In this document: in pieces, positions 1-64,000 of the stretch
Numbering within the stretch: position 1 is the stretch's first letter
Layout: every line of letters begins with the position of its first letter
Assembly: GCF_963675165.1 (NCBI RefSeq)
Contig: NC_087382.1
Coordinates: forward strand, 3,573,963 to 3,637,962
Direction: 5' to 3'
DNA length: 64,000 nucleotides
Source of the DNA: Halichondria panicea
Taxonomy: Eukaryota; Porifera; Demospongiae; Suberitida; Halichondriidae
Program-made: the position numbers and the translations under genes
Notes under the pieces: model-generated
Told to the model about the DNA's origin: nothing
What the model saw: the letters and a program-made list of their open reading frames with translations, nothing else
Databases searched by the model: none

Positions 1-1220
1 ATTTAGTCTAGAGAGTAGATTACCACAAATGTGTGAGTAGTTGTACTTAAATGTAAATATCTTTTGATTGAAGTATTTCTAAGAAATGGTGTTGATACCC
101 GTGTGTAGATGAATGACTGAACTACAACATATCCAAAAATGTTTCCATGGAAACATAAGGTGGTGGGTTTGTGGTGATTAATAGAACAACAGCAAATTGT
201 TATAGTGGGTAATCGGTTAGAGTAATAAAACAGTAATTTTGTACAGCTAAGGTCCTAGACTTCATCACATAATTGTTCAATGGTTTAAGTATCCTGGCCA
301 TCCCTTTATGGGTGTTACAAATATTCACAGTGTTTATAATTCATGATTTACTGGTTTTCAGGTACACTTTTGGTTAGAGTAATAACTTTTGAAAAATTAA
401 TAGCTTAGCTTTCAAATTTCTGTAGTAAGTTTACAGATAAATGGGCGACATTTTGATACCAAGAACATCGTATATGCTTATTCCATTGCTGAGATAACAC
501 TGAAAAGCTACATAATTTACTATTTTCTACTGTTTTGATGACACCAGCAGCTGCAAACCACAAACCAATGATGCTTTAATCAACCACAAACGTAATTAAA
601 AGTGGGCGTACAGTTATTGTACGCCCACTTACGTGGTTAATTTGAGTGTCATCGATTTGTGGTTAGCAGCTTGTGATGTCATCAAAACAGTAGAAAATAG
701 TAGAATATGCAGTTTTTCAGTGATATCTCAACAATAGAATAAGCATAGAGGATGTTCTTGGTATCAAAATGTAGCCCGTTTATTTGTAAACTTACCAGAG
801 AACTTTTAAAGCTAAGCTATAAAATTTTCAGAAGATATTACTCTAACCAAAAGTGTACCTAAAAACCGGTAAATCATGAATTATAGACACTGTGAGCATA
901 TGTAAGACCCATAAAGGGATGGTCAGGATACCTAAACCATTAAACTATTGTGTGATAAAAGTCTAAGACCTTAGCTGTTTAAAGTTAGTGTTTTATTACT
1001 CTAACCGATTACCCACTATAACAATTTGCTGTTGTTCTATTAATCACCACAAACCCACCACCTTATGTTTCCATGGAAATATTTTTGGATATGTTGTAGT
1101 TCAGTCATTCATCTACACACGGGTATCAACACCATTTCTTAGAAATGCTCCAATCAAAAGATATTTACATTTAAGTTCAACTACTCACACATTTGTGGTA
1201 TTCTACTCTCTAGACTAAAT
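1..1220. mobile_element. Foldback (long inverted repeat) element, about 1.2 kb
   Basis: The first ~590 bases are repeated in inverted orientation up to base 1219. The left edge (ATTTAGTCTAGAGAGTAGA) matches the reverse complement of the right edge (TAGTCTAGACTAAAT side) with few mismatches along the whole arm. The centre (about 601-629) is a second perfect hairpin built on AGTGGGCGTAC and GTACGCCCACT. There is no coding capacity: the small ORF at 988-1218 is just the arm read through. This fits a non-autonomous foldback or MITE-like element. The left end coincides with the window edge, so the target duplication cannot be seen. Confidence 0.85.
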
Positions 1221-1327
1221 GAACTGTAACTGAGTTATAATTACTGTTGTATGTACATACAGCACAGTACAGCAGTACTTTATTAGCATGAATAACTTTA
1301 CACTCTGAAGCATTCCCTCAACCTACA

Positions 1328-2018
1328 ACAACCTTTTTCACCTCACTTGAAATATACATTTTAAAAACAAAAAAGAAATGTACCACTAATTGACCTCAGG
1401 TATGTACATATAGTAATGGTCAGAGCTGGGCATGTTCACAGTTTCATGAATGATTGATTGTGCAAGACCAAGTAATAATGGGGGAACCTGGCCGTACAAA
1501 ATCCTATCATGAGGATCTGAGGTGGAGAATGGTATATGGCAAAGGCTTGTCAATTGCTGTACCATTAAGGAAGCAGTAGATAGATTGTTTGTTGCTGAAG
1601 CTACTGTTTGGAGGGTTGTTGATAGATTTCAACACACTGAAGATGTGTCTGCTAATAAAGCCAGCCCAAGGGAGCACTGTCTAGATGATCTCACGATAAA
1701 CTGATCGTCATTGAGATGATTTGAAAAGCCGACTACCTGAAATTCAGATTACTGGTAGATCTACAAGTGCTGCCACATTATGCCGTGCACTTAAACGTCT
1801 ATAGGATTCACTCTAAAGAAGGCTTAGATCTAGGTCTTGCACATCACTCTAAAGAAGGCTTAGATCTAGGTCTTGCACAATCTATCATTCATTAACAATT
1901 TGAAACTGTGAACATGCCCAGCTCTGACTATTACTATATGTACATACCTGAGGTCAATTAGTGGTACATTTCTTTTTTGTTTTTAAAATGTGTATTTCAA
2001 GTGAGGTGAAAAGGTTGT
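1328..2018. mobile_element. Non-autonomous Tc1-like DNA transposon with long terminal inverted repeats
   Basis: Terminal inverted repeats of about 125-160 bp face each other: ACAACCTTTTTCACCTCACT at 1328 and its reverse complement ending at 2018, with matching continuation through the segment containing AGCTGGGCATGTTCACAG. The interior carries a broken transposase (separate entry). A 36-bp internal tandem duplication lies at 1808-1843/1844-1879. The right end abuts the pogo-type MITE that starts at 2020. Confidence 0.8.
1514..1880 (+). pseudogene. Tc1/mariner-like transposase N-terminal fragment, degraded
   Basis: Three short stretches in different frames give a recognisable transposase DNA-binding region. 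The first is DLRWRMVYGKGLS at about 1514. The second is a helix-turn-helix segment, IKEAVDRLFVAEATVWRVVD, ending in a DRFQ..DVS-like turn (about 1564-1660). The third is EIQITGRSTSAATLCRALKR at about 1741-1800, which resembles the TGxxxSxxTxxRxLKRLG helix of Tc1-type transposases. Frameshifts separate them and stops (TAG, TAA) follow. The DDE catalytic part is absent. It belongs to the inverted-repeat element at 1328-2018 and is dead. Confidence 0.7.
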
Positions 2019-2019
2019 A

Positions 2020-2335
2020 CAGTAGAACCTCGATTATCTGGACACCTTGATTATCCGGACACCTTGGTTCCAGAAGCAGGCCGGATAAGTGAATATGCTG
2101 GATAATCGAATAGATAAACCACGCCTTGATCCACCCACTTTATTGATAAACAGCAGTGCCACATGGTTGTCTGCGCATGTGCATAAGATAAGCAGGCATG
2201 TTTCCATGGTAACAGCTGCAACGCGCATGTGCGTTTGAGGGACACGCCCATTTTCTGATCTGATAACAAGAAAACTGCCAAGCCGGATAATCGAGGTTCC
2301 GGATAATGGAGGGCCGGATAATCGAGGTTCTACTG
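2020..2335. mobile_element. pogo/Tigger-type MITE
   Basis: Both ends read CAGTAGAACCTCGATTATC in inverted orientation (2020 onward and up to 2335), with further internal copies of the CCGGATAATCGAG motif. The element is flanked by TA on both sides (2018-2019 and 2336-2337), the target duplication expected for Tc1/mariner/pogo elements. Minus-strand ORFs across it are incidental. Confidence 0.85.
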
Positions 2336-2337
2336 TA

Positions 2338-4245
2338 CCTGAAAACCTCTGTACACTACATGTAGTACATCTTAATTTGATTGTTCCATCAATTTCTACT
2401 GATTTTTCCAACAGCAAACATGCTACAGGGGATTTTTGAAGTGCAGTCAACCATGACCACTAATTGCATTAGTTGGGGAAAACACACAGTGTGTGGTCGT
2501 GGTTGAGTGCACTTTTTAACTTGTGCCAACCAACCTGAAATCAGCAGTTTCAGAACTAACTGTAGATGAATATGCAGCTGTACAGATCTGTGTTGTCTAT
2601 GTTGTGAAAAAACAGTTGACCTTTTTTTTAGCGACAATTTTGTTATTTTGTCACCCCTGCAAACCTAAGTTATCTACGGCCGTAGATAGCGGGGGGGGGG
2701 GGGCAGGGGGGCAGTTGTCCCCCTGGCATTCTAGGATCTACAAGAATTACTGTTTGTTGTAGCCTGTGGGAGTTGTGTTTAGGTATCATGACTGCGTTTC
2801 ACCATGCATTGATGTCGCAGTGATGTCGCAGTGATGTCACTTTGATGTAGATACACAATTATAAATGTAACTGTGACCATTCCTTAGTAAGGCAAAGTTA
2901 TCAATACTTCTCTACAGCATGGTATGTTTATGGTTTCTATGGTTTTTGTGAAGCATTACAGTAGTGTAGCAGTAATTTGAGGTCAACCATTTTGACTGCA
3001 CAGGAACACATTGACTCAATGTCTGTTTGCTATAGCCTGGGCCCAAAGCTTTCTTTTGGAGGTTAAAGTATACATGTATTCCGTGTAATAGACTCTCTTC
3101 CTACATGCAGTGTAACTATAACAGTTTCAGTGTAGATGAATATGCAGCTGTACAGATCTGTGTTGTCTAACACCACAATTTTGTTGTGAAAAAACAGTTA
3201 ACCTTTTTTTTTAGCGACAATTTTCAGCTGTTATTTTACCACCCCTGCAAACCTAAGCTATCTAAGGCCCTGTTACAGCATTAGTGATCAATAAACCCGA
3301 GGCACATAGGCGGCCTCGGTTACAGTAGTCTGTCAGTCTGTCTGTGTGTCTGTTGCTCAGTTTGGCTTATCTGGTGATTTAGGCATCACAATTAATTTTG
3401 TACATAGGGAACGCATTAAAACTAAGGCTTAAAATTTGGCAGATTTTGCAAAGAAGTCTTTGTTTCGCAGAAAAGGCGTGGTAAACCTAAGAAGCTTTTT
3501 ATGTACACTACTAAACGCGGCTATCATTCGAAACATAAGCCAATAATTACTGCTTGTTTGTGGAAAAGGGTCGATACAATAGAAAGCTAGAATTGTGTCT
3601 GATTTGTCTCTGTTAGCTGACTCTGGGACGGGATCCTATTTCAGGAGCCATACTTCTCTGCATGAGACTCCAAGCTTCTTTGCTGTGATCCTAGTCCACA
3701 GTGCATATAAAACTGTTCTCAAATGTTTCAGCGTGCCTCCAGTCTGGTTTAGCTCCTGAGTTGCTGTGCTAGACAGTTTAATAAGTCATACATGATATTC
3801 ATCACTACATGCACTGCATTAAATATGGTTTCCTTATAATCATGTCACGTCACCAGCTGAGGGTTTGCACTTTAGTGCTCTACAATCAGTAGTAACAAGT
3901 CAAAAATAGTTCATAACTGAAGAGCATCACTACCATGAAAGTATAGAAGAGTCTGAGAGCAGCCCTACCTCTCCAAGATATAGCAGCTTGGGGAGGTATT
4001 TTAAAGAACATACTTCGATGTTCTCCTTGACCCCATCGAACAGACATGCCCAACTCTCCTCTGCGTACAGAAAACATGAACGCATCAATAATTCAGAATC
4101 AAACATGAACAATTTTTATAATCGTATCATAATTTTGTCTCTGTACAACGTTTTGTCTCTCTAGCTAGCTATACCGTGGCTCTCTGATCGAGGGTAAAAG
4201 GTCAATTGCGTAGGCAATGTTTGCTAATATATACGCTATTTTTAG
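2338..4245. other. Intergenic sequence with a dispersed direct repeat
   Basis: I see no supportable gene. A stretch of about 140 bp at 2545-2690 recurs in direct orientation, with small indels, at 3122-3265 (shared blocks GATGAATATGCAGCTGTACA and CACCCCTGCAAACCTAAG). A run of 12 G lies near 2691, and a short GATGTCGCAGT tandem repeat lies at 2812-2840. Small ORFs here lack splice or domain support. Confidence 0.5.
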
Positions 4246-4281
4246 TATAGTATAGCTTCATGTTTATACCTCCACCGAGGC

Positions 4282-7200
4282 GTGGCATCAGCACCCGCAG
4301 TGTTTTCATTTAATAGCTATACTGCTTTTCACACAGAGGGAGAGAATATTGAAAAACCAGAACTACAATTCATAGGGAAAATGTTGGAAAAATCTGCAAT
4401 TGACTTTGGCAACTACGGGATTGAGAAGGAGCACCTACTCAATGGTGAGAGTGATGTGACTTATGAAGAGATGGAGTTTGTAATGAAATTGAATCCAAGT
4501 ACACAAGTCCTGTCCATCAACCTAAAGCAGGAAATCACATCAAGTAAGCATACCGTATAGCGGGTAATTTTCGTGGGGTAAAAAAATCGTTATTTTCGTG
4601 GGCAAGCTGACCTCCACGGAATCCGGAACGTATGCATGCAGTACAGGCAACAAGACTAAACGAATTTTTTACCCCACGAAAATTACCCGCTATAATTATG
4701 GTAGTGGAAATATCTGTGGATTGCCAAATTACATGTCCCTCTACAATTCATGTCTCACATGCATAGTATGAATTAGACATGGGAAATACATATAGGGAAA
4801 GTGCCTCCCAAGAGAGGAGGACGGGCCTATTGAGCATTTGTTCTGCTGCAGAAAATCATGCAGCACCAATCAGATTGTATAACCCTTTCAGCCCTATATA
4901 GTCTCCTTCACTGGCCTCCCCTGAAGAGAAGGACTGCTACTGACTGCTTGTGCATGCGCAAAATTATTGGTCCCGTAAATTTCCTGAATTTATCAGAGAA
5001 AATATCCTGAAAAAGTAGTTAAAATCATACACAGAGCTATATAGCTAGCTAGCTAGAGACAAAGCTGTAGGTTCGTTGAACAGCTATTTTCTTTCTGATA
5101 GAGTCAATAGCAGTAGTATAGTAGACTTTCATCAAAGTTAGTATAATATGGGTGTGGCCTGTTTCTATAGGCTAGTATCAGCTTTCACTCCGTTCAGACG
5201 ACGATTGTCATCCACACTGTTGCAGGCTGTGGGTCTTTTGAGCATAGCAGGCTACGGGTAGCTACTGTATAGCGGGTATATTTTGATGAGGGTATAAATG
5301 TTCATGGTTTTCGCGGATTAGGAATGAACCGCGAACATTTATAACCACGAATTTAATATTGCATGCATATGCATATGCATGCATGCTGCAAAAAGGCACT
5401 ATTCCACGAACATTAAATCCACGAAAACCTTTCTAAAGGTATTTCCGCGAATATTCATACCCTCGAAATAATTATAGCTATACGGTATTAGAATGCTATC
5501 AGATAGGCTAGAAACCTTCAATCGTATCTATACTTCCTTCAATCCACTTCCGTTCGTTGTGACGTCATTGTTTTACTGAACATATACGATGTTATCCAAA
5601 GCCCCCAGATACCGGGGTGAGATTAGCGCATGCGCAAGCAGTCGTTACCAGGCCCACTCTCAGAAGAAGTGCGGCCTGGGATCGAGGCTATTCTAGCCCT
5701 TCCACAATGCATTTATTGGCTTCCCAACTATTCCCCTTCTCTACAGCAAGCTGAGCTCTGTGCATGGTTAGTAAAATTGCTGCAACGCTAGAAAAACAGT
5801 TAACCTTATTTTAGCAATGGTGATTAGCCCTTTATATATTCCTGTAGCCACTTGTAGTACCCTAGCTACGCTCGGGATACTAAATCAGTGCCCTTGGGCT
5901 TCTAAATCCCATAGACAACTCCAAACCAGTGTCTAACTATACATTATTTTGTACACAGGACTGAAAGAGGAGCAACTCTATGCCAAAGCCATAAAAAAGA
6001 AGGTCTCCCTTACCTACACCAAAATCCTTGCCCTAGGCCCAGGCCAGGTTGGAAAGTCTACTTTTATTCGCAGATTGTTGGGAATAATGGAAGGAAACAT
6101 CCTAACATCTCCTCCAGAAACACAGCCTCAATCTAGTACCGGTATTTCAGAGTCGAGAGAAGCTTGTATACAGTATAGAAGAGTAACTTGTGCTGTTACT
6201 AAGGAAAAAAAGTGGCGTGTTTTACAACATGAGCTACAGAATCAACTAAGTAGCCTAATGTCACTAGTAGTGAAGCAGTCTCAGCAAAGCCCACAACATG
6301 AAACTACTCAATCATCTCAAAATAATAGGCAAAGATCCAGCAAGATTGAAACTGTAGCTAAAGAATCGCTGGTTCAAGTGACTAAAGACAAGAAACATGA
6401 TCTAGTATTATCTCCTGGTAATGAAGGTGCTGGATTTCAAACCTTGAAATCGTTTCCAGTTACTACTACTCCGCAAGAGCCAATTGCTGGCAGACAAATT
6501 CAAAAATTGTTGCCAGTTACTATTCAAGAGCCAATCGCTATCCGACAAAGTGCATTGATGCCTAGGGAATCAGATATTGATAAAACAATTCGAGAATTCA
6601 AAGAACTAAAATATGAATGCAGTCATAGACTACATGCAGTGGAATATGAAATGCTCTTTAATATAGCTGACATTGGTGGCCAACCAGCATTTCTAGAAAT
6701 GCTACCGTCTTTAACTATAGGGCCAGCTCTGTACCTTTTGTTTATTAACCTTAAACAAGATCTAAGTTTAAGATACAGTGTGCCGTTCAAATGTAAAGAC
6801 TCAAAAACAAATCTTTGTAAAGATTACTCCTATACTTCAGAAGAAGTATTATTTTCGGCACTTTCAAGCATTGCTTGCTTTGGACACCCAGATGAGCAAG
6901 TTGAACAGTATGTTCAGAAACCAGAATCAGGTGATAAAGAACGGAAAGATTCTCTTGCATTACTTGTGGGAACTTTTCTTGATGAAGTTAAAAATAAAGA
7001 AATAGAATTAACTAACCAGCAGTTGAATGAACGACTAAAAGGCACAGCATTTTATACTGAAGGGCTTGTTCACAGCAAAAGCTTCAGCTTACTAGTGAAC
7101 AATATGAGTGCAGACGATAGTGAAATAGAAGATCACAGAAATCAACTAGAAACAATACTCACTGAAAAGTTTCGAAAGTATGAAATTCCAACACAATGGT

Positions 7201-10200
7201 TAATGCTCAGCATCTGTCTTAAGCTTCTTGCTAGAAACCAAAACAAGTATCATGTTTCCTTTAATGATTGCGTCTTGTTGGGGGAGTATTTGGGTATGAA
7301 CGAAGAGATGGTGAGTGTTGCCTTGCAATTTCTCCACAAATACATTGGGCTTGTTATGTATTTTCCTCGGCATGAAAACCTGAAAAAAATCGTAATATGT
7401 GATCCCCAAGTAGTATTTTCAACTATCAGTGAACTAATCTTTAATATTTACGATCACAACAAGAATCAAGTTAGCGAGGCACAGTATGACCGCTTTGTGG
7501 AAACTGGATGCTTTTCACCTCAAGATATCATGCTAACACATGTGAAAAAAGATAAGAAGCTTCTTTCTATTACCACTTTAGTTGATCTACTAGCGTACTT
7601 AAGCATTGCTGCTAAAGTTCCCGTATCTTCTGGTAAGGACGAGGTGTTGTATTTTCTGCCTGCGGTTCTTCAAACTGCTGAAACAGACTCTATTAAACGA
7701 AAGCAAAAAGGAGGAAACGACGAATTGCTTCCAGAACCAATCTGCATTCGATTCAAAACAGGATATATACCTTTAGGATTTGTGTGTGCTTTAGTTGCAA
7801 ATCTTACCGCTGAAAAAAAATTCGATCTACTTTTTGACGAAAGCAACAAGATCTACAAGAATATGATTCAATTTCGATTCCAAGGTATAATCAATGTCAC
7901 TATAATTTCTTTGCCAAGATATTGTGAGTTCCGTGTCACTAGGCAGCTCCCAGATGATGATGTCATTGAGTTTTGGAGTGAGGATGGTTGTCCTCTTATC
8001 ATGGAAACTATACGTACAGTTGCCAATAAAGTTATTCAATCTTTGCAGCATGGCTTGCGTTCAGTGAAAAATGATTCTGAAATATATGATTTTGCTTTCC
8101 ATGCGCATTGCCAAAGGAATTCCGATGCTGACTTTGGACAGGAATGTCTTGCTAAACTTAACTATGATGATTCCTATCAAGGGATTGACTTAGACAAAAA
8201 TATTCCGGATAAGGTTATATGCACAAAATGTAAAACTGCTATTCCACTAACTCCCGAAATGATGGTATGGTTTGGTAAGGTAAGTGAAACGCAATACCTA
8301 AACTGTGTCAGTAGATGATTCCTATATGAATTATGTTTACAGGTTCCAAGCACTCCTCTAAGAATTTGCGAGCAACCTGCTCGAAAAGGAAATGACATAA
8401 GTATACGTGCTGATGGAGTACGACCACTAACATATAAATGGCTTATAGGTGGGATAAAGCTCTGTGATGGTGACGACCACGACTATGACGGCTATACAAC
8501 AGACAGTCTTATCATTAAAGATAGCGATTTACTGTCGGAAGGTCTTTTCAAATGCCAAGTAAAAGACAGATTTGGCATCTGTGTTGAATCTGATGAGCTT
8601 GGTAAGCATTTTAAGTTTGTATATGCAGCAATAATGATCCCTATTTTTAACAGATCTCTTTGAAGATCAGCTCAGAAGAACTTGGAAATTAAAAAAATCA
8701 GAAATCAAAAAATTAAAGAGTGAGTAAACATAATTATATAAACTTGATGATTTTATTCCATTTTGACTATTTCTAAAGAAAAAGGATTTGCAAGTATCAG
8801 AGAACTGAAACGTCTCCAGCTTAACACGCTGGACTTTAACGAGGGTGAGAAGGAAAGGATGAGACCACTCCTTGCTTCTCTTCAGACAAACAAATCTGAC
8901 AGTTCTTCAGGTACACATGCTATAATAACTTACATCAGTGTTACGTGTTGATAAACTACTTATACTATGATCATACCTGATGTAAACGTTTGAGACATTC
9001 ATTTAACAATGTACATTTGAAGGGTAATGGTCGATTGGAAAGCCTTAACAAATAATGCTCAGTCTACCAATGTTGACGTTACTGTTTGTTGTTAAGCTTT
9101 CAGTGAGTTATCTTGTACCCTTGTGCATCATGTGTGTGCGCATTTAATATGTACAACCAAAGATATCATATTGTTCTCAGCTTCAGGTAAATTATCTGCT
9201 GGAACAAGTAAAGAGTCAAAATGTAATAGTACCGAATTCATTGTGAAGACGCCATCATTAGGTTTGGTTGTTTCAACAAACTATAACACTGTTATTAACT
9301 GAACATGCACTCCTATATTAGACGAAGGGTCCCTGTCATCAGAAAGGCTCCAATACTCAGCAGATCCAGTCCAAAGAGTAGAAACTACAATATCATCATC
9401 AGCTGGTGGGGACAGTCAAGTCCGTACTAGAAGAGGTATTATTTTATATTTCTAGATAAGTAGCTATAATATTAGCTATTTCGATTATTTGTGCCATAAT
9501 CTATAATATTTAATATCTGCCCCTCTACAGGACCACCCTCTAATCGAGTCGCTCTCCAAGAACTAATGAGGCGATACAAACTGACTGACGAGCAACTCAA
9601 TAGTGAAATAAGGAACTCCGATTGTTCATACCTGGCAATATATTTCGATGATGTGGAAATTTATTCAAATGTCATGGAGCTAGCTTCTGCTGAACAAGCT
9701 GACGTGAAGAGGTTATGCCATAGCGAAGGAACTCGAGCAGCCATGGTGAAGTGTTTGAAAATCTGGAAAGAACATAATTCTTCTCAAGCAACTTACAGAG
9801 CTCTACTGGATATTGCACTGAGTTTGGGGAAAGGAGACACAGCTGATAAAATCTGTCGGCAATTGACCCAATGTAAGTACATGTATATCAGTGCCCCTCC
9901 CCTTTTCCTCGCCCCTCTAACAAGCAACTGAGCCGGTAGCTATCCGAATCATGCATGTAACTGAACTCTCACCAGAGAAGTATTTCATAATGAGTACATA
10001 GCTAGTAGGTTGTACATAATTATAGGATTGACAGTGCAATTGTGTGTTTTCAATTTTTTGCACAAATTATCACTCTGTTCATATAATTATATACATTTCC
10101 ACTTGTTGGTGTCTATATAGCTAGACTGCACTCTCAGCTGGTGCACTGTTGATATGACAACCTGTAGTTTATCAAAATGATCTACATATTGTTTCATATT

Positions 10201-10232
10201 ATTGTACAGATCGTACACTGGACATGAAGTGA
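4282..10232 (+). CDS. Gene A: ROC-COR-Ig-Death protein (ROCO family, divergent member)
   Basis: Nine exons join in frame: 4282-4543, 5959-8279, 8343-8601, 8654-8719, 8779-8910, 9187-9261, 9322-9435, 9531-9872, 10210-10232 (about 1197 codons). Exon 2 holds a ROC-type GTPase with P-loop GPGQVGKST (residues ~114-122), a ~200-residue insertion, and switch II DIGGQPAFLEMLPSL (~325). The G4 position reads TFLD instead of THKD/NKxD. COR follows and ends WFGK. Exon 3 is an Ig domain (YKWL...GLFKCQV). Exons 4-5 are Lys/Glu-rich and absent from the other copies. Exon 8 is a Death domain (DDVEIYSN, ADVKRL, KCLKIWKEH). The C-terminus is YRTLDMK. The start is uncertain: position 4282 is GTG, the first in-frame ATG is 4381, and an upstream exon is possible. 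There are no ankyrin exons. Likely role (family knowledge): GTP-regulated scaffold signalling through Death-domain contacts. Confidence 0.82.
4556..4694. mobile_element. Intronic MITE (TATAGCGGG family)
   Basis: This lies in intron 1 of gene A. The ends TATAGCGGGTAATTTTCGTG and its reverse complement form a perfect hairpin of about 30 bp per arm around a short unique core. Related ends occur at 5263-5488 and 48899-49124. Confidence 0.75.
5263..5488. mobile_element. Intronic MITE (TATAGCGGG family), longer form
   Basis: Imperfect terminal inverted repeats (ACTGTATAGCGGGTATATTT and the CTCGAAATAATTATAGCTAT side) with an internal GCATGCATATGCATATGC palindrome. It lies in intron 1 of gene A and has no coding capacity. 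Confidence 0.65.
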
Positions 10233-10475
10233 TTACACATGCAGTGTGTTGGATTGTACAAATACTCTAGAAATTGCATGTGACGTGTATTTATAGTTGA
10301 AAATAGTTGAAATAGTTGTTCATTTTTAGAAGTTTAATTATTCTTATGGCACAAAGGTGTTGGACTAGCTGTGTAGCTATAATTATATTAATTTTATGTG
10401 TATTAGTACATGGCGAGAGATTTAGTATAGAAATGAGGACACTCAAATAAGAATTGGATTTAACTGGAACGCTAG
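10233..10475. other. Gene A 3' flank joined to ANKIB1-like exon
   Basis: This is the A+T-rich 3' flank that follows every Death-domain terminal exon in the window. It runs directly into the acceptor of an ANKIB1-like exon at 10476, with no upstream ANKIB1 exons. The same junction is present at 39064-39317, so the truncation was inherited by both copies. Confidence 0.6.
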
Positions 10476-11778
10476 TGTCGCCATGATTTCTGCTGGGTGT
10501 GTCTTGATCCCTGGAGTCTACACAATCACAGGACTGGGGGATACTTTACGTAAGTTGTACATTGCCAATTTACATTCAAAAACGCTCTTCAGAAAAGCGT
10601 GGCCATATAATGCTCTTACAACATGATTGTCTACTATCAGAGTTATACGTGTACTGTGGTACCTATAGCCTCTTACACAGGCCTGTTGAGAAAAGGAGGC
10701 ATGTGCAAGATATTTTCTACGTGTATGTATATACTATCTACTCAGTTTCCCATTGATATCCCTCCTCCCCAGTCCTCCCTTTATAGCTGCAGCTGATTTT
10801 CTAAGCCCCATGCACCACTCATATACATGTAGATTATCACCATAGTGCTTTCACATGTATAATATATTTACTATCTACTCGACATGCAGTTGTCCATTGA
10901 CCCCCTCTCCTTCGTAGCCGTTTAACCGGTTCAGGGCTCAGGAGAAGGCCAACACGGCAGTAGAGAGGTCCAGAGGAGACGTGGAGGCTGCCTATGTTAA
11001 GAAAGCTACAGAGGACCTTCAGTCGCACACTAAGAGATTCCAGCATTATTATGACAGATACAACAATCATCTACACAGTCTGGATGTAAGTGGTGGAGCG
11101 TGAAAACCTCTACTAATTTATAAGCAAATTTTATAAGCAAGTTTAGTGTTCGATTTTGCTAGTTAACTTTGATTTTCCTTAACTTGAGTTTGGAAGGTCT
11201 AAGTTCAAACCAACAGTACATCATGTACTAGTTTTTTGGATCATGAGCCATAATTATACTCCTTGTCAGATTGAAATGAAGTTGCTTTAAGAGTCGATTG
11301 GTGAAATGAGAGAACTGGAAAGACTCGGACTGGCTCTCGACAAGAAAGGTACGATGTTTGTGTGCATGTATTATAATAGCTGCTTAGTAAATATAAAACC
11401 GTAATTAATATAATTATATAGTCATTGGAAGTTTCGTACTGTACATAATTATAACACTGCAGTGTACATATTGCATGTATTAATAGCTGCTTAGTAATAT
11501 TGAAATATGACCTTAATTTGGAAGTTCGTACTGTACATATAACACTACATATTTTTCTTTATAGTGGTTCGGGTCAAAGGTCAATGTGCTGACGCTGCGA
11601 TTGGGGCAGAATCTCCCTTCACTCCACAAAAGAAAATCAGTGTTTTCACAACTGGAAAAGCGAAAAACTTTCTCGACGATATTTTCCGATTTCTGCTGAG
11701 AGCGAGGAAAATCCTGTCAGCCTCGTATTGCATTGGATACTTTATCCCTGATACAGATGAGGAGGCCCTGGGGGCACA
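10476..11778 (+). pseudogene. ANKIB1-like RBR E3 ligase fragment upstream of fusion B
   Basis: Exons at 10476-10549 (CRHDFCWVCLDPWSLHNHRT, the RING2 zinc-binding tail), 10918-11085 (Ariadne helix with QHYYDRYNNHLHSL), about 11277-11355 and about 11566-11791 (RKILSASYCIGYFIPDT). ANKIB1/ARIH-type ligases transfer ubiquitin through a RING2 cysteine. The exon carrying that cysteine is missing here, as are RING1 and IBR. The second exon begins CCGTTTAACCGG where intact copies have CTGTAACCGG; these 2 extra bases shift the frame. The fragment leads into the chimeric exon at 12046. I see no route to a functional ligase. Confidence 0.7.
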
Positions 11779-12045
11779 TGAAGTATTGCAGGTGAGGGCA
11801 GGTGGCTCATCGTGACAGCAGATTATGGTGTATGGAGAAATAGTGAAGCATTTCTTTAAACAATCACAACTTAAATGTTTATCTACTTGCGTGAAGTATT
11901 CCATTTTGGTAGAATTTACTACGTGTACCATTGCATTATCGAGTGTAGCAGCGTTGTCTAACAGCCTACTGTAATAGCTAATTTGGTGTGTCACTTCCCA
12001 ACACACACTCACACACACACACACCCACACACACACACCCCTCAA

Positions 12046-15000
12046 GGCAAACTAGAGGAAGCAGTGGAGGTGGTCTCGGATATGGTCAATAGACAATACC
12101 TACAAACACCACGCTCTAATATGAACAAAGCCGCTGGAAACGTCGACTATCTTTGCAGCAAATATCTCACCGAAATGTCCGTGGTTGCGACAATCACCGA
12201 TCTGGCAGTAAAAGAAGCGGAAAAGCCTCCACCTCTGCATGCCGCCCCGCCCACTCTACGGGAGGACACCCCGCCCCCTCGTATGGGGGTGATTTCCCTC
12301 GACTTCGGACCAGACGTTCCCGACCAACTGGACGAAGAAACAAAGCTCTTGTTTGGCTACTTACGTGAATCTAAGTCTGAAACCACTCCTAAAAAAAAGA
12401 TAAGCATCGCAACAACCTCAACTAATTCTCCTGTATTAATACGCAAGCAAAGAACTCGATCTAAAAATACCACAAAGTGTTTCCTAAAGAAAGCAGATCA
12501 CCACTACACCAAGCCACAGCTGCTCAGCGTACGACAATGAGTCATCCAAGAAGCAAACTATTACCAATAAAATCAGAATTACAACAGCTAATAAAAAATG
12601 CGGATTATTCCAAAATGGCCGATTTCCTTGGCGATATTTTACTGAACATTCACGACATCGGAGGTCAGCTAGGCTTCTTGGAAATGCTACCAGCCCTGAG
12701 CACTGGTCCGGCCATGTATCTAGTGTTCTTAGATCTCAGTAAGGAACACTTGACAAGCTGTACAAAATACCTTTCAGTCGAGATGGCATGGAAATTAATC
12801 CCTTCAATTCTGTTCATACTACAGAAGCCACAATCTCTCAAATCCTCACCTCTATTGCCAGTGTCCATTGCATCTCAAGAGATCCCACTCCTCTTATTAA
12901 TGTTGGCAGAGCTAGTGATGCTCTTAAAGAAAGAATAACAACTTTTGAACAAGTTAAACCGGTAGCAGCCTTGATAGGCACACACAAAGACAAGCTGACT
13001 GACCCCGAGAGACAAATCAGCGAGAAAAATGAGGCACTTAAAAAAGTTATCAAAAAGTTCCCTGAAATTATTATTTCTCCAGGATCAGAAGAGCAGAATA
13101 TTAAGCACAGCGAACCTCTAGACGGATCCCGTACACAATCAGATTCAAAATCTTGTTTCTTCTCAGTTGATAACCTCAATGGAACTGAAGTGTCTGACAT
13201 CGGACCCGTTCGTAATTTCTTAAGTCGAATAATTTTGTCTCGTTTCAAAAATGCTTCTCTTCCAATTCGACCGAAATGGCTTATTTTTGGGTTGCTTCTT
13301 CGAAAACAATTTCAAATAGCTACAATTGAAGATTGCTTTGAATTAGGAGAAATGCTAGAAATGCAGAAAGAAGAAGTAAAAGTGTGTCTCTGGTATCTTC
13401 ACAACTGTGTTGGTACGATCCTCCATTACACCAACGTACCTGGTGATGACGGTTGGCTCAAAGGTCATGTGATATGCACCCTTCAAGCTATCTTTGATAG
13501 CATCAGCCAGTTTATTCTCCTTTCTATGCGAATGCTTCACTCTGGAGGTCCAGTTACCGACTACGAGCAAGCCGAGTTGGTTAAGAAAGGACAGTTTTCG
13601 ATCAAATCCATTGAAATGTGTTGCAGAAACGTGGAAATGTCTGAACTTATTCCCGCAAAGCATCTCATTAAGTTATTGGAGCACGTCAAACTTCTGTCCC
13701 CGATATCTCATAAGGATGAATCATCAGCGGAAGGTGTTCGCATTACCTACTTAATGCCGGCTGTTTTGGAATGTGCTTCAAAAGAGGAGCTGGCGAACCC
13801 ACCTCCACCAGACACCAACAACCCAGAACCACTCCACATCACATTTAGCTTTGGTTACGTACCAACAGGAGTCTTCTGTGGGCTCATCACTCGACTAGTT
13901 TCCCAAGGCCCCCATAAAATCCTCGGATTTAAGTGGAAGTTGGTGGAAGACAGTGTCAAGAGAAACTGCGTCTCTTTCTATGTAGATGGTGTTCACAAGG
14001 TGACTCTGCTCTCGCACGAAAAGAGCTACGAAATTCGAGTTTCCTGTGAGGATCCAGAATCTTCTCTGCACGACCTTTGCGCTCATGCACTCTCTGTCGT
14101 TCTGTATTTCCTCAAAACTTTGTATGAGAATTTGATTCCATTAATCGCATTCCAGTGTCCCTGTTCCAATCACAAAACCAAACGAGACGTCATTAATTTA
14201 TGTACTATTTCCGATGGTTCAAAAGTTCGATTTCTTTGTAACGATTCTATGAAGCTCGTTAAATTAAAACCGGAACAACGGATCTGGCTTGGAAAGGTAA
14301 GTATTTTTGTAACCATTAATTGTATTAATGATGCCAATTAATTCGCTACAGAACAAGAAGGTTGGTGAGGAAGCTGAACTAGAGGTGCTAAAGTTTACTG
14401 AGGATGGCTTCTCCTTCCACTGGACCAAAGAGGGCTCCAGACGTCAGATCAAGACAACTGATGATCGGCCCAACACTCTGAGTTTCCCGGGTGTGAGAGA
14501 GGAGGACTTTGGTGACTACCAGTGTGAGGTGAAGGATGCAGCTGCTGGGAAAGTGCTCCTCACTCTCTACACAGCTCTCTACAAAGAAGACACAAGTCAG
14601 TTAGCATTGAGATGTATGCCACATTTATACGTTCAATCTTTTTTTATGCTTTTAGAAGAATTTTCTACTAAAAGGAATGAAGAGCCAAAAACAATAGCAC
14701 TATAAAGACGCCATCATCAGGTTTGATTGTTTCTACGAACTATTCTACAAACACTGTTGTTCACGTTCAATCTTTTACTGGTACAGGTGAATTCTCTACT
14801 TTAAGGAATGAAGAGCCAAAAAGCAATGACACTAAATCTATTGTAAAGACACCATCATCAGGTTTGATTGTTTCTACAAACTATTCTACAAACACAGTTG
14901 TTCACTGATCACTCCTATATAGATGAGGGATCCCTGTCATCAGAAAGTCTCCAATACTCAGCAGCTCCAGTCCAGAGAGTAGGAACTACATCAGCTGGTG

Positions 15001-15683
15001 AAGACAGTCAAGTCCGTACTAGAAGAGGTAAATTCACTGCTAAATAACTATTATTATGATATTTTGTATTTTCATCAATGTTAATTCATTTCCTCTCTAA
15101 TTATAGGATCACCCGCTAATCGAGCCCCTCTCCAAGGACTAATAAATCATTACAGTCTGATTGACGAGCAACTCAACAGTGAAATCAAGAAAGCTGATAC
15201 TCCCTTTATAGCCGAATATTTCGATAATGCGGAACTTTATTCGAGTGCAATGGGACTAACTCCTGCTGAACAAGCTGATGTGAAGAGGTTGTACCATAGC
15301 GAAGGAGTTCAAACGGCCATGATGAAGTGCCTGCAAGTTTGGAAACAGCATAATTCTTCACGATCAACTTACAGAGCTCTACTAGATATCGTACTGAGAT
15401 TAGGGAAAGGAGACACAGCTGATAAAATATGTCAGCAATTGACCCAACGTAAGTACATGTGTATCAGTGCCCCTCCCCCTTTCCCTCTCCCCTATAAAGC
15501 AACTGAGTAGCTATCTTACTCATGTCGAGTTGTAGAGCATATTTATATCCACTTTGTTGGTGTCTTATATCATTTTAGCTAGACTGCACAGCCGCTCTCA
15601 GTGCACTGTGATAATGACAACCTATAGTTTATCAAAATGATCTGTTCTATAATTATTATTGTACAGATCGCACACTGGACTGA
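12046..15683 (+). pseudogene. Fusion B: ANKIB1-like Ariadne tail joined to ROC (no P-loop)-COR-Ig-Death, frameshifted
   Basis: The chimeric exon 12046/12047-14296 starts with Ariadne-tail sequence (KLEEAVEVVSDMVNRQYLQT) and, at about 12331, switches in frame into the ROC exon at DEETKLLFGYLRES. The ankyrin exons and the P-loop are therefore missing. A 1-base loss near 12476 and 2 extra bases near 12746 break the ROC frame relative to copy D. COR is open from 12788. Downstream exons: Ig 14352-14595; linker 14656 onward (broken) and a second linker 14787-14861; 14923-15027; Death 15107-15448; terminal 15667-15683 (HRTLD). Switch II reads DIGGQLGFLEMLP, with L replacing P. The acceptor of the first exon is also damaged (CAA instead of CAG). 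Probably non-functional, unless the indels are assembly errors. Confidence 0.78.
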
Positions 15684-15891
15684 TGAAGTGATTACACATG
15701 CAGTGTGTCGGATTGTACAAAATACTCATTAGAACAGATAGTGACATGTAGCTATATAATTGTGTGCCGCTTCATTTATAGTTAAAATAGCTATCCATTT
15801 TTAGTAACCGCTGATTTCCACTAGTCATTAGAGACGTTGATATTGCGTGATGTTTCATTTTAGGCTACTTAATACATTTTTGTTACCTTAA

Positions 15892-16245
15892 TTTTACTAT
15901 TATAGACGGGTACTTATTTTAGCGTTTTCAGATTTTTCTCTGTTTTTAGGGTACTAATTTTGGCTGATTTGTAGCAAATTCATTACCACTCAAAGATGTA
16001 CAAGTATATGAGTTTTAAGGTTGAATGGAAAGTTTGGAGTCAGATAAAGGGCTAGCTTGCTTAGCGTACTCTCAAAAGTACATTACATTATACAAAAAAA
16101 ACATTAGAAAAAAGAAAAAAAGAAAATTTTTTTAATGAGATTCATAATTTTTTAATTGCTTTTTATTATTAGCGCGTACTTTAGCGTTAATTACAAATTC
16201 GCTAAAATTCTCTAAAATTATAGTACCCGTTTACAATAAGGTAAC
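15892..16245. mobile_element. A+T-rich TIR element behind fusion B
   Basis: GTTACCTTAATTTTACTATT at the left matches the reverse complement of the right end (AATAAGGTAAC) over about 45 bp, including the ACGGGTACTTATTTTAGCG-like subterminal block. Copies: 44479-44857 (complete) and about 59731-59826 (right part deleted). Confidence 0.65.
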
Positions 16246-17194
16246 AAGGTTTTGATACATAATTATAGCGAATGACCACTACAGCTGAACCTTTATTTCG
16301 TAACAACTATATAAATTAATTGCCTCTTCTTAACGTTAACTCAAAACATGTCTTAGTACAGCGGAGCTTGCAACGTACATTCATTACAGTAGTGCTACAA
16401 CACATGACATCATTGAATCAGTGTGCTGGTGGTTTTGTTAACAATGGCTGTGATAGTGAAGGATCACTACAGCTGTTGGATGGTGCACCACGATTAGAGC
16501 AGCTCTTTAGCTCTGACCATGTACACTAAACACAATACAGAACAATGTGCAGTACATGCAGACAGTAGACTAGTGGCATGGAAACTATATGAATGTACAA
16601 GGTGAGAAGTATAAAGCAGCCAAATGCCTCCACTCTCCTGTTATTAGGTGAGGTGGTTTTGTAATCTTCACCATGCAGCAGCATGAAAACAGAGCATTTG
16701 ATCTCTCTTATACTGTGTTGCACTGCATTAATGTCGGTGGATTGATCTGTGTTGTATAGCCTCGCCGATTCCAGGCCTCTTGACAATTCAAGCAGCTAGT
16801 GTTGAGAGAGGTACCACAATAGTACAGAATTTTAATTAAGTGGGTGCCAAATGTTTGTATTGGGTATATCTGTTAAAATGTGTACATGCCGACTGTTTAA
16901 TTTATACACAGAATAATCACTGATTATAATTTACTATGTGAAAGTTCAGATAAAAATTATGTTGGAGTAAACCAACTATCTGAGTGCAATGGTGTTTCGT
17001 AATACCTGAACCAGAACACTAAATGCTAGCATTAGCTGCAACAAAGCACTGTCACTAGAAATGTTTTTGCTTACATGCAAAGCCTATATATCGCTATTGA
17101 CCATTATTATAGTATAGTTATAGTGAACAGGAACTTCAGAGCTCCTCAAGATAATCACTACAAGACGACAGAGGTGGGTCAGAACATTTGTAAT

Positions 17195-17279
17195 ACTCCC
17201 TGCATGCATGTACATGTACTCTAATATCATGAACATGCATGCAGTCACATGTGTAATGGAATTCCCCTTACACACAATA
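17195..17279 (+). promoter_or_regulatory. Orphan copy of the conserved block upstream of the ankyrin-ROCO genes
   Basis: The block contains GCATGCATGTACATGTAC, then ATGAACATGCATGCAGTCAC, then ATGGAATTCCCCTTACACAC and AATAGAGG. The same block occurs at 19245-19330, 31960-32045 and 53385-53475, each 130-150 bp upstream of an MGQ... start, and again as an orphan at 45832-45915. It is conserved and palindrome-rich (ACATGT, GCATGC). A promoter role is inference from position. Confidence 0.4.
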
Positions 17280-17280
17280 G

Positions 17281-17404
17281 AGGACTTCATAGAGCTACTG
17301 GAGGAGGGTTTCGTGGACACCTTCCGTCACCTGTATCCCGACCTCACTGGAGCGTACACTTACTAGTCATACCGGTTCAACGCCAGAGCCAAGAACACTG
17401 GCTG
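17281..17404 (+). pseudogene. APEX1-like 3' fragment
   Basis: This is the 3' part of the APEX1 exon that encodes DTFRHLYPDL...AYTY*SYRFNARAKN. The tryptophan expected after TYTY is TAG (17364-17366), as in the other two copies. Everything upstream is missing, and the fragment is joined to the ankyrin-gene upstream block at 17280. It is a recombination scar. Confidence 0.8.
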
Positions 17405-17541
17405 GTGAGTGCTCCCGCATTACTCTAGCAATAGAGTGTATCTGTGTTATCGTGTCCACGATCCTGCTACTAATACCCAACACATGCACACTGTCTTAGT
17501 TATCCACCACCCCCACCACCCACACACACCACACACACTAG

Positions 17542-18760
17542 ATGACGAGGCAAAGAAGGTAGCTTCACAGGCACAAGCAGACGCTCGCTGGATCATAAGA
17601 AACACAAAGCCTTGTCCACATTGCAGGTACGTTGGAATAGAGTATAGAACAATAATATTTAGAGTTACTGTACATAATTATACGTTTCATTGTTGTCTGA
17701 TTTCAATATTTCCTTATAGAGCTCCAATTCAGAAGAACGACGGATGCAATCACATGACTTGTAAACAGGTACGGACTTAACATAATTATTAGACTGGGAA
17801 CGGTTGCACCTAGTTCATTTTTTTTGCTTCTAGTGTCGCCATGATTTCTGCTGGGTGTGTCTTGATCCCTGGAGTCTACATAACCACAGAACTGGGGGAT
17901 ACTTTACGTATGTCGTACATTGCCAATTTACATTCAAAAACGCTCTTACAACTGATCGATTGTCATCTATAGCTAGCTATGTGTACTATAGCTTTGCTGT
18001 TCTCATAACTTTTTCAGTTCATATTTCACACAAATGTCACAAATGATATGGGCAACAGATATCAATCTTGTCTATTGACCTAGCTCCCTCCTTTTCCTTC
18101 ATAGTGTGAATCGGTACCGTTGCAGTTTTAATTTATTCAACAAATACTTTTTTAGAGGCCATTCCATGAAATTCAGTTGTCTATTGACCTCCCTCCCCTT
18201 TGTAGCTGTAACCGGTTCACTGCTCAGGAGAAGGCCAACACGACAGTGGAGATGTCCAGAGGAGACATGGAGGCTGCCTATGTTAAGAAAGCTACAGAGG
18301 ACCTTTAGTCACACACTAAGAGATTCCAGCATTATTATGACAGATACAACAATCATCTACACAGTCTGGATGTAAGTGGTGGAGCGTGAAAAATCTCTCG
18401 AGATGGTCAATAGACAATACCTCCAAACACCACGCTCTAAAATGAACGAAACCGCTGGAAACCTCGACTACCTTTGCAGCAAATATCTCACCGAAATGTC
18501 CGTGGTTGCGACAATCGCCGATCTGGCAGTAAAAGAAGCGGAAAAGCCTCCACCTTCGCGTGCCACCCCGCCCACTCCACGGGAGGACAGCCCGCCCCCT
18601 CGTATGGGGGTGATTCCCCGGCTTTGGACCAGACGTTCCCGACCAACCGGATGGAGAGAGGCGCTTCCGTTTGATTGGTCTATTGAATCCCGATGGAACA
18701 TTGCATATTTTACGAGTACCAGAAGAGGAGTTTCAATTTCTTAGGGCCCCAGCAGACTAA
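17542..18760 (+). pseudogene. ANKIB1-like RING2/Ariadne fragment, copy 1 (internally deleted)
   Basis: Exons at 17542-17626 (ARWIIRNTKPCPHC), 17720-17768 (APIQKNDGCNHMTCKQ, containing the RING2 cysteine that is the ubiquitin acceptor in Ariadne ligases), 17834-17907 (CRHDFCWVCLDPW) and 18206-18371 (Ariadne domain). The last carries an in-frame TAG at GACCTTTAG (CAG in other copies). The intron after it is fused to the middle of the final exon at about 18395, so two exons are deleted. The tail reads to TAA at 18760, but around 18630 its frame differs from copies C and E. RING1 and IBR exons are absent. Confidence 0.8.
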
Positions 18761-19420
18761 TTAGCGTTATGTGAATGTACTTGTGAACTACATGTATATA
18801 ATAATTATGAGTATTCTATTCAACAATTTAGCTGTGTGTGTGTATGTATAAACATGTTATTTTTCATGTTGTTTGCACAGTCGTCATTAATATTTTGTTA
18901 TTAATTAAAAGGCACCTCTGCCCCGAAGCAGCCATTGTGATCAAACTCTGCAGATCCACCCCCTTTCTATGGTTCGTAACACGCCGACCGTTTCATATTT
19001 TAAAGACAGAATAATCACTATTATTTATGATAATAATTATATGCTAGACTAGCCAATTAGCGTTAATTGCAATGGTATCTCATACCTCCCCCCCCCACTC
19101 AAATATATACCCGAAGCATTTGAACACTAAAAGCTAGCTGCAAACAAAGCACTGCATGTCAGTCGTCACTATAGCCTGTTTTACCATAATAATTATTATA
19201 GTTAGAGAACAGGCATTTTTAGATGTCTGATAATACCCCCTGTATGCATGTACATGTACCCTATGATTTATTCATGAACATGCATGCAGTCACATGTGTA
19301 ATGGAATTCCCCTTACACACAATAGAGGGTGTGTCATGTCTGTGGTGAGGGTATTCATATCATTCCAAGCTTCCATTCAATATTAAACTGCAGCCTTCAC
19401 ACATCTCTGGTTTCTATAAT
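18761..19420. promoter_or_regulatory. Intergenic region with the conserved upstream block of the ankyrin gene
   Basis: This lies between the ANKIB1-like tail and the ankyrin-gene ATG. It is conserved with 31481-32167 and 52916-53592. It contains a poly-C tract near 19088 and the GCATGTACATGTAC / ACATGCATGCAGTCAC block at 19245-19330. It presumably carries the 3' UTR of one gene and the promoter of the next. No coding exon is seen. Confidence 0.45.
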
Positions 19421-20730
19421 ATGGGACAGTTCCAGTCTGCTGAGTAAGTGATGGTCTTATAGCCTAACATTTTTATTGCTTTTAAACAGGAAACAGGCCG
19501 TGGAGTTATCGAATGCTGCTAGAGATGGTGATGTTAGCAAAGTGAAGTCCCTGCTGGCACGTGGGGCCAACCCTAACCACCCCGAGTACCATCTATTACA
19601 CATTGTTTGTTGGAATGGTAACCTGGAGACAGTGAAGGCATTTGTTGAGGCTGGAGCAGACACTGGGAGATGGAATGCTCGGGGCAGGTCTCCATTTCAT
19701 TGTGCAGCCTGGGGGGGTCGTAAGGAGGTGTTGGTTTACTTGATCAGGGATTGCAAGTGCAGTGCTGGTAAGTAGTTTTCCATTCACTAACGGTTGCTAC
19801 ATAACTCCCCCGGCCAACTATAGCAACTTTTCATATTGCAAATGTTTTTATGGGACTGTAATATCAGTTTGAAACGTATACAGAATACAAGGCTTTGACT
19901 TCTTAATTTTGATGATGAGTTGGTTATGTACACGAACTATTCATTCTGACACCTTGAGGGCCTGGTTTATTTGGATGGATATTTAGGAATGCACCTATAA
20001 TTTATAAATGAACACACTATTTGTGATACCAACATTCACTTTGTGTATAGATACCAGGGACCAGAATAACAATACTCCACTCCACTATGCATGCTCTGGT
20101 GGTCACCCAGGTGTGGTGCAGTACTTAGTGGAGGAGGCCCACTGTGACATCAGTGAGTACCACAATTTTATCTGTCTCCGTATCATGTATACCAATGCAT
20201 GTGTTAACATAATTATACAAATGTGGTAACATGACTGTTATTTCAGATGCACTGAACAATGACAACGATACTCCACTCCGCGATGCATGCTATTGGGGTA
20301 AACTAGATGTGGTGCAGTACTTGGTGGAGGAGGCCCACTGTGACATCAGTGAGTGTATCATCCGTATACCAATGCATGTGTTAACAAATGACTGTTATTT
20401 CAGATGCACCAGCGAACAAGTACAACAGTACTCCACTCCACATTGCATGCTCTCGTGGTCACCAAGATGTGGTGCAGTACTTGGTGGAGGAGGCCCACTG
20501 TGACATTAGTGAGTGTATCATAATTTTATTTGTCCCTGTGTACAAATTTGTTATTTTGAAAACTTTCAGATGTACGGAACGACAACAAAGAGACTGTACT
20601 TCATGTAGCCTGTGGTATCTACCTATCTACAATTTGTGAGTCAAAGTAATAAAGATTAAAGTAACTACATAGCCCTAAAAAGTACTTGTTCGTACAAACC
20701 AGAAATAAGAGTATATGCATGTAATAGATA

Positions 20731-20838
20731 TAGCATGAGACCGAGTGTTTTGAAATATACAGGTACAAGCACAAGGGTGAAGCTCCGAGGGCGAGTTGCT
20801 TGTATATTTCAATGAAACACGAGGATTCTCATGCTATA
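20731..20838. repeat. Intronic hairpin element (about 110 bp)
   Basis: TAGCATGAGACCGAGTGTTT on the left and AAACACGAGGATTCTCATGC on the right form an imperfect inverted repeat around CTCCGAGGGCGAGTTGC. Copies lie at the same intron position at about 33131-33240 and 54560-54672, so it pre-dates the duplications. Confidence 0.6.
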
Positions 20839-21048
20839 ATATTCTGCAGCTAGGACGACCCCTTACCAAAACGTGTAATAGAACACGGAAGGAACTGTAT
20901 GACTTTTATTACACCCTTGTAACCCATATAAAATTCAGGGGGGTAGCTTAATAGTTTCCTAGTTGCCCAGAAACCCACTTGCTTGCTGAAAAATGGGTGG
21001 GGCTGATCATGTGCTGAAGTTAATATTGACCACGAGTAGATTAATATC

Positions 21049-21817
21049 TATAGCCTCGATTCCAGGCCGCTTGAACAAGGCGGCCTGGTATACCTTGTAT
21101 GCGCATGCACGAAATAATTGACAACAATTTCATCACACAAATTGTAAAAAAACGGACAAAGTTACAAAAGGGAATAATACGTATGACAATGTGACCACAA
21201 TGCATATGGCAGCTTTCAGAGACACTAATCAAAGTAGAATAATTATGCTGCAGCAGTGTTGCTTCTTCTAGCTCTGTTTATCAAAGAGACAGTTCAAGAA
21301 AGTCTCCCAGACAGCTAGAGCTGCCAGCTAGGAAGAGTGGTGGACTCTTTAATACATCAGTAGATCTTGAGTGAATAACCTCCTGAGTGTCGAGTTAAAG
21401 CTTATTAAAAGCTTTCAGGAGTAATCATTAGCTTCTTTATCTTCAGCAATGACTTCTTGTCGAACATAAAGGCAAGATTTAGTAGCAGAACACTTGCCTG
21501 GTCTATATTACCACAGCCTCATCAGGGGACCCACAGGAACACATCATGCCTTTCCTATAACATCTGTAGCCTTACAGTGTAGGGTGTCGTTAAGTAGAGA
21601 CTTGGCTTGATACAATAAAGGGCGTAAGAACTCAGTCATCTTTGCACAATACTTCTATGTAACGGACTGTAAAATCAGAATACAAATAGTATACGGTTTA
21701 TTTTACTGACAGTATCCACAAATACACGGATTACCCCCTTTTTGGGGTAATGTACACGCATGCGCATATACAAGGTATACCAGGCCGCCTTGTTCAAGCG
21801 GCCTGGAATCGAGGCTA
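21049..21817. mobile_element. TIR transposon derivative in an ankyrin intron
   Basis: Ends: TAGCCTCGATTCCAGGCCGC at 21051 and its reverse complement ending at 21817. Each arm contains an inner palindrome (CCAGGCCGCTT / AAGGCGGCCTGG). Nine-base direct repeats ATTAATATC flank it at 21040-21048 and 21818-21826. Only this copy of the intron contains it (compare 33341 and 54768). It has no intact ORF. Related end motifs occur at 46398-46497. Confidence 0.7.
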
Positions 21818-22057
21818 ATTAATATCCAGTCTGTATTTATTGTGCCTATTAATAGTAGTTACCTTCTGCAATCCAAGATAAGAGACCAAGATCAGTCCAG
21901 TTCCTCTACTACTGCTCAGAGTCAGACTCCAGACTGTATCTTACAGTGTATATACTGCTATAAATGACTGGAGACTAGCAAGAGTATGGATTGATATCTA
22001 GCCTAGATTTATTTCAATGCCTATTATTAATGCTTCTGCAATCCAAGATAAGAGACC

Positions 22058-22878
22058 CAGGGGCGGATCCAGGGGTGATTATGAGGGGCTGAAGCCCCCC
22101 CCTTTTGAAAAACTACCTAGACGTCTATGTATTGCTAGTCTGAGGTTACAACAATTTTGCCACCAACCTAGTCTCGAATACCCGCCTCAACCTAAAAGCT
22201 TGATGCGGGTATTCGAGACTACCACCAACCTTGTTACTTATGCATCTGCATGTAGACTCACTGACTTAAGAGATGCTATAGACAATAGCCAAGTCTAGCT
22301 ACTAAGAGTATATAAAGGATGTAGGCTAGCTAGCTGGACATGCATACTATACTATACTATACTGTACTACTAGCTAGCTAGAACTAATAAAGTGCATAGG
22401 TCAACTATTGCTGTTGCTGAGTCAGCTCCTTGTGCAATGTTTTGTAACCTCGATCATATCCCAGGCCTCTTTTCCTAGGCCTTGTGAAGGAGGCTATTGT
22501 GCATGCTGTTGAGCTGCAACATGGAGACTTTTTCAGCTAGTTGCAAGGAAGCAGCCTTATCTCCTCTCACTCTCAGTGCAGTCTGGGTAGGCATTGTGAT
22601 TATTTCATGTACCAAGAGTGCATGAATGTAGATGTCTACAGTATACATCCTTTTGTTGATTAGAACGAGTTTTTTGTATTAACTTTTTCATATTCAGTAT
22701 TCACTTATTAATATGACAGTTCAAAGGTAAAAGTGTGAGCAAATTGTAAAAAGCAAAAAATTTCGCCTCGATGCTCCCCCTCCCATACTCACCCCCTGGG
22801 TGGCTCCACCACCCTTGTACGGGGCTTCGCCCCTTTCTACTAGCCCCCCCCCTTTCATTTTTCCTGGATCCGCCCCTG
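22058..22878. mobile_element. TIR element with GGGGCGGATCC ends
   Basis: CAGGGGCGGATCCAGG at the left and CCTGGATCCGCCCCTG at the right are inverted repeats, flanked by AGACC on both sides. C-rich subterminal regions follow. It contains the nested 53-bp element at 22169-22221. It is absent from genes C and E. Confidence 0.65.
22169..22221. mobile_element. 53-bp micro-MITE with 9-bp target duplication
   Basis: The element runs from TAGTCTCGAATACC to ATTCGAGACTA and is almost all inverted repeat. It is flanked by CCACCAACC at 22160-22168 and 22222-22230. It has the same termini as the 640-bp element at 26600-27239, so it is probably an internal-deletion derivative. Confidence 0.75.
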
Positions 22879-23268
22879 AGACCTGATTGTCAGCCCAGTT
22901 CCTCTACTGCATGCTCAGACTCCAGACTGCATGTATATGCAGTCTGGAGTCTGAGCATGCACCACAATCTGATTCTCAGCCACCAACCTCAGAGCTCATA
23001 CCCACTGTCAATGCCAATGGTACTGATCCTGGTAGTACATTTGTACTTAAAACTAAAAGTTTAGGAGATGAGGCCGAGGAGAACTGAAGCTACGACTTAT
23101 CAAAAATGCAGCCATAAGGGGTGTAACCGGCATAATTAAGGGGCATGGCACATGACGTGGGCGTGGTCTCAAAATTTCCGCGGCGCTTATTCCTTCAAAA
23201 ACCCAAATGTCTAGCTATGCCCCTGAAATTATAAAATTCTTATATAATTATACAATACAGTGCATGTA

Positions 23269-23671
23269 CAGTATAGACTCTCTGAAGTACGGCCACCTCG
23301 TTATACCGTCCATTTGGCTTGGCACGGAATGCTAGCTATATGTTTACTGCACAAAACTCATCCTGAAGTACGGCCACTCGCTATTCCGTTTACCGGCCAG
23401 TGCTGTCTGTCCCAAACAAGGTTTTCAATGTAATTTTATACGTATATTACAGCCGGATATGACGTTTGGGTATGGTTTAGCAAATAAAATTGGATTACAC
23501 TTAAATAGAGAACAGAATGATTCATTATCCTTGAGACAAGAACCGCAAAAGTAGTCATTAGATTCGAGGTAAGGTCGTTTTTAAGCTGCTGCTATTTCCT
23601 GAGATACAGCCACCTCGCTATTCCGGCCAAGCTGCATGGTCCCAAGGGTGACCGGATTAACGAGAGTCTAC
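23269..23671. mobile_element. pogo-like MITE in an ankyrin intron
   Basis: Ends TAGACTCTCTGAAGTACGG and CCGGATTAACGAGAGTCTA, with internal GAAGTACGGCCAC-type repeats. The empty site in gene C reads GTGCATGTATTATTATAACC near 33355. Here it is split at TA, consistent with a TA target duplication. Confidence 0.65.
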
Positions 23672-25333
23672 TATTATTATAACCAACTGCATTCCCGTTC
23701 AATATTGTATTGATAATGCAATCCCAACTTTAGATGCGGCATGGCGGCATTCCAGTGAGCTTGCAGTGGTGCAGTACTTGGTTGAGAAGGCTAACTGTGA
23801 CATCAGTGAGTTTATTTAAATGTAATGTGTACAGTCTTTTGACCATTAACACGTGTATGCAGATGCAACTGATGATCAAGGCAGGACACCACTTGACTTA
23901 GCTAAAGAGAGTCATGACAAGGTCATTGTTGACTACCTCAAGACTCGACAAGAATCATCTAGACAATCAGGCAAGCTATGAAAAATCATTTCACCAGCGT
24001 CCTAAATAATTGACATAGCTGTATAATTATTATTATATATAAAGAGATTAGTGATGTGCATAATAAAATTTCTATCCCGAGGAATTCCTAGTAAATTGTT
24101 ATCTCAGTACATTTTCCTCAATGTAAAAACTTTCATGCCAGCAAAGGCTTCACCATGATACAGTAATTTTAACTATACTTTACTATAGCTATATATAATT
24201 TTATAGTCAGCTATTATATAATTTTATAATTTTGTAGTCAGCTATATATAATTTTATAGTCAGTCACACTACACTTCCTTGTACATTCAGGAAAAGATGA
24301 TGTTGGGAGTCAAACAGCTGTTCCACTCACACAAGACGAGGCTGATGCTCTGCAGAAGCTTCTCGAGGGAGCACAAGTCAACATTGGTCATCCCATTGTT
24401 GCTGGCACAACCACTCTGGAGGATGTTCAGCAGCTGCTTACTCAGAGAGGACTGGAGATTATGGCCGTCAACCTCAGGATAAGACTCAGACAAAGTAAAT
24501 TTATCTATAAACGCGATTTAGCACTTTTTTAACGGTCATAAAAAAACCGCAACCTCTAACTCTGCTTTTCCATCCCAGTGCAGTATTAAAATACGCGATT
24601 TTTGCTAGCTATAGGTGTTCTATCACGTGATCTCTATAGCCTCGTGTACGGCTTGACCTATTAAACCAGTTTTTTACCTGGCTACATTTGATTCCGTTCA
24701 TAAAAGTAACTTAAAGCACTTTCTGAATTAAGCATCTCTTGACTCCTTTTTTACGAAAATGCTTTTAATCTACTAATCTTCATAATTATAATTATAATTG
24801 GATATTACACTGAGTTTGGGGAAAGGAGACACAGCTGATAAAATCTGTCATCAATTGACTCAACGTAAGTACATACATGCACGTGTATCAGTGCCCCTCC
24901 CCCTTTCCCTGCCCTCTAACAAGCAACTGAGCCGGTAGCTATCCGACTCATGCATGTAACTGAAATCACACCAGAGAAGTATTTCATAATGAGTACATAG
25001 CTAGTAGGTTGTACAAGTATAGGATTGACAGTGCAATTGTGTGTTTTCAATTATTGCACAAATTATCACTCTGTTCATAATTATATACATTTCCACTTGT
25101 TGGTGTCTATATAGCTAGACTGCACTCTCAGCTAGTGCACTGTTGATATGACAACCTATAGTTTATCAAAATACATATAATTATTATTGTACAGATCGTA
25201 CACTGGACTGATGAAGTGATTACACATGCAGTGTGTCGGATTGTACAAAATACTCTAGAAATTGCATGTTACATAGATTCACCCCTACTTGATGATCGAT
25301 TTGATCATACGAAGAAGACTATACTGACTGAGC

Positions 25334-25339
25334 AATAAA
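25334..25339 (+). terminator. Candidate polyadenylation signal AATAAA
   Basis: AATAAA about 125 bp after the Death-gene stop. It is repeated at the same relative place at 47585-47590 and 61030-61035. The assignment is by motif and position only. Confidence 0.35.
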
Positions 25340-25540
25340 ATTATAGCCATTTTCATAGATACAATTACATTCAAATTTTCTCATGCAAATGTACAGTGGA
25401 ATTGTTAGATCACAATAACAACTATTCAGTAATAACAACTTTTCTGTTACATAATTGTACATGAATAGATTGTATTATAAAAATAATTATAACATGTACG
25501 CCAGAATAACAACTGAAACCAAAAAACAATTATAATATAA

Positions 25541-26364
25541 TTATGAAAGTATATACAATAATAAAACTAGACAACGTTCAGACATTGCATGACAGTATCT
25601 AAACTGAGAGCAGGCTACAGCCCACAGAGGACAGCCGATACCACCTGCAGAGAAAGAGAAACACTCAATAAGGTACCACACACTTGGAGGTATGGATATA
25701 TACACCTGACCTGGTTGTCCAGTGGGGAAGGCCAGGAGTGGAGACACTGGATGGAACAGTTCAGTGGGGAAAATGGCAACTGGTCTCCGACGATTCAACA
25801 TGACGACACCAATATGCATTATCAACTACGAAACGGCATGACAACAATTAGCAATGGTAGAGAGGGATGTATGTGCTCTCACTATTAACAATGAACTCCC
25901 TCCACTCAACACGGCACTCAGCTTCGTCAACCGTGACTTGACCCTTCTCTAAGGGAATGTTTTGTTAATGGTAGCTAGCTATAGTTACAATAGCACAGAC
26001 CTTTCACCTGAAGCTCTCTGTCCTTCTGATTGATTCTCCTCTGAAGTCTGGCATGATCTGAAAAATTGTCCTGTCAGATATAATCGATAGTGGTATCCAT
26101 ACATAAGTTTCATCTCACCATCATATTAACGTGCTGCAACTGTTGCTTTATATCTGATACTTCTCTCTTCAGGCTAACCAAGTCAGGAGTCTCAGAGGCG
26201 TACCAATACACCAACTAGATACGTGTGTTAAAACTATATAATTATAGTAAACTTACTTTGTTAGATAGCTTGGGGACTCCATAATCTGAGCAGCTTGGTG
26301 AGCAGCACTGTTCCTAAGACAAGACAAGACACAGGAGGTTCCAGTTGATCACAACACTCTCCAT
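25541..26364 (-). pseudogene. GET1: GET1/WRB-like tail-anchored protein insertion receptor, copy 1
   Basis: Minus-strand exons at 26364-26257, 26190-26119, 26070-26008, 25948-25883, 25825-25711 and 25644-25541. GET1/WRB is the ER membrane receptor that, with CAML/GET2, takes tail-anchored proteins from GET3. The diagnostic coiled coil is visible: LKREVSDIKQQLQHVNMM, then DNFSDHARLQRRINQKD, then a basic RRVKSRLTKLS segment, a hydrophobic segment, and the C-terminal LLAFPTGQP-G...G motif typical of the family. The first exon starts MESVVINWNLLCLVLS and then needs a 1-base shift (TCTTAGGAACAG) to reach the expected TVLLTKLLRLW. All three copies share this. Copy 1 also has an extra C near 26276 (GAGTCCCCAAG) that breaks the frame again. 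The donor after FPTGQP is GTCAGG here and GTGAGG in copies 2 and 3. It lies head to head with APEX1. Confidence 0.78.
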
Positions 26365-26599
26365 GGCAGTAAGAATGAAGGGATATTCCCTAACAGTAGT
26401 TCTACACTGCACTTACAGGTAGGGTTTTTCCCTATGCAATGTGGCCACCATTGATTGTTGTTGTGCCACTGCTGTCTAGTCTACGTCTGTTTCCAAGAGC
26501 TCTCTCACTATCTGCAGTCCAAGTTATGCCAAAAGAAAGAAAAAGAAAGGTTCTAGAATCTAGTGTAGAACTTACTTTGATAGCCTGTTGCTAGCTAGC

Positions 26600-27239
26600 T
26601 AGTCTCGAATACCTGCCTCAACCTAAAAGCTTGAGTCTGGTCAAACTCACATTGTGGTTTGGTTCAAGAGCAAAGTGTAAACCTCGATTTGAGGCCACGG
26701 ATGGGCGTATAAGTGTGTCCAGGAATTTCTTGGACATTTAATTGGCCACAAGTGGGTGTGGAACATGAATAAAATTATAGTCTACATGAATATCATTATA
26801 GCTAACCGCCACAGCAGCATGGATTGTTACGAATTAGCCCCAGACATGCAGAAGGCGACGTAGGAAAATTCATGGAGAGAGTTGTAAGGATATGATACTA
26901 GCAACAGGACCTTTGGAACACCTTGTCGAAATTAACAGCCTAAATGCTCATTTATGTGAATGTGACCGTCGACCATGGTTTCATGGCCCTCTAGCTCTGT
27001 GCAATGATGGCTTCAAGCTCAGTGTTTTTCTCGTAGGCTTTCAACTCCTAGCCTTAATTGATACACTGTCTGATATAGCCCTCTGTGTATGTTCTGTCCC
27101 TAACATGCGGTGGCTTGTGGCTTTATCACTATGCTTGTGGGCGTGTAGTCCACTTGACTTTGCTGACTGTGCAGAACAAAGTTCATATGTGAGTTGGACC
27201 AGACTCAAGCTTTTAGGTTGAGGCGGGTATTCGAGACTA
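26600..27239. mobile_element. TAGTCTC-family DNA element, 640 bp, between GET1 and APEX1
   Basis: Terminal repeats TAGTCTCGAATACCTGCCTC and its reverse complement extend about 45 bp. The 9-bp target duplication CTAGCTAGC lies at 26591-26599 and 27240-27248. The empty site is visible in the other array copies (62315-62330), where GCTAGCTAGCTGTAGAG is uninterrupted. The 110-codon ORF at 26892-27221 has no recognisable domain and ends in the inverted repeat. Confidence 0.85.
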
Positions 27240-27422
27240 CTAGCTAGCTGTAGAGATGTATTTGTTTATATATCTACCTATATAGCTACTGAGTACTGTG
27301 CTATTTTACCTCATACCAACACCCACATAACCAGGAGACTCCTGCTGCTGTAGGAGGAGGCTCTGGCTCCACCATTGAGGAGGTACGTCACTGACACACA
27401 CACCTCACACATTGTGTCCACG

Positions 27423-27862
27423 TAGTCTCATGAATCAGCCGCACTAGGAATGTCCGTCTGAGCACCACTTTAGTCTAGAGGTTATTGCACAATGGAATTT
27501 TAATTGTCATTACGTCAGTGTCAAAACCAATTAGTTCCAACGCATGCAAAAGGTCAACCGCGAACGCTTGACTTAGCAGCTATGAATTTTTGTTTGGCTT
27601 GCTCCAAGAACTTGCTAAAAGATCAAGAAAAAGGTTGTACAGCACTAGTGCAGTCAACATAGCTCCTTGACTGGCTAACAGTAGCGCTGACTAGCGCTAT
27701 AATATAAATGCGTCCTGCTGCATACGCTTCTTTTCATTCTTTATTTCCTTTAATTTTGTCAATCCTTGATCTGATTAGTCTGGTCGGAATTCTGACCTGA
27801 CCAAAAAAGTTTGTACTTTGTACTCAGATGGACATTCCTAGTGCGGCTGATTCACGAGACTA
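27423..27862. mobile_element. TAGTCTC-family element in APEX1 intron
   Basis: Ends TAGTCTCATGAATCAGCCGC and GCGGCTGATTCACGAGACTA. The 9-bp direct repeat GTGTCCACG lies at 27414-27422 and 27863-27871. It shares terminal bases and target-site length with the elements at 22169 and 26600. Copies: 62510-62939 (complete), 49291-49408 (right part deleted), 63619-63676 (right end only). Confidence 0.8.
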
Positions 27863-28279
27863 GTGTCCACGTACGTACGTATATATCCCCAGGCACTTCC
27901 TGTGAAGAAAATCAAAACGACAGAAGCTACTGATGGAGAGGCTGTGAGCAAAGGGAAGGGCAAGGAAAACAAGACGAACTGGGATGGTATCGAATTGGGA
28001 CAAACTAAAGACTGGAGGTATACATTCCAACTATGTTATCAACTGATACTGGTCACATGTACTCAGACCATGGACCAGCTCATGGAATGTAAACGGAATC
28101 AGAGTGTGGATAAAGGTATCGTTTCCTCCGTCCTCAAAAATTACAATTATTAACCAACCGCATTTTATACACTGTGTACAGAATGGTGGTCTGGAGTACA
28201 TTGCACGAGAATACCCAGACATATTCTGTGTACAAGAAACCAAGTGTATTGAGAAAGAGCTTCCTATGGTAGGACAGCC

Positions 28280-28541
28280 ACTGTACACACACACTCACCC
28301 CCCCCCCACACACACACACACACACACTCACCCCCCCCCACACACACACACACACACTCACCCCCCCCCCACACACACACACACACACTCACCCCCCCCC
28401 ACACACACACACTCACCCCCCCCACACACACACACACTCAACCTTCCCCCCCCCACACACACACACACTCAACCCCCCCCCACACACACACACACACACC
28501 CCCCACACACACTCTCACACAACCCCCCCCACACACACACA
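28280..28541. repeat. Compound (CA)n/(C)n microsatellite in APEX1 intron
   Basis: Alternating runs of 7-11 C and CACACACA blocks fill the whole intron up to the acceptor. The minus strand is therefore G7-11 runs spaced by TGTGTG, a sequence able to form G-quadruplexes. Copies at 49753-49980 and 63344-63594 differ in length and order. His/Thr/Pro ORFs read through it are artefacts. Confidence 0.9.
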
Positions 28542-29347
28542 GAACCAGCTCGGTATTCCTGGCTACCACGTCTACTGGCACTCCGCAGAGAAGAAAGGCT
28601 ACAGCGGTGTGGGGTGAGGCATATTCACCAACTGTTGTGTGGTTAGTTACAAGTATTGTGCAGGCTGTACTCCAAAGAGAAGCCAATTTCAGTGACCAAT
28701 GGTTTGGGAATTAAGAAGTTTGATTGTGAGGGTAGGATCATCACTGCTGAATATGAGCACTTCTATTTCCTTACATCTTGTAAGTTGGTTCTGATTTTAT
28801 TTAGATTCCTATTGTCACTGTTATGTTGTGCCCTGTGTATATAGATGTGCCCAATGCTGGTGATGGCCTCAAGAGGCTCTCGTACAAGCAAGACTGGGAT
28901 AGGGACCTCAGAGAGTACATGAAGAAACTAGATCTCAGTCCTTCTCTGTGGGGACCTCAATGTGGCCCATAAAGAGATAGGTACCTTCAGAGTTTGCCTT
29001 GACTTTGTGTACATGCATGTGTGTATCTACGTGTAGATTTAAAGAACCTCAAGACAAACACAAAGACAGCTGGTTTCACGCCCGAGGAGAGACAGGACTT
29101 CACAGAGCTACTGGAGGAGGGTTTCGTGGACACCTTCCGTCACCTGTATCCCGACCTCTCTGGAGCGTACACTTACTAGTCATACCGGCTCAACACCAGA
29201 GCCAAGAACACTGGCTGGTTAGTGCTCCTGCATTACTCTAGCAATAGAGTGTATCTGTGTTATCATGTCCACGATCCTGCTACTAATACCCAACACATGC
29301 ACACACTGTCTTAGTTATCCACCACCCACACACACCACACATACTAG

Positions 29348-31480
29348 ATGACGAGGCAAAGAAGGTAGCCTCACAGGCACAAGCAGACGCTCGCTGGATC
29401 ATAAGAAACACAAAGCCTTGTCCACACTGGTACGTTGGAATAGAGTATAGAATCAATAGAACAATAATATTTAGAGTTACTGTACATAATTATACGTTTC
29501 ATTGTTGTCTGATTTCAATATTTCCTTATAGAGCTCCAATTCAGAAGAACGACGGATGCAATCACATGACTTGTAAACAGGTACGGGCTTAACATAATTA
29601 TTAGACTGGAAACGGCTGCACCTAGTTCATCTTTTGTTGCTGTAGTGTCGCCATGACTTCTGCTGGGTGTGTCTTGATCCCTGGAGTCTACATAACCACA
29701 GAACTGGGGGATACTTTACGTAAGTCGTACATTGCCAATTTACATTCAAAAACGCTCTTACAACTGATTGTCATCTATAGCTAGCTATGTGTACTAGCTT
29801 TGCTGTTCTCATAACTTTTTCAGTTCATATTTCACACAAATGTCACAAATGATATGGGCAACAGATATCAATCTTGTCTATTGACCTAGCTCCCTCCTTT
29901 TCCTTTGTAGTGTGAATCGGTACCATTGCAGTTTAATTTATTCAACAAATACTTTTTTAGAGGCCATTCCATGAAATTCAGTTGTCTATTGACCTCCCTC
30001 CCCTTTGTAGCTGTAACCGATTCACTGCTCAGGAGAAGGCCAACACGACTGTGGAGAGGTCCAGAGGAGACATGGAGGCTGCCTATGGTAAGAAAGCTAC
30101 GGAGGACCTTCAGTCGCACACTAAGAGATTCCAGCATTATTATGACAGATACAACAATCATCTACACAGTCTGGATGTAAGTGGTGGAGCGTGAAAAACC
30201 TCTAGATAATTCTAGCAAGTTTAGTTTTGATTTTGCTAGCTAGTTTTGAGTGCCCATAACTTGACTTTGGAAGGTCCAATTTCATGTAGGATGCGTTCTG
30301 TAGCTCTAAGGGAGGTCTATTTATCAAAATGGGGTGTGTTTAAATCATGTAGGCCAATATTTTTTCTCCTTGTCAGATTAAAATGAAGTTGCTTCAAGAG
30401 TCGACTGGTAAGATGAGAGAACTGGAAAGACTCGGACTGGCTCTCGACAAGAAAGGTACGATGTTTGTGTGCAAGTATTATAATAGCTGCTTAGTAATAT
30501 TGAAATATGACCTTAATTTGGAAGTTTGTACTGTACATATAACACTACATACTTTTTTTATAGTGGCTCGGGTCAAAGGTCAATCTGATGCCACCATTGG
30601 GGTGAACTCTCCTCTCACTCCACAAAAGAAAATCAGTGTTTTCACAACTGGAGAAGCGAAAAACTTTCTCGACGATATTTTCCGAATTCTGCTGAGAGCG
30701 AGGAGAATCCTGTCAGCCTCGTATTGCATTGGATACTTCATCCCTGATACAGATGAGGAGGCCCTAGCTGGGGGCACATGAAGTATTGCAGGTGAGGGCA
30801 GGTGGCTCATCGTGACAGCAGATTGTGGTGTATGGAGAAATAGTGAAGAATTTCTTTAAACGATCACAACTTAAATGTTTATCTACTTGCGTGAAGTATT
30901 CCATTTTGGTAGAATTTACTACGTGTACCATTGCATTGTCGAGTGTAGCAGCGTTGTCTAACAGCCTACTGTAATAGCTAATTTGGTGTGTCACTTTCCA
31001 ACACACACTCACACACACACACTCACACCCACACACACACCCACTCACACTCACACACCCACTCACACACCCCACACCCCTCAGGGCAAACTAGAGGAAG
31101 CAGTAGAGGTTGTCTCGGAGATGGTCAATAGACAATACCTCCAAACACCACGCTCTAAAATGAACGAAGCCGCTAGAAACGTCGACTACCTTTGCAGCGA
31201 ATATCTCACCGAAATGTCCGTGGTTGCGACAATCGCCGATCTGGCAGTAAAAGAAGCGGAAAAGCCTCCACCTCCGCGTGCCACCCCGCCCACTCCACAG
31301 GAGGACAGTCCGTCCCCTCGTATGGGGGTGATTCCCCTCGGCTTTGGACCAGCCGTTCCCGACCAACCGGATGGAGAGAGGCGCTTCCGTTTGATTGGTC
31401 TATTGAATCCCGATGGAACATTGCATATTTTACGAGTACCGGAAGAGGAGTTTCAATATCTTAGGGCCTCAGCAGACTAA
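29348..31480 (+). pseudogene. ANKIB1: ANKIB1-like RING2/Ariadne half, copy 2
   Basis: Exons at 29348-29429, 29532-29580 (KNDGCNHMTCKQ, RING2 active-site Cys), 29646-29719 (CRHDFCWVCLDPWSLHNHRT), 30011-30176, 30377-30455, 30564-30791 and 31085-31480 (VNRQYLQTPRSKMNEAAR ... YLRASAD, stop). The order RING2 then Ariadne helices with HYYxRxxNH and VNRxYLxTPR matches ANKIB1 better than ARIH1/2. The upstream half (ankyrin, RING1, IBR) is absent, and APEX1 lies only 130 bp upstream. Lesions: 3 bases including the Cys codon end are lost at the first donor (CACTG-gtacgt), so joining gives TGA; 4 extra bases in exon 6 (GCCCTAGCTGGG) lead to a stop. Not a working ligase as read. Confidence 0.8.
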
Positions 31481-32167
31481 TTAGCGTTATGTGAATGTAC
31501 TTGTGAACTACATGTATATAATAATTATGAGTATTCTGTTCAACAATTTAGCTGTGTGTGTGTATGTATAAACATGTTATTTTTCATGTTGTTTGCACAG
31601 TCGTCATTAATATTTTGTTATTAATTAAAAGGCACCTCTGCCCCGAAGCAGCCATTGTGATCAAACTCTGCAGATCCACCCCCTTTCTATGGTTCGTAAC
31701 ACGCCGACCGTTTCATATTTTAAAGACAGAATAATCACTATTATTTATGATAATAATTATGCTAGACTAGCCAATTAGCGTTAATTGCAATGGTATCTCA
31801 TACCCCCCCCCCATCTCAAATATATACCCGAAGCATTTGAACACTAAAAGCTAGCTGCAAACAAAGCACTGCATGTCAGTCGTCACTAGCCTGTTTTACC
31901 ATAATATTATAGTTAGAGAACAGGCATTTTTTTAGATGTCTGATAATACCCCCTGCATGCATGTACATGTACCCTATGATTTATTCATGAACATGCATGC
32001 AGTCACATGTGTAATGGAATTCCCCTTACACACAATAGAGGGTGTGTCTGGCATGTCTGTGGTGAGGGTATTCATATCATTCCAAGAATACCAGCTAGTG
32101 AATATAATCAGTGAACCAATTCTCTGCAGTCTACACACATCTCTGAGTTCCTAGCAGAAACTATAAT
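31481..32167. promoter_or_regulatory. Upstream region of gene C
   Basis: Intergenic, with no coding exon. It contains the GCATGCATGTACATGTAC ... ATGAACATGCATGCAGTCAC block (31960-32045) that stands 130-150 bp before each ankyrin-ROCO start, followed by a GTGTGTCTGGCATGTCTGTG stretch. A promoter role is inferred from position and conservation across the array. Confidence 0.45.
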
Positions 32168-35100
32168 ATGGGACAGGAACAGTCTGCTGAGTAAGTGATG
32201 GTCTTACAGCCTAACATTTTTATTGCTTTTAAACAGGAAACAGGCCAGTAATGCTGCTTGGAGTGGTGATGTAAGCAAAGTGAAGTCCCTGCTGGCACGT
32301 GGGGCCAACCCCAACCACCCCGAGTACTATCCATTACGCAATGCTTGTTGTAATGGTCACCTGAAGACAGTGAAGGCACTTGTTGAGGCTGGAGCAGACA
32401 CTGAGAGATGGGATAATTGGGGCAGGTCTCCAGTTCATTGTGCAGCCAGGAATGGTTATAAGAAGGTGTTGGTTTACTTGATCAGGGATTGCAAGTGCAG
32501 CGCTGGTGAGTAGTTTTCCATTCACTAGCAGTTGCTACATAACTCCCCCGGCCAACCCTATATATAGCAATTTTTCACATTGCAAATATTTTTATGGGAC
32601 TTTAATATCAGTTTAATTTGTAACAAATACGGAATACATGCATGGCTTGGGCTTCTTAATTTTGAATGAGTTGGTTATGTACACGAACTATGCGTTCGAG
32701 GCCTTGAGGGCCTGGCTTAGGGATGGACATTTAGTTCCTTACAAATGCACCAGTCCTGTAATATTTAAATATTAGTGATACCAACATTCACTTGTGTATA
32801 GATGCCAGGGACCAGCACAACAATACTCCACTCCACGATGCATGCTATCGTGGTCGCCTATATGTGGTGCAGTACTTGGTGGAGGAGGCCCACTGTGACA
32901 TCAGTGAGTGTATCATAATTTTGTCTGTCCCTGTGTACACATTTGTTGTTATGAACACTTTCAGATGTACGTAACAACAACAACCAGACTGTACTTCATG
33001 CAGCCTGCAGTCGCGTCCTTTTACGTATAATTGGTGAGTCGAAGTAATTAGAGATTATAGTAACTACATAGCCCTAAAAGTACTTGTTTGTAACAAACCA
33101 GAAATAAGAGTATATGCATGTAATAGATATAGCATGGGAGACCGAGTGTTTTATGGAATATACAGGTACAAGCATAAGGGTGAAGCTCCGAGGGCGAGTT
33201 GCTTGCATATTTCAATAAAACACGAGGATTCTCATGCTATAATATTATGCAGGACGACCCCTTACCAAAACGTGTAATAAGAACACGGAAGGAACTGTAT
33301 GACTTTTATTACATCCTTGTAACCTATATAAAATTATAAGATCCTTACAATACAGTGCATGTATTATTATAACCAACTGCATTCCCGTTCAATATTGTAA
33401 CTTTAGATGAGACATGGGCGCGTTCCGATCCGGTTGCAGTGGTGAAGTACTTGGTTGAGAAGGCTAACTGTGACATCAGTGAGTTTATTTAAATGTAATG
33501 TGTATACAATCTTTTGACCATTAACATGCACATGCAGATGCAACTGATAAGCGAGGCAGGACACCCCTTGACATAGCTAAAGAGAGACGTGGTTACGAGC
33601 CTATTGTTGACTACCTCAAGACTCGACAAGAATCATCTAGACAACCAGGCAAGTTATGAAAAAACATTTCACCGGCATCCTAAATAATTGGCATAGCTAT
33701 ACATTATAAAGAGATTAGTGATGTGCATAATGTTATGTTTACACGACTCAACAACTGTTACTCATGGCAACCAGGCACGACGTTATGAACATATTTAACT
33801 GAAATTGTTATCACGAGGAATTCCTAGTAAATTGTTATCTGAGTACATTTTCCTCAATGAAGTAAAAAATGTCATGCCAGCAAAGGCTTCGCCATGCATA
33901 CAGTAATTATAACTATACTTTACCATAGCTATATATAATTTATAGTCAGTCACATTTACTTCCTTGTACATTCATGCAGGAAAAGATGGTGTTGGGAGTC
34001 AAACAGCTGTTCCACTCACACAAGACGAGGCTGATGCTCTGCAGAAGCTTTTCGAGGGAGCACAAGTCACCATTGGTCATCCCATTGTTGCTGGCACAAC
34101 CACTCTGGAGGATGTTCAGCAGCTGCTTACTCAGAGAGGACTGGAGATTATGGCCGACGACCTCAGGACAAAACTCAGACTAAGTAAGCTTAAAATTACT
34201 ACTTTTAGTGCTTATCAAATGATCTCCAGTCAATCAGTTTAGCTTAAAGTAGTCACACGACCGTGATTTGTAATCTCCACACTTAACTGCTTACTTGCCG
34301 AATGGTTCTCGCTAAAATTTCAATGTTTGTTATTTTTCATATGATCAAAGTAACTTAATCTCTACTAATTTCTCCATAATTATAGTTATGACTGAGCAAC
34401 AAAGAAACCTCGAGATACTCAACAATCTAATGACAGATGAAGACACTATCGATGTTTGCTACCCAAGGCTATTTCTTGTTGGGCCGCCATCTGTTGGCAA
34501 GACGACCACACTCAATCGACTGCTGGGGGAGTTTGAGAACATTGACTCTGCTAGAGACAAAGCCAAGCTTAGAAGCACACTGCTTGCTAACTGCAAACAA
34601 ATACTTGCTTTCGTTAATGAAGACACAACAAAATGGTTGTCATCCAAAGATGTTGACGAAGAAACAAAGCTATTGTTTGGTTACTTGCGTGAATCTAAGT
34701 CTGAAACCACTCCTAACAAAGAGAGAAGCATCGCAACCTCAACCGATTCTCCTGTATTAATACGCATGCTAAGAACTCTGTTTAAATACACCACACAATT
34801 ATTTTCTGAAGAAAGCAGACCACCACTACACCAAGCCACAGCTGCTCAGCGTACGATGACAATGAGTCAACCAAGAAGCAAACTATTACCAATAAAATCA
34901 GAATTACAACAGCTAATAAAGAATGCGGATTATTCCAAAATGGCTGATTTCCTTGGCGATATTTTACTGAATATTCACGACATCGGAGGTCAGCCAGGCT
35001 TCTTAGAAATGCTACCAGCCCTGAGCACTGGTCCGGCCATGTACCTAGTGTTCTTAGATCTCAGTAAGGAACTTGATAAGCTGTACAAAATACCTTTCAG

Positions 35101-37922
35101 TCGAGATGGTATGGAAATTATTCCCTTCAATTCTGTTCACACTACAGAAGCCACAATCTCTCAAATCCTCACCTCTATTGCCAGTGTCCATTGCATCTCA
35201 AGAGATCCCACTCCTCTTATTGATGTTGGCAGAGCTAGTGATGCTCTTAAAGAAAGAATTAAAACATTTAAACAAGTTAAACCGGTAGCAGCCTTGATAG
35301 GCACACACAAAGACAAGCTGACCGACCCCGAGAGACAAATCAGCGAGAAAAATGAGGCACTTACAAAAGTTCTCCAAAAATTCCCTGAAATTATTATTTC
35401 TCCTGGATCAGAACAGCAGAATATTGAGCACAGCGAACCTATAGACGGAGCCCGTACACAATTAGATTTAAAATCTTGTTTCTTCTCAGTAGATAACCTC
35501 AATGGAACTGAAGTGTCTGACATCGGCCCCGTTCGTAATTTCTTAAGTCGAATAATTTTGTCTCGCTTCAAAAATGCTTCTCTTCCAATTCGACCGAAAT
35601 GGCTCATTTTTGGGTTGCTTCTTCGAAAACAATTTCAAATAGCTACAATTGAAGATTGCTTTGAATTAGGAGAAATGCTAGAAATGCAGAAAGAAGAAGT
35701 AGAAGTGTGTCTCTGGTATCTTCACAACTGTGTTGGTACGATCCTCCGTTACACCAATGTACCTGGTGATGACGGTTGGCTCAAAGGTCATGTGATCTGC
35801 ACCCTTCAAGCTATCTTTGATAGCATCAGCCAGTTTATTCTCCTTTCTATGCGAACGCTTCACTCAGGAGGTCCAGTTACCGACTACGAGCAAGCCGAGT
35901 TGGTTAAGAAGGGACAGTTCTCGATCAAATCCATTGAGATGTGTTGCAGAAACGTGGAAATTTCTGAACTTATTCCCGCAAAGCATCTCATTAAGTTATT
36001 GGAGCATGTCAAACTTCTGTCCCCGATATCTCATAAGGATAAATCATCAGCGGAAGTTGTTCGCACTACCTACTTAATGCCGGCTGTTTTGGAATGTGCT
36101 TCACAAGAGGAGCTGGCGAACCCACCTCCACCAGACACCAACAACCCAGAACCACTCCACATCAGATTCAGCTTTGGTTACGTACCAACAGGAGTCTTCT
36201 GTGGGCTCATCACTCGACTAGTTTCCCAAGGCCGCCATGGAATACTCGGATTGACGTGGAAGTTGGTGGAAGATGGTGTCAAGAGAAACTGCGTCTCTTT
36301 TCTGATTGCGAAATCAAATAAGATAACGTTAATATCTCATGAAAGGAGTTACGAAATACGAGTTACTCGAAATCACGCCCGTCTCTCCCTGTACGACCTT
36401 TGCACCTATGTTCTCTCGGTAGTTCTCTACACTCTCACGAGCATGTACGAGCAGCTAGTCCCACAAGTTGCGTTCCAGTGCCCATGTCCTGGTCACAGCT
36501 CAAGCAGGGATAGAAATTCCTTGTGTATTCTGACGAAAGATGTATGGATTCAGTTTCTGTGTGGCAGTAATCCCGTTACCTTGAGGAAGGAGCAGACAGT
36601 TTGGCTTGGAAAGGTGTGTGTGTACAGTTATATTAGTGTACGTAGAATTATGTTCATGTGTTCTACTTGCCTGTCTTACTATTTGCCGCGTGTTAGTCAC
36701 ATGCATCCCTTGTTTTCAACAGACCAAGAAGGTTGGTGAGGAAGCTGAACTAGAGGTGCTAAAGTTTGCTGAGGAAGGTTTCTCCTTCCACTGGACCAAA
36801 GAGGGCTCCAGACGTCAGATCAAGACAACTGATGATCAGCCCAACACTCTGAGCTTCCCGAGTGTGAGAGAGGAGGACTTTGGTCACTACCAGTGTGAGG
36901 TGAAGGATGCAGCTGCTGAGAAAGTGCTCCTCACTCTCTACAGAGCTCTCTACAAAGAGGAGTCAAGTCAGTTAGCATATATTGAGAGTATAATTATATA
37001 TGTGTGCCAATTGTCACGATACGCCACACTTACGTTCAATATTTTAACTGCTTCAGGTGAATTCTCTTCTGAAAGGATTGAAGAGCCAAAAAGCAATGAC
37101 ACTAAATCTATTGTAAAGACACCATCATCAGGTTTGATTGTTTCTACGAACTATTCTACAAACACTGTCATTCACTGATCACTCGTATAGATGAGGGGTT
37201 CCTGTCACCAGAAAGGCTCCAACCCTCAGCAGCTCCAGTCCAGAGAGCAGAAACTCCATCAGCTGGTGGTGACAGTCAATTCCGTACTCAAAAAGGTATA
37301 TTTCTTTATATACATGTAGCTGTGTATGATATTGTCACATCATCAATCAATGATTTATGCCCTCTACAGGACCACCCGCTAATCGAGTCGCTCTCCAAGA
37401 ACTAATGGGACGATACAATCTGACTAACGAGCAACTCAACCATGAAATAAGTAACCCTAATTTTTCCTACCTAGCCATATATTTCGATGATGTGGAAATT
37501 TATTCGAATGCCATGGGACTAGCTTCTGCTGAACAAGCCGATGTGAAGAGGTTATACCATAGCGAAGGTTCCCAAGCAGCCATGTTAAAGTGTTTGAAAA
37601 TCTGGAAACAACACAATTCTTCTCAAGCAAGTTACAGAGCTCTACTGGATATCATACTGAGATTGGGGAAAGGAGACACAGCTGATAAAATCTGTCAGCA
37701 ATTGACCCAACGTAAGTACATGTATATCAGTGCCCCTCCCCTTTTCCTCGCCCCTCTAACAAGCAACTGAGCCGGTAGCTATGCAACTCATGCATGTAAC
37801 TGAACTCACACCAGAGAAGTATTTCATAATGAGTACATAGCTAGTAGGTTGTACATAATTATAGGATTGACAGTGCAATTGTGTGTTTTCAATCATATTT
37901 CACCGCGTTTCGTCTGACTGAC

Positions 37923-37965
<43 letters not shown>

Positions 37966-39063
37966 CATTCTTGGAAAGCATTTCCTCCTTGTACAGACAT
38001 GTTCAGAAGATTCTAGATACAGCCTCTAGTCGACTAGAACCCGGACCATGGGCGTTTTTCTCAGAATTGCATCCGCTTCCAAGAGGCAGATGACCTCTCA
38101 GGCTCCACTTTTCTTACCTACGCAATTCCGCCATCTTTAAATGACTGCCACAGCAACGCACATGGCAACTTATGAGGTGGGCGTGGCTGTGACATCGATA
38201 AACACAAAACCTCCTTTCTTCAGCTCAGCTCTCCATTCACTCACTTCATGTATGCTATTTATCCTAGATGCATGCACTAAAAAACATTTGCAATGTGAAC
38301 GTTGCTAGGATTGCCAGGAAAAGAAAAGCACGAAAAAGCGAAGAAACAAGAAATTCGGCGAGTGCATAACTCCAATCCGTTACAACGTCATGAACATGTA
38401 CAGTCGAGTGGCCTACTGTTGATAAGGAATTTTAAAATCGAAATATAGATTGGATAAACACACAGTCATTGGTCTTTATCTGCTGGTCATGAATATAACT
38501 TGGAATACTCCCATCCACACATCCAACACTTGCGTGTTTGCTCAACACTGTAAGGGAGTCATAAACACATAACTATAGCCTGCAAAAAATGTACATAATT
38601 AACATCACTATAATTATTACTTGCAATGTGAAAGGATTGGCCAGGAAAAGTACCAAAACAAAAATAATAATTATTAATAACTTATTGAAACAGTACATGT
38701 TCATGACGTTGTAACGGATTGGAGTTATGCACTCGCCGAATTTCTTGTTTCTTCGCTTTTTCGCGCTTTTCTTTTCCTGGCAATCCTAGCACGTTCACAT
38801 TGCAAATGTTTTTTAGTTTTGATAATTATAGGATTGACAGTGCAATTGTGTGTTTTCAATTATTGCACAAATTATCACTCTGTTCATAATTATATACATT
38901 TCCACTTGTTGGTGTCTATATAGCTAGACTGCACTCTCAGCTAGTGCACTGTTGATATGACAACCTATAGTTTATCAAAATGATCTACATAATATGTAGA
39001 TCATTTTGATAAACTATATAATTATTGTTTCTATATTATTGTACAGATCGTACACTGGACTGA
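32168..39063 (+). CDS. Gene C: ankyrin-ROC-COR-Ig-Death protein (intact)
   Basis: Thirteen exons join in frame to 1286 residues: 32168-32190, 32237-32505, 32802-32903, 32965-33033, 33407-33478, 33538-33648, 33980-34183, 34386-36613, 36723-36966, 37057-37131, 37191-37295, 37370-37711, 39047-39063. The start MGQEQSAE has Gly2 and Ser6, an N-myristoylation pattern. Residues ~9-215 are ankyrin repeats (NNTPLHDACYRG, VVQYLVEEAHCDI). ROC: P-loop GPPSVGKTT (316-324), ~160-residue insertion, switch II DIGGQPGFLEML (482), G4 THKD (590). COR spans ~664-1026, Ig 1027-1108 (FSFHWTKEG, YQCEVKD), Death ~1168-1281, and the end is HRTLD. Intron 6 uses a GC donor (GGCAAGT). The order resembles DAPK1 without the kinase and with an Ig domain added. 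A membrane-tethered GTP-switched death or immune adaptor is inference. Confidence 0.9.
33131..33240. repeat. Intronic hairpin element, gene C copy
   Basis: Same inverted repeat as at 20731 (AGCATGGGAGACCGAGTGTT and AAACACGAGGATTCTCATGC), in the intron between ankyrin exons 4 and 5 of gene C. Confidence 0.55.
37894..38821. mobile_element. 928-bp insertion in the last intron of gene C
   Basis: It is flanked by about 39-bp direct repeats (AATTATAGGATTGACAGTGC...) at 37854-37893 and 38822-38860. Other copies have this segment once (near 10018, 25018 and 47260). It contains (TAAG)n at 37923-37964 and an inverted-repeat element at 38277-38816. The long direct repeat suggests a recombination or replication event, not a classical transposition. 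Confidence 0.65.
38277..38816. mobile_element. Inverted-repeat element inside the gene C insertion
   Basis: Arms of about 125 bp: CTAAAAAACATTTGCAATGT at 38277, and the reverse complement ending AAATGTTTTTTAG at 38816. The arms include GAAACAAGAAATTCGGCGAG. There is no ORF of note. Confidence 0.75.
38966..39018. repeat. 26-bp perfect palindrome before the last exon of gene C
   Basis: TATAGTTTATCAAAATGATC is followed by its reverse complement around ACATAATATGT. Other copies have only the left arm, so this is a local inverted duplication 29 bp upstream of the final exon. Confidence 0.7.
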
Positions 39064-39317
39064 TGCAGTGATTACACATGCAGTGTGTCGGATTGTACAA
39101 AATACTCTAGAAATTGCATGTGACATGTATTTATAGCTAGTTGAAAATAGTTGAAAATAGTTGTCCATTTTTAGAAGTTTAATTATTCTTATGGCACAAA
39201 GGTGTTGGACTAGCTGTGTAGCTATAATTATTATTTGATGTGTATTAGTACATGGCGAGAGATTTAGTATAGAAATGAGGACACTCAAATAAGAATTGGA
39301 TTTAACTGGAACGCTAG

Positions 39318-40518
39318 TGTCGCCATGATTTCTGCTGGGTGTGTCTTGAAACCTGGAGTCTACACAATCACAGGACTGGGGGATACTTTACGTAAGTCGT
39401 ACATTGCCAATTTACATTCAAAAACGCTCTTCAGAAAAGCGTGGCCATATAAATAATAATGCTCTTATACAACATGATTGTCTACTATCAGAGTTATACG
39501 TGTACTGTGGTACCTATAGCCTCTTACACAGGCCTGTTGAGAAAAGGAGGCATGTGCAAGATATTTTCTACATGTATGTATATACTATCTACTCAGTTGC
39601 CCATTGATATCCCTCCTCCCCCGTCCTCCCTTTATAGCTGCAGCTGATTTTCTAAGCCCCACCACTAATATATTTACTATCTTCTTGACATGCAGTTGTC
39701 CATTGACCCCCTCTCCTTCGTAGCCGTTTAACCGGTTCAGGGCTCAGGAGAAGGCCAACACGACAGTGGAGAGGTCCAGAGAAGACATGGAGGCTGCCTA
39801 TGTTAAGAAAGCTACAGAGGACCTTCAGTCGCACACTAAGAGATTCCAGCATTATTATGACAGATACAACAATCATCTACACAGTCTGGATGTAAGTGGT
39901 GGAGCGTGAAAACCTCTACTAATTTATAAACAAATTTTATAAGCAAGTTTAGCGTTCGATTTTGCTAGTTAACTTTGACTTTCTGTAACTTGAGTTTGGA
40001 AGGTCCAAGTTCAAACGAACAGTACATCATGTACTAGTTTTTTGGATCATGAGCCATAATTATACTCCTTGTCAGATTGAAATGAAGTTGCTTCAAGAGT
40101 CGATTGGTGAAATGAGAGAACTGGAAAGACTCGGACTGGCTCTCGACAAGAAAGGTAAAATTTTATTGCGTGCATGTATTATAATAGCTGCTTAGTAAAT
40201 ATAAAACCGTAATTAATATAATTATATAGTCATTGGAAGTTTCGTACTATACATAATTATAACACTGCAGTGTACATATTTTTCTTTATAGTGGTTTGGG
40301 TCAAAGGTCAATCTGCTGACGCTGCGATTGGGGAAGAATCTCCCCTCACTCCACAAAAGAAAATCAGTGTTTTCACAACTGGAAAAGCGAAAAACTTTCT
40401 CGACGATATTTTCCGATTTCTGCTGAGAGCGAGGAGAATCCTGTCAGCCTCGTATTGCATTGGATACTTTATCCCTGATACAGATGAGGAGGCCCTGGGG
40501 GCACATGAAGTATTGCAG
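39318..40518 (+). pseudogene. ANKIB1-like fragment upstream of fusion D
   Basis: Exons at 39318-39391 (CRHDFCWVCLETWSLHNHRT), 39724-39891, 40076-40154 and 40292-40518 (GKAKNFLDDIFRFLLRARRI). As in copy B, the RING2 cysteine exon is missing and exon 2 carries the CCGTTTAACCGG 2-base insertion that shifts its frame. The first exon follows a Death-gene 3' flank with no promoter or upstream ANKIB1 exon visible. It leads into the chimeric exon at 40787. Confidence 0.7.
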
Positions 40519-40786
40519 GTGAGGGCAGGTGGCTCATCGTGACAGCAGATTATGGTGTATGGAGAAATAGTGAAGCATTTCTTTAAACAATCACAACTTA
40601 AATGTTTATCTACTTGCGTGAAGTATTCCATTTTGGTAGAATTTACTACGTGTACCATTGCATTGTCGAGTGTAGCAGCGTTGTCTAACAGCTTACTGTA
40701 ATAGCTAATTTGGTGTGTCACTTCCCAACACACACTCACACACACACCCACCCACCCCCACACAAACCCACACACACACCCCTCAA

Positions 40787-43700
40787 GGCAAACTAGAGGA
40801 AGCAGTGGAGGTAGTCTCGGATATGGTCAATAGACAATACCTACAAACACCACGCTCTAAAATGAACGAAGCCGCTGAAAACGTCGACTATCTTTGCAGC
40901 AAATATCTCACCGAAATGTCCGTGGTTGCGACAATCGCCGATCTGGCAGTAAAAGAAGCGGAAAAGCCTCCACCTCTGCATGCCGCCCTGCCCACTCCAT
41001 GGGAGGACAGCCCGCCCCCTCGTATGGGGGTGATTCCCCTCGGCTTCGGACCAGACGTTCCTGACCAACCGGACAAAGAAACAAAGCTCTTGTTTGGCTA
41101 CTTACGTGAATCTAAGTCTGAAACCACTCCTAACAAAAAGATAAGCATCGCAACCTCAACCAATTCTCCTGTATTAATACGCAAGCAAAGAACTCGATCT
41201 AAAAATACCACAAAAGTGTTTCCTAAAGAAAGCAGATCACCACTACACCAAGCCACAGCTGCTCAGCGTACGACAATGAGTCATCCAAGAAGCAAGCTAT
41301 TATCAATAAAATCAGAATTACAACAGCTAATAAAAAATGCGGATTATTCCAAAATGGCCGATTTCCTTGGCGATATTTTACTGAACATTCATGACATCGG
41401 AGGTCAGCCAGGCTTCTTGGAAATGCTACCAGCCCTGAGCACTGATCCGGCCATGTATCTAGTGTTCTTAGATCTCAGTAAGGAACTTGACAAGCTGTAC
41501 AAAATACCTTTCAGTCGAGATGGCATGGAAATTAATCCCTTCAATTCTGTTCACACTACAGAAGCCACAATCTCTCAAATCCTCACCTCTATTGCCAGTG
41601 TCCATTGCATCTCAAGAGATCCCACTCCTCTTATTAATGTTGGCAGAGCTAGTGATGCTCTTAAAGAAAGAATAACAACTTTTAAACAAGTTAAACCGGT
41701 AGCAGCCTTGATAGGCACACACAAAGACAAGCTGACTGACCCCGAGAGACAAATCAGCGAGAAAAATGAGGCACTTAAAAAAAGTTATCAAAAGTTCCCT
41801 GAAATTATTATTTCTCCAGGATCAGAAGAGCAGAATATTAAGCACAGCGAACCTCTAGACGGATCCCGTACACAATCAGATTCAAAATCTTGTTTCTTCT
41901 CAGTTGATAACCTCAATGGAACTGAAGTGTCTGACATCGGACCCGTTCGTAATTTCTTAAGTCGAATAATTTTGTCTCGTTTCAAAAATGCTTCTCTTCC
42001 AATTCGACCGAAATGGCTTATTTTTGGATTGCTTCTTCGAAAACAATTTCAAATAGCTACAATTGAAGATTGCTTTGAATTAGGAGAAATGCTAGAAATG
42101 CAGAAAGAAGAAGTAAAAGTGTGTCTCTGGTATCTTCACAACTGTGTTGGTACGATCCTCCATTACACCAACGTACCTGGTGATGACGGTTGGCTCAAAG
42201 GTCATGTGATATGCACCCTTCAAGCTATCTTTGATAGCATCAGCCAGTTTATTCTCCTTTCTATGCGAATGCTTCACTCAGGAGGTCCAGTTACCGACTA
42301 CGAGCAAGCCGAGTTGGTTAAGAAAGGACAGTTTTCGATCAAATCCATTGAAATGTGTTGCAGAAACGTGGAAATGTCTGAACTTATTCCCGCAAAGAAT
42401 CTCATTAAGTTATTGGAGCACGTCAAACTTCTGTCCCCGATATCTCATAAGGATGAATCATCAGCGGAAGGTGTTCGCATTACCTACTTAATGCCGGCTG
42501 TTTTGGAATGTGCTTCACAAGAGGAGCTGGCGAACCCACCTCCACCAGACACCAACAACCCAGAACCACTCCACATCACATTTAGCTTTGGTTACGTACC
42601 AACAGGAGTCTTCTGTGGGCTCATCACTCGACTAGTTTCCCAAGGCCCCCATAAAATCCTCGGATTTAAGTGGAAGTTGGTGGAAGACAGTGTCAAGAGA
42701 AACTGCGTCCCTTTCTATGTAGATGGTGTTCACAAGGTGACTCTGCTCTCGCACGAAAAAAGCTACGAAATTCGAGTTTCCCGTGAGGATCCAGAATCTT
42801 CTCTGCACGACCTTTGCGCTCATGCACTCTCTGTCGTTTTGTATTTCCTCAAAACTTTGTATGAGAATTTGATTCCATTAATCGCATTCCAGTGTCCCTG
42901 TTCCAATCACAAAACCAAACGAGACGTCATTAATTTATGTACTATTTCCGATGGTTCAAAAGTTCGATTTCTTTGTAACGATTCTATGAAGCTCGTTAAA
43001 TTAAAACCGGAACAACGGATCTGGCTTGGAAAGGTAAGTATTTTTGTAACCATTAATTGTATTAATGATGCCAATTAATTCGCTACAGACCAAGAAGGTT
43101 GGTGAGGAAGCTGAACTAGAGGTGCTAAAGTTTGCTGAGGATGGTTTTTTCTTCCACTGGACCAAAGAGGGCTACAGACGTCAGATCAAGACAACTGATG
43201 ATCGGCCCAACACTCTGAGTTTCCTGGGTGTGAGAGAGGAGGACTTTGGTCACTACCAGTGTGAGGTGAAGGATGCAGCTGCTGGGAAAGTGCTCCTCAC
43301 TCTCTACACAGCTCTGTACAAAGAAGACACAAGTCAGTTAGCATTGAGATGTATGCCACATTTATACGTTCAAATCTTTTTTTATGCTTTTAGAAGAATT
43401 TTCTACTAAAAGGAATGAAGAGCCAAAAAACAATAGCACTAAATCTATTGTAAAGACACCATCATCAGGTTTGATTGTTTCTTCTACAAACACTGTTGTT
43501 CACTAATCACTCCTATAGATGAGGGGTCCCTGTCATCAGAAAGGCTCCAATACTCAGCAGATCCAGTCCAGAGAGTAGGAACTACATCAGCTGGTGAAGA
43601 CAGTCAAGTCCGTACTAGAAGAGGTAAATTCACTGCTGAATAACTATTATTATGATATTTTGTATTTTCATCAATGTTAATTCATTTCCTCTCTAATTAT

Positions 43701-44274
43701 AGGATCACCCGCTAATCGAGTCACTCTCCAAGGACTAATAAATCATTACAATCTGATTGACGAGCAACTCAACAGTGAAATCAAGAAAGCTGATACTCCC
43801 TTTATAGCCGAATATTTCGATAATGCGGAACTTTATTCGAGTGCAATGGGACTAACTACTGCTGAAGAAGCTGACGTGAAAGAATCACGTGGAAATCAAG
43901 TAGCCATGATGAAATGCCTGCAAATCTGGAAAGAACGTTATCCTTCACAAGCAACTTACAGAGCTCTACTGGATATCGTACTGAGATTAGGGAAAGGAGA
44001 AACAGCTGATAAAATATGTCGGCAATTGACCCAACGTAAGTACATGTGTATCAGTGCCCCTCCCCCTTTTCCTCTCCCCTCTAGAAAGCAACTGAGTAGC
44101 TATCTTGCTCATGTCGAGTTGTATAGAGCATATTTATATCCACTTTGTTGGTGTCTTATATAATTTTAGCTAGACTGCACAGCCGCTCTCAGTGCACTGT
44201 GATAATGACAACCTATAGTTTATCAAAATGATCTGTTCTATAATTATTATTGTACAGATCGTACACTGGACTGA
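40787..44274 (+). CDS. Fusion D: ANKIB1-like Ariadne tail + ROC (no P-loop)-COR-Ig-Death
   Basis: One uninterrupted 749-codon exon frame (40787-43033), then Ig 43089-43332, linker 43394-43468, 43519-43623, Death 43703-44035 and terminal 44258-44274: about 1007 codons. The first ~95 residues are Ariadne-domain tail (GKLEEAVEVVSDMVNRQYLQ, then a Pro-rich linker). At about 41072 the frame enters ROC at KETKLLFGYLRES, so the P-loop is gone. Switch II (DIGGQPGFLEMLP) and G4 (GTHKDKLT) remain. COR, Ig and Death look intact. The 3' splice site reads CTCAAG|GC where intact copies have CTCAG|GGC. Using AAG would drop one base and give GCA AAC TAG, a stop, so normal splicing from the upstream exons should not reach this frame. 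Internal initiation, for example at the Met before VNRQYL, is possible. Calling it a gene and not a pseudogene rests on the open frame alone. Confidence 0.7.
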
Positions 44275-46525
44275 TGAAGTGATTACACATGCAGTGTGTC
44301 GGATTGTACAAACACTCATTAGAACAGATAGTGACATGTACCTATATAATTGTGTGCCACTTCATTTATAGTTAAAATAGCTATCCATTTTTAGTACTGG
44401 ATAACCGCTGATTTCCACTAGTCATTAGAGACGTTGATATTGCGTGATGTTTCGTTTTAGGTTACTTAATACATTTTTGTTACCTTAATTTTACTATTAT
44501 AGACGGGTACTTATTTTAGCCTTTTCAGATTTTTCTCTGTTTTTAGGGTACTAATTTTGGCTGATTTGTAGCAAATTCATTACCACTCAAAGATGTACAA
44601 GTATATGAGTTTTAAGGTTGAATGGAAAGTTTGGAGTCAGATACAGATGAAAAAAGGGCTAGCTTGCTTAGCGTACTCTCAAAAGTACATTACATTATAC
44701 AAAAAAAAATTAGAAAAAAGAAGAAAAAAAAAACTTTTTTTAATGAGATTCAGAATTTTTTAATTGCCTTTTATTATTAGCGCGTACTTAATTTAGCGTT
44801 AATTACAAATTCGCTAAATTTCGCTAAAATTATAGTACCCGTTTACAATAAGGTAACAAGGTTTTGATACATAATTATAGCGAATGACCACTACAGCTGA
44901 ACCTATATTTCATAACAACTATATAAATTAATTGCCTCTTCTTAACGTTAACTCAAAACATGTCTTAGTACAGCGGAGCTTGCAACGTACATTCATTACA
45001 GTAGTGCTACAACACATGACATCATTGAATCAGTGTGCTGGTGGTTTTGTTAACAATGGCTGTGATAGTGAAGGATCACTACAGCTGTTGGATGGTGCAC
45101 CACGATTAGAGCTGCTCTTTAGCTCTGACTGACCACATGTACACCAAACGCAATACAGAACAATGTGCAGTACATGCAGACAGTAGACTAGTGGCATGGA
45201 AACTGGTATTATATATGAATGTACAAGGTGAGAAGTATAAAGCAGCCAAATGCCTCCACTCTCCTGTTATTAGGTGAGGTGGTTTTGTAATCTTCACCAT
45301 GCAGCAGCATGAAAACAGAGCATTTGATCTCTCTTATACTGTGTATGCACTGCATTAATGTCAGTGGATTGATCTGTGTTGTATAGCCTCGCCGATTCCA
45401 GGCCTCTTGACAATTCAAGCAGCTAGTGTTGAGAGAGGTACCACAATAGTACAGAATTTTAATTAAGTGAGTGCCAAATGTTTGTATTGGGTATATCTGT
45501 TAAAACGTGTACATGCCGACTGTTTAATTTATACACAGAATAATCACTAATTATAATTTACTATGTGAAAGTTCAGATAAAAATTATGTTGGAGTAACCA
45601 ACCAACTATCTGAGTGCAATGGTGTTTCCTATAATACCTGAACCAGAACACTAAATGCTAGCATTAGCTGCAACAAAGCACTGTCACTAGAAATGTTCTT
45701 GCTTACATGCAAAGCCTATATATCGCTATTGACCATTATTATAGAATAGTTATAGTGAAGAGTAATTTCAGAGCTCCTCAAGATAATCACTGCAAGACGA
45801 CAGAGGTGGGTCAGAACATTTGTAATGCTCCCGGCATGCATGTACATGTACTCTAATATCATGAACATGCATGCAGTCACATGTGTAATGGAATTCCCCT
45901 TACACACAATAGAGGGTGTGTCTGGCATGTCTGTGGTGAGGGTATATTCATTATGGAACACCGTTTGCGACAAAATTCAGGCAGAATGTGATAGGCGTGT
46001 GCATCCAATATAAAATCGATTTTTGATAATCGATTTTAGAACTGCTCTGAAGGTGGGGTGGGGGGCCCCTGTCTAAACCTGTATCACGTGAGACTATCCT
46101 TAGAGAAATTTTGCATTAAAGAAGCCACTATTCATGACTTCTATTCCATCTGGAATCACCAAACTCTTTCTCAGCTCTTTCTCTAAGCACACACAAGATG
46201 GCCAAATAAAACAGTGCTGGCGAGAAAACATACAAAAAATGGGTGCACGAAGGAACTAAATAAGATAGCACCAACTAAAATTAATGATTTTTACTGTGAC
46301 TTATGGCCCTCCTTTTTAATGGTTCCAAAAAACAATAATGTTTCGCTTTTGCGTTTATATAGTCTATCATGTGAGATAGCTAACCAAGCCAAGCTTTGAT
46401 TCCAGGCCGCGGAGAAGGAGTTTGTGCATGTTCTGAGTTTCAAGGGCGGCCTAACTGTAGCCTTGAATCCATTTTAATTGGCCTGGATTCGAGGCTAGTA
46501 TCAATCAATTGCGTAATGGATTATC
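44275..46525. other. Fusion D 3' flank: TIR element, orphan upstream block, unrelated insertion
   Basis: No gene is supported. 44479-44857 is the A+T-rich TIR element also found behind B. 44880-45910 matches 16270-17280. The ankyrin-gene upstream block lies at 45832-45915, but no ankyrin exon follows. 45940-46525 is sequence seen only here, with an ATCGATTTTTGATAATCGAT hairpin near 46014 and an inverted CCAGGCCGC/GGCCTGG pair at 46400-46495 that resembles the termini of the element at 21049. Confidence 0.6.
44479..44857. mobile_element. A+T-rich TIR element behind fusion D
   Basis: Same element as 15892-16245 (GTTACCTTAATTTTACTATT ... AATAAGGTAAC) at the homologous place, with small indels. 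Confidence 0.65.
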
Positions 46526-46531
46526 AAAAAC

Positions 46532-47470
46532 CGAATTCATTGTGAAGACGCCATCATTAGGTTTGGTAATTTCCAAACTGTAACTAACTGAACATGCACT
46601 CCTATATTAGATGAGGGGTCCCTATCATCACAAAGGCTCCAATACTCAGCAGCTCCAGTCCAGAGAGTAGGAACTACATCAGCTGGAGATAATCAAGTCC
46701 GTACTAGAATATTAGGTATATTTCCTGAAGTAGCTAGTTATGTATCTATGTATGGTTATTTAATGTTTGTCCCTCTACAGGATCACCTGGTAATCAAATC
46801 GCTCTCCAAGAACTAATGAGGCGATACAATCTGACTGACGAGCAACTCAACCGTGAAATAGTGGACTCCGATACTCCCGTAATGGCCTTAAATTTTGACG
46901 ATGTGGAAATGTATTCAACTGCAATGGGGCTAGCTATTGCTAAACAAGCTGATGTGAAAGAATCACGTGGAAATCAAGCAGCCATGATGAAGTGCCTGCA
47001 AGTCTGGAAAGAACGTGATCCTTTTCAAGCAACTTATAGAGCTCTACTGGATATTGCACTGAGTTTGGGGAAAGGAGACACAGCTGATAAAATCTGTCAG
47101 CAATTGACCCAAAGTAAGTACATGTATATCAGTGCCCCTCCCCCTTTTCCTTGCCCCTCTAACAAGCAACTGAGCCGGTAGCTATCCGACTCATGCATGT
47201 AACTGAAATCACACCAGAGAAGTATTTCATAATGAGTACATAGCTAGTAGGTTGTACAAGTATAGGATTGACAGTGCAATTGTGTGTTTTCAATTATTGC
47301 ACAAATTATCACTCTGTTCATAATTATATACATTTCCACTTGTTGGTGTCTATATAGCTAGACTGCACTCTCAGCTAGTGCACTGTTGATATGACAACCT
47401 ATAGCTTATCAAAATGATCTACATATTGTTTCTATATTATTGTACAGATCGTACACTGGACATGAAGTGA
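46532..47470 (+). pseudogene. Second linker+Death cassette behind fusion D
   Basis: Truncated linker exon (about 46532-46559), then 46611-46715, Death 46781-47113 and terminal 47448-47470 (HRTLDMK-type end, as in gene A). The Death frame is open: LTDEQLNREIVDSD, FDDVEMYSTAMGLA, AMMKCLQVWKERDP. It corresponds to the 3' end of a gene A-like unit whose body is missing; the left breakpoint is at about 46530. It could act as an alternative 3' exon set for D if splicing skipped 44258-44274, but this is unproven. Confidence 0.65.
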
Positions 47471-47793
47471 TTACACATGTAGTGTGTCGGATTGTACAAA
47501 ATACTCTAGAAATTGCATGTGACATAGATTCACCCCTACTGGATGATCGATTTGATCACACGAAGAAGACTATACTGACTGAACAATAAAATTATATAGC
47601 CATTTTCATAGATACAATTACATTCAAATTTTCTCATGCAAATGTACAGTGGAATTGTTAGATCACAATAACAACTATTCAGTAATAACAACTTTTCTGT
47701 TACATAATTGTACATGAATAGATTGTATTATAAAAATAATTATAACATGTACGCCAGAATAACAACTGAAACCAAAAAACAATTATATTATAA

Positions 47794-48614
47794 TTATGAA
47801 AGTATATACAATAATAAAACTAGACAACGTTCAGACATTGCATGACAGTATCTAAACTGAGAGCAGGCTACAGCCCACAGAGGACAGCCGATACCACCTG
47901 CAGAGAAAGAGAAACACTCAATAAGGTACCACACACTTGGAGGTATGGATATATACACCTCACCTGGTTGTCCAGTGGGGAAGGCCAGGAGTGGAGACAC
48001 TGGATGGAACAGTTCAGTGGGGAAAATGGCAACTGGTCTCCGATGATTCAACATGACGACACCAATATGCATTATCAACTACGAAACGGCATGACAACAA
48101 TTAGCAATGGTAGAGAGGGATGTGCTCTCACTATTAACAATGAACTCCCTCCACTCAACACGGCACTCAGCTTCGTCAACCGTGACTTGACCCTTCTCTA
48201 AGGGAATGTTTTGTTAATGGTAGCTAGCTATAGTTACAATAGCACAGACCTTTCACCTGAAGCTCTCTGTCCTTCTGATTGATTCTCCTCTGAAGTCTGG
48301 CATGATCTGCAAAATTGTCCTGTCAGATATCTATCCAGTTTCATCTCACCATCATATTAACGTGCTGCAACTGTTGCTTTATATCTGATACTTCTCTCTT
48401 CAGGCTAACCGAGTCAGGAGTCTCAGAGGCGTACCAATACACCAACTAGATACGTGTGTTAACACTGTATTCCAGCATCTAGACCAGTATAATTATAGTA
48501 AACTTACTTTGTTAGATAGCCTGGGACTCCATAATCTGAGCAGCTTGGTGAGCAGCACTGTTCCTAAGACAAGACAAGACACAGGAGGTTCCAGTTGATC
48601 ACAACACTCTCCAT
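47794..48614 (-). pseudogene. GET1: GET1/WRB-like, copy 2
   Basis: Minus-strand exons at 48614-48508, 48421-48350, 48319-48257, 48197-48132, 48078-47964 and 47897-47794. From LLTKLLRLWSPRLSNK onward the exons join in frame through the coiled coil (DNFADHARLQRRINQKDREL) to the LLAFPTGQP motif and a TAA stop. The only lesion I see is the N-terminal 1-base shift shared by all copies (TGTCTTAGGAACAG). This is the best preserved copy together with copy 3. If another upstream exon or start supplied the N-terminus, it could still be functional. Confidence 0.78.
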
Positions 48615-48898
48615 GGCAGTAAGAATGAAGGGATATTCCCTAACAGTAGTTCTACACTGCACTTACAGGTAGGGTTTTTCCCCATGCAATGTGGCCACCA
48701 TTGATTGTTGTGCCACTGTCTAGTCTACGTCTACTTCTGTTTCCAAGAGCTCTCTCACTATCTGCAGTCGAGTCCAAGTTATGCCAAAAGAAAGAAAAAG
48801 AAAGGTTCTACTTTAATAGAAATCTAGTGTAGAACTTACTTTGATCATAGATCAATCTATGCTTTAATAGCCTGTTGCTAGCTAGCTGTAGAGATGTA

Positions 48899-49124
48899 CC
48901 GTATAGCGCGAAATTTTCGAGGGGCTTAATTTTCGTGGATTTCGTGGGTTAGCAATCCTACACGAAAATTAAGTCCACGAAAATCGTTCTTTACCTGCTA
49001 TAACGTGCAAGATCTAAAGGCGTGGCTTCCGGTAAGCAGTCATTCCGCGAACATTGTGCAACGAAATGGCTTTTAGAGGCCAATCCACGAAATATAAGTG
49101 CCTCGAAAATTTCGCGCTATACGG
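48899..49124. mobile_element. MITE insertion with empty-site proof (TATAGCG family)
   Basis: CCGTATAGCGCGAAATTTTC at the left and GAAAATTTCGCGCTATACGG at the right form a perfect inverted repeat. The other array copies read GAGATGTATTTGTTT without interruption (27253 and 62330). Here the element splits that site at TA, giving a TA duplication. Confidence 0.9.
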
Positions 49125-49200
49125 TATTTGTTTATATATCTACCTATATAGCTACTGAGTACTGTGCTATTTTACCTCATACCAACACCCACATAACCAG

Positions 49201-50657
49201 GAGACTCCTGCTGCTGTAGGAGGAGGTTCTGGCTCCACCATTGAGGAGGTACGTTACTGACACACACACTTCACACATTGTGTCCACGTAGTCTGCTCTT
49301 CGCTCCCACCTTGTTCAGGTATTCGCTCGTTTTCTCATAAATCAGCCGCACTAGGAATGTCCGTCTGAGCACCACTTTAGTCTAGAGGTTATTGCACAAT
49401 AAAGAAGCTACTGATAGAGAGGCTGTGAGCAAAGGGAAGGGCAAGGAAAACAATGGGATGGTATCGAATTGGGACAAACTAAAGACTGGAGGTATATATT
49501 CCAACTATGTTATCAACTGATACTGATCACATGTACTCAGACCATGGACCAGCTCATGGAATGTGAATGGAATCAGAACGTGGATAAAGGTATCGTTTCC
49601 TCTGTCCTCAATAATTACAATTATTAACCAACCGCATTTTATACACTGTGTACAGAATGGTGGTCTGGAGTACATTGCACAAGAATACCCAGACATATTC
49701 TGTGTACAAGAAACCAAGTGTATTGAGAAAGAGCTTCCTATGGTAGGACAGCCACTGTACACACACACTCACCCCCCCCACACACACACACCCCCCCACA
49801 CACACACACTCACACTCCCCCCCACACACACACACACACACACACACTCACCCCCCCACACACACACAACCCCCCCACACACACACACTCTCACATAACC
49901 CCCCACACACACACACACACTCACCCCCCCCCACACACACACACACACAACCCCCCCCCCACACACACACACACACACAGAACCAGCTCGGTATTCCTGG
50001 CTACCACGTCTACTGGCACTCCGCAGAGAAGAGGCTACAGCGGTGTGGGGTGAGGCATATTCACCAACTGTTGTGTGGTTAGTTACAAGTATTGTGCAGG
50101 CTGTACTCCAAAGAGAAGCCAATTGAGTGACCAATGGTTTGGGAATTGAGAAGTTTGATTGTGAGGGTAGGATCATCACTGCTGAATATGAGCACTTCTA
50201 TTTCCTTACATCTTGTAAGTTGGTTCTGATTTTATTTAGATTCCTATTGTCACTGTTATGTTGTGCCCTGTGTATATAGATGTGCCCAATGCTGGTGATG
50301 GCCTCAAGAGGCTCTCGTACAGTACAAGCAAGACTGGGATAGGGACCTCAGAGAGTACATGAAGAAACTAGATCTCAGTCCTTCTCTGTGGGGACCTCAA
50401 TGTGGCCCATAAAGAGATAGGTACCTTCAGAGTTTGCCTTGACTTTGTGTACATGTATGTATGTATCTACGTGTAGATTTAAAGAACCCCAAGACAAACA
50501 CAAAGACAGCTGGTTTCACGCCCGAGGAGAGACAGGACTTCACAGAGCTACTGGAGGAGGGTTTCGTGGACACCTTCTGTCACCTGTATCCCGACCTCTC
50601 TGGAGCGTACACTTACTAGTCATACCGGTTCAACGCCAGAGCCAAGAACACTGGCTG
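49201..50657 (+). pseudogene. APEX1: APEX1-like AP endonuclease, copy 2
   Basis: Exons: 49201-49248; second exon without its acceptor and first ~10 codons (about 49405-49493; the deletion joins MITE sequence to the exon); 49541-49589 (NVNGIRTWIK); 49656-49742 (ETKC metal-site exon); 49981-50049; 50100-50214; 50280-50420; 50477-50657. In addition to the shared exon-7 frameshift and the TAG after TYTY, this copy has lost 2 bases in GAGAAGAGGC (exon 5), 1 base in CCAATTGAGTG (exon 6), and has a 5-base insertion at TCGTACAGTACAAG. It is more decayed than copy 1. Confidence 0.83.
49753..49980. repeat. Compound (CA)n/(C)n microsatellite, APEX1 copy 2
   Basis: Same intron position and composition as 28280-28541, with different block lengths. 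G-rich on the minus strand. Confidence 0.9.
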
Positions 50658-50794
50658 GTGAGTGCTCCTGCATTACTCTAGCAATAGAGTGTATCTGTGT
50701 TATCGTGTCCACGATCCTGCTACTAATACCCAACACATGCACACTGTCTTAGTTATCCACCATCCCCACCACCCACACACACCATACACACTAG

Positions 50795-52915
50795 ATGACG
50801 AGGCAAAGAAGGTAGCCTCACAGGCACAAGCAGACGCTCGATGGATCATAAGAAACACAAAGCCTTGTCCACACTGCAGGTACGTTGGAATAGAGTACAG
50901 AACAATAATATTTAGAGTTACTGTACATAATTATACGTTTCATTGTTGTCTGATTTCAATATTTCCTTATAGAGCTCCAATTCAGAAGAACGACGAATGC
51001 AATCACATGACTTGTAAACAGGTACGGGCTTAACATAATTATTAGACTGGGAACGGCTGCATCTAGTTCATTTCTTGTTGCCTCTAGTGTCACCATGATT
51101 TCTGCTGGGTGTGTCTTGATCCATGGAGTCTACATAACCACAGAACTAGGGATACTTTACGTAAGTCGTACATTGCCAATTTACATTCAAAAACGCTCTT
51201 ACAACTGATTGTCATCTATAGCTAGCTATGTGTACTAGCTTTGCTGTTCTCATAACTTTTCAGTTCATATTTCACACAAATGTCACAAATGATATGGGCA
51301 ACAGATATCAATCTTGTCTATTGACCTAGCTCCCTCCTTTTCCTTCGTAGTGTGAATCGGTACCGTTGCAGTTTAATTTATTCAACAAATACTTTTTTAG
51401 AGGCCATTCCATGAAATTCAGTTGTCTATTGACCTCCCTCCCCTTTGTAGCTGTAACTGGTTCACTGCTCAGGAGAAGATCAACACGACAGTGGAGAGGT
51501 CCAGAGGAGACATGGAGGCTGCCTATGTTAAGAAAGCTACAGAGGACCTTCAGTCGCACACTAAGAGATTCCAGCATTATTATGACAGATACAACAATCA
51601 TCTACACAGTCTGGATGTAAGTGGTGGAGCGTGAAAAATCTCTAGACAATTCTAGCAAGTTTAGTTTTGATTTTGCTAGCTAGTTTTAAGTGCCCATAAC
51701 TTGACTTTGGAAGGTCCAATTTCATATAGGATGCGTTCTGTAGCTCTAAGGGAGGTCTATTTATCAAAATGGGTGTGTTTAAATCATGTAGGCCAATTTT
51801 TTTTCTCCTTGTCAGATTAAAATGAAGTTGCTTCAAGAGTCGACTGGTAAGATGAGAGAACTGGAAAGACTCGGACTGGCTCTCGACAAGAAAGGTACGA
51901 TGTTTGTGCATGTATTATAATAACTGCTTAGTAATATTGAAATATGACCTTAATTTGGAAGTTCGTACTGTACATATAACACTACATACTTTTTTTATAG
52001 TGGCTCGGGTCAAAGGTCAATCTGATGCCACCATTGGGGTGAACTCTCCTCTCACTCCACAAAAGAAAATCAGTGTTTTCACAACTGGAGAAGCGAAAAA
52101 CTTTCTCGACGATATTTTCCGAATTCTGCTGAGAGCGAGGAGAATCCTGTCAGCCTCGTATTGCATTGGATACTTCATCCCTGATACAGATGAGGAGGCC
52201 CTGGGGGCACATGAAGTATTGCAGGTGAGGGCAGGTGGCTCATCGTGACAGCAGATTGTGGTGTATGGAGAAATAGTGAAGTATTTCTTTAAACGATCAC
52301 AACTTAAATGTTTATCTACTTGCGTGAAGTATTCCATTTTGGTAGAATTTACTACGTGTACCATATTGCATTGTCGAGTGTAGCAGCGTTGTCTAACAGC
52401 CTACTGTAATAGCTAATTTGGTGTGTCACTTTCCAACACACACTCACACACACACACGCACACCCACACACACACCCACTCACACTCACACACCCACTCA
52501 CACACCCCACACCCCTCAGGGCAAACTAGAGGAAGCAGTGGAGGTTGTCTCGGAGATGGTCAATAGACAATACCTCCAAACACCACGCTCTAAAATGAAC
52601 GAAGCCGCTAGAAACGTCGACTACCTTTGCAGCGAATATCTCACCGAAATGTTCGTGGTTGCGACAATCGCCGATCTGGCAGTAAAAGAAGCGGAAAAGC
52701 CTCCACCTCCGCGTGCCACCCCGCCCACTCCACAGGAGGACAGCCCGCCCCCTCGTATGGGGGTGATTCCCCTCGGCTTTGGACCAGCCGTTCCCGACCA
52801 ACCGGATGGAGAGAGGCGCTTCCGTTTGATTGGTCTATTGAATCCCGATGGAACATTGCATATTTTACGAGTACCGGAAGAGGAGTTTCAATATCTTAGG
52901 GCCCCAGCAGACTAA
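50795..52915 (+). pseudogene. ANKIB1: ANKIB1-like RING2/Ariadne half, copy 3
   Basis: Exons at 50795-50879 (ending CPHC, then split AG), 50973-51021 (NDECNHMTCKQ; the G before the RING2 active Cys is E here), 51088-51160, 51451-51616, 51816-51894, 52001-52224 and 52520-52915 (stop TAA). Exon 3 lacks one G (AGAACTAGGGATAC against AGAACTGGGGGATAC), which shifts the frame just before the Ariadne domain. All other exons are open, and exons 5-7 join in frame (VNRQYLQTPRSKMNEAAR to LRAPAD). Ankyrin, RING1 and IBR are absent, and the APEX1 fragment ends 137 bp upstream. Confidence 0.8.
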
Positions 52916-53592
52916 TTAGCGTTATGTGAATGTACTTGTGAACTACATGTATATAATAATTATGAGTATTCTGTTCAAGAATTTAGCTGTGTGTGTGTAT
53001 GTATAAACATGTTATTTTTCATGTTGTTTGCACAGTCGTCATTAATATTTTGTTATTAATTAAAATGCACCTCTGCCCCGAAGCAGCCATTGTGATCAAA
53101 TTCTGCAGATCCACCCCCTTTCTATGGTTCGTAACACGCCGACCGTTTCATATTTTAAAGACAGAATAATCACTATTATTATGATAATAATTATGCTAGA
53201 CTAGCCAATTAGCGTTAATTGCAATGGTATCTCATACCCCCCCCCCCCATCTCAAATATATACCCGAAGCATTTGAACACTAAAAGCTAGCTGCAAACAA
53301 AGCACTGCATGTCAGTCGTCACTAGCCTGTTTTACCATAATATTATAGTTAGAGAACAGGCATTTTTAGATGTCTGATAATACCCCCTGCATGCATGTAC
53401 ATGTACCCTATGATTTATTCATGAACATGCATGCAGTCACATGTGTAATGGAATTCCCCTTACACACAATAGAGGGTGTGTCTGGCATGTCTGTGGTGAG
53501 GGTATTCATATCATTCCAAGAATACCAGCTAGTCAGTGAACCAATTCTCTGCAGTCTACACACATCTCTGAGTTCCTAGCAGAAACTATAAT
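52916..53592. promoter_or_regulatory. Upstream region of gene E
   Basis: Homologous to 31481-32167. It holds a C12 tract near 53238 and the conserved GCATGCATGTACATGTAC / ACATGCATGCAGTCAC block at 53385-53475, then the ATG at 53593. No exon is seen. Confidence 0.45.
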
Positions 53593-56500
53593 ATGGGACA
53601 GTTCCTGTCTGCTGAGTAAGTGATGGTCTTACAGCCTAACATTTTTATTGCTTTTAAACAGGAAACAGGCCGAGGAGTTACAGGTTGCTGCTAGGACTGG
53701 TGATGTCAGGAAAGTGAAGTCCCTGCTGGAACGTGGGGCCAACCCCAACCACCACAAGTACTATCCATTACACACTGCTTGTAGGAAGGGTGACCTGGAG
53801 ATAGTGAAGGCACTTGTTGAGGCTGGAGCAGACACTGAGAGATGGGATGGTTTGGGCGAGTCTCCAGTTCATTGTGCAGCCATAAGGGGTCGTAAGGAGG
53901 TGTTGGTTTACTTGATCAGGGATTGCAAGTGCAACGCTGGTGAGTAGTTTTTCATTCACTAGCGGTTGCTACATAATTCCCCCGGCCAACCCTATAATAG
54001 CAATTTTTCACATTGCAAATATTTTTGTGGGACTTTAATATCAGTTTAATTTGTAACGAATACGGAATACACGCATGGCTTGGGCTTCTTAATTTTGAAT
54101 GAGTTGGTTATGTACACGAACTATGCGTTCGAGGCCTTGAGGGCCTGGCTTAGGGATGGACATTTAGTTCCTTACAAATGCACCAGTCCTGTAATATTTA
54201 AAATATTAGTGATACCAACATTCACTTGTGTATAGATACCAGGGACAAGAACAACAATACTCCACTCCACTATGCATGCTATTGGGGTCACCTAGATGTG
54301 GTGCAGTACTTGGTGGAGGAGGCCCACTGTGACATCAGTGAGTGTATCATAATTTTGTCTGTCCCTGTGTACACATTTGTTGTTATGAACACTTTCAGAT
54401 GTACGTAACAACAACAACCAGACTGTACTTCATGCAGCCTGCCGTCCCTACCTACCTATAATTGGTGAGTCGAAGTAATTAGAGATTATAGTAACTACAT
54501 AGCCCTAAAAGTACTTGTTTGTAACAAACCAGAAATAAAAGTATATGCATGTAATAGATATAGCATGGGAGACCGAGTGTTTTATGGAATATACAGGTAC
54601 AAGCATAAGGGTGAAGCTCCGAGGGCGAGTTGCTTGCATATTTCAATAAAACACGAGGATTCTCATGTTATAATATTATGCAGGACGACCCCTTACCAAA
54701 ACGTGTAATAAGAACACGGAAGGAACTGTATGACTTTTATTACATCCTTGTAACCTATATAAAATTATAAGATCCTTACAATACAGTGCATGTATTATTA
54801 TAACCAACTGCATTCCCGTTCTATATTATTGCAATCCCAACTTTAGATTTATTTTGGTCTGAAGGAGGTTCCGATCAGCTTGCAGTGGTGAAGTACTTGG
54901 TTGAGAAGGCTAACTGTGACATCAGTGAGTTTATTTAAATGTAATGTGTATACAATCTCTTGATCATTAACATGCACATGCAGATGCAACTGATAAGCGA
55001 GGCAGGACACCCCTTGACATAGCTAAAGGGAGGAGTGATTACGAGGGCATTGTTGACTACCTCAAGACTCGACAAGAATCATCTAGACAACCAGGCAAGT
55101 TATGAAAACATTTCACCGGCATCCTAAATAATTGACATAGCTATACATTATAAAGAAATTAGTGATGTGCATAATGTTATGTTTACACGACTCAACAACT
55201 GTTACTCATGGCAACCAGGCACGACGTTATGAACGTATTTAACCGAAATTGTTATCACGAGGAATTCCTAGTAAATTGTTATCTGAGTACATTTTCCTCA
55301 ATGAAGTAAAAAATGTCATGCCAGCAAAGGCTTCGCCATGCATTCAGTAATTATAACTATACTTTACCATAGCTATATATAATTTATAGTCAGTCACATT
55401 TACTTCCTTGTACATTCATGCAGGAAAAGATGGTGTTGGGAGTCAAACAGCTGTTCCACTCACACAAGACGAGGCTGATGCTCTGCAGAAGCTTCTCGAG
55501 GGAGCACAAGTCACCATTGGTCATCCCATTGTTGCTGGCACAACAACTCTGGAGGATGTTCAGCAGCTGCTTACTCAGAGAGGACTGGAGATTATGGCCG
55601 GCAACCTCAGGACAAGACTCAGACAAAGTAAAATTTAGATATAAACACGATTTAGCACTTTTTTAACAGTCATAAAAACGCAGCCTCTAACTCTGCTTTG
55701 CCATCCCAGTGCAGTATTAAAATACGCGATTTTGGCTAACTATATAGGTGTTCTGTCACATGATCTCTATAGCCTCATGTACAGCCTGTCATTTGTACAG
55801 CGTGACCAGTTTTTTACCTGGCTACATTTGATTCCGTTCATAAAAGTAACTTAAAGCACTTTACTGAATTAAGTAGCACGCATCTCTTGACTCCTTTTTT
55901 CAATAATTCATGAACAAAGTATACCTTAATTTTTCATATGATCATAGTAACTTAATCTCTACTAATTTCTCCATAATTATAGTTATGACTGAGCAACGAA
56001 GAAACCTCGAGATACTCAACAATCTAATGACAGATGAAGACACTATAGATGTTTGCTATCCAAGGCTATTTCTTGTTGGGCCGCCATCTGTTGGCAAGAC
56101 GACCACACTCAATCGACTACTGGGGGAGTTTGAGAACATTGACTCTGCGGGACATAAAGCCAAGCTTAGAAGCACACTGCTTGCTAACTGCAAACAAATA
56201 CTTGCCTTCGTTAATGAAAACACAGCAAAATGGTTGTCATCCAAAGATGTTGACGAAGAAACAAAGCTCTTGTTTGGCTACTTGCGTGAGTCTGAAACCA
56301 CTCCTAACAAAAAGATAAGCATCGCAACCTCACCTGATTCTCCTGTATTAATACGCATGCTAAGAACTCTGTTTAAATATACTTCACAATTATTTTCTGA
56401 AGAAAGCAGATCACCACTACACCAAGCCACAGCTGCTCAGCGTACAACAATGAGTCATCAAAGAAGCAAACTATTACCGATAAAATCAGAATTACAACAG

Positions 56501-59500
56501 CTAATAAAAAATGCGGATTATTCCAAAATGGCCGATTTCCTTGGCGATATTTTACTGAACATACACGATATCGGAGGTCAGCCAGGCTTCTTGGAAATGC
56601 TACCAGCCCTGAGCACTGGTCCGGCCATGTATCTAGTGTTCTTAGATCTCAGTAAGGAACTTGACAAGCTGTACAAAATACCTTTCAGTCGAGATGGTAT
56701 GGAAATTATTCCCTTCAATTCTGTTCACACTACAGAAGCCACAATCTCTCAAATCCTCACCTCTATTGCCAGTGTCCATTGCATCTCAAGAGATCCCACT
56801 CCTCTTATTGATATTGGCAGAGCTAGTGATGCTCTTAACGATAGAATTAAAACATTTAAACAAGTTAAACCGGTAGCAGCCTTGATAGGCACACACAAAG
56901 ACAAGCTGACCGACCCCGAGAGACAAATCATCGAGAAAAATGAGGCACTTAAAAAAATTATCAAAAAATTCCCTGAAATTATTATTTCTCCAGGATCACA
57001 AGAGCAGAATATTGAGCACAGCGAACCTCTAGACGGAGCCCGTACACAATCAGATTCAAAATCTTGTTTCTTCTCAGTTGATAACCTCAATGGAACTGAA
57101 GTGTCTGACATCGGCCCCGTTCGTAATTTCTTAAGTCGAATAATTTTGTCTCGTTTCAAAAATGCTTCTCTTCCAATTCGACCGAAATGGCTTATCTTTG
57201 GGTTGCTTCTTCGAAAACAATTTCAAATAGCTACAATTGAAGATTGCTTTGAATTAGGAGAAATGCTAGAAATGCAGAAAGAAGAAGTAAAAGTGTGTCT
57301 CTGGTATCTTCACAACTGTGTTGGTACGATCCTCCATTACACCAACGTACCTGGTGATGACGTACCTGATGTTGACAGTTGGCTCAAAGGTCATGTGATC
57401 TGCACTCTTCAAGCTATCTTTGATAGCATCAGCCAGTTTATTCTCCTTTCTATGCGAACGCTTCACTCAGGAGGTCCAGTTACCGACTACGAGCAAGCCG
57501 AGTTGGTTAAGAAGGGACAGTTTTCGATCAAATCCATTGAAATGTGTTGCAGAAACGTGGAAATGTCTGAACTTATTCCCGCAAAGGATCTCATTAAGTT
57601 ATTGGAGCACGTCAAACTTCTGTCTCCGATATCTCATAAGGATGAAACATCAGCGGAAGTTGTTCGCACTACCTACTTAATGCCAGCTGTTTTGGAATGT
57701 GCTTCACAAGAGGAGCTGGCGAACCCACCTCCACCAGACACCAACAACCCAGAACCACTCCACATCACATTCAGCTTTGGTTACGTACCAACAGGAGTCT
57801 TCTGTGGGCTCATCACTCGACTAGTTTCCCAAGGCCCTCATGGAATACTCGGATTGACGTGGAAATTAGTGGAAGATGGCGTCAAGAGAAACTGCGTCTC
57901 TTTTCTGATTGCGAATTCAAATAAGATAACGTTAATATCGCATGAAAGGAGTTACGAAATACGAGTTACTCGAAATCACACCCGTCTCTCCCTGCACGAC
58001 CTTTGCACCTATGTTCTCTCGGTAGTTCTCTACACTCTCACGAGCATGTACGAGCAGCTAGTCCCACAAGTGGCGTTCCAGTGCCCATGTCCTGGTCACA
58101 GCTCAAGCAGGGATAGAAATTCCTTGTGTATTCTGACAGAAGATGTATGGATTCAGTTTCTGTGTGGCAGTAATCCCGTTACCTTGAGGAAGGAGCAGAC
58201 AGTTTGGCTTGGAAAGGTGTGTGTACAGTTAGCGTACGTAGAATTATGTTCATGTGTTCTTGCGGTGCTATTTGCAGTGGGTCAATCTTATAATTAGTCA
58301 CGATAATGTTTCCATTCATTCTACAGACCAAGAAGGTTGGTGAGGAAGCTGAACTAGAGGTGCTAAAGTTTACTGAGGATGGCTTCTCCTTCCACTGGAC
58401 CAAAGAGGGCTCCAGACGTCAGATAAAGACAACTGATGATCGGCCCAACACTCTGAGCTTCCCGAGTGTGAAAGAGGAGGACTTTGGTCACTACCAGTGT
58501 GAGGTGAAGGATGCAGCTGCTGGGAAAGTGCTCCTCACTGTCTACAGAGCTCTCTACAAAGAGAAGACAAGTCAGTTAACTGAGTATGATTAAGGATGTA
58601 CTTACTTTTAACATCACATTTACTTTAGATGAAATCTCTACTAAAAGGAATGAAGAGCCAAAAAGCTATGACACTACCAGTACATCTATTGTAAAGATGC
58701 CATCATCAGGTTTGATTGTTTCTACGAACTGTTCGACAAACACTGTTGTTCACTGATCACTCCTATATAGATGAGGGGTCCCTGTCATCAGAAAGGCTCA
58801 AACCCTCAGCAGATCCAGTCCAGAGAGTAGAAACTCCATCAGCTGGTGAAGACAGTCAAGTCCGTACTAGAAGAGGTAAATTCACTGCTAAATAACTATT
58901 ATTATGATATTATGTATTTTCATCAATGTTAATTCATTTCCTCTCTAATTATAGGATCACCCGCTAATCGAGTCACTCTCCAAGGACTAATAAATCATTA
59001 CAGTCTGATTGACGAGCAACTCAACAGTGAAATCAAGAAAGCTGATACTCCCTTTATAGCTGAATATTTCGATAATGCGGAACTTTATTCGAGTGCAATG
59101 GGACTAACTACTGCTGAAGAAGCTGACGTGAAAGAATCACGTGGAAATCAAGTAGCCATGATGAAATGCCTGCAAATCTGGAAAGAACGTTATCCTTCAC
59201 AAGCAACTTACAGAGCTCTACTGGATATCGTACTGAGATTGGGGAAAGGAGAAACAGCTGATAAAATATGTCGGCAATTGACCCAACGTAAGTACATGTG
59301 TATCAGTGCCCCTCCCCCTTTTCCTCTCCCCTCTAGAAAGCAACTGAGTAGCTATCTTGCTCATGTCGAGTTGTATAGAGCATATTTATATCCACTTTGT
59401 TGGTGTCTTATATAATTTTAGCTAGACTGCACAGCCGCTCTCAGTGCACTGTGATAATGACAACCTATAGTTTATCAAAATGATCTGTTCTATATTTATT

Positions 59501-59526
59501 ATTGTACAGATCGTACACTGGACTGA
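53593..59526 (+). CDS. Gene E: ankyrin-ROC-COR-Ig-Death protein (intact)
   Basis: Exons at 53593-53615, 53662-53939, 54236-54337, 54399-54464, 54847-54924, 54984-55094, 55424-55627, 55983-58216, 58327-58570, 58629-58709, 58771-58875, 58955-59287 and 59510-59526 join in frame to 1291 residues. It has the same layout as gene C. MGQFLSAE carries the Gly2/Ser6 myristoylation pattern. Ankyrin repeats include TPLHYACYWGHLDVVQYLVE. The ROC motifs are GPPSVGKTT (~320), DIGGQPGFLEML (~483) and THKD. COR ends WLGK, and an Ig domain follows. The Death domain is of another sequence class than in gene C (YFDNAELYSSAMGL, EEADVKESRGNQVAMM). The COR loop carries a 5-residue insertion (DVPDVDS) relative to C. 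Intron 6 again has a GC donor. Function is inferred as for gene C. Confidence 0.9.
54560..54672. repeat. Intronic hairpin element, gene E copy
   Basis: Same inverted repeat as at 20731 and 33131, in the matching ankyrin intron. Confidence 0.55.
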
Positions 59527-59730
59527 TGAAGTGATTACACATGCAGTGTGTCGGATTATACAAACACTCATTAGAACAGATAGTGACATGTAGCTATATA
59601 ATTGTGTGTAGCTTCATTTATAGTTAAAATAGCTATCCATTTTTAGTACTGGATAACCGCTGATTTCCACTAGTCATTAGAGACGTTGATATTGCGTGAT
59701 GTTTCATTTTAGGTTACTTAATACATTTTT

Positions 59731-59826
59731 GTTACCTTAATTTTACTATTATAGACGGGTGCTTATTTTAGCGTTTTCAGATTTTTAGCTTGCTTAGCGT
59801 ACTCTCAAAAGTACATTACATTATAC
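59731..59826. mobile_element. Truncated copy of the A+T-rich TIR element
   Basis: The left end GTTACCTTAATTTTACTATT is present. The sequence departs after about 95 bp and joins, at about 59826, the segment that precedes the linker exon of gene A (TTGTTAAGCTTTCAGTGAG, compare 9091). This marks a recombination junction between the E and A types. Confidence 0.6.
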
Positions 59827-59925
59827 ATTATTGTTAAGCTTTCAGTGAGTTATCTTGTACCATTGTGCATGTTTGTGTGCATTTAATATGTACAACCAAC
59901 GATATCATATTGTTCTCAGCTTCAG

Positions 59926-60913
59926 GTAAATTATCTGCTGGAACAAGTAAAGAGTCAAAATCTAATAGTACCGAATTGATTGTGAAGATGCCATCATTAG
60001 GTTTGGTAATTTCCAAACTGTAACTAACTGAACATGCAATCCTATATTAGATGAGGGGTCCCTGTCATCAGAAAGTCTCCAATACTCAGCAGCTCCAGTC
60101 CAGAGAGTAGGAACTCCATCAGCTGGCGAAGATAATCAAGTCCGTACTAGAATATTAGGTATATTTCCTGAAGTAGCTAGTTATGTATTTATGGTTATTT
60201 AATGTTTGTCCCTCTACAGGACCACCCTCTAATCAAGTCGCTCTACAAGAACTAATGAAGCGATACAAACTGACTGACGAGCAACTCAACCGTGAAATAG
60301 TGGACTCTGATACTCCCATAATGGCCTTAAATTTTGATGATGTGGAAATGTATTCAACTGCAATGGGGCTAGCTATTGCTAAACAAGCTGATGTGAAAGA
60401 ATCACGTGGAAATCAAGCAGCCATGATGAAGTGCCTGCAAGTCTGGAAAGAACGTGATCCTTTTCAAGCAACTTATAGAGCTTTACACTGGATATTGCAC
60501 TGAGTGTTTGGGGAAAGGAGACACAGCTAATAAAATCTGTCAGCAATTGACCCAACGTAAGTACATGTGTATCAGTGCCCCTCCCCTTTTCCTCGCCCCT
60601 CTAACAAGCAACTGAGCCCGTATATAAATTATATCCAACTCATGCATGTAACTGAACTCACACCAGATAAGTATTTCATAATGAGTACATAGCTAGTAGG
60701 TTGTACAAGTATAGGATTGACAGTGCAATTGTGTGTTTTCAATTATTGCACAAATTATCACTCTGTTCATAATTATATACATTTCCACTTGTTGGTGTCT
60801 ATATAGCTAGACTGCACTCTCAGCTAGTGCACTGTTGATATGACAACCTGTAGTTTATCAAAATGATCTACATATTGTTTCTATATTATTGTACAGATCG
60901 TACACTGGACTGA
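59926..60913 (+). pseudogene. Second linker+Death cassette behind gene E
   Basis: Exons at 59926-60000 (GKLSAGTSKES...PSLG), 60051-60158, Death 60220-60556 and terminal 60897-60913. The sequence is gene A-like upstream and class-3 Death (LNFDDVEMYSTAMGLAIAKQ), as at 46781. Two 2-base insertions (GCTTTACACTGG and GAGTGTTTGGGG) shift the Death frame near its end, so this cassette is dead as read, whereas the one behind D is open. Confidence 0.7.
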
Positions 60914-61240
60914 TGAAGTGATTACACAGCAGTGTGTCGGATTGTACAAAATACTCTAGAAATTGCATGTTACATAGATTCACCCCTACTGGATGATCGA
61001 TTTGATCATACGAAGAAGACTGACTGAACAATAAAATTATATATAGCCATTTTCATAGATACAATTACATTCAAATTTTCTCATGCAAATGTACAGTGGA
61101 ATTGTTAGATCACAATAACAACTATTCAGTAATAACAACTTTTCTGTTACATAATTGTACATGAATAGATTGTATTATAAAAATAATTATAACATGTACG
61201 CCAGAATAACAACTGAAACCAAAAAACAATTATAATATAA

Positions 61241-62082
61241 TTATGAAAGTATATACAATAATAAAACTAGACAACGTTCAGACATTGCATGACAGTATCT
61301 AAACTGAGAGCAGGCTACAGCCCACAGAGGACAGCCGATACCACCTGCAGAGAAAGAGAAACACTCAATAAGGTACCACACACTTGAGGTATGGATATAT
61401 ACACCTCACCTGGTTGTCCAGTGGGGAAGGCCAGGAGTGGAGACACTGGATGGAACAGTTCAGTGGGGAAAATGGCAACTGGTCTCCGACGATTCAACAT
61501 GACGACACCAATACACATTATCAACTACGAAACGGCATGACAACAATTAGCAATGGTAGAGAGGGATGTATGTGCTCTCACTATTAACAATGAACTCCCT
61601 CCACTCAACACGGCACTCAGCTTCGTCAATTGTGACTTGACCCTTCTCTAAGGGAATGTTTTGTTAATGGTAGCTAGCTATAGTTACAATAGCACAGACC
61701 TTTCACCTGAAGCTCTCTGTCCTTCTGATTGATTCTCCTCTGAAGTCTGGCATGATCTGCAAAATTGTCCTATCAGATATAATCGATAGTGGTATCCATA
61801 CATAAGCTTCATTTCACCATCATATTAACATGCTGCAACTGTTGCTTTATATCTGATACTTCTCTCTTCAGGCTAACCGAGTCAGGAGTCTCAGAGGCGT
61901 ACCAATACACCAACTAGATACGTGTGTTAAAACTGTATTCCAGCATCTAGACCAGTATAATTATAGTAAACTGACTTTGTTAGATTGCTTGGGACTCCAT
62001 AATCTGAGCAGCTTGGTGAGCAGCACTGTTCCTAAGACAAGACAAGACACAGGAGGTTCCAGTTGATCACAACACTCTCCAT
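61241..62082 (-). pseudogene. GET1: GET1/WRB-like, copy 3
   Basis: Minus-strand exons at 62082-61976, 61889-61818, 61769-61707, 61647-61582, 61524-61410 and 61344-61241. Same domain content as copy 2 (NMM-DNFADHARLQRRINQKD coiled coil, FPTGQP motif, TAA). The exon 1 donor is GTCAGT in place of GTAAGT. It shares the N-terminal 1-base shift. Apart from that, the frame is open to the stop. Confidence 0.77.
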
Positions 62083-62509
62083 GGCAGTAAGAATGAAGGG
62101 ATATTCCCTAACAGTAGTTCTACACTGCACTTACAGGTAGGGTTTTTCCCTATGCAATGTGGCCACCATTGATTGTTGTGCCACTGTCTAGTCTACCTCT
62201 GTTTCCAAGAGCTCTCTCACTATCTGCAGTCGAGTCCAAGTTATGCCAAAAGAAAGAAAAAGAAAGGTTCTACTTTAATAGAAATCTAGTGTAGAACTTA
62301 CTTTGATAGCCTGTTGCTAGCTAGCTGTAGAGATGTATTTGTTTATATATCTACCTATATAGCTACTGAGTACTGTGCTATTTTACCTCATACCAACACC
62401 CACATAACCAGGAGACTCCTGCTGCTGTAGGAGGAGGCTCTGGCTCCACCATTGAGGAGGTACGTTACTGGCACACACACCTCACACATTGTGTCCACGT
62501 AGTCTCATG

Positions 62510-62939
62510 AATCAGCCGCACTAGGAATGTCCGTCTGAGCACCACTTTAGTCTAGAGGTCATTGCACAATGGAATTTTAATTGTCATTACGTCAGTGTCA
62601 AAACCAATTAGTTCCAACGCATGCAAAAGGTCAACCGCGAACGCTTGACTTAGCAGCTATGAATTTTGTTTGGCTTGCTCCAAGAACTTGCTAAAAGATC
62701 AAGAAAAAAGTTGTACAGCACTAGTGCAGTCAGCATAGCTCCTTGACTGGCTAACAGTAACGCTGACTAGCGCTATAATATGAATGCGTCCTGCTGCATA
62801 CACTTCTTGTCATTCTTTATTTCCTTTAATTTTGTCAATCCTTGATCTGATTAGTCAGGTCGGAATTCTGACCTGACCAAAAAGGTTTGTACTAAAGTGC
62901 TCAGACGGACATTCCTAGTGCGGCTGATTCATGAGACTA
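62510..62939. mobile_element. TAGTCTC-family element in APEX1 copy 3 intron
   Basis: TAGTCTCATGAATCAGCCGC to GCGGCTGATTCATGAGACTA, flanked by GTGTCCACG on both sides, orthologous to 27423-27862. Confidence 0.8.
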
Positions 62940-63343
62940 GTGTCCACGTACGTACGTATATATCCCCAGGCACTTCCTGTGAAGAAAATCGAAACGACAG
63001 AAACTACTGATGGAGAGGCTGTGAGCAAAGGGAAGGGCAAGGAAAACAAGACGAACTGGGATGGTATCGAATTGGGACAAACTAAAGACTGGAGGTATAC
63101 ATTCCAACTATGTTATCAACTGATACTGGTCACATGTACTCAGACCATGGACCAGTTCATGGAATGTGAATGGAATCAGAGCGTGGATAAAGGTATCGTT
63201 TCCTCCGTCCTAACCAACCGCATTTTATACACTGTGTACAGAATGGTGGTCTGGAGTACATTGCACGAGAATACCCAGACATATTTTGTGTACAAGAAAC
63301 CAAGTGTATTGAGAAAGAGCTTCCTATGGTAGGACAGCCACTG

Positions 63344-63594
63344 TACACACACACTCACCCCCCCCCCCACACACATACACTCACCACCCCCCCACACACA
63401 CACACTCACACCCCCCCCACACACACAACCCCCCCACACACACACTCTCACATAACCCCCCCACACACACACACTCACCCCCCCACACTCACACAACCCC
63501 CCCCCACACACACACAACCCCCCCCACACACACACTCACCCCCCCCACACACACACACAACCCCCCCTACACACACACACACACACACACACAG
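63344..63594. repeat. Compound (CA)n/(C)n microsatellite, APEX1 copy 3
   Basis: Runs of 7-10 C alternate with CACACA and CTCACA blocks. A second (CA)n tract follows at 63690-63768. G-rich on the minus strand. Confidence 0.9.
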
Positions 63595-63686
63595 AACCAG
63601 CTCGGTATTCCTGGCTATTTTGTACTAAAGGGGTGCTCAGACAGACATTCCTAGTGCGGCTGATTCATGAGACTTGTGTCCACGTA

Positions 63687-63723
<37 letters not shown>

Positions 63724-64000
63724 ACACACTCTCACATAACCCCACCCCCCACACACACACACTCACAGAACCAGCTCGGTATTCCTGGCTACCACGTCTA
63801 CTGGCACTCCACAGAGAAGAGGCTACAGCGGTGTGGGGTGAGGCATATTCACCAACTGTTGTGTGGTTAGTTACAAGTATTGTGCAGGCTGTACTCCAAA
63901 GAGAAGCCAATTTCAGTGACCAATGGTTTGGGAATTGAGAAGTTTGATTGTGAGGGTAGGATCATCACTGCTGAATATGAGCACTTCTATTTCCTTACAT

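What the first reader, a model, noticed from the sequence alone, without database searches (positions are those of the whole stretch)
32168..59526. Ankyrin-ROC-COR-Ig-Death proteins: a DAPK-like scaffold without kinase and with an Ig domain
Two independent 13-exon models (32168-39063 and 53593-59526) stay in frame to 1286 and 1291 residues and give the same order: ankyrin repeats, ROC GTPase with P-loop, DIGGQ switch II and THKD, COR, one Ig domain, C-terminal Death domain. Animal DAPK1 has ankyrin-ROC-COR-Death behind a kinase. The kinase-less form with an Ig domain between COR and Death is not one I can name. With a Death end and ligand-like Ig insert, an innate immune or cell-death receptor-adaptor role is a reasonable hypothesis.
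Basis: partly seen in the sequence, partly recalled or inferred. Interest (0 to 1): 0.78.

Follow-up and report, generated by a model that had tools for sequence, protein, structure and literature searches.

The report
Ankyrin-GTPase-Ig-Death sensor gene array
An animal genome carries a large, partly tandem family of genes that join a fast-changing ankyrin binding surface to a Roco-type GTPase switch, one immunoglobulin domain and a cell-death adaptor domain, an order I did not find described and one that looks like a set of internal immune or self-recognition sensors.

Summary
Both 13-exon models reproduce (1286 and 1291 aa, no stops). Roc-COR is confirmed by structure: all 18 PDB matches at E<=0.001 are Roco proteins. 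Ig and Death score near or below Pfam's cut-offs but are confirmed by PDB profile searches. The two models are recent tandem copies, not independent evidence. Independent evidence comes from the genome: 35 of 35 ROC-COR matches over 1.9 kb have the Ig exon 44-448 bases downstream on the same strand. A C8 relative, 59% identical in ROC-COR, gives ankyrin, E7, ROC-COR, Ig and Death in order. The full models show no kinase and no membrane segment or signal peptide by hydropathy. Within the array ROC-COR is conserved (dN/dS 0.26-0.41), the ankyrin part is not (0.90-1.63), and ankyrin changes concentrate at target-binding positions. Best reading: a multigene family of cytosolic ankyrin sensors with a Roco switch and Ig-Death output. 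It is a Roco protein but not a DAPK1 member. I did not find this order in the papers searched. Function is inferred.

The parts
32168..39063 (+). Gene 1, Ank-E7-ROC-COR-Ig-linker-Death, 13 exons, 1286 aa
   Evidence: Exon model with splice signals; order matched in relatives
32168..33648 (+). Gene 1 exons 1-6: MGQEQS start (possible N-myristoylation motif, recalled) and ankyrin repeats
   Evidence: Pfam Ank_2 7.7e-30 in the full protein; diversifying
33980..34183 (+). Gene 1 exon 7 (E7): small helical domain between ankyrin and ROC
   Evidence: Alignment A4; AlphaFold pLDDT 83.5 for the gene 3 copy, no clear fold match
34386..36613 (+). Gene 1 exon 8: ROC-COR with GPPSVGKT, DIGGQ, GTHKD
   Evidence: structure of the gene 3 copy
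36723..36966 (+). Gene 1 exon 9: Ig domain
   Evidence: Pfam Ig_3 1.8e-5, below cut-off; family profile to titin 2e-20
37057..37295 (+). Gene 1 exons 10-11: fast-changing linker
37370..37711 (+). Gene 1 exon 12: Death domain
   Evidence: Pfam below cut-off; profile evidence
39047..39063 (+). Gene 1 exon 13: last codons and stop
53593..59526 (+). Gene 3, same 13-exon layout, 1291 aa
53593..55094 (+). Gene 3 exons 1-6: MGQFLS start and ankyrin repeats
   Evidence: Pfam Ank_2 3e-33 in the full protein
55424..55627 (+). Gene 3 exon 7 (E7)
55983..58216 (+). Gene 3 exon 8: ROC-COR (structure predicted)
58327..58570 (+). Gene 3 exon 9: Ig domain
58629..58875 (+). Gene 3 exons 10-11: linker
58955..59287 (+). 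Gene 3 exon 12: Death domain
5958..9871 (+). Divergent relative (about 25% identical): ROC-COR 5958-8315, Ig 8343-8603, Death 9530-9871; a C6-type Ank exon and an E7 exon lie about 9.5 and 7.9 kb upstream, before the window start, but were not shown to be joined to it
10942..15447 (+). Disrupted copy of the fusion: Ariadne-like exons, ROC without P-loop, COR, Ig, Death, with broken frames
19491..24499 (+). Partial copy: ankyrin exons and E7 without a ROC-COR of their own
39748..44034 (+). Fusion copy: Ariadne-like exons joined in frame at about 41073 to ROC without its P-loop, then COR, Ig, Death
46780..47112 (+). Extra Death exon with no ROC-COR or Ig match of its own
60219..60494 (+). Extra Death exon (partial match) with no ROC-COR or Ig match of its own

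Best explanation
This is a family, expanded in this genome, of soluble cytosolic sensor proteins. The N-terminal ankyrin repeats bind a target through their usual binding face, and that face differs between copies. The central ROC-COR GTPase, with intact nucleotide motifs, acts as the switch that couples binding to a change of conformation or dimerisation, as in other Roco proteins. The C-terminal Ig plus Death part recruits Death-domain adaptors and starts cell death or an NF-kB-like response. It is a Roco-based counterpart of the NOD-like receptors. Shown here: domain order, GTPase motifs, conserved ROC-COR, an ankyrin face that changes fast, tandem copies. Inferred: target binding, GTP switching, Death output, and whether the targets are microbes or other individuals of the species.
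For: Order: of 35 ROC-COR matches over 1.9 kb (34 near full length and one fusion copy), 35 are followed by the Ig exon within 44-448 bases on the same strand and none is preceded by it within 0.7 kb; 21 of 35 have a listed ankyrin exon within 9 kb upstream and 19 of 35 a listed Death exon within 3.5 kb downstream (partial ankyrin and Death lists). On C6, 14 of 15 have the Death exon within 0.76 kb (the 15th at 3.5 kb). 24 of 28 E7 exons sit within 3 kb upstream of such a ROC-COR match. Divergent relatives keep the order. Switch: P-loop and DxGGQ in 28 of 28 aligned members, chosen among open frames; Roco fold. Selection among four C6 genes, six pairs: dN/dS Ank 0.90-1.63, ROC-COR 0.26-0.41; Ank against ROC-COR for gene 1/gene 3, Fisher p 1.9e-6. 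Ankyrin binding positions: mean pairwise residue difference 0.644 against 0.137 elsewhere, best of 33 registers, permutation p 5e-5, the floor of 20000 permutations; repeated on three C1/C4 genes, p 0.002, again best register. Same-residue codon pairs differ silently in 4 of 58 cases (6.9%) at binding positions and 31 of 846 (3.7%) elsewhere, so a strong mutation hotspot is unlikely. No membrane span or signal peptide by hydropathy.
Against: No transcript, protein or functional data. Ankyrin binding positions are variable in ankyrin proteins generally, so the positional pattern alone is not proof of selection. Counted per site, silent change is also raised at binding codons (pS 0.258 against 0.051), so the pN/pS ratio there (1.44) is close to that of the other ankyrin codons (1.28); I ascribe this to multi-step codon paths but did not show it. 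Of three Fisher tests, one gave only p 0.058. Gene conversion between tandem copies can distort dN/dS. No Death exon was found in the 7 kb fetched behind two of six C1/C4/C11 relatives, and no ankyrin exon of this type was listed near the C8, C10, C13 and C14 copies, although two repeats were read in the C8 copy examined. Some copies are broken or partial.
Confidence: 0.57

Rival explanations
1. DAPK-like cell-death or stress scaffold without target diversity: the ankyrin part is merely under relaxed constraint, and copies differ by drift.
For: Ankyrin dN/dS is near 1 in two pairs (0.90, 0.96); binding positions tolerate change in any ankyrin protein; silent change is also raised at those codons; copy number may be drift by tandem duplication.
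Against: At binding codons the replacement rate (0.371, ten pairs of five copies) is about 7 times the silent rate of the other ankyrin codons (0.051) and about 2 to 20 times that of ROC-COR (dS 0.019-0.208 in six pairs of four of those copies), which relaxed constraint alone does not give; the framework of the repeats is kept; Ank dN/dS exceeds 1 in four of six pairs.
Confidence: 0.2
2. Self/non-self (allorecognition or chimerism) sensors rather than pathogen sensors: same machinery, but the ankyrin face reads polymorphic self proteins and triggers rejection-type cell death, as in fungal heterokaryon incompatibility.
For: Fungal NLR ankyrin repeats show positive selection on the same face and are discussed in non-self recognition (passages of PMC4986451); the array is tandem and fast-changing.
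Against: No polymorphism or linkage data; the anatomy cannot tell the two apart.
Confidence: 0.17
3. The models chain neighbouring genes: an ankyrin-E7 gene, a ROC-COR-Ig gene and a separate Death gene.
For: No transcripts; some splice-site scores are weak; extra Death exons without ROC-COR occur in the window, and an ankyrin-E7 piece without ROC-COR.
Against: Four C6 genes give one open reading frame through all 13 exons; in several copies the ROC-COR match and its Ig report the same open frame, such as 931 aa at C6:3418002 and C6:3420285; relatives on other chromosomes keep E7-ROC-Ig order and spacing.
Confidence: 0.06

Closest known systems
DAPK1 (animal death-associated protein kinase 1, third Roco group)
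   Same: Ankyrin, ROC, COR and C-terminal Death in the same order (ankyrin part recalled); no LRR.
   Different: DAPK1 has an N-terminal calmodulin-regulated kinase; here none is in the models, an Ig stands between COR and Death, and the genes are a diversifying multigene family. PMC6337361 (passages) describes the group by its Death domain, with the kinase preceding RocCOR.
Fungal NLRs with ANK repeats (Podospora anserina; PMC4986451, passages)
   Same: Switch NTPase plus ankyrin repeats with positively selected sites on the concave binding face; many copies.
   Different: NACHT/NB-ARC switch instead of ROC-COR; other effector domains; repeats near-identical within a gene and polymorphic in number; fungi.
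Brown algal ROCO candidate immune receptors (PMC11378527, passages)
   Same: ROC-COR switch behind a diversifying repeat sensor, proposed as immune receptors.
   Different: LRR repeats diversified by exon shuffling and splicing; described as LRR-ROC-COR, without Ig or Death.
Lineage-specific Death/TRADD-N protein expansions of marine animals, including the sponge Amphimedon (PMC8195603, section 10 and passages)
   Same: Large species-specific sets joining Death-like domains with repeats such as ankyrin.
   Different: Built on TRADD-N rather than ROC-COR; the passages read give no ankyrin-ROC-COR-Ig-Death protein.
MALT1 paracaspase (search listing only; order recalled)
   Same: Cytosolic protein combining Death and Ig domains in immune signalling.
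   Different: Death at the N-terminus, a caspase-like domain, no ankyrin or ROC-COR.

Membership tests
Roco (ROC-COR) proteins | ROC GTPase domain directly followed by COR | tested here: met
Roco (ROC-COR) proteins | Nucleotide-binding motifs G1, G3, G4 | tested here: met
   GPPSVGKT, DIGGQ, GTHKD in the window genes; G1 and G3 in 28 of 28 aligned members (28 of the 36 open frames), THKD in 12 of 28, a GT-x-x-D/E variant in 15, one not matched by my pattern
DAPK1 group | Kinase domain N-terminal to ankyrin and ROC-COR | tested here: not met
   No kinase match at E<=0.1 in the full 1286 and 1291 aa models nor in 5 ORFs of the upstream or homologous blocks; the model starts at MGQEQS about 0.7 kb after the end of an Ariadne-like frame
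DAPK1 group | C-terminal Death domain | tested here: met
   Pfam alone below cut-off in the two full models
DAPK1 group | Phylogenetic grouping of ROC-COR with DAPK1 | not tested
NOD-like receptors | NACHT or NB-ARC NTPase | tested here: not met
   The central NTPase is ROC; no NACHT or NB-ARC match in the full models
NOD-like receptors (as a way of working) | Diversifying repeat sensor + NTP switch + Death-fold output in a multigene family | tested here: inconclusive
   Anatomy and selection pattern fit; sensing and output were not tested
Immunoglobulin domain | Ig fold profile match | tested here: met
   Pfam Ig_3 in 11 of 17 and I-set in 10 of 17 aligned members at E<=0.01; PDB profile titin 2e-20
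MALT1 paracaspase | Caspase-like domain | tested here: not met
   None in the full models
Death-fold domain for E7 | Match to CARD, PYD, DED or Death structures | tested here: inconclusive

The most novel reading that the evidence does not exclude
Some animals run a cytosolic receptor system parallel to NLRs and built on Roco proteins: a germline-diversified ankyrin paratope, a ROC-COR GTP switch and an Ig-Death signalling end, kept in tandem arrays that keep changing by duplication, exon exchange and fusion (including fusion to an Ariadne-type ubiquitin-ligase tail). It would be an animal Roco family that works as a repertoire of recognition receptors.
Probability: 0.42. Interest if true: 0.87.

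Novelty: new variant of a known kind. Interest (0 to 1): 0.72.

Why it matters
Roco GTPases are studied mainly through LRRK2 and DAPK1, and the ancestral role of the ROC-COR switch is open. A large animal family in which ROC-COR sits between a diversifying sensor and a Death domain would tie Roco switches to innate recognition, give a natural set of paired sensors and switches for biochemistry, and make it testable whether ROC-COR dimerisation by itself can trigger Death-domain assembly without a kinase. It would also add ankyrin arrays to the repeat types that animals may diversify for recognition, next to LRRs.

Tried and rejected
Ab initio gene finding with codon scores missed the small exons; hand-read splice sites for gene 1 and splice-aware alignment for the rest replaced it. 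In those alignments the outermost tiny exons of the distant copies are unreliable, and the gene 3 exon 7 donor was set by hand after the aligner ran past it. Searching PDB with the ROC-COR profile by sequence alone gave only weak hits (GTPase Der 0.0021, LRRK1 0.0031), hence the structure prediction. E7: no Pfam family above cut-off, one PDB sequence match at E 0.4, no clear fold; a Death-fold reading is left open. Naming the organism: one COX1 fragment on a nuclear contig with two TGA codons, not enough; the sponge setting is my guess from genome size and the Death expansion. An early co-location count (28 of 72 Ig matches behind ROC-COR) used rows of the more distant ROC-COR query and is replaced (54 of 72). 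Ig as an extracellular ligand-binding domain was considered and rejected for lack of a signal peptide or membrane span by hydropathy. The fusion gene as an active ubiquitin ligase was considered and not supported: no RING2 piece was found beside that copy. DAPK1 among the fold hits: not listed, which excludes nothing. Limits of the counts: one search scored 60 of 325 first candidates, 57 of 351, 150 of 503, 150 of 643, 150 of 1117, so family size is a lower bound; searches scored all candidates. In one search I gave 88 of the 149 ankyrin rows and 34 of the 150 Death rows, so its 21 of 35 and 19 of 35 are lower bounds; a different Death type was found in fetched stretches of C1, C4 and C11. In one search I gave 58 of the 68 ROC rows and 49 of the 150 Death rows. 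One search tested three of the six gene pairs, with rounded counts. The ankyrin test uses five C6 copies and a repeat register set by hand from the TPLH-AA-xxG consensus after I had looked at the sequences; position 33 as a binding position is recalled, while 2, 3, 5, 13 and 14 agree, by my counting, with residues named in PMC3602593. Papers: searches; the open library lacks most subscription papers, and no annotated proteomes of sponges or cnidarians were on hand, so 'not described' is weak. Passages only were seen of PMC6337361, PMC11378527, PMC8683736, PMC3602593, PMC12345144, PMC6208332, PMC6321704 and PMC4986451; section 10 and passages of PMC8195603.

Full report
WHAT WAS CHECKED. The window lies on contig C6 of an unnamed 131 Mb genome in 39 contigs, an animal by its gene content (inference). 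I rebuilt the two models from the DNA. Gene 1 has 13 exons from 32168 to 39060 plus stop and encodes 1286 aa. Gene 3 runs 53593-59523 plus stop and encodes 1291 aa, with the same 13 exons; neither has an internal stop. All introns are GT-AG except intron 6, which is GC-AG in both. So the coordinates and lengths of the finding are right.

DUPLICATION. The two models are not independent. Blocks 27922-34187 and 49403-55631 are 95.5% identical over 6.3 kb, and 34332-37771 and 55929-59348 are 90.4% identical. The window holds further related pieces: a divergent relative (ROC-COR 5958-8315), two fusion copies (about 10.9-15.4 kb and 39.7-44.0 kb), a partial ankyrin-E7 copy (19.5-24.5 kb) and extra Death exons.

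IS THE ORDER REAL ACROSS THE GENOME? A search with the gene 3 ROC-COR exon gave 68 matches, 35 of them longer than 1.9 kb: 34 near full length and the fusion copy of the window (60 of 325 candidates were scored, so this is a lower bound). All 35 have the Ig exon 44-448 bases downstream on the same strand; none has it upstream within 0.7 kb. 21 of 35 have a listed ankyrin exon within 9 kb upstream and 19 of 35 a listed Death exon within 3.5 kb downstream, with partial lists of both. Of the 72 Ig matches in the genome, 54 have one of the 68 ROC-COR matches within 1.5 kb upstream. In the C6 array (about 3.35-3.67 Mb) all 15 such copies lie on the plus strand; 14 have a Death exon within 0.76 kb of ROC-COR and the 15th at 3.5 kb. 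Twelve have the ankyrin exon 1.8-2.1 kb upstream, two at 3.5 and 5.3 kb, and for the fusion copy the nearest, at 8.6 kb, belongs to its neighbour. 24 of 28 E7 exons lie within 3 kb upstream of such a ROC-COR match, and 24 of the 35 have one.

RELATIVES READ IN DETAIL. Splice-aware alignment of gene 1 to eight fetched relatives gave complete 13-exon models in two C6 copies; Ank-E7-ROC-COR-Ig in C4_3356, C1_4806 and C1_2214; and E7-ROC-COR-Ig in C11_1945 and C1_2266, whose ankyrin exons were not, or only partly, in the 7 kb fetched. For C1_2116 the alignment took a more distant, broken Ig, but an unbroken Ig match lies 142 bases behind its ROC-COR. Behind these six C1/C4/C11 relatives a Death-like domain of another type was found in four: C1_2214 and C1_2266 (two in tandem each), C4_3356 and C11_1945, the last not used in the profile (E 7e-31); none was found in the 7 kb behind C1_4806 and C1_2116. 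In Pfam this type is weak: one of the four members scanned reached E<=0.01. A copy on C8 whose ROC-COR is 59% identical gives two ankyrin repeats, E7, ROC-COR, Ig, linker and Death; the outer exons of that alignment are not credible, and no ankyrin exon of the C6 type was listed near it. A more distant set (25-28% identical in ROC-COR) also has an Ig behind ROC-COR: 16 of the 25 matches to its Ig lie just behind a ROC-COR match (read by eye). A subset of that set (L018, L020, L022, L024) goes from ROC-COR to Death with no Ig-like open frame between, by eye, so the Ig is not obligatory in the wider family.

SELECTION. Among four complete C6 genes (six pairs), dN/dS is 0.26-0.41 for ROC-COR, 0.90-1.63 for the ankyrin exons, 0.27-1.41 for Ig (few changes), 0.92-4.91 for the linker and 0.56-0.91 for Death; E7 has too few changes to judge. 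For gene 1 against gene 3 the excess of replacement change in ankyrin over ROC-COR has Fisher p 1.9e-6; two other pairs gave 0.058 and 0.009; three of the six pairs were tested. I then asked where in the repeats the changes fall. At the positions that DARPin designers randomise (2, 3, 5, 13, 14, which fit residues named in PMC3602593, passages; 33 from memory) five C6 copies differ in a mean of 0.644 of sequence pairs, against 0.137 at the other positions; the true register is the best of 33 shifts and the permutation p is 5e-5, the floor. Three C1/C4 copies repeat this (0.625 against 0.330, p 0.002, best register). Same-residue codon pairs differ silently in 4 of 58 cases there and 31 of 846 elsewhere, 6.9% and 3.7%. 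Against over-reading: these positions vary in ankyrin proteins generally, and counted per site silent change is also raised there (pS 0.258 against 0.051), so the pN/pS ratios of binding and other ankyrin codons are similar (1.44 and 1.28). The argument for positive selection rests on replacement change at these codons (0.371 per site) being about 7 times the silent change in the other ankyrin codons and about 2 to 20 times that in ROC-COR. A codon-model test on population data is needed.

LOCATION IN THE CELL. The protein has no hydrophobic stretch of membrane type (highest 19-residue mean 1.57, inside the ROC-COR exon) and no signal-like N-terminus. All four C6 genes start MGQxxS, which resembles an N-myristoylation signal (recalled motif, untested). 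The Ig seems to lack the first of the two usual cysteines in the window genes (my reading of alignment A3), as expected for a cytosolic Ig.

HOW IT LIKELY WORKS. Ankyrin face binds a target; ROC-COR changes nucleotide or dimer state; Ig-Death recruits adaptors. Only the anatomy and the pattern of change are shown. The nearest way of working is that of NLRs, and the closest parallel for the sensor is the ankyrin-type fungal NLRs, where positively selected sites map, with one exception, to the concave ankyrin face (PMC4986451 passages). Brown algal ROCO proteins are proposed immune receptors with diversifying LRRs (PMC11378527 passages). In two sponges, genes with ankyrin, Ig, Death and CARD domains respond to microbial products (PMC6208332 passages), but the passages seen do not name this architecture.

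MEMBERSHIP AND NOVELTY. It is a Roco protein family (tested, met). It is not a DAPK1 member, as the kinase is absent from the full models. The order with an Ig between COR and Death did not turn up in ten library searches, of which targeted it; the library holds open-licence papers only. PMC11378527 notes as many as forty ROCO domain combinations in animals and ROCO genes with CARD and death domains in Trichoplax, so an unnoticed listing is possible. I rate it a new variant of a known kind.

SIDE FINDING. In the fusion copy an Ariadne-like exon runs in frame, at about 41073, into ROC after its P-loop, within a 789-codon open frame. A 97.5% identical copy at 11546-14734 has broken frames, and a third match starting at the same ROC residue lies at C6:3549763. 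Whether it is expressed is unknown.

Noticed in passing
39748-44034, and 10942-15447: An Ariadne/ANKIB1-like C-terminal exon (name recalled) is fused in frame at about 41073 to ROC lacking its P-loop, followed by COR, Ig and Death exons; a second copy is frame-broken and a third match with the same start lies outside the window.
   Followed up: partly
28152-31468, 49626-52903, 17313-18748, 63212-63838: Repeated blocks with pieces resembling an APEX1-type endonuclease and, in the first three, the RING2-to-C-terminal part of an Ariadne-type ubiquitin ligase (names recalled; Pfam support weak, one IBR match below cut-off), duplicated together with the array genes.
   Followed up: partly
5958-9871: A divergent relative with about 25% identical ROC-COR and about 20% identical Ig but a 65% identical Death exon; C6-type ankyrin and E7 exons lie upstream of the window start.
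   Followed up: partly
L018, L020, L022, L024: A subset of relatives passes from ROC-COR straight to Death with no Ig-like frame between.
   Followed up: partly
L042 5522-6705, L044 5675-6942: Two relatives on C1 carry two tandem Death-like domains of another type behind the Ig; single ones in L036 and L038.
   Followed up: partly
G000 contig C1, about 0.06-4.8 Mb: Dozens of matches to the ankyrin exon (mostly 46-54% identical), pointing to a second, larger array on C1.
   Followed up: no
33980-34183, 55424-55627, 24290-24499: Exon 7 encodes a conserved small helical domain without a Pfam or clear fold match; 24 of its 28 genome matches sit within 3 kb before a long ROC-COR match of this family.
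   Followed up: yes
4246-4557: An exon-like frame conserved (60-80%) upstream of several relatives of the 5.9 kb gene, possibly the counterpart of E7; no Pfam match.
   Followed up: partly
G000, whole genome: At least 148 Pfam Death matches (150 of 503 candidates scored), a very large Death repertoire.
   Followed up: no
32168 and 53593: All four complete C6 genes start MGQxxS, which resembles an N-myristoylation signal.
   Followed up: no
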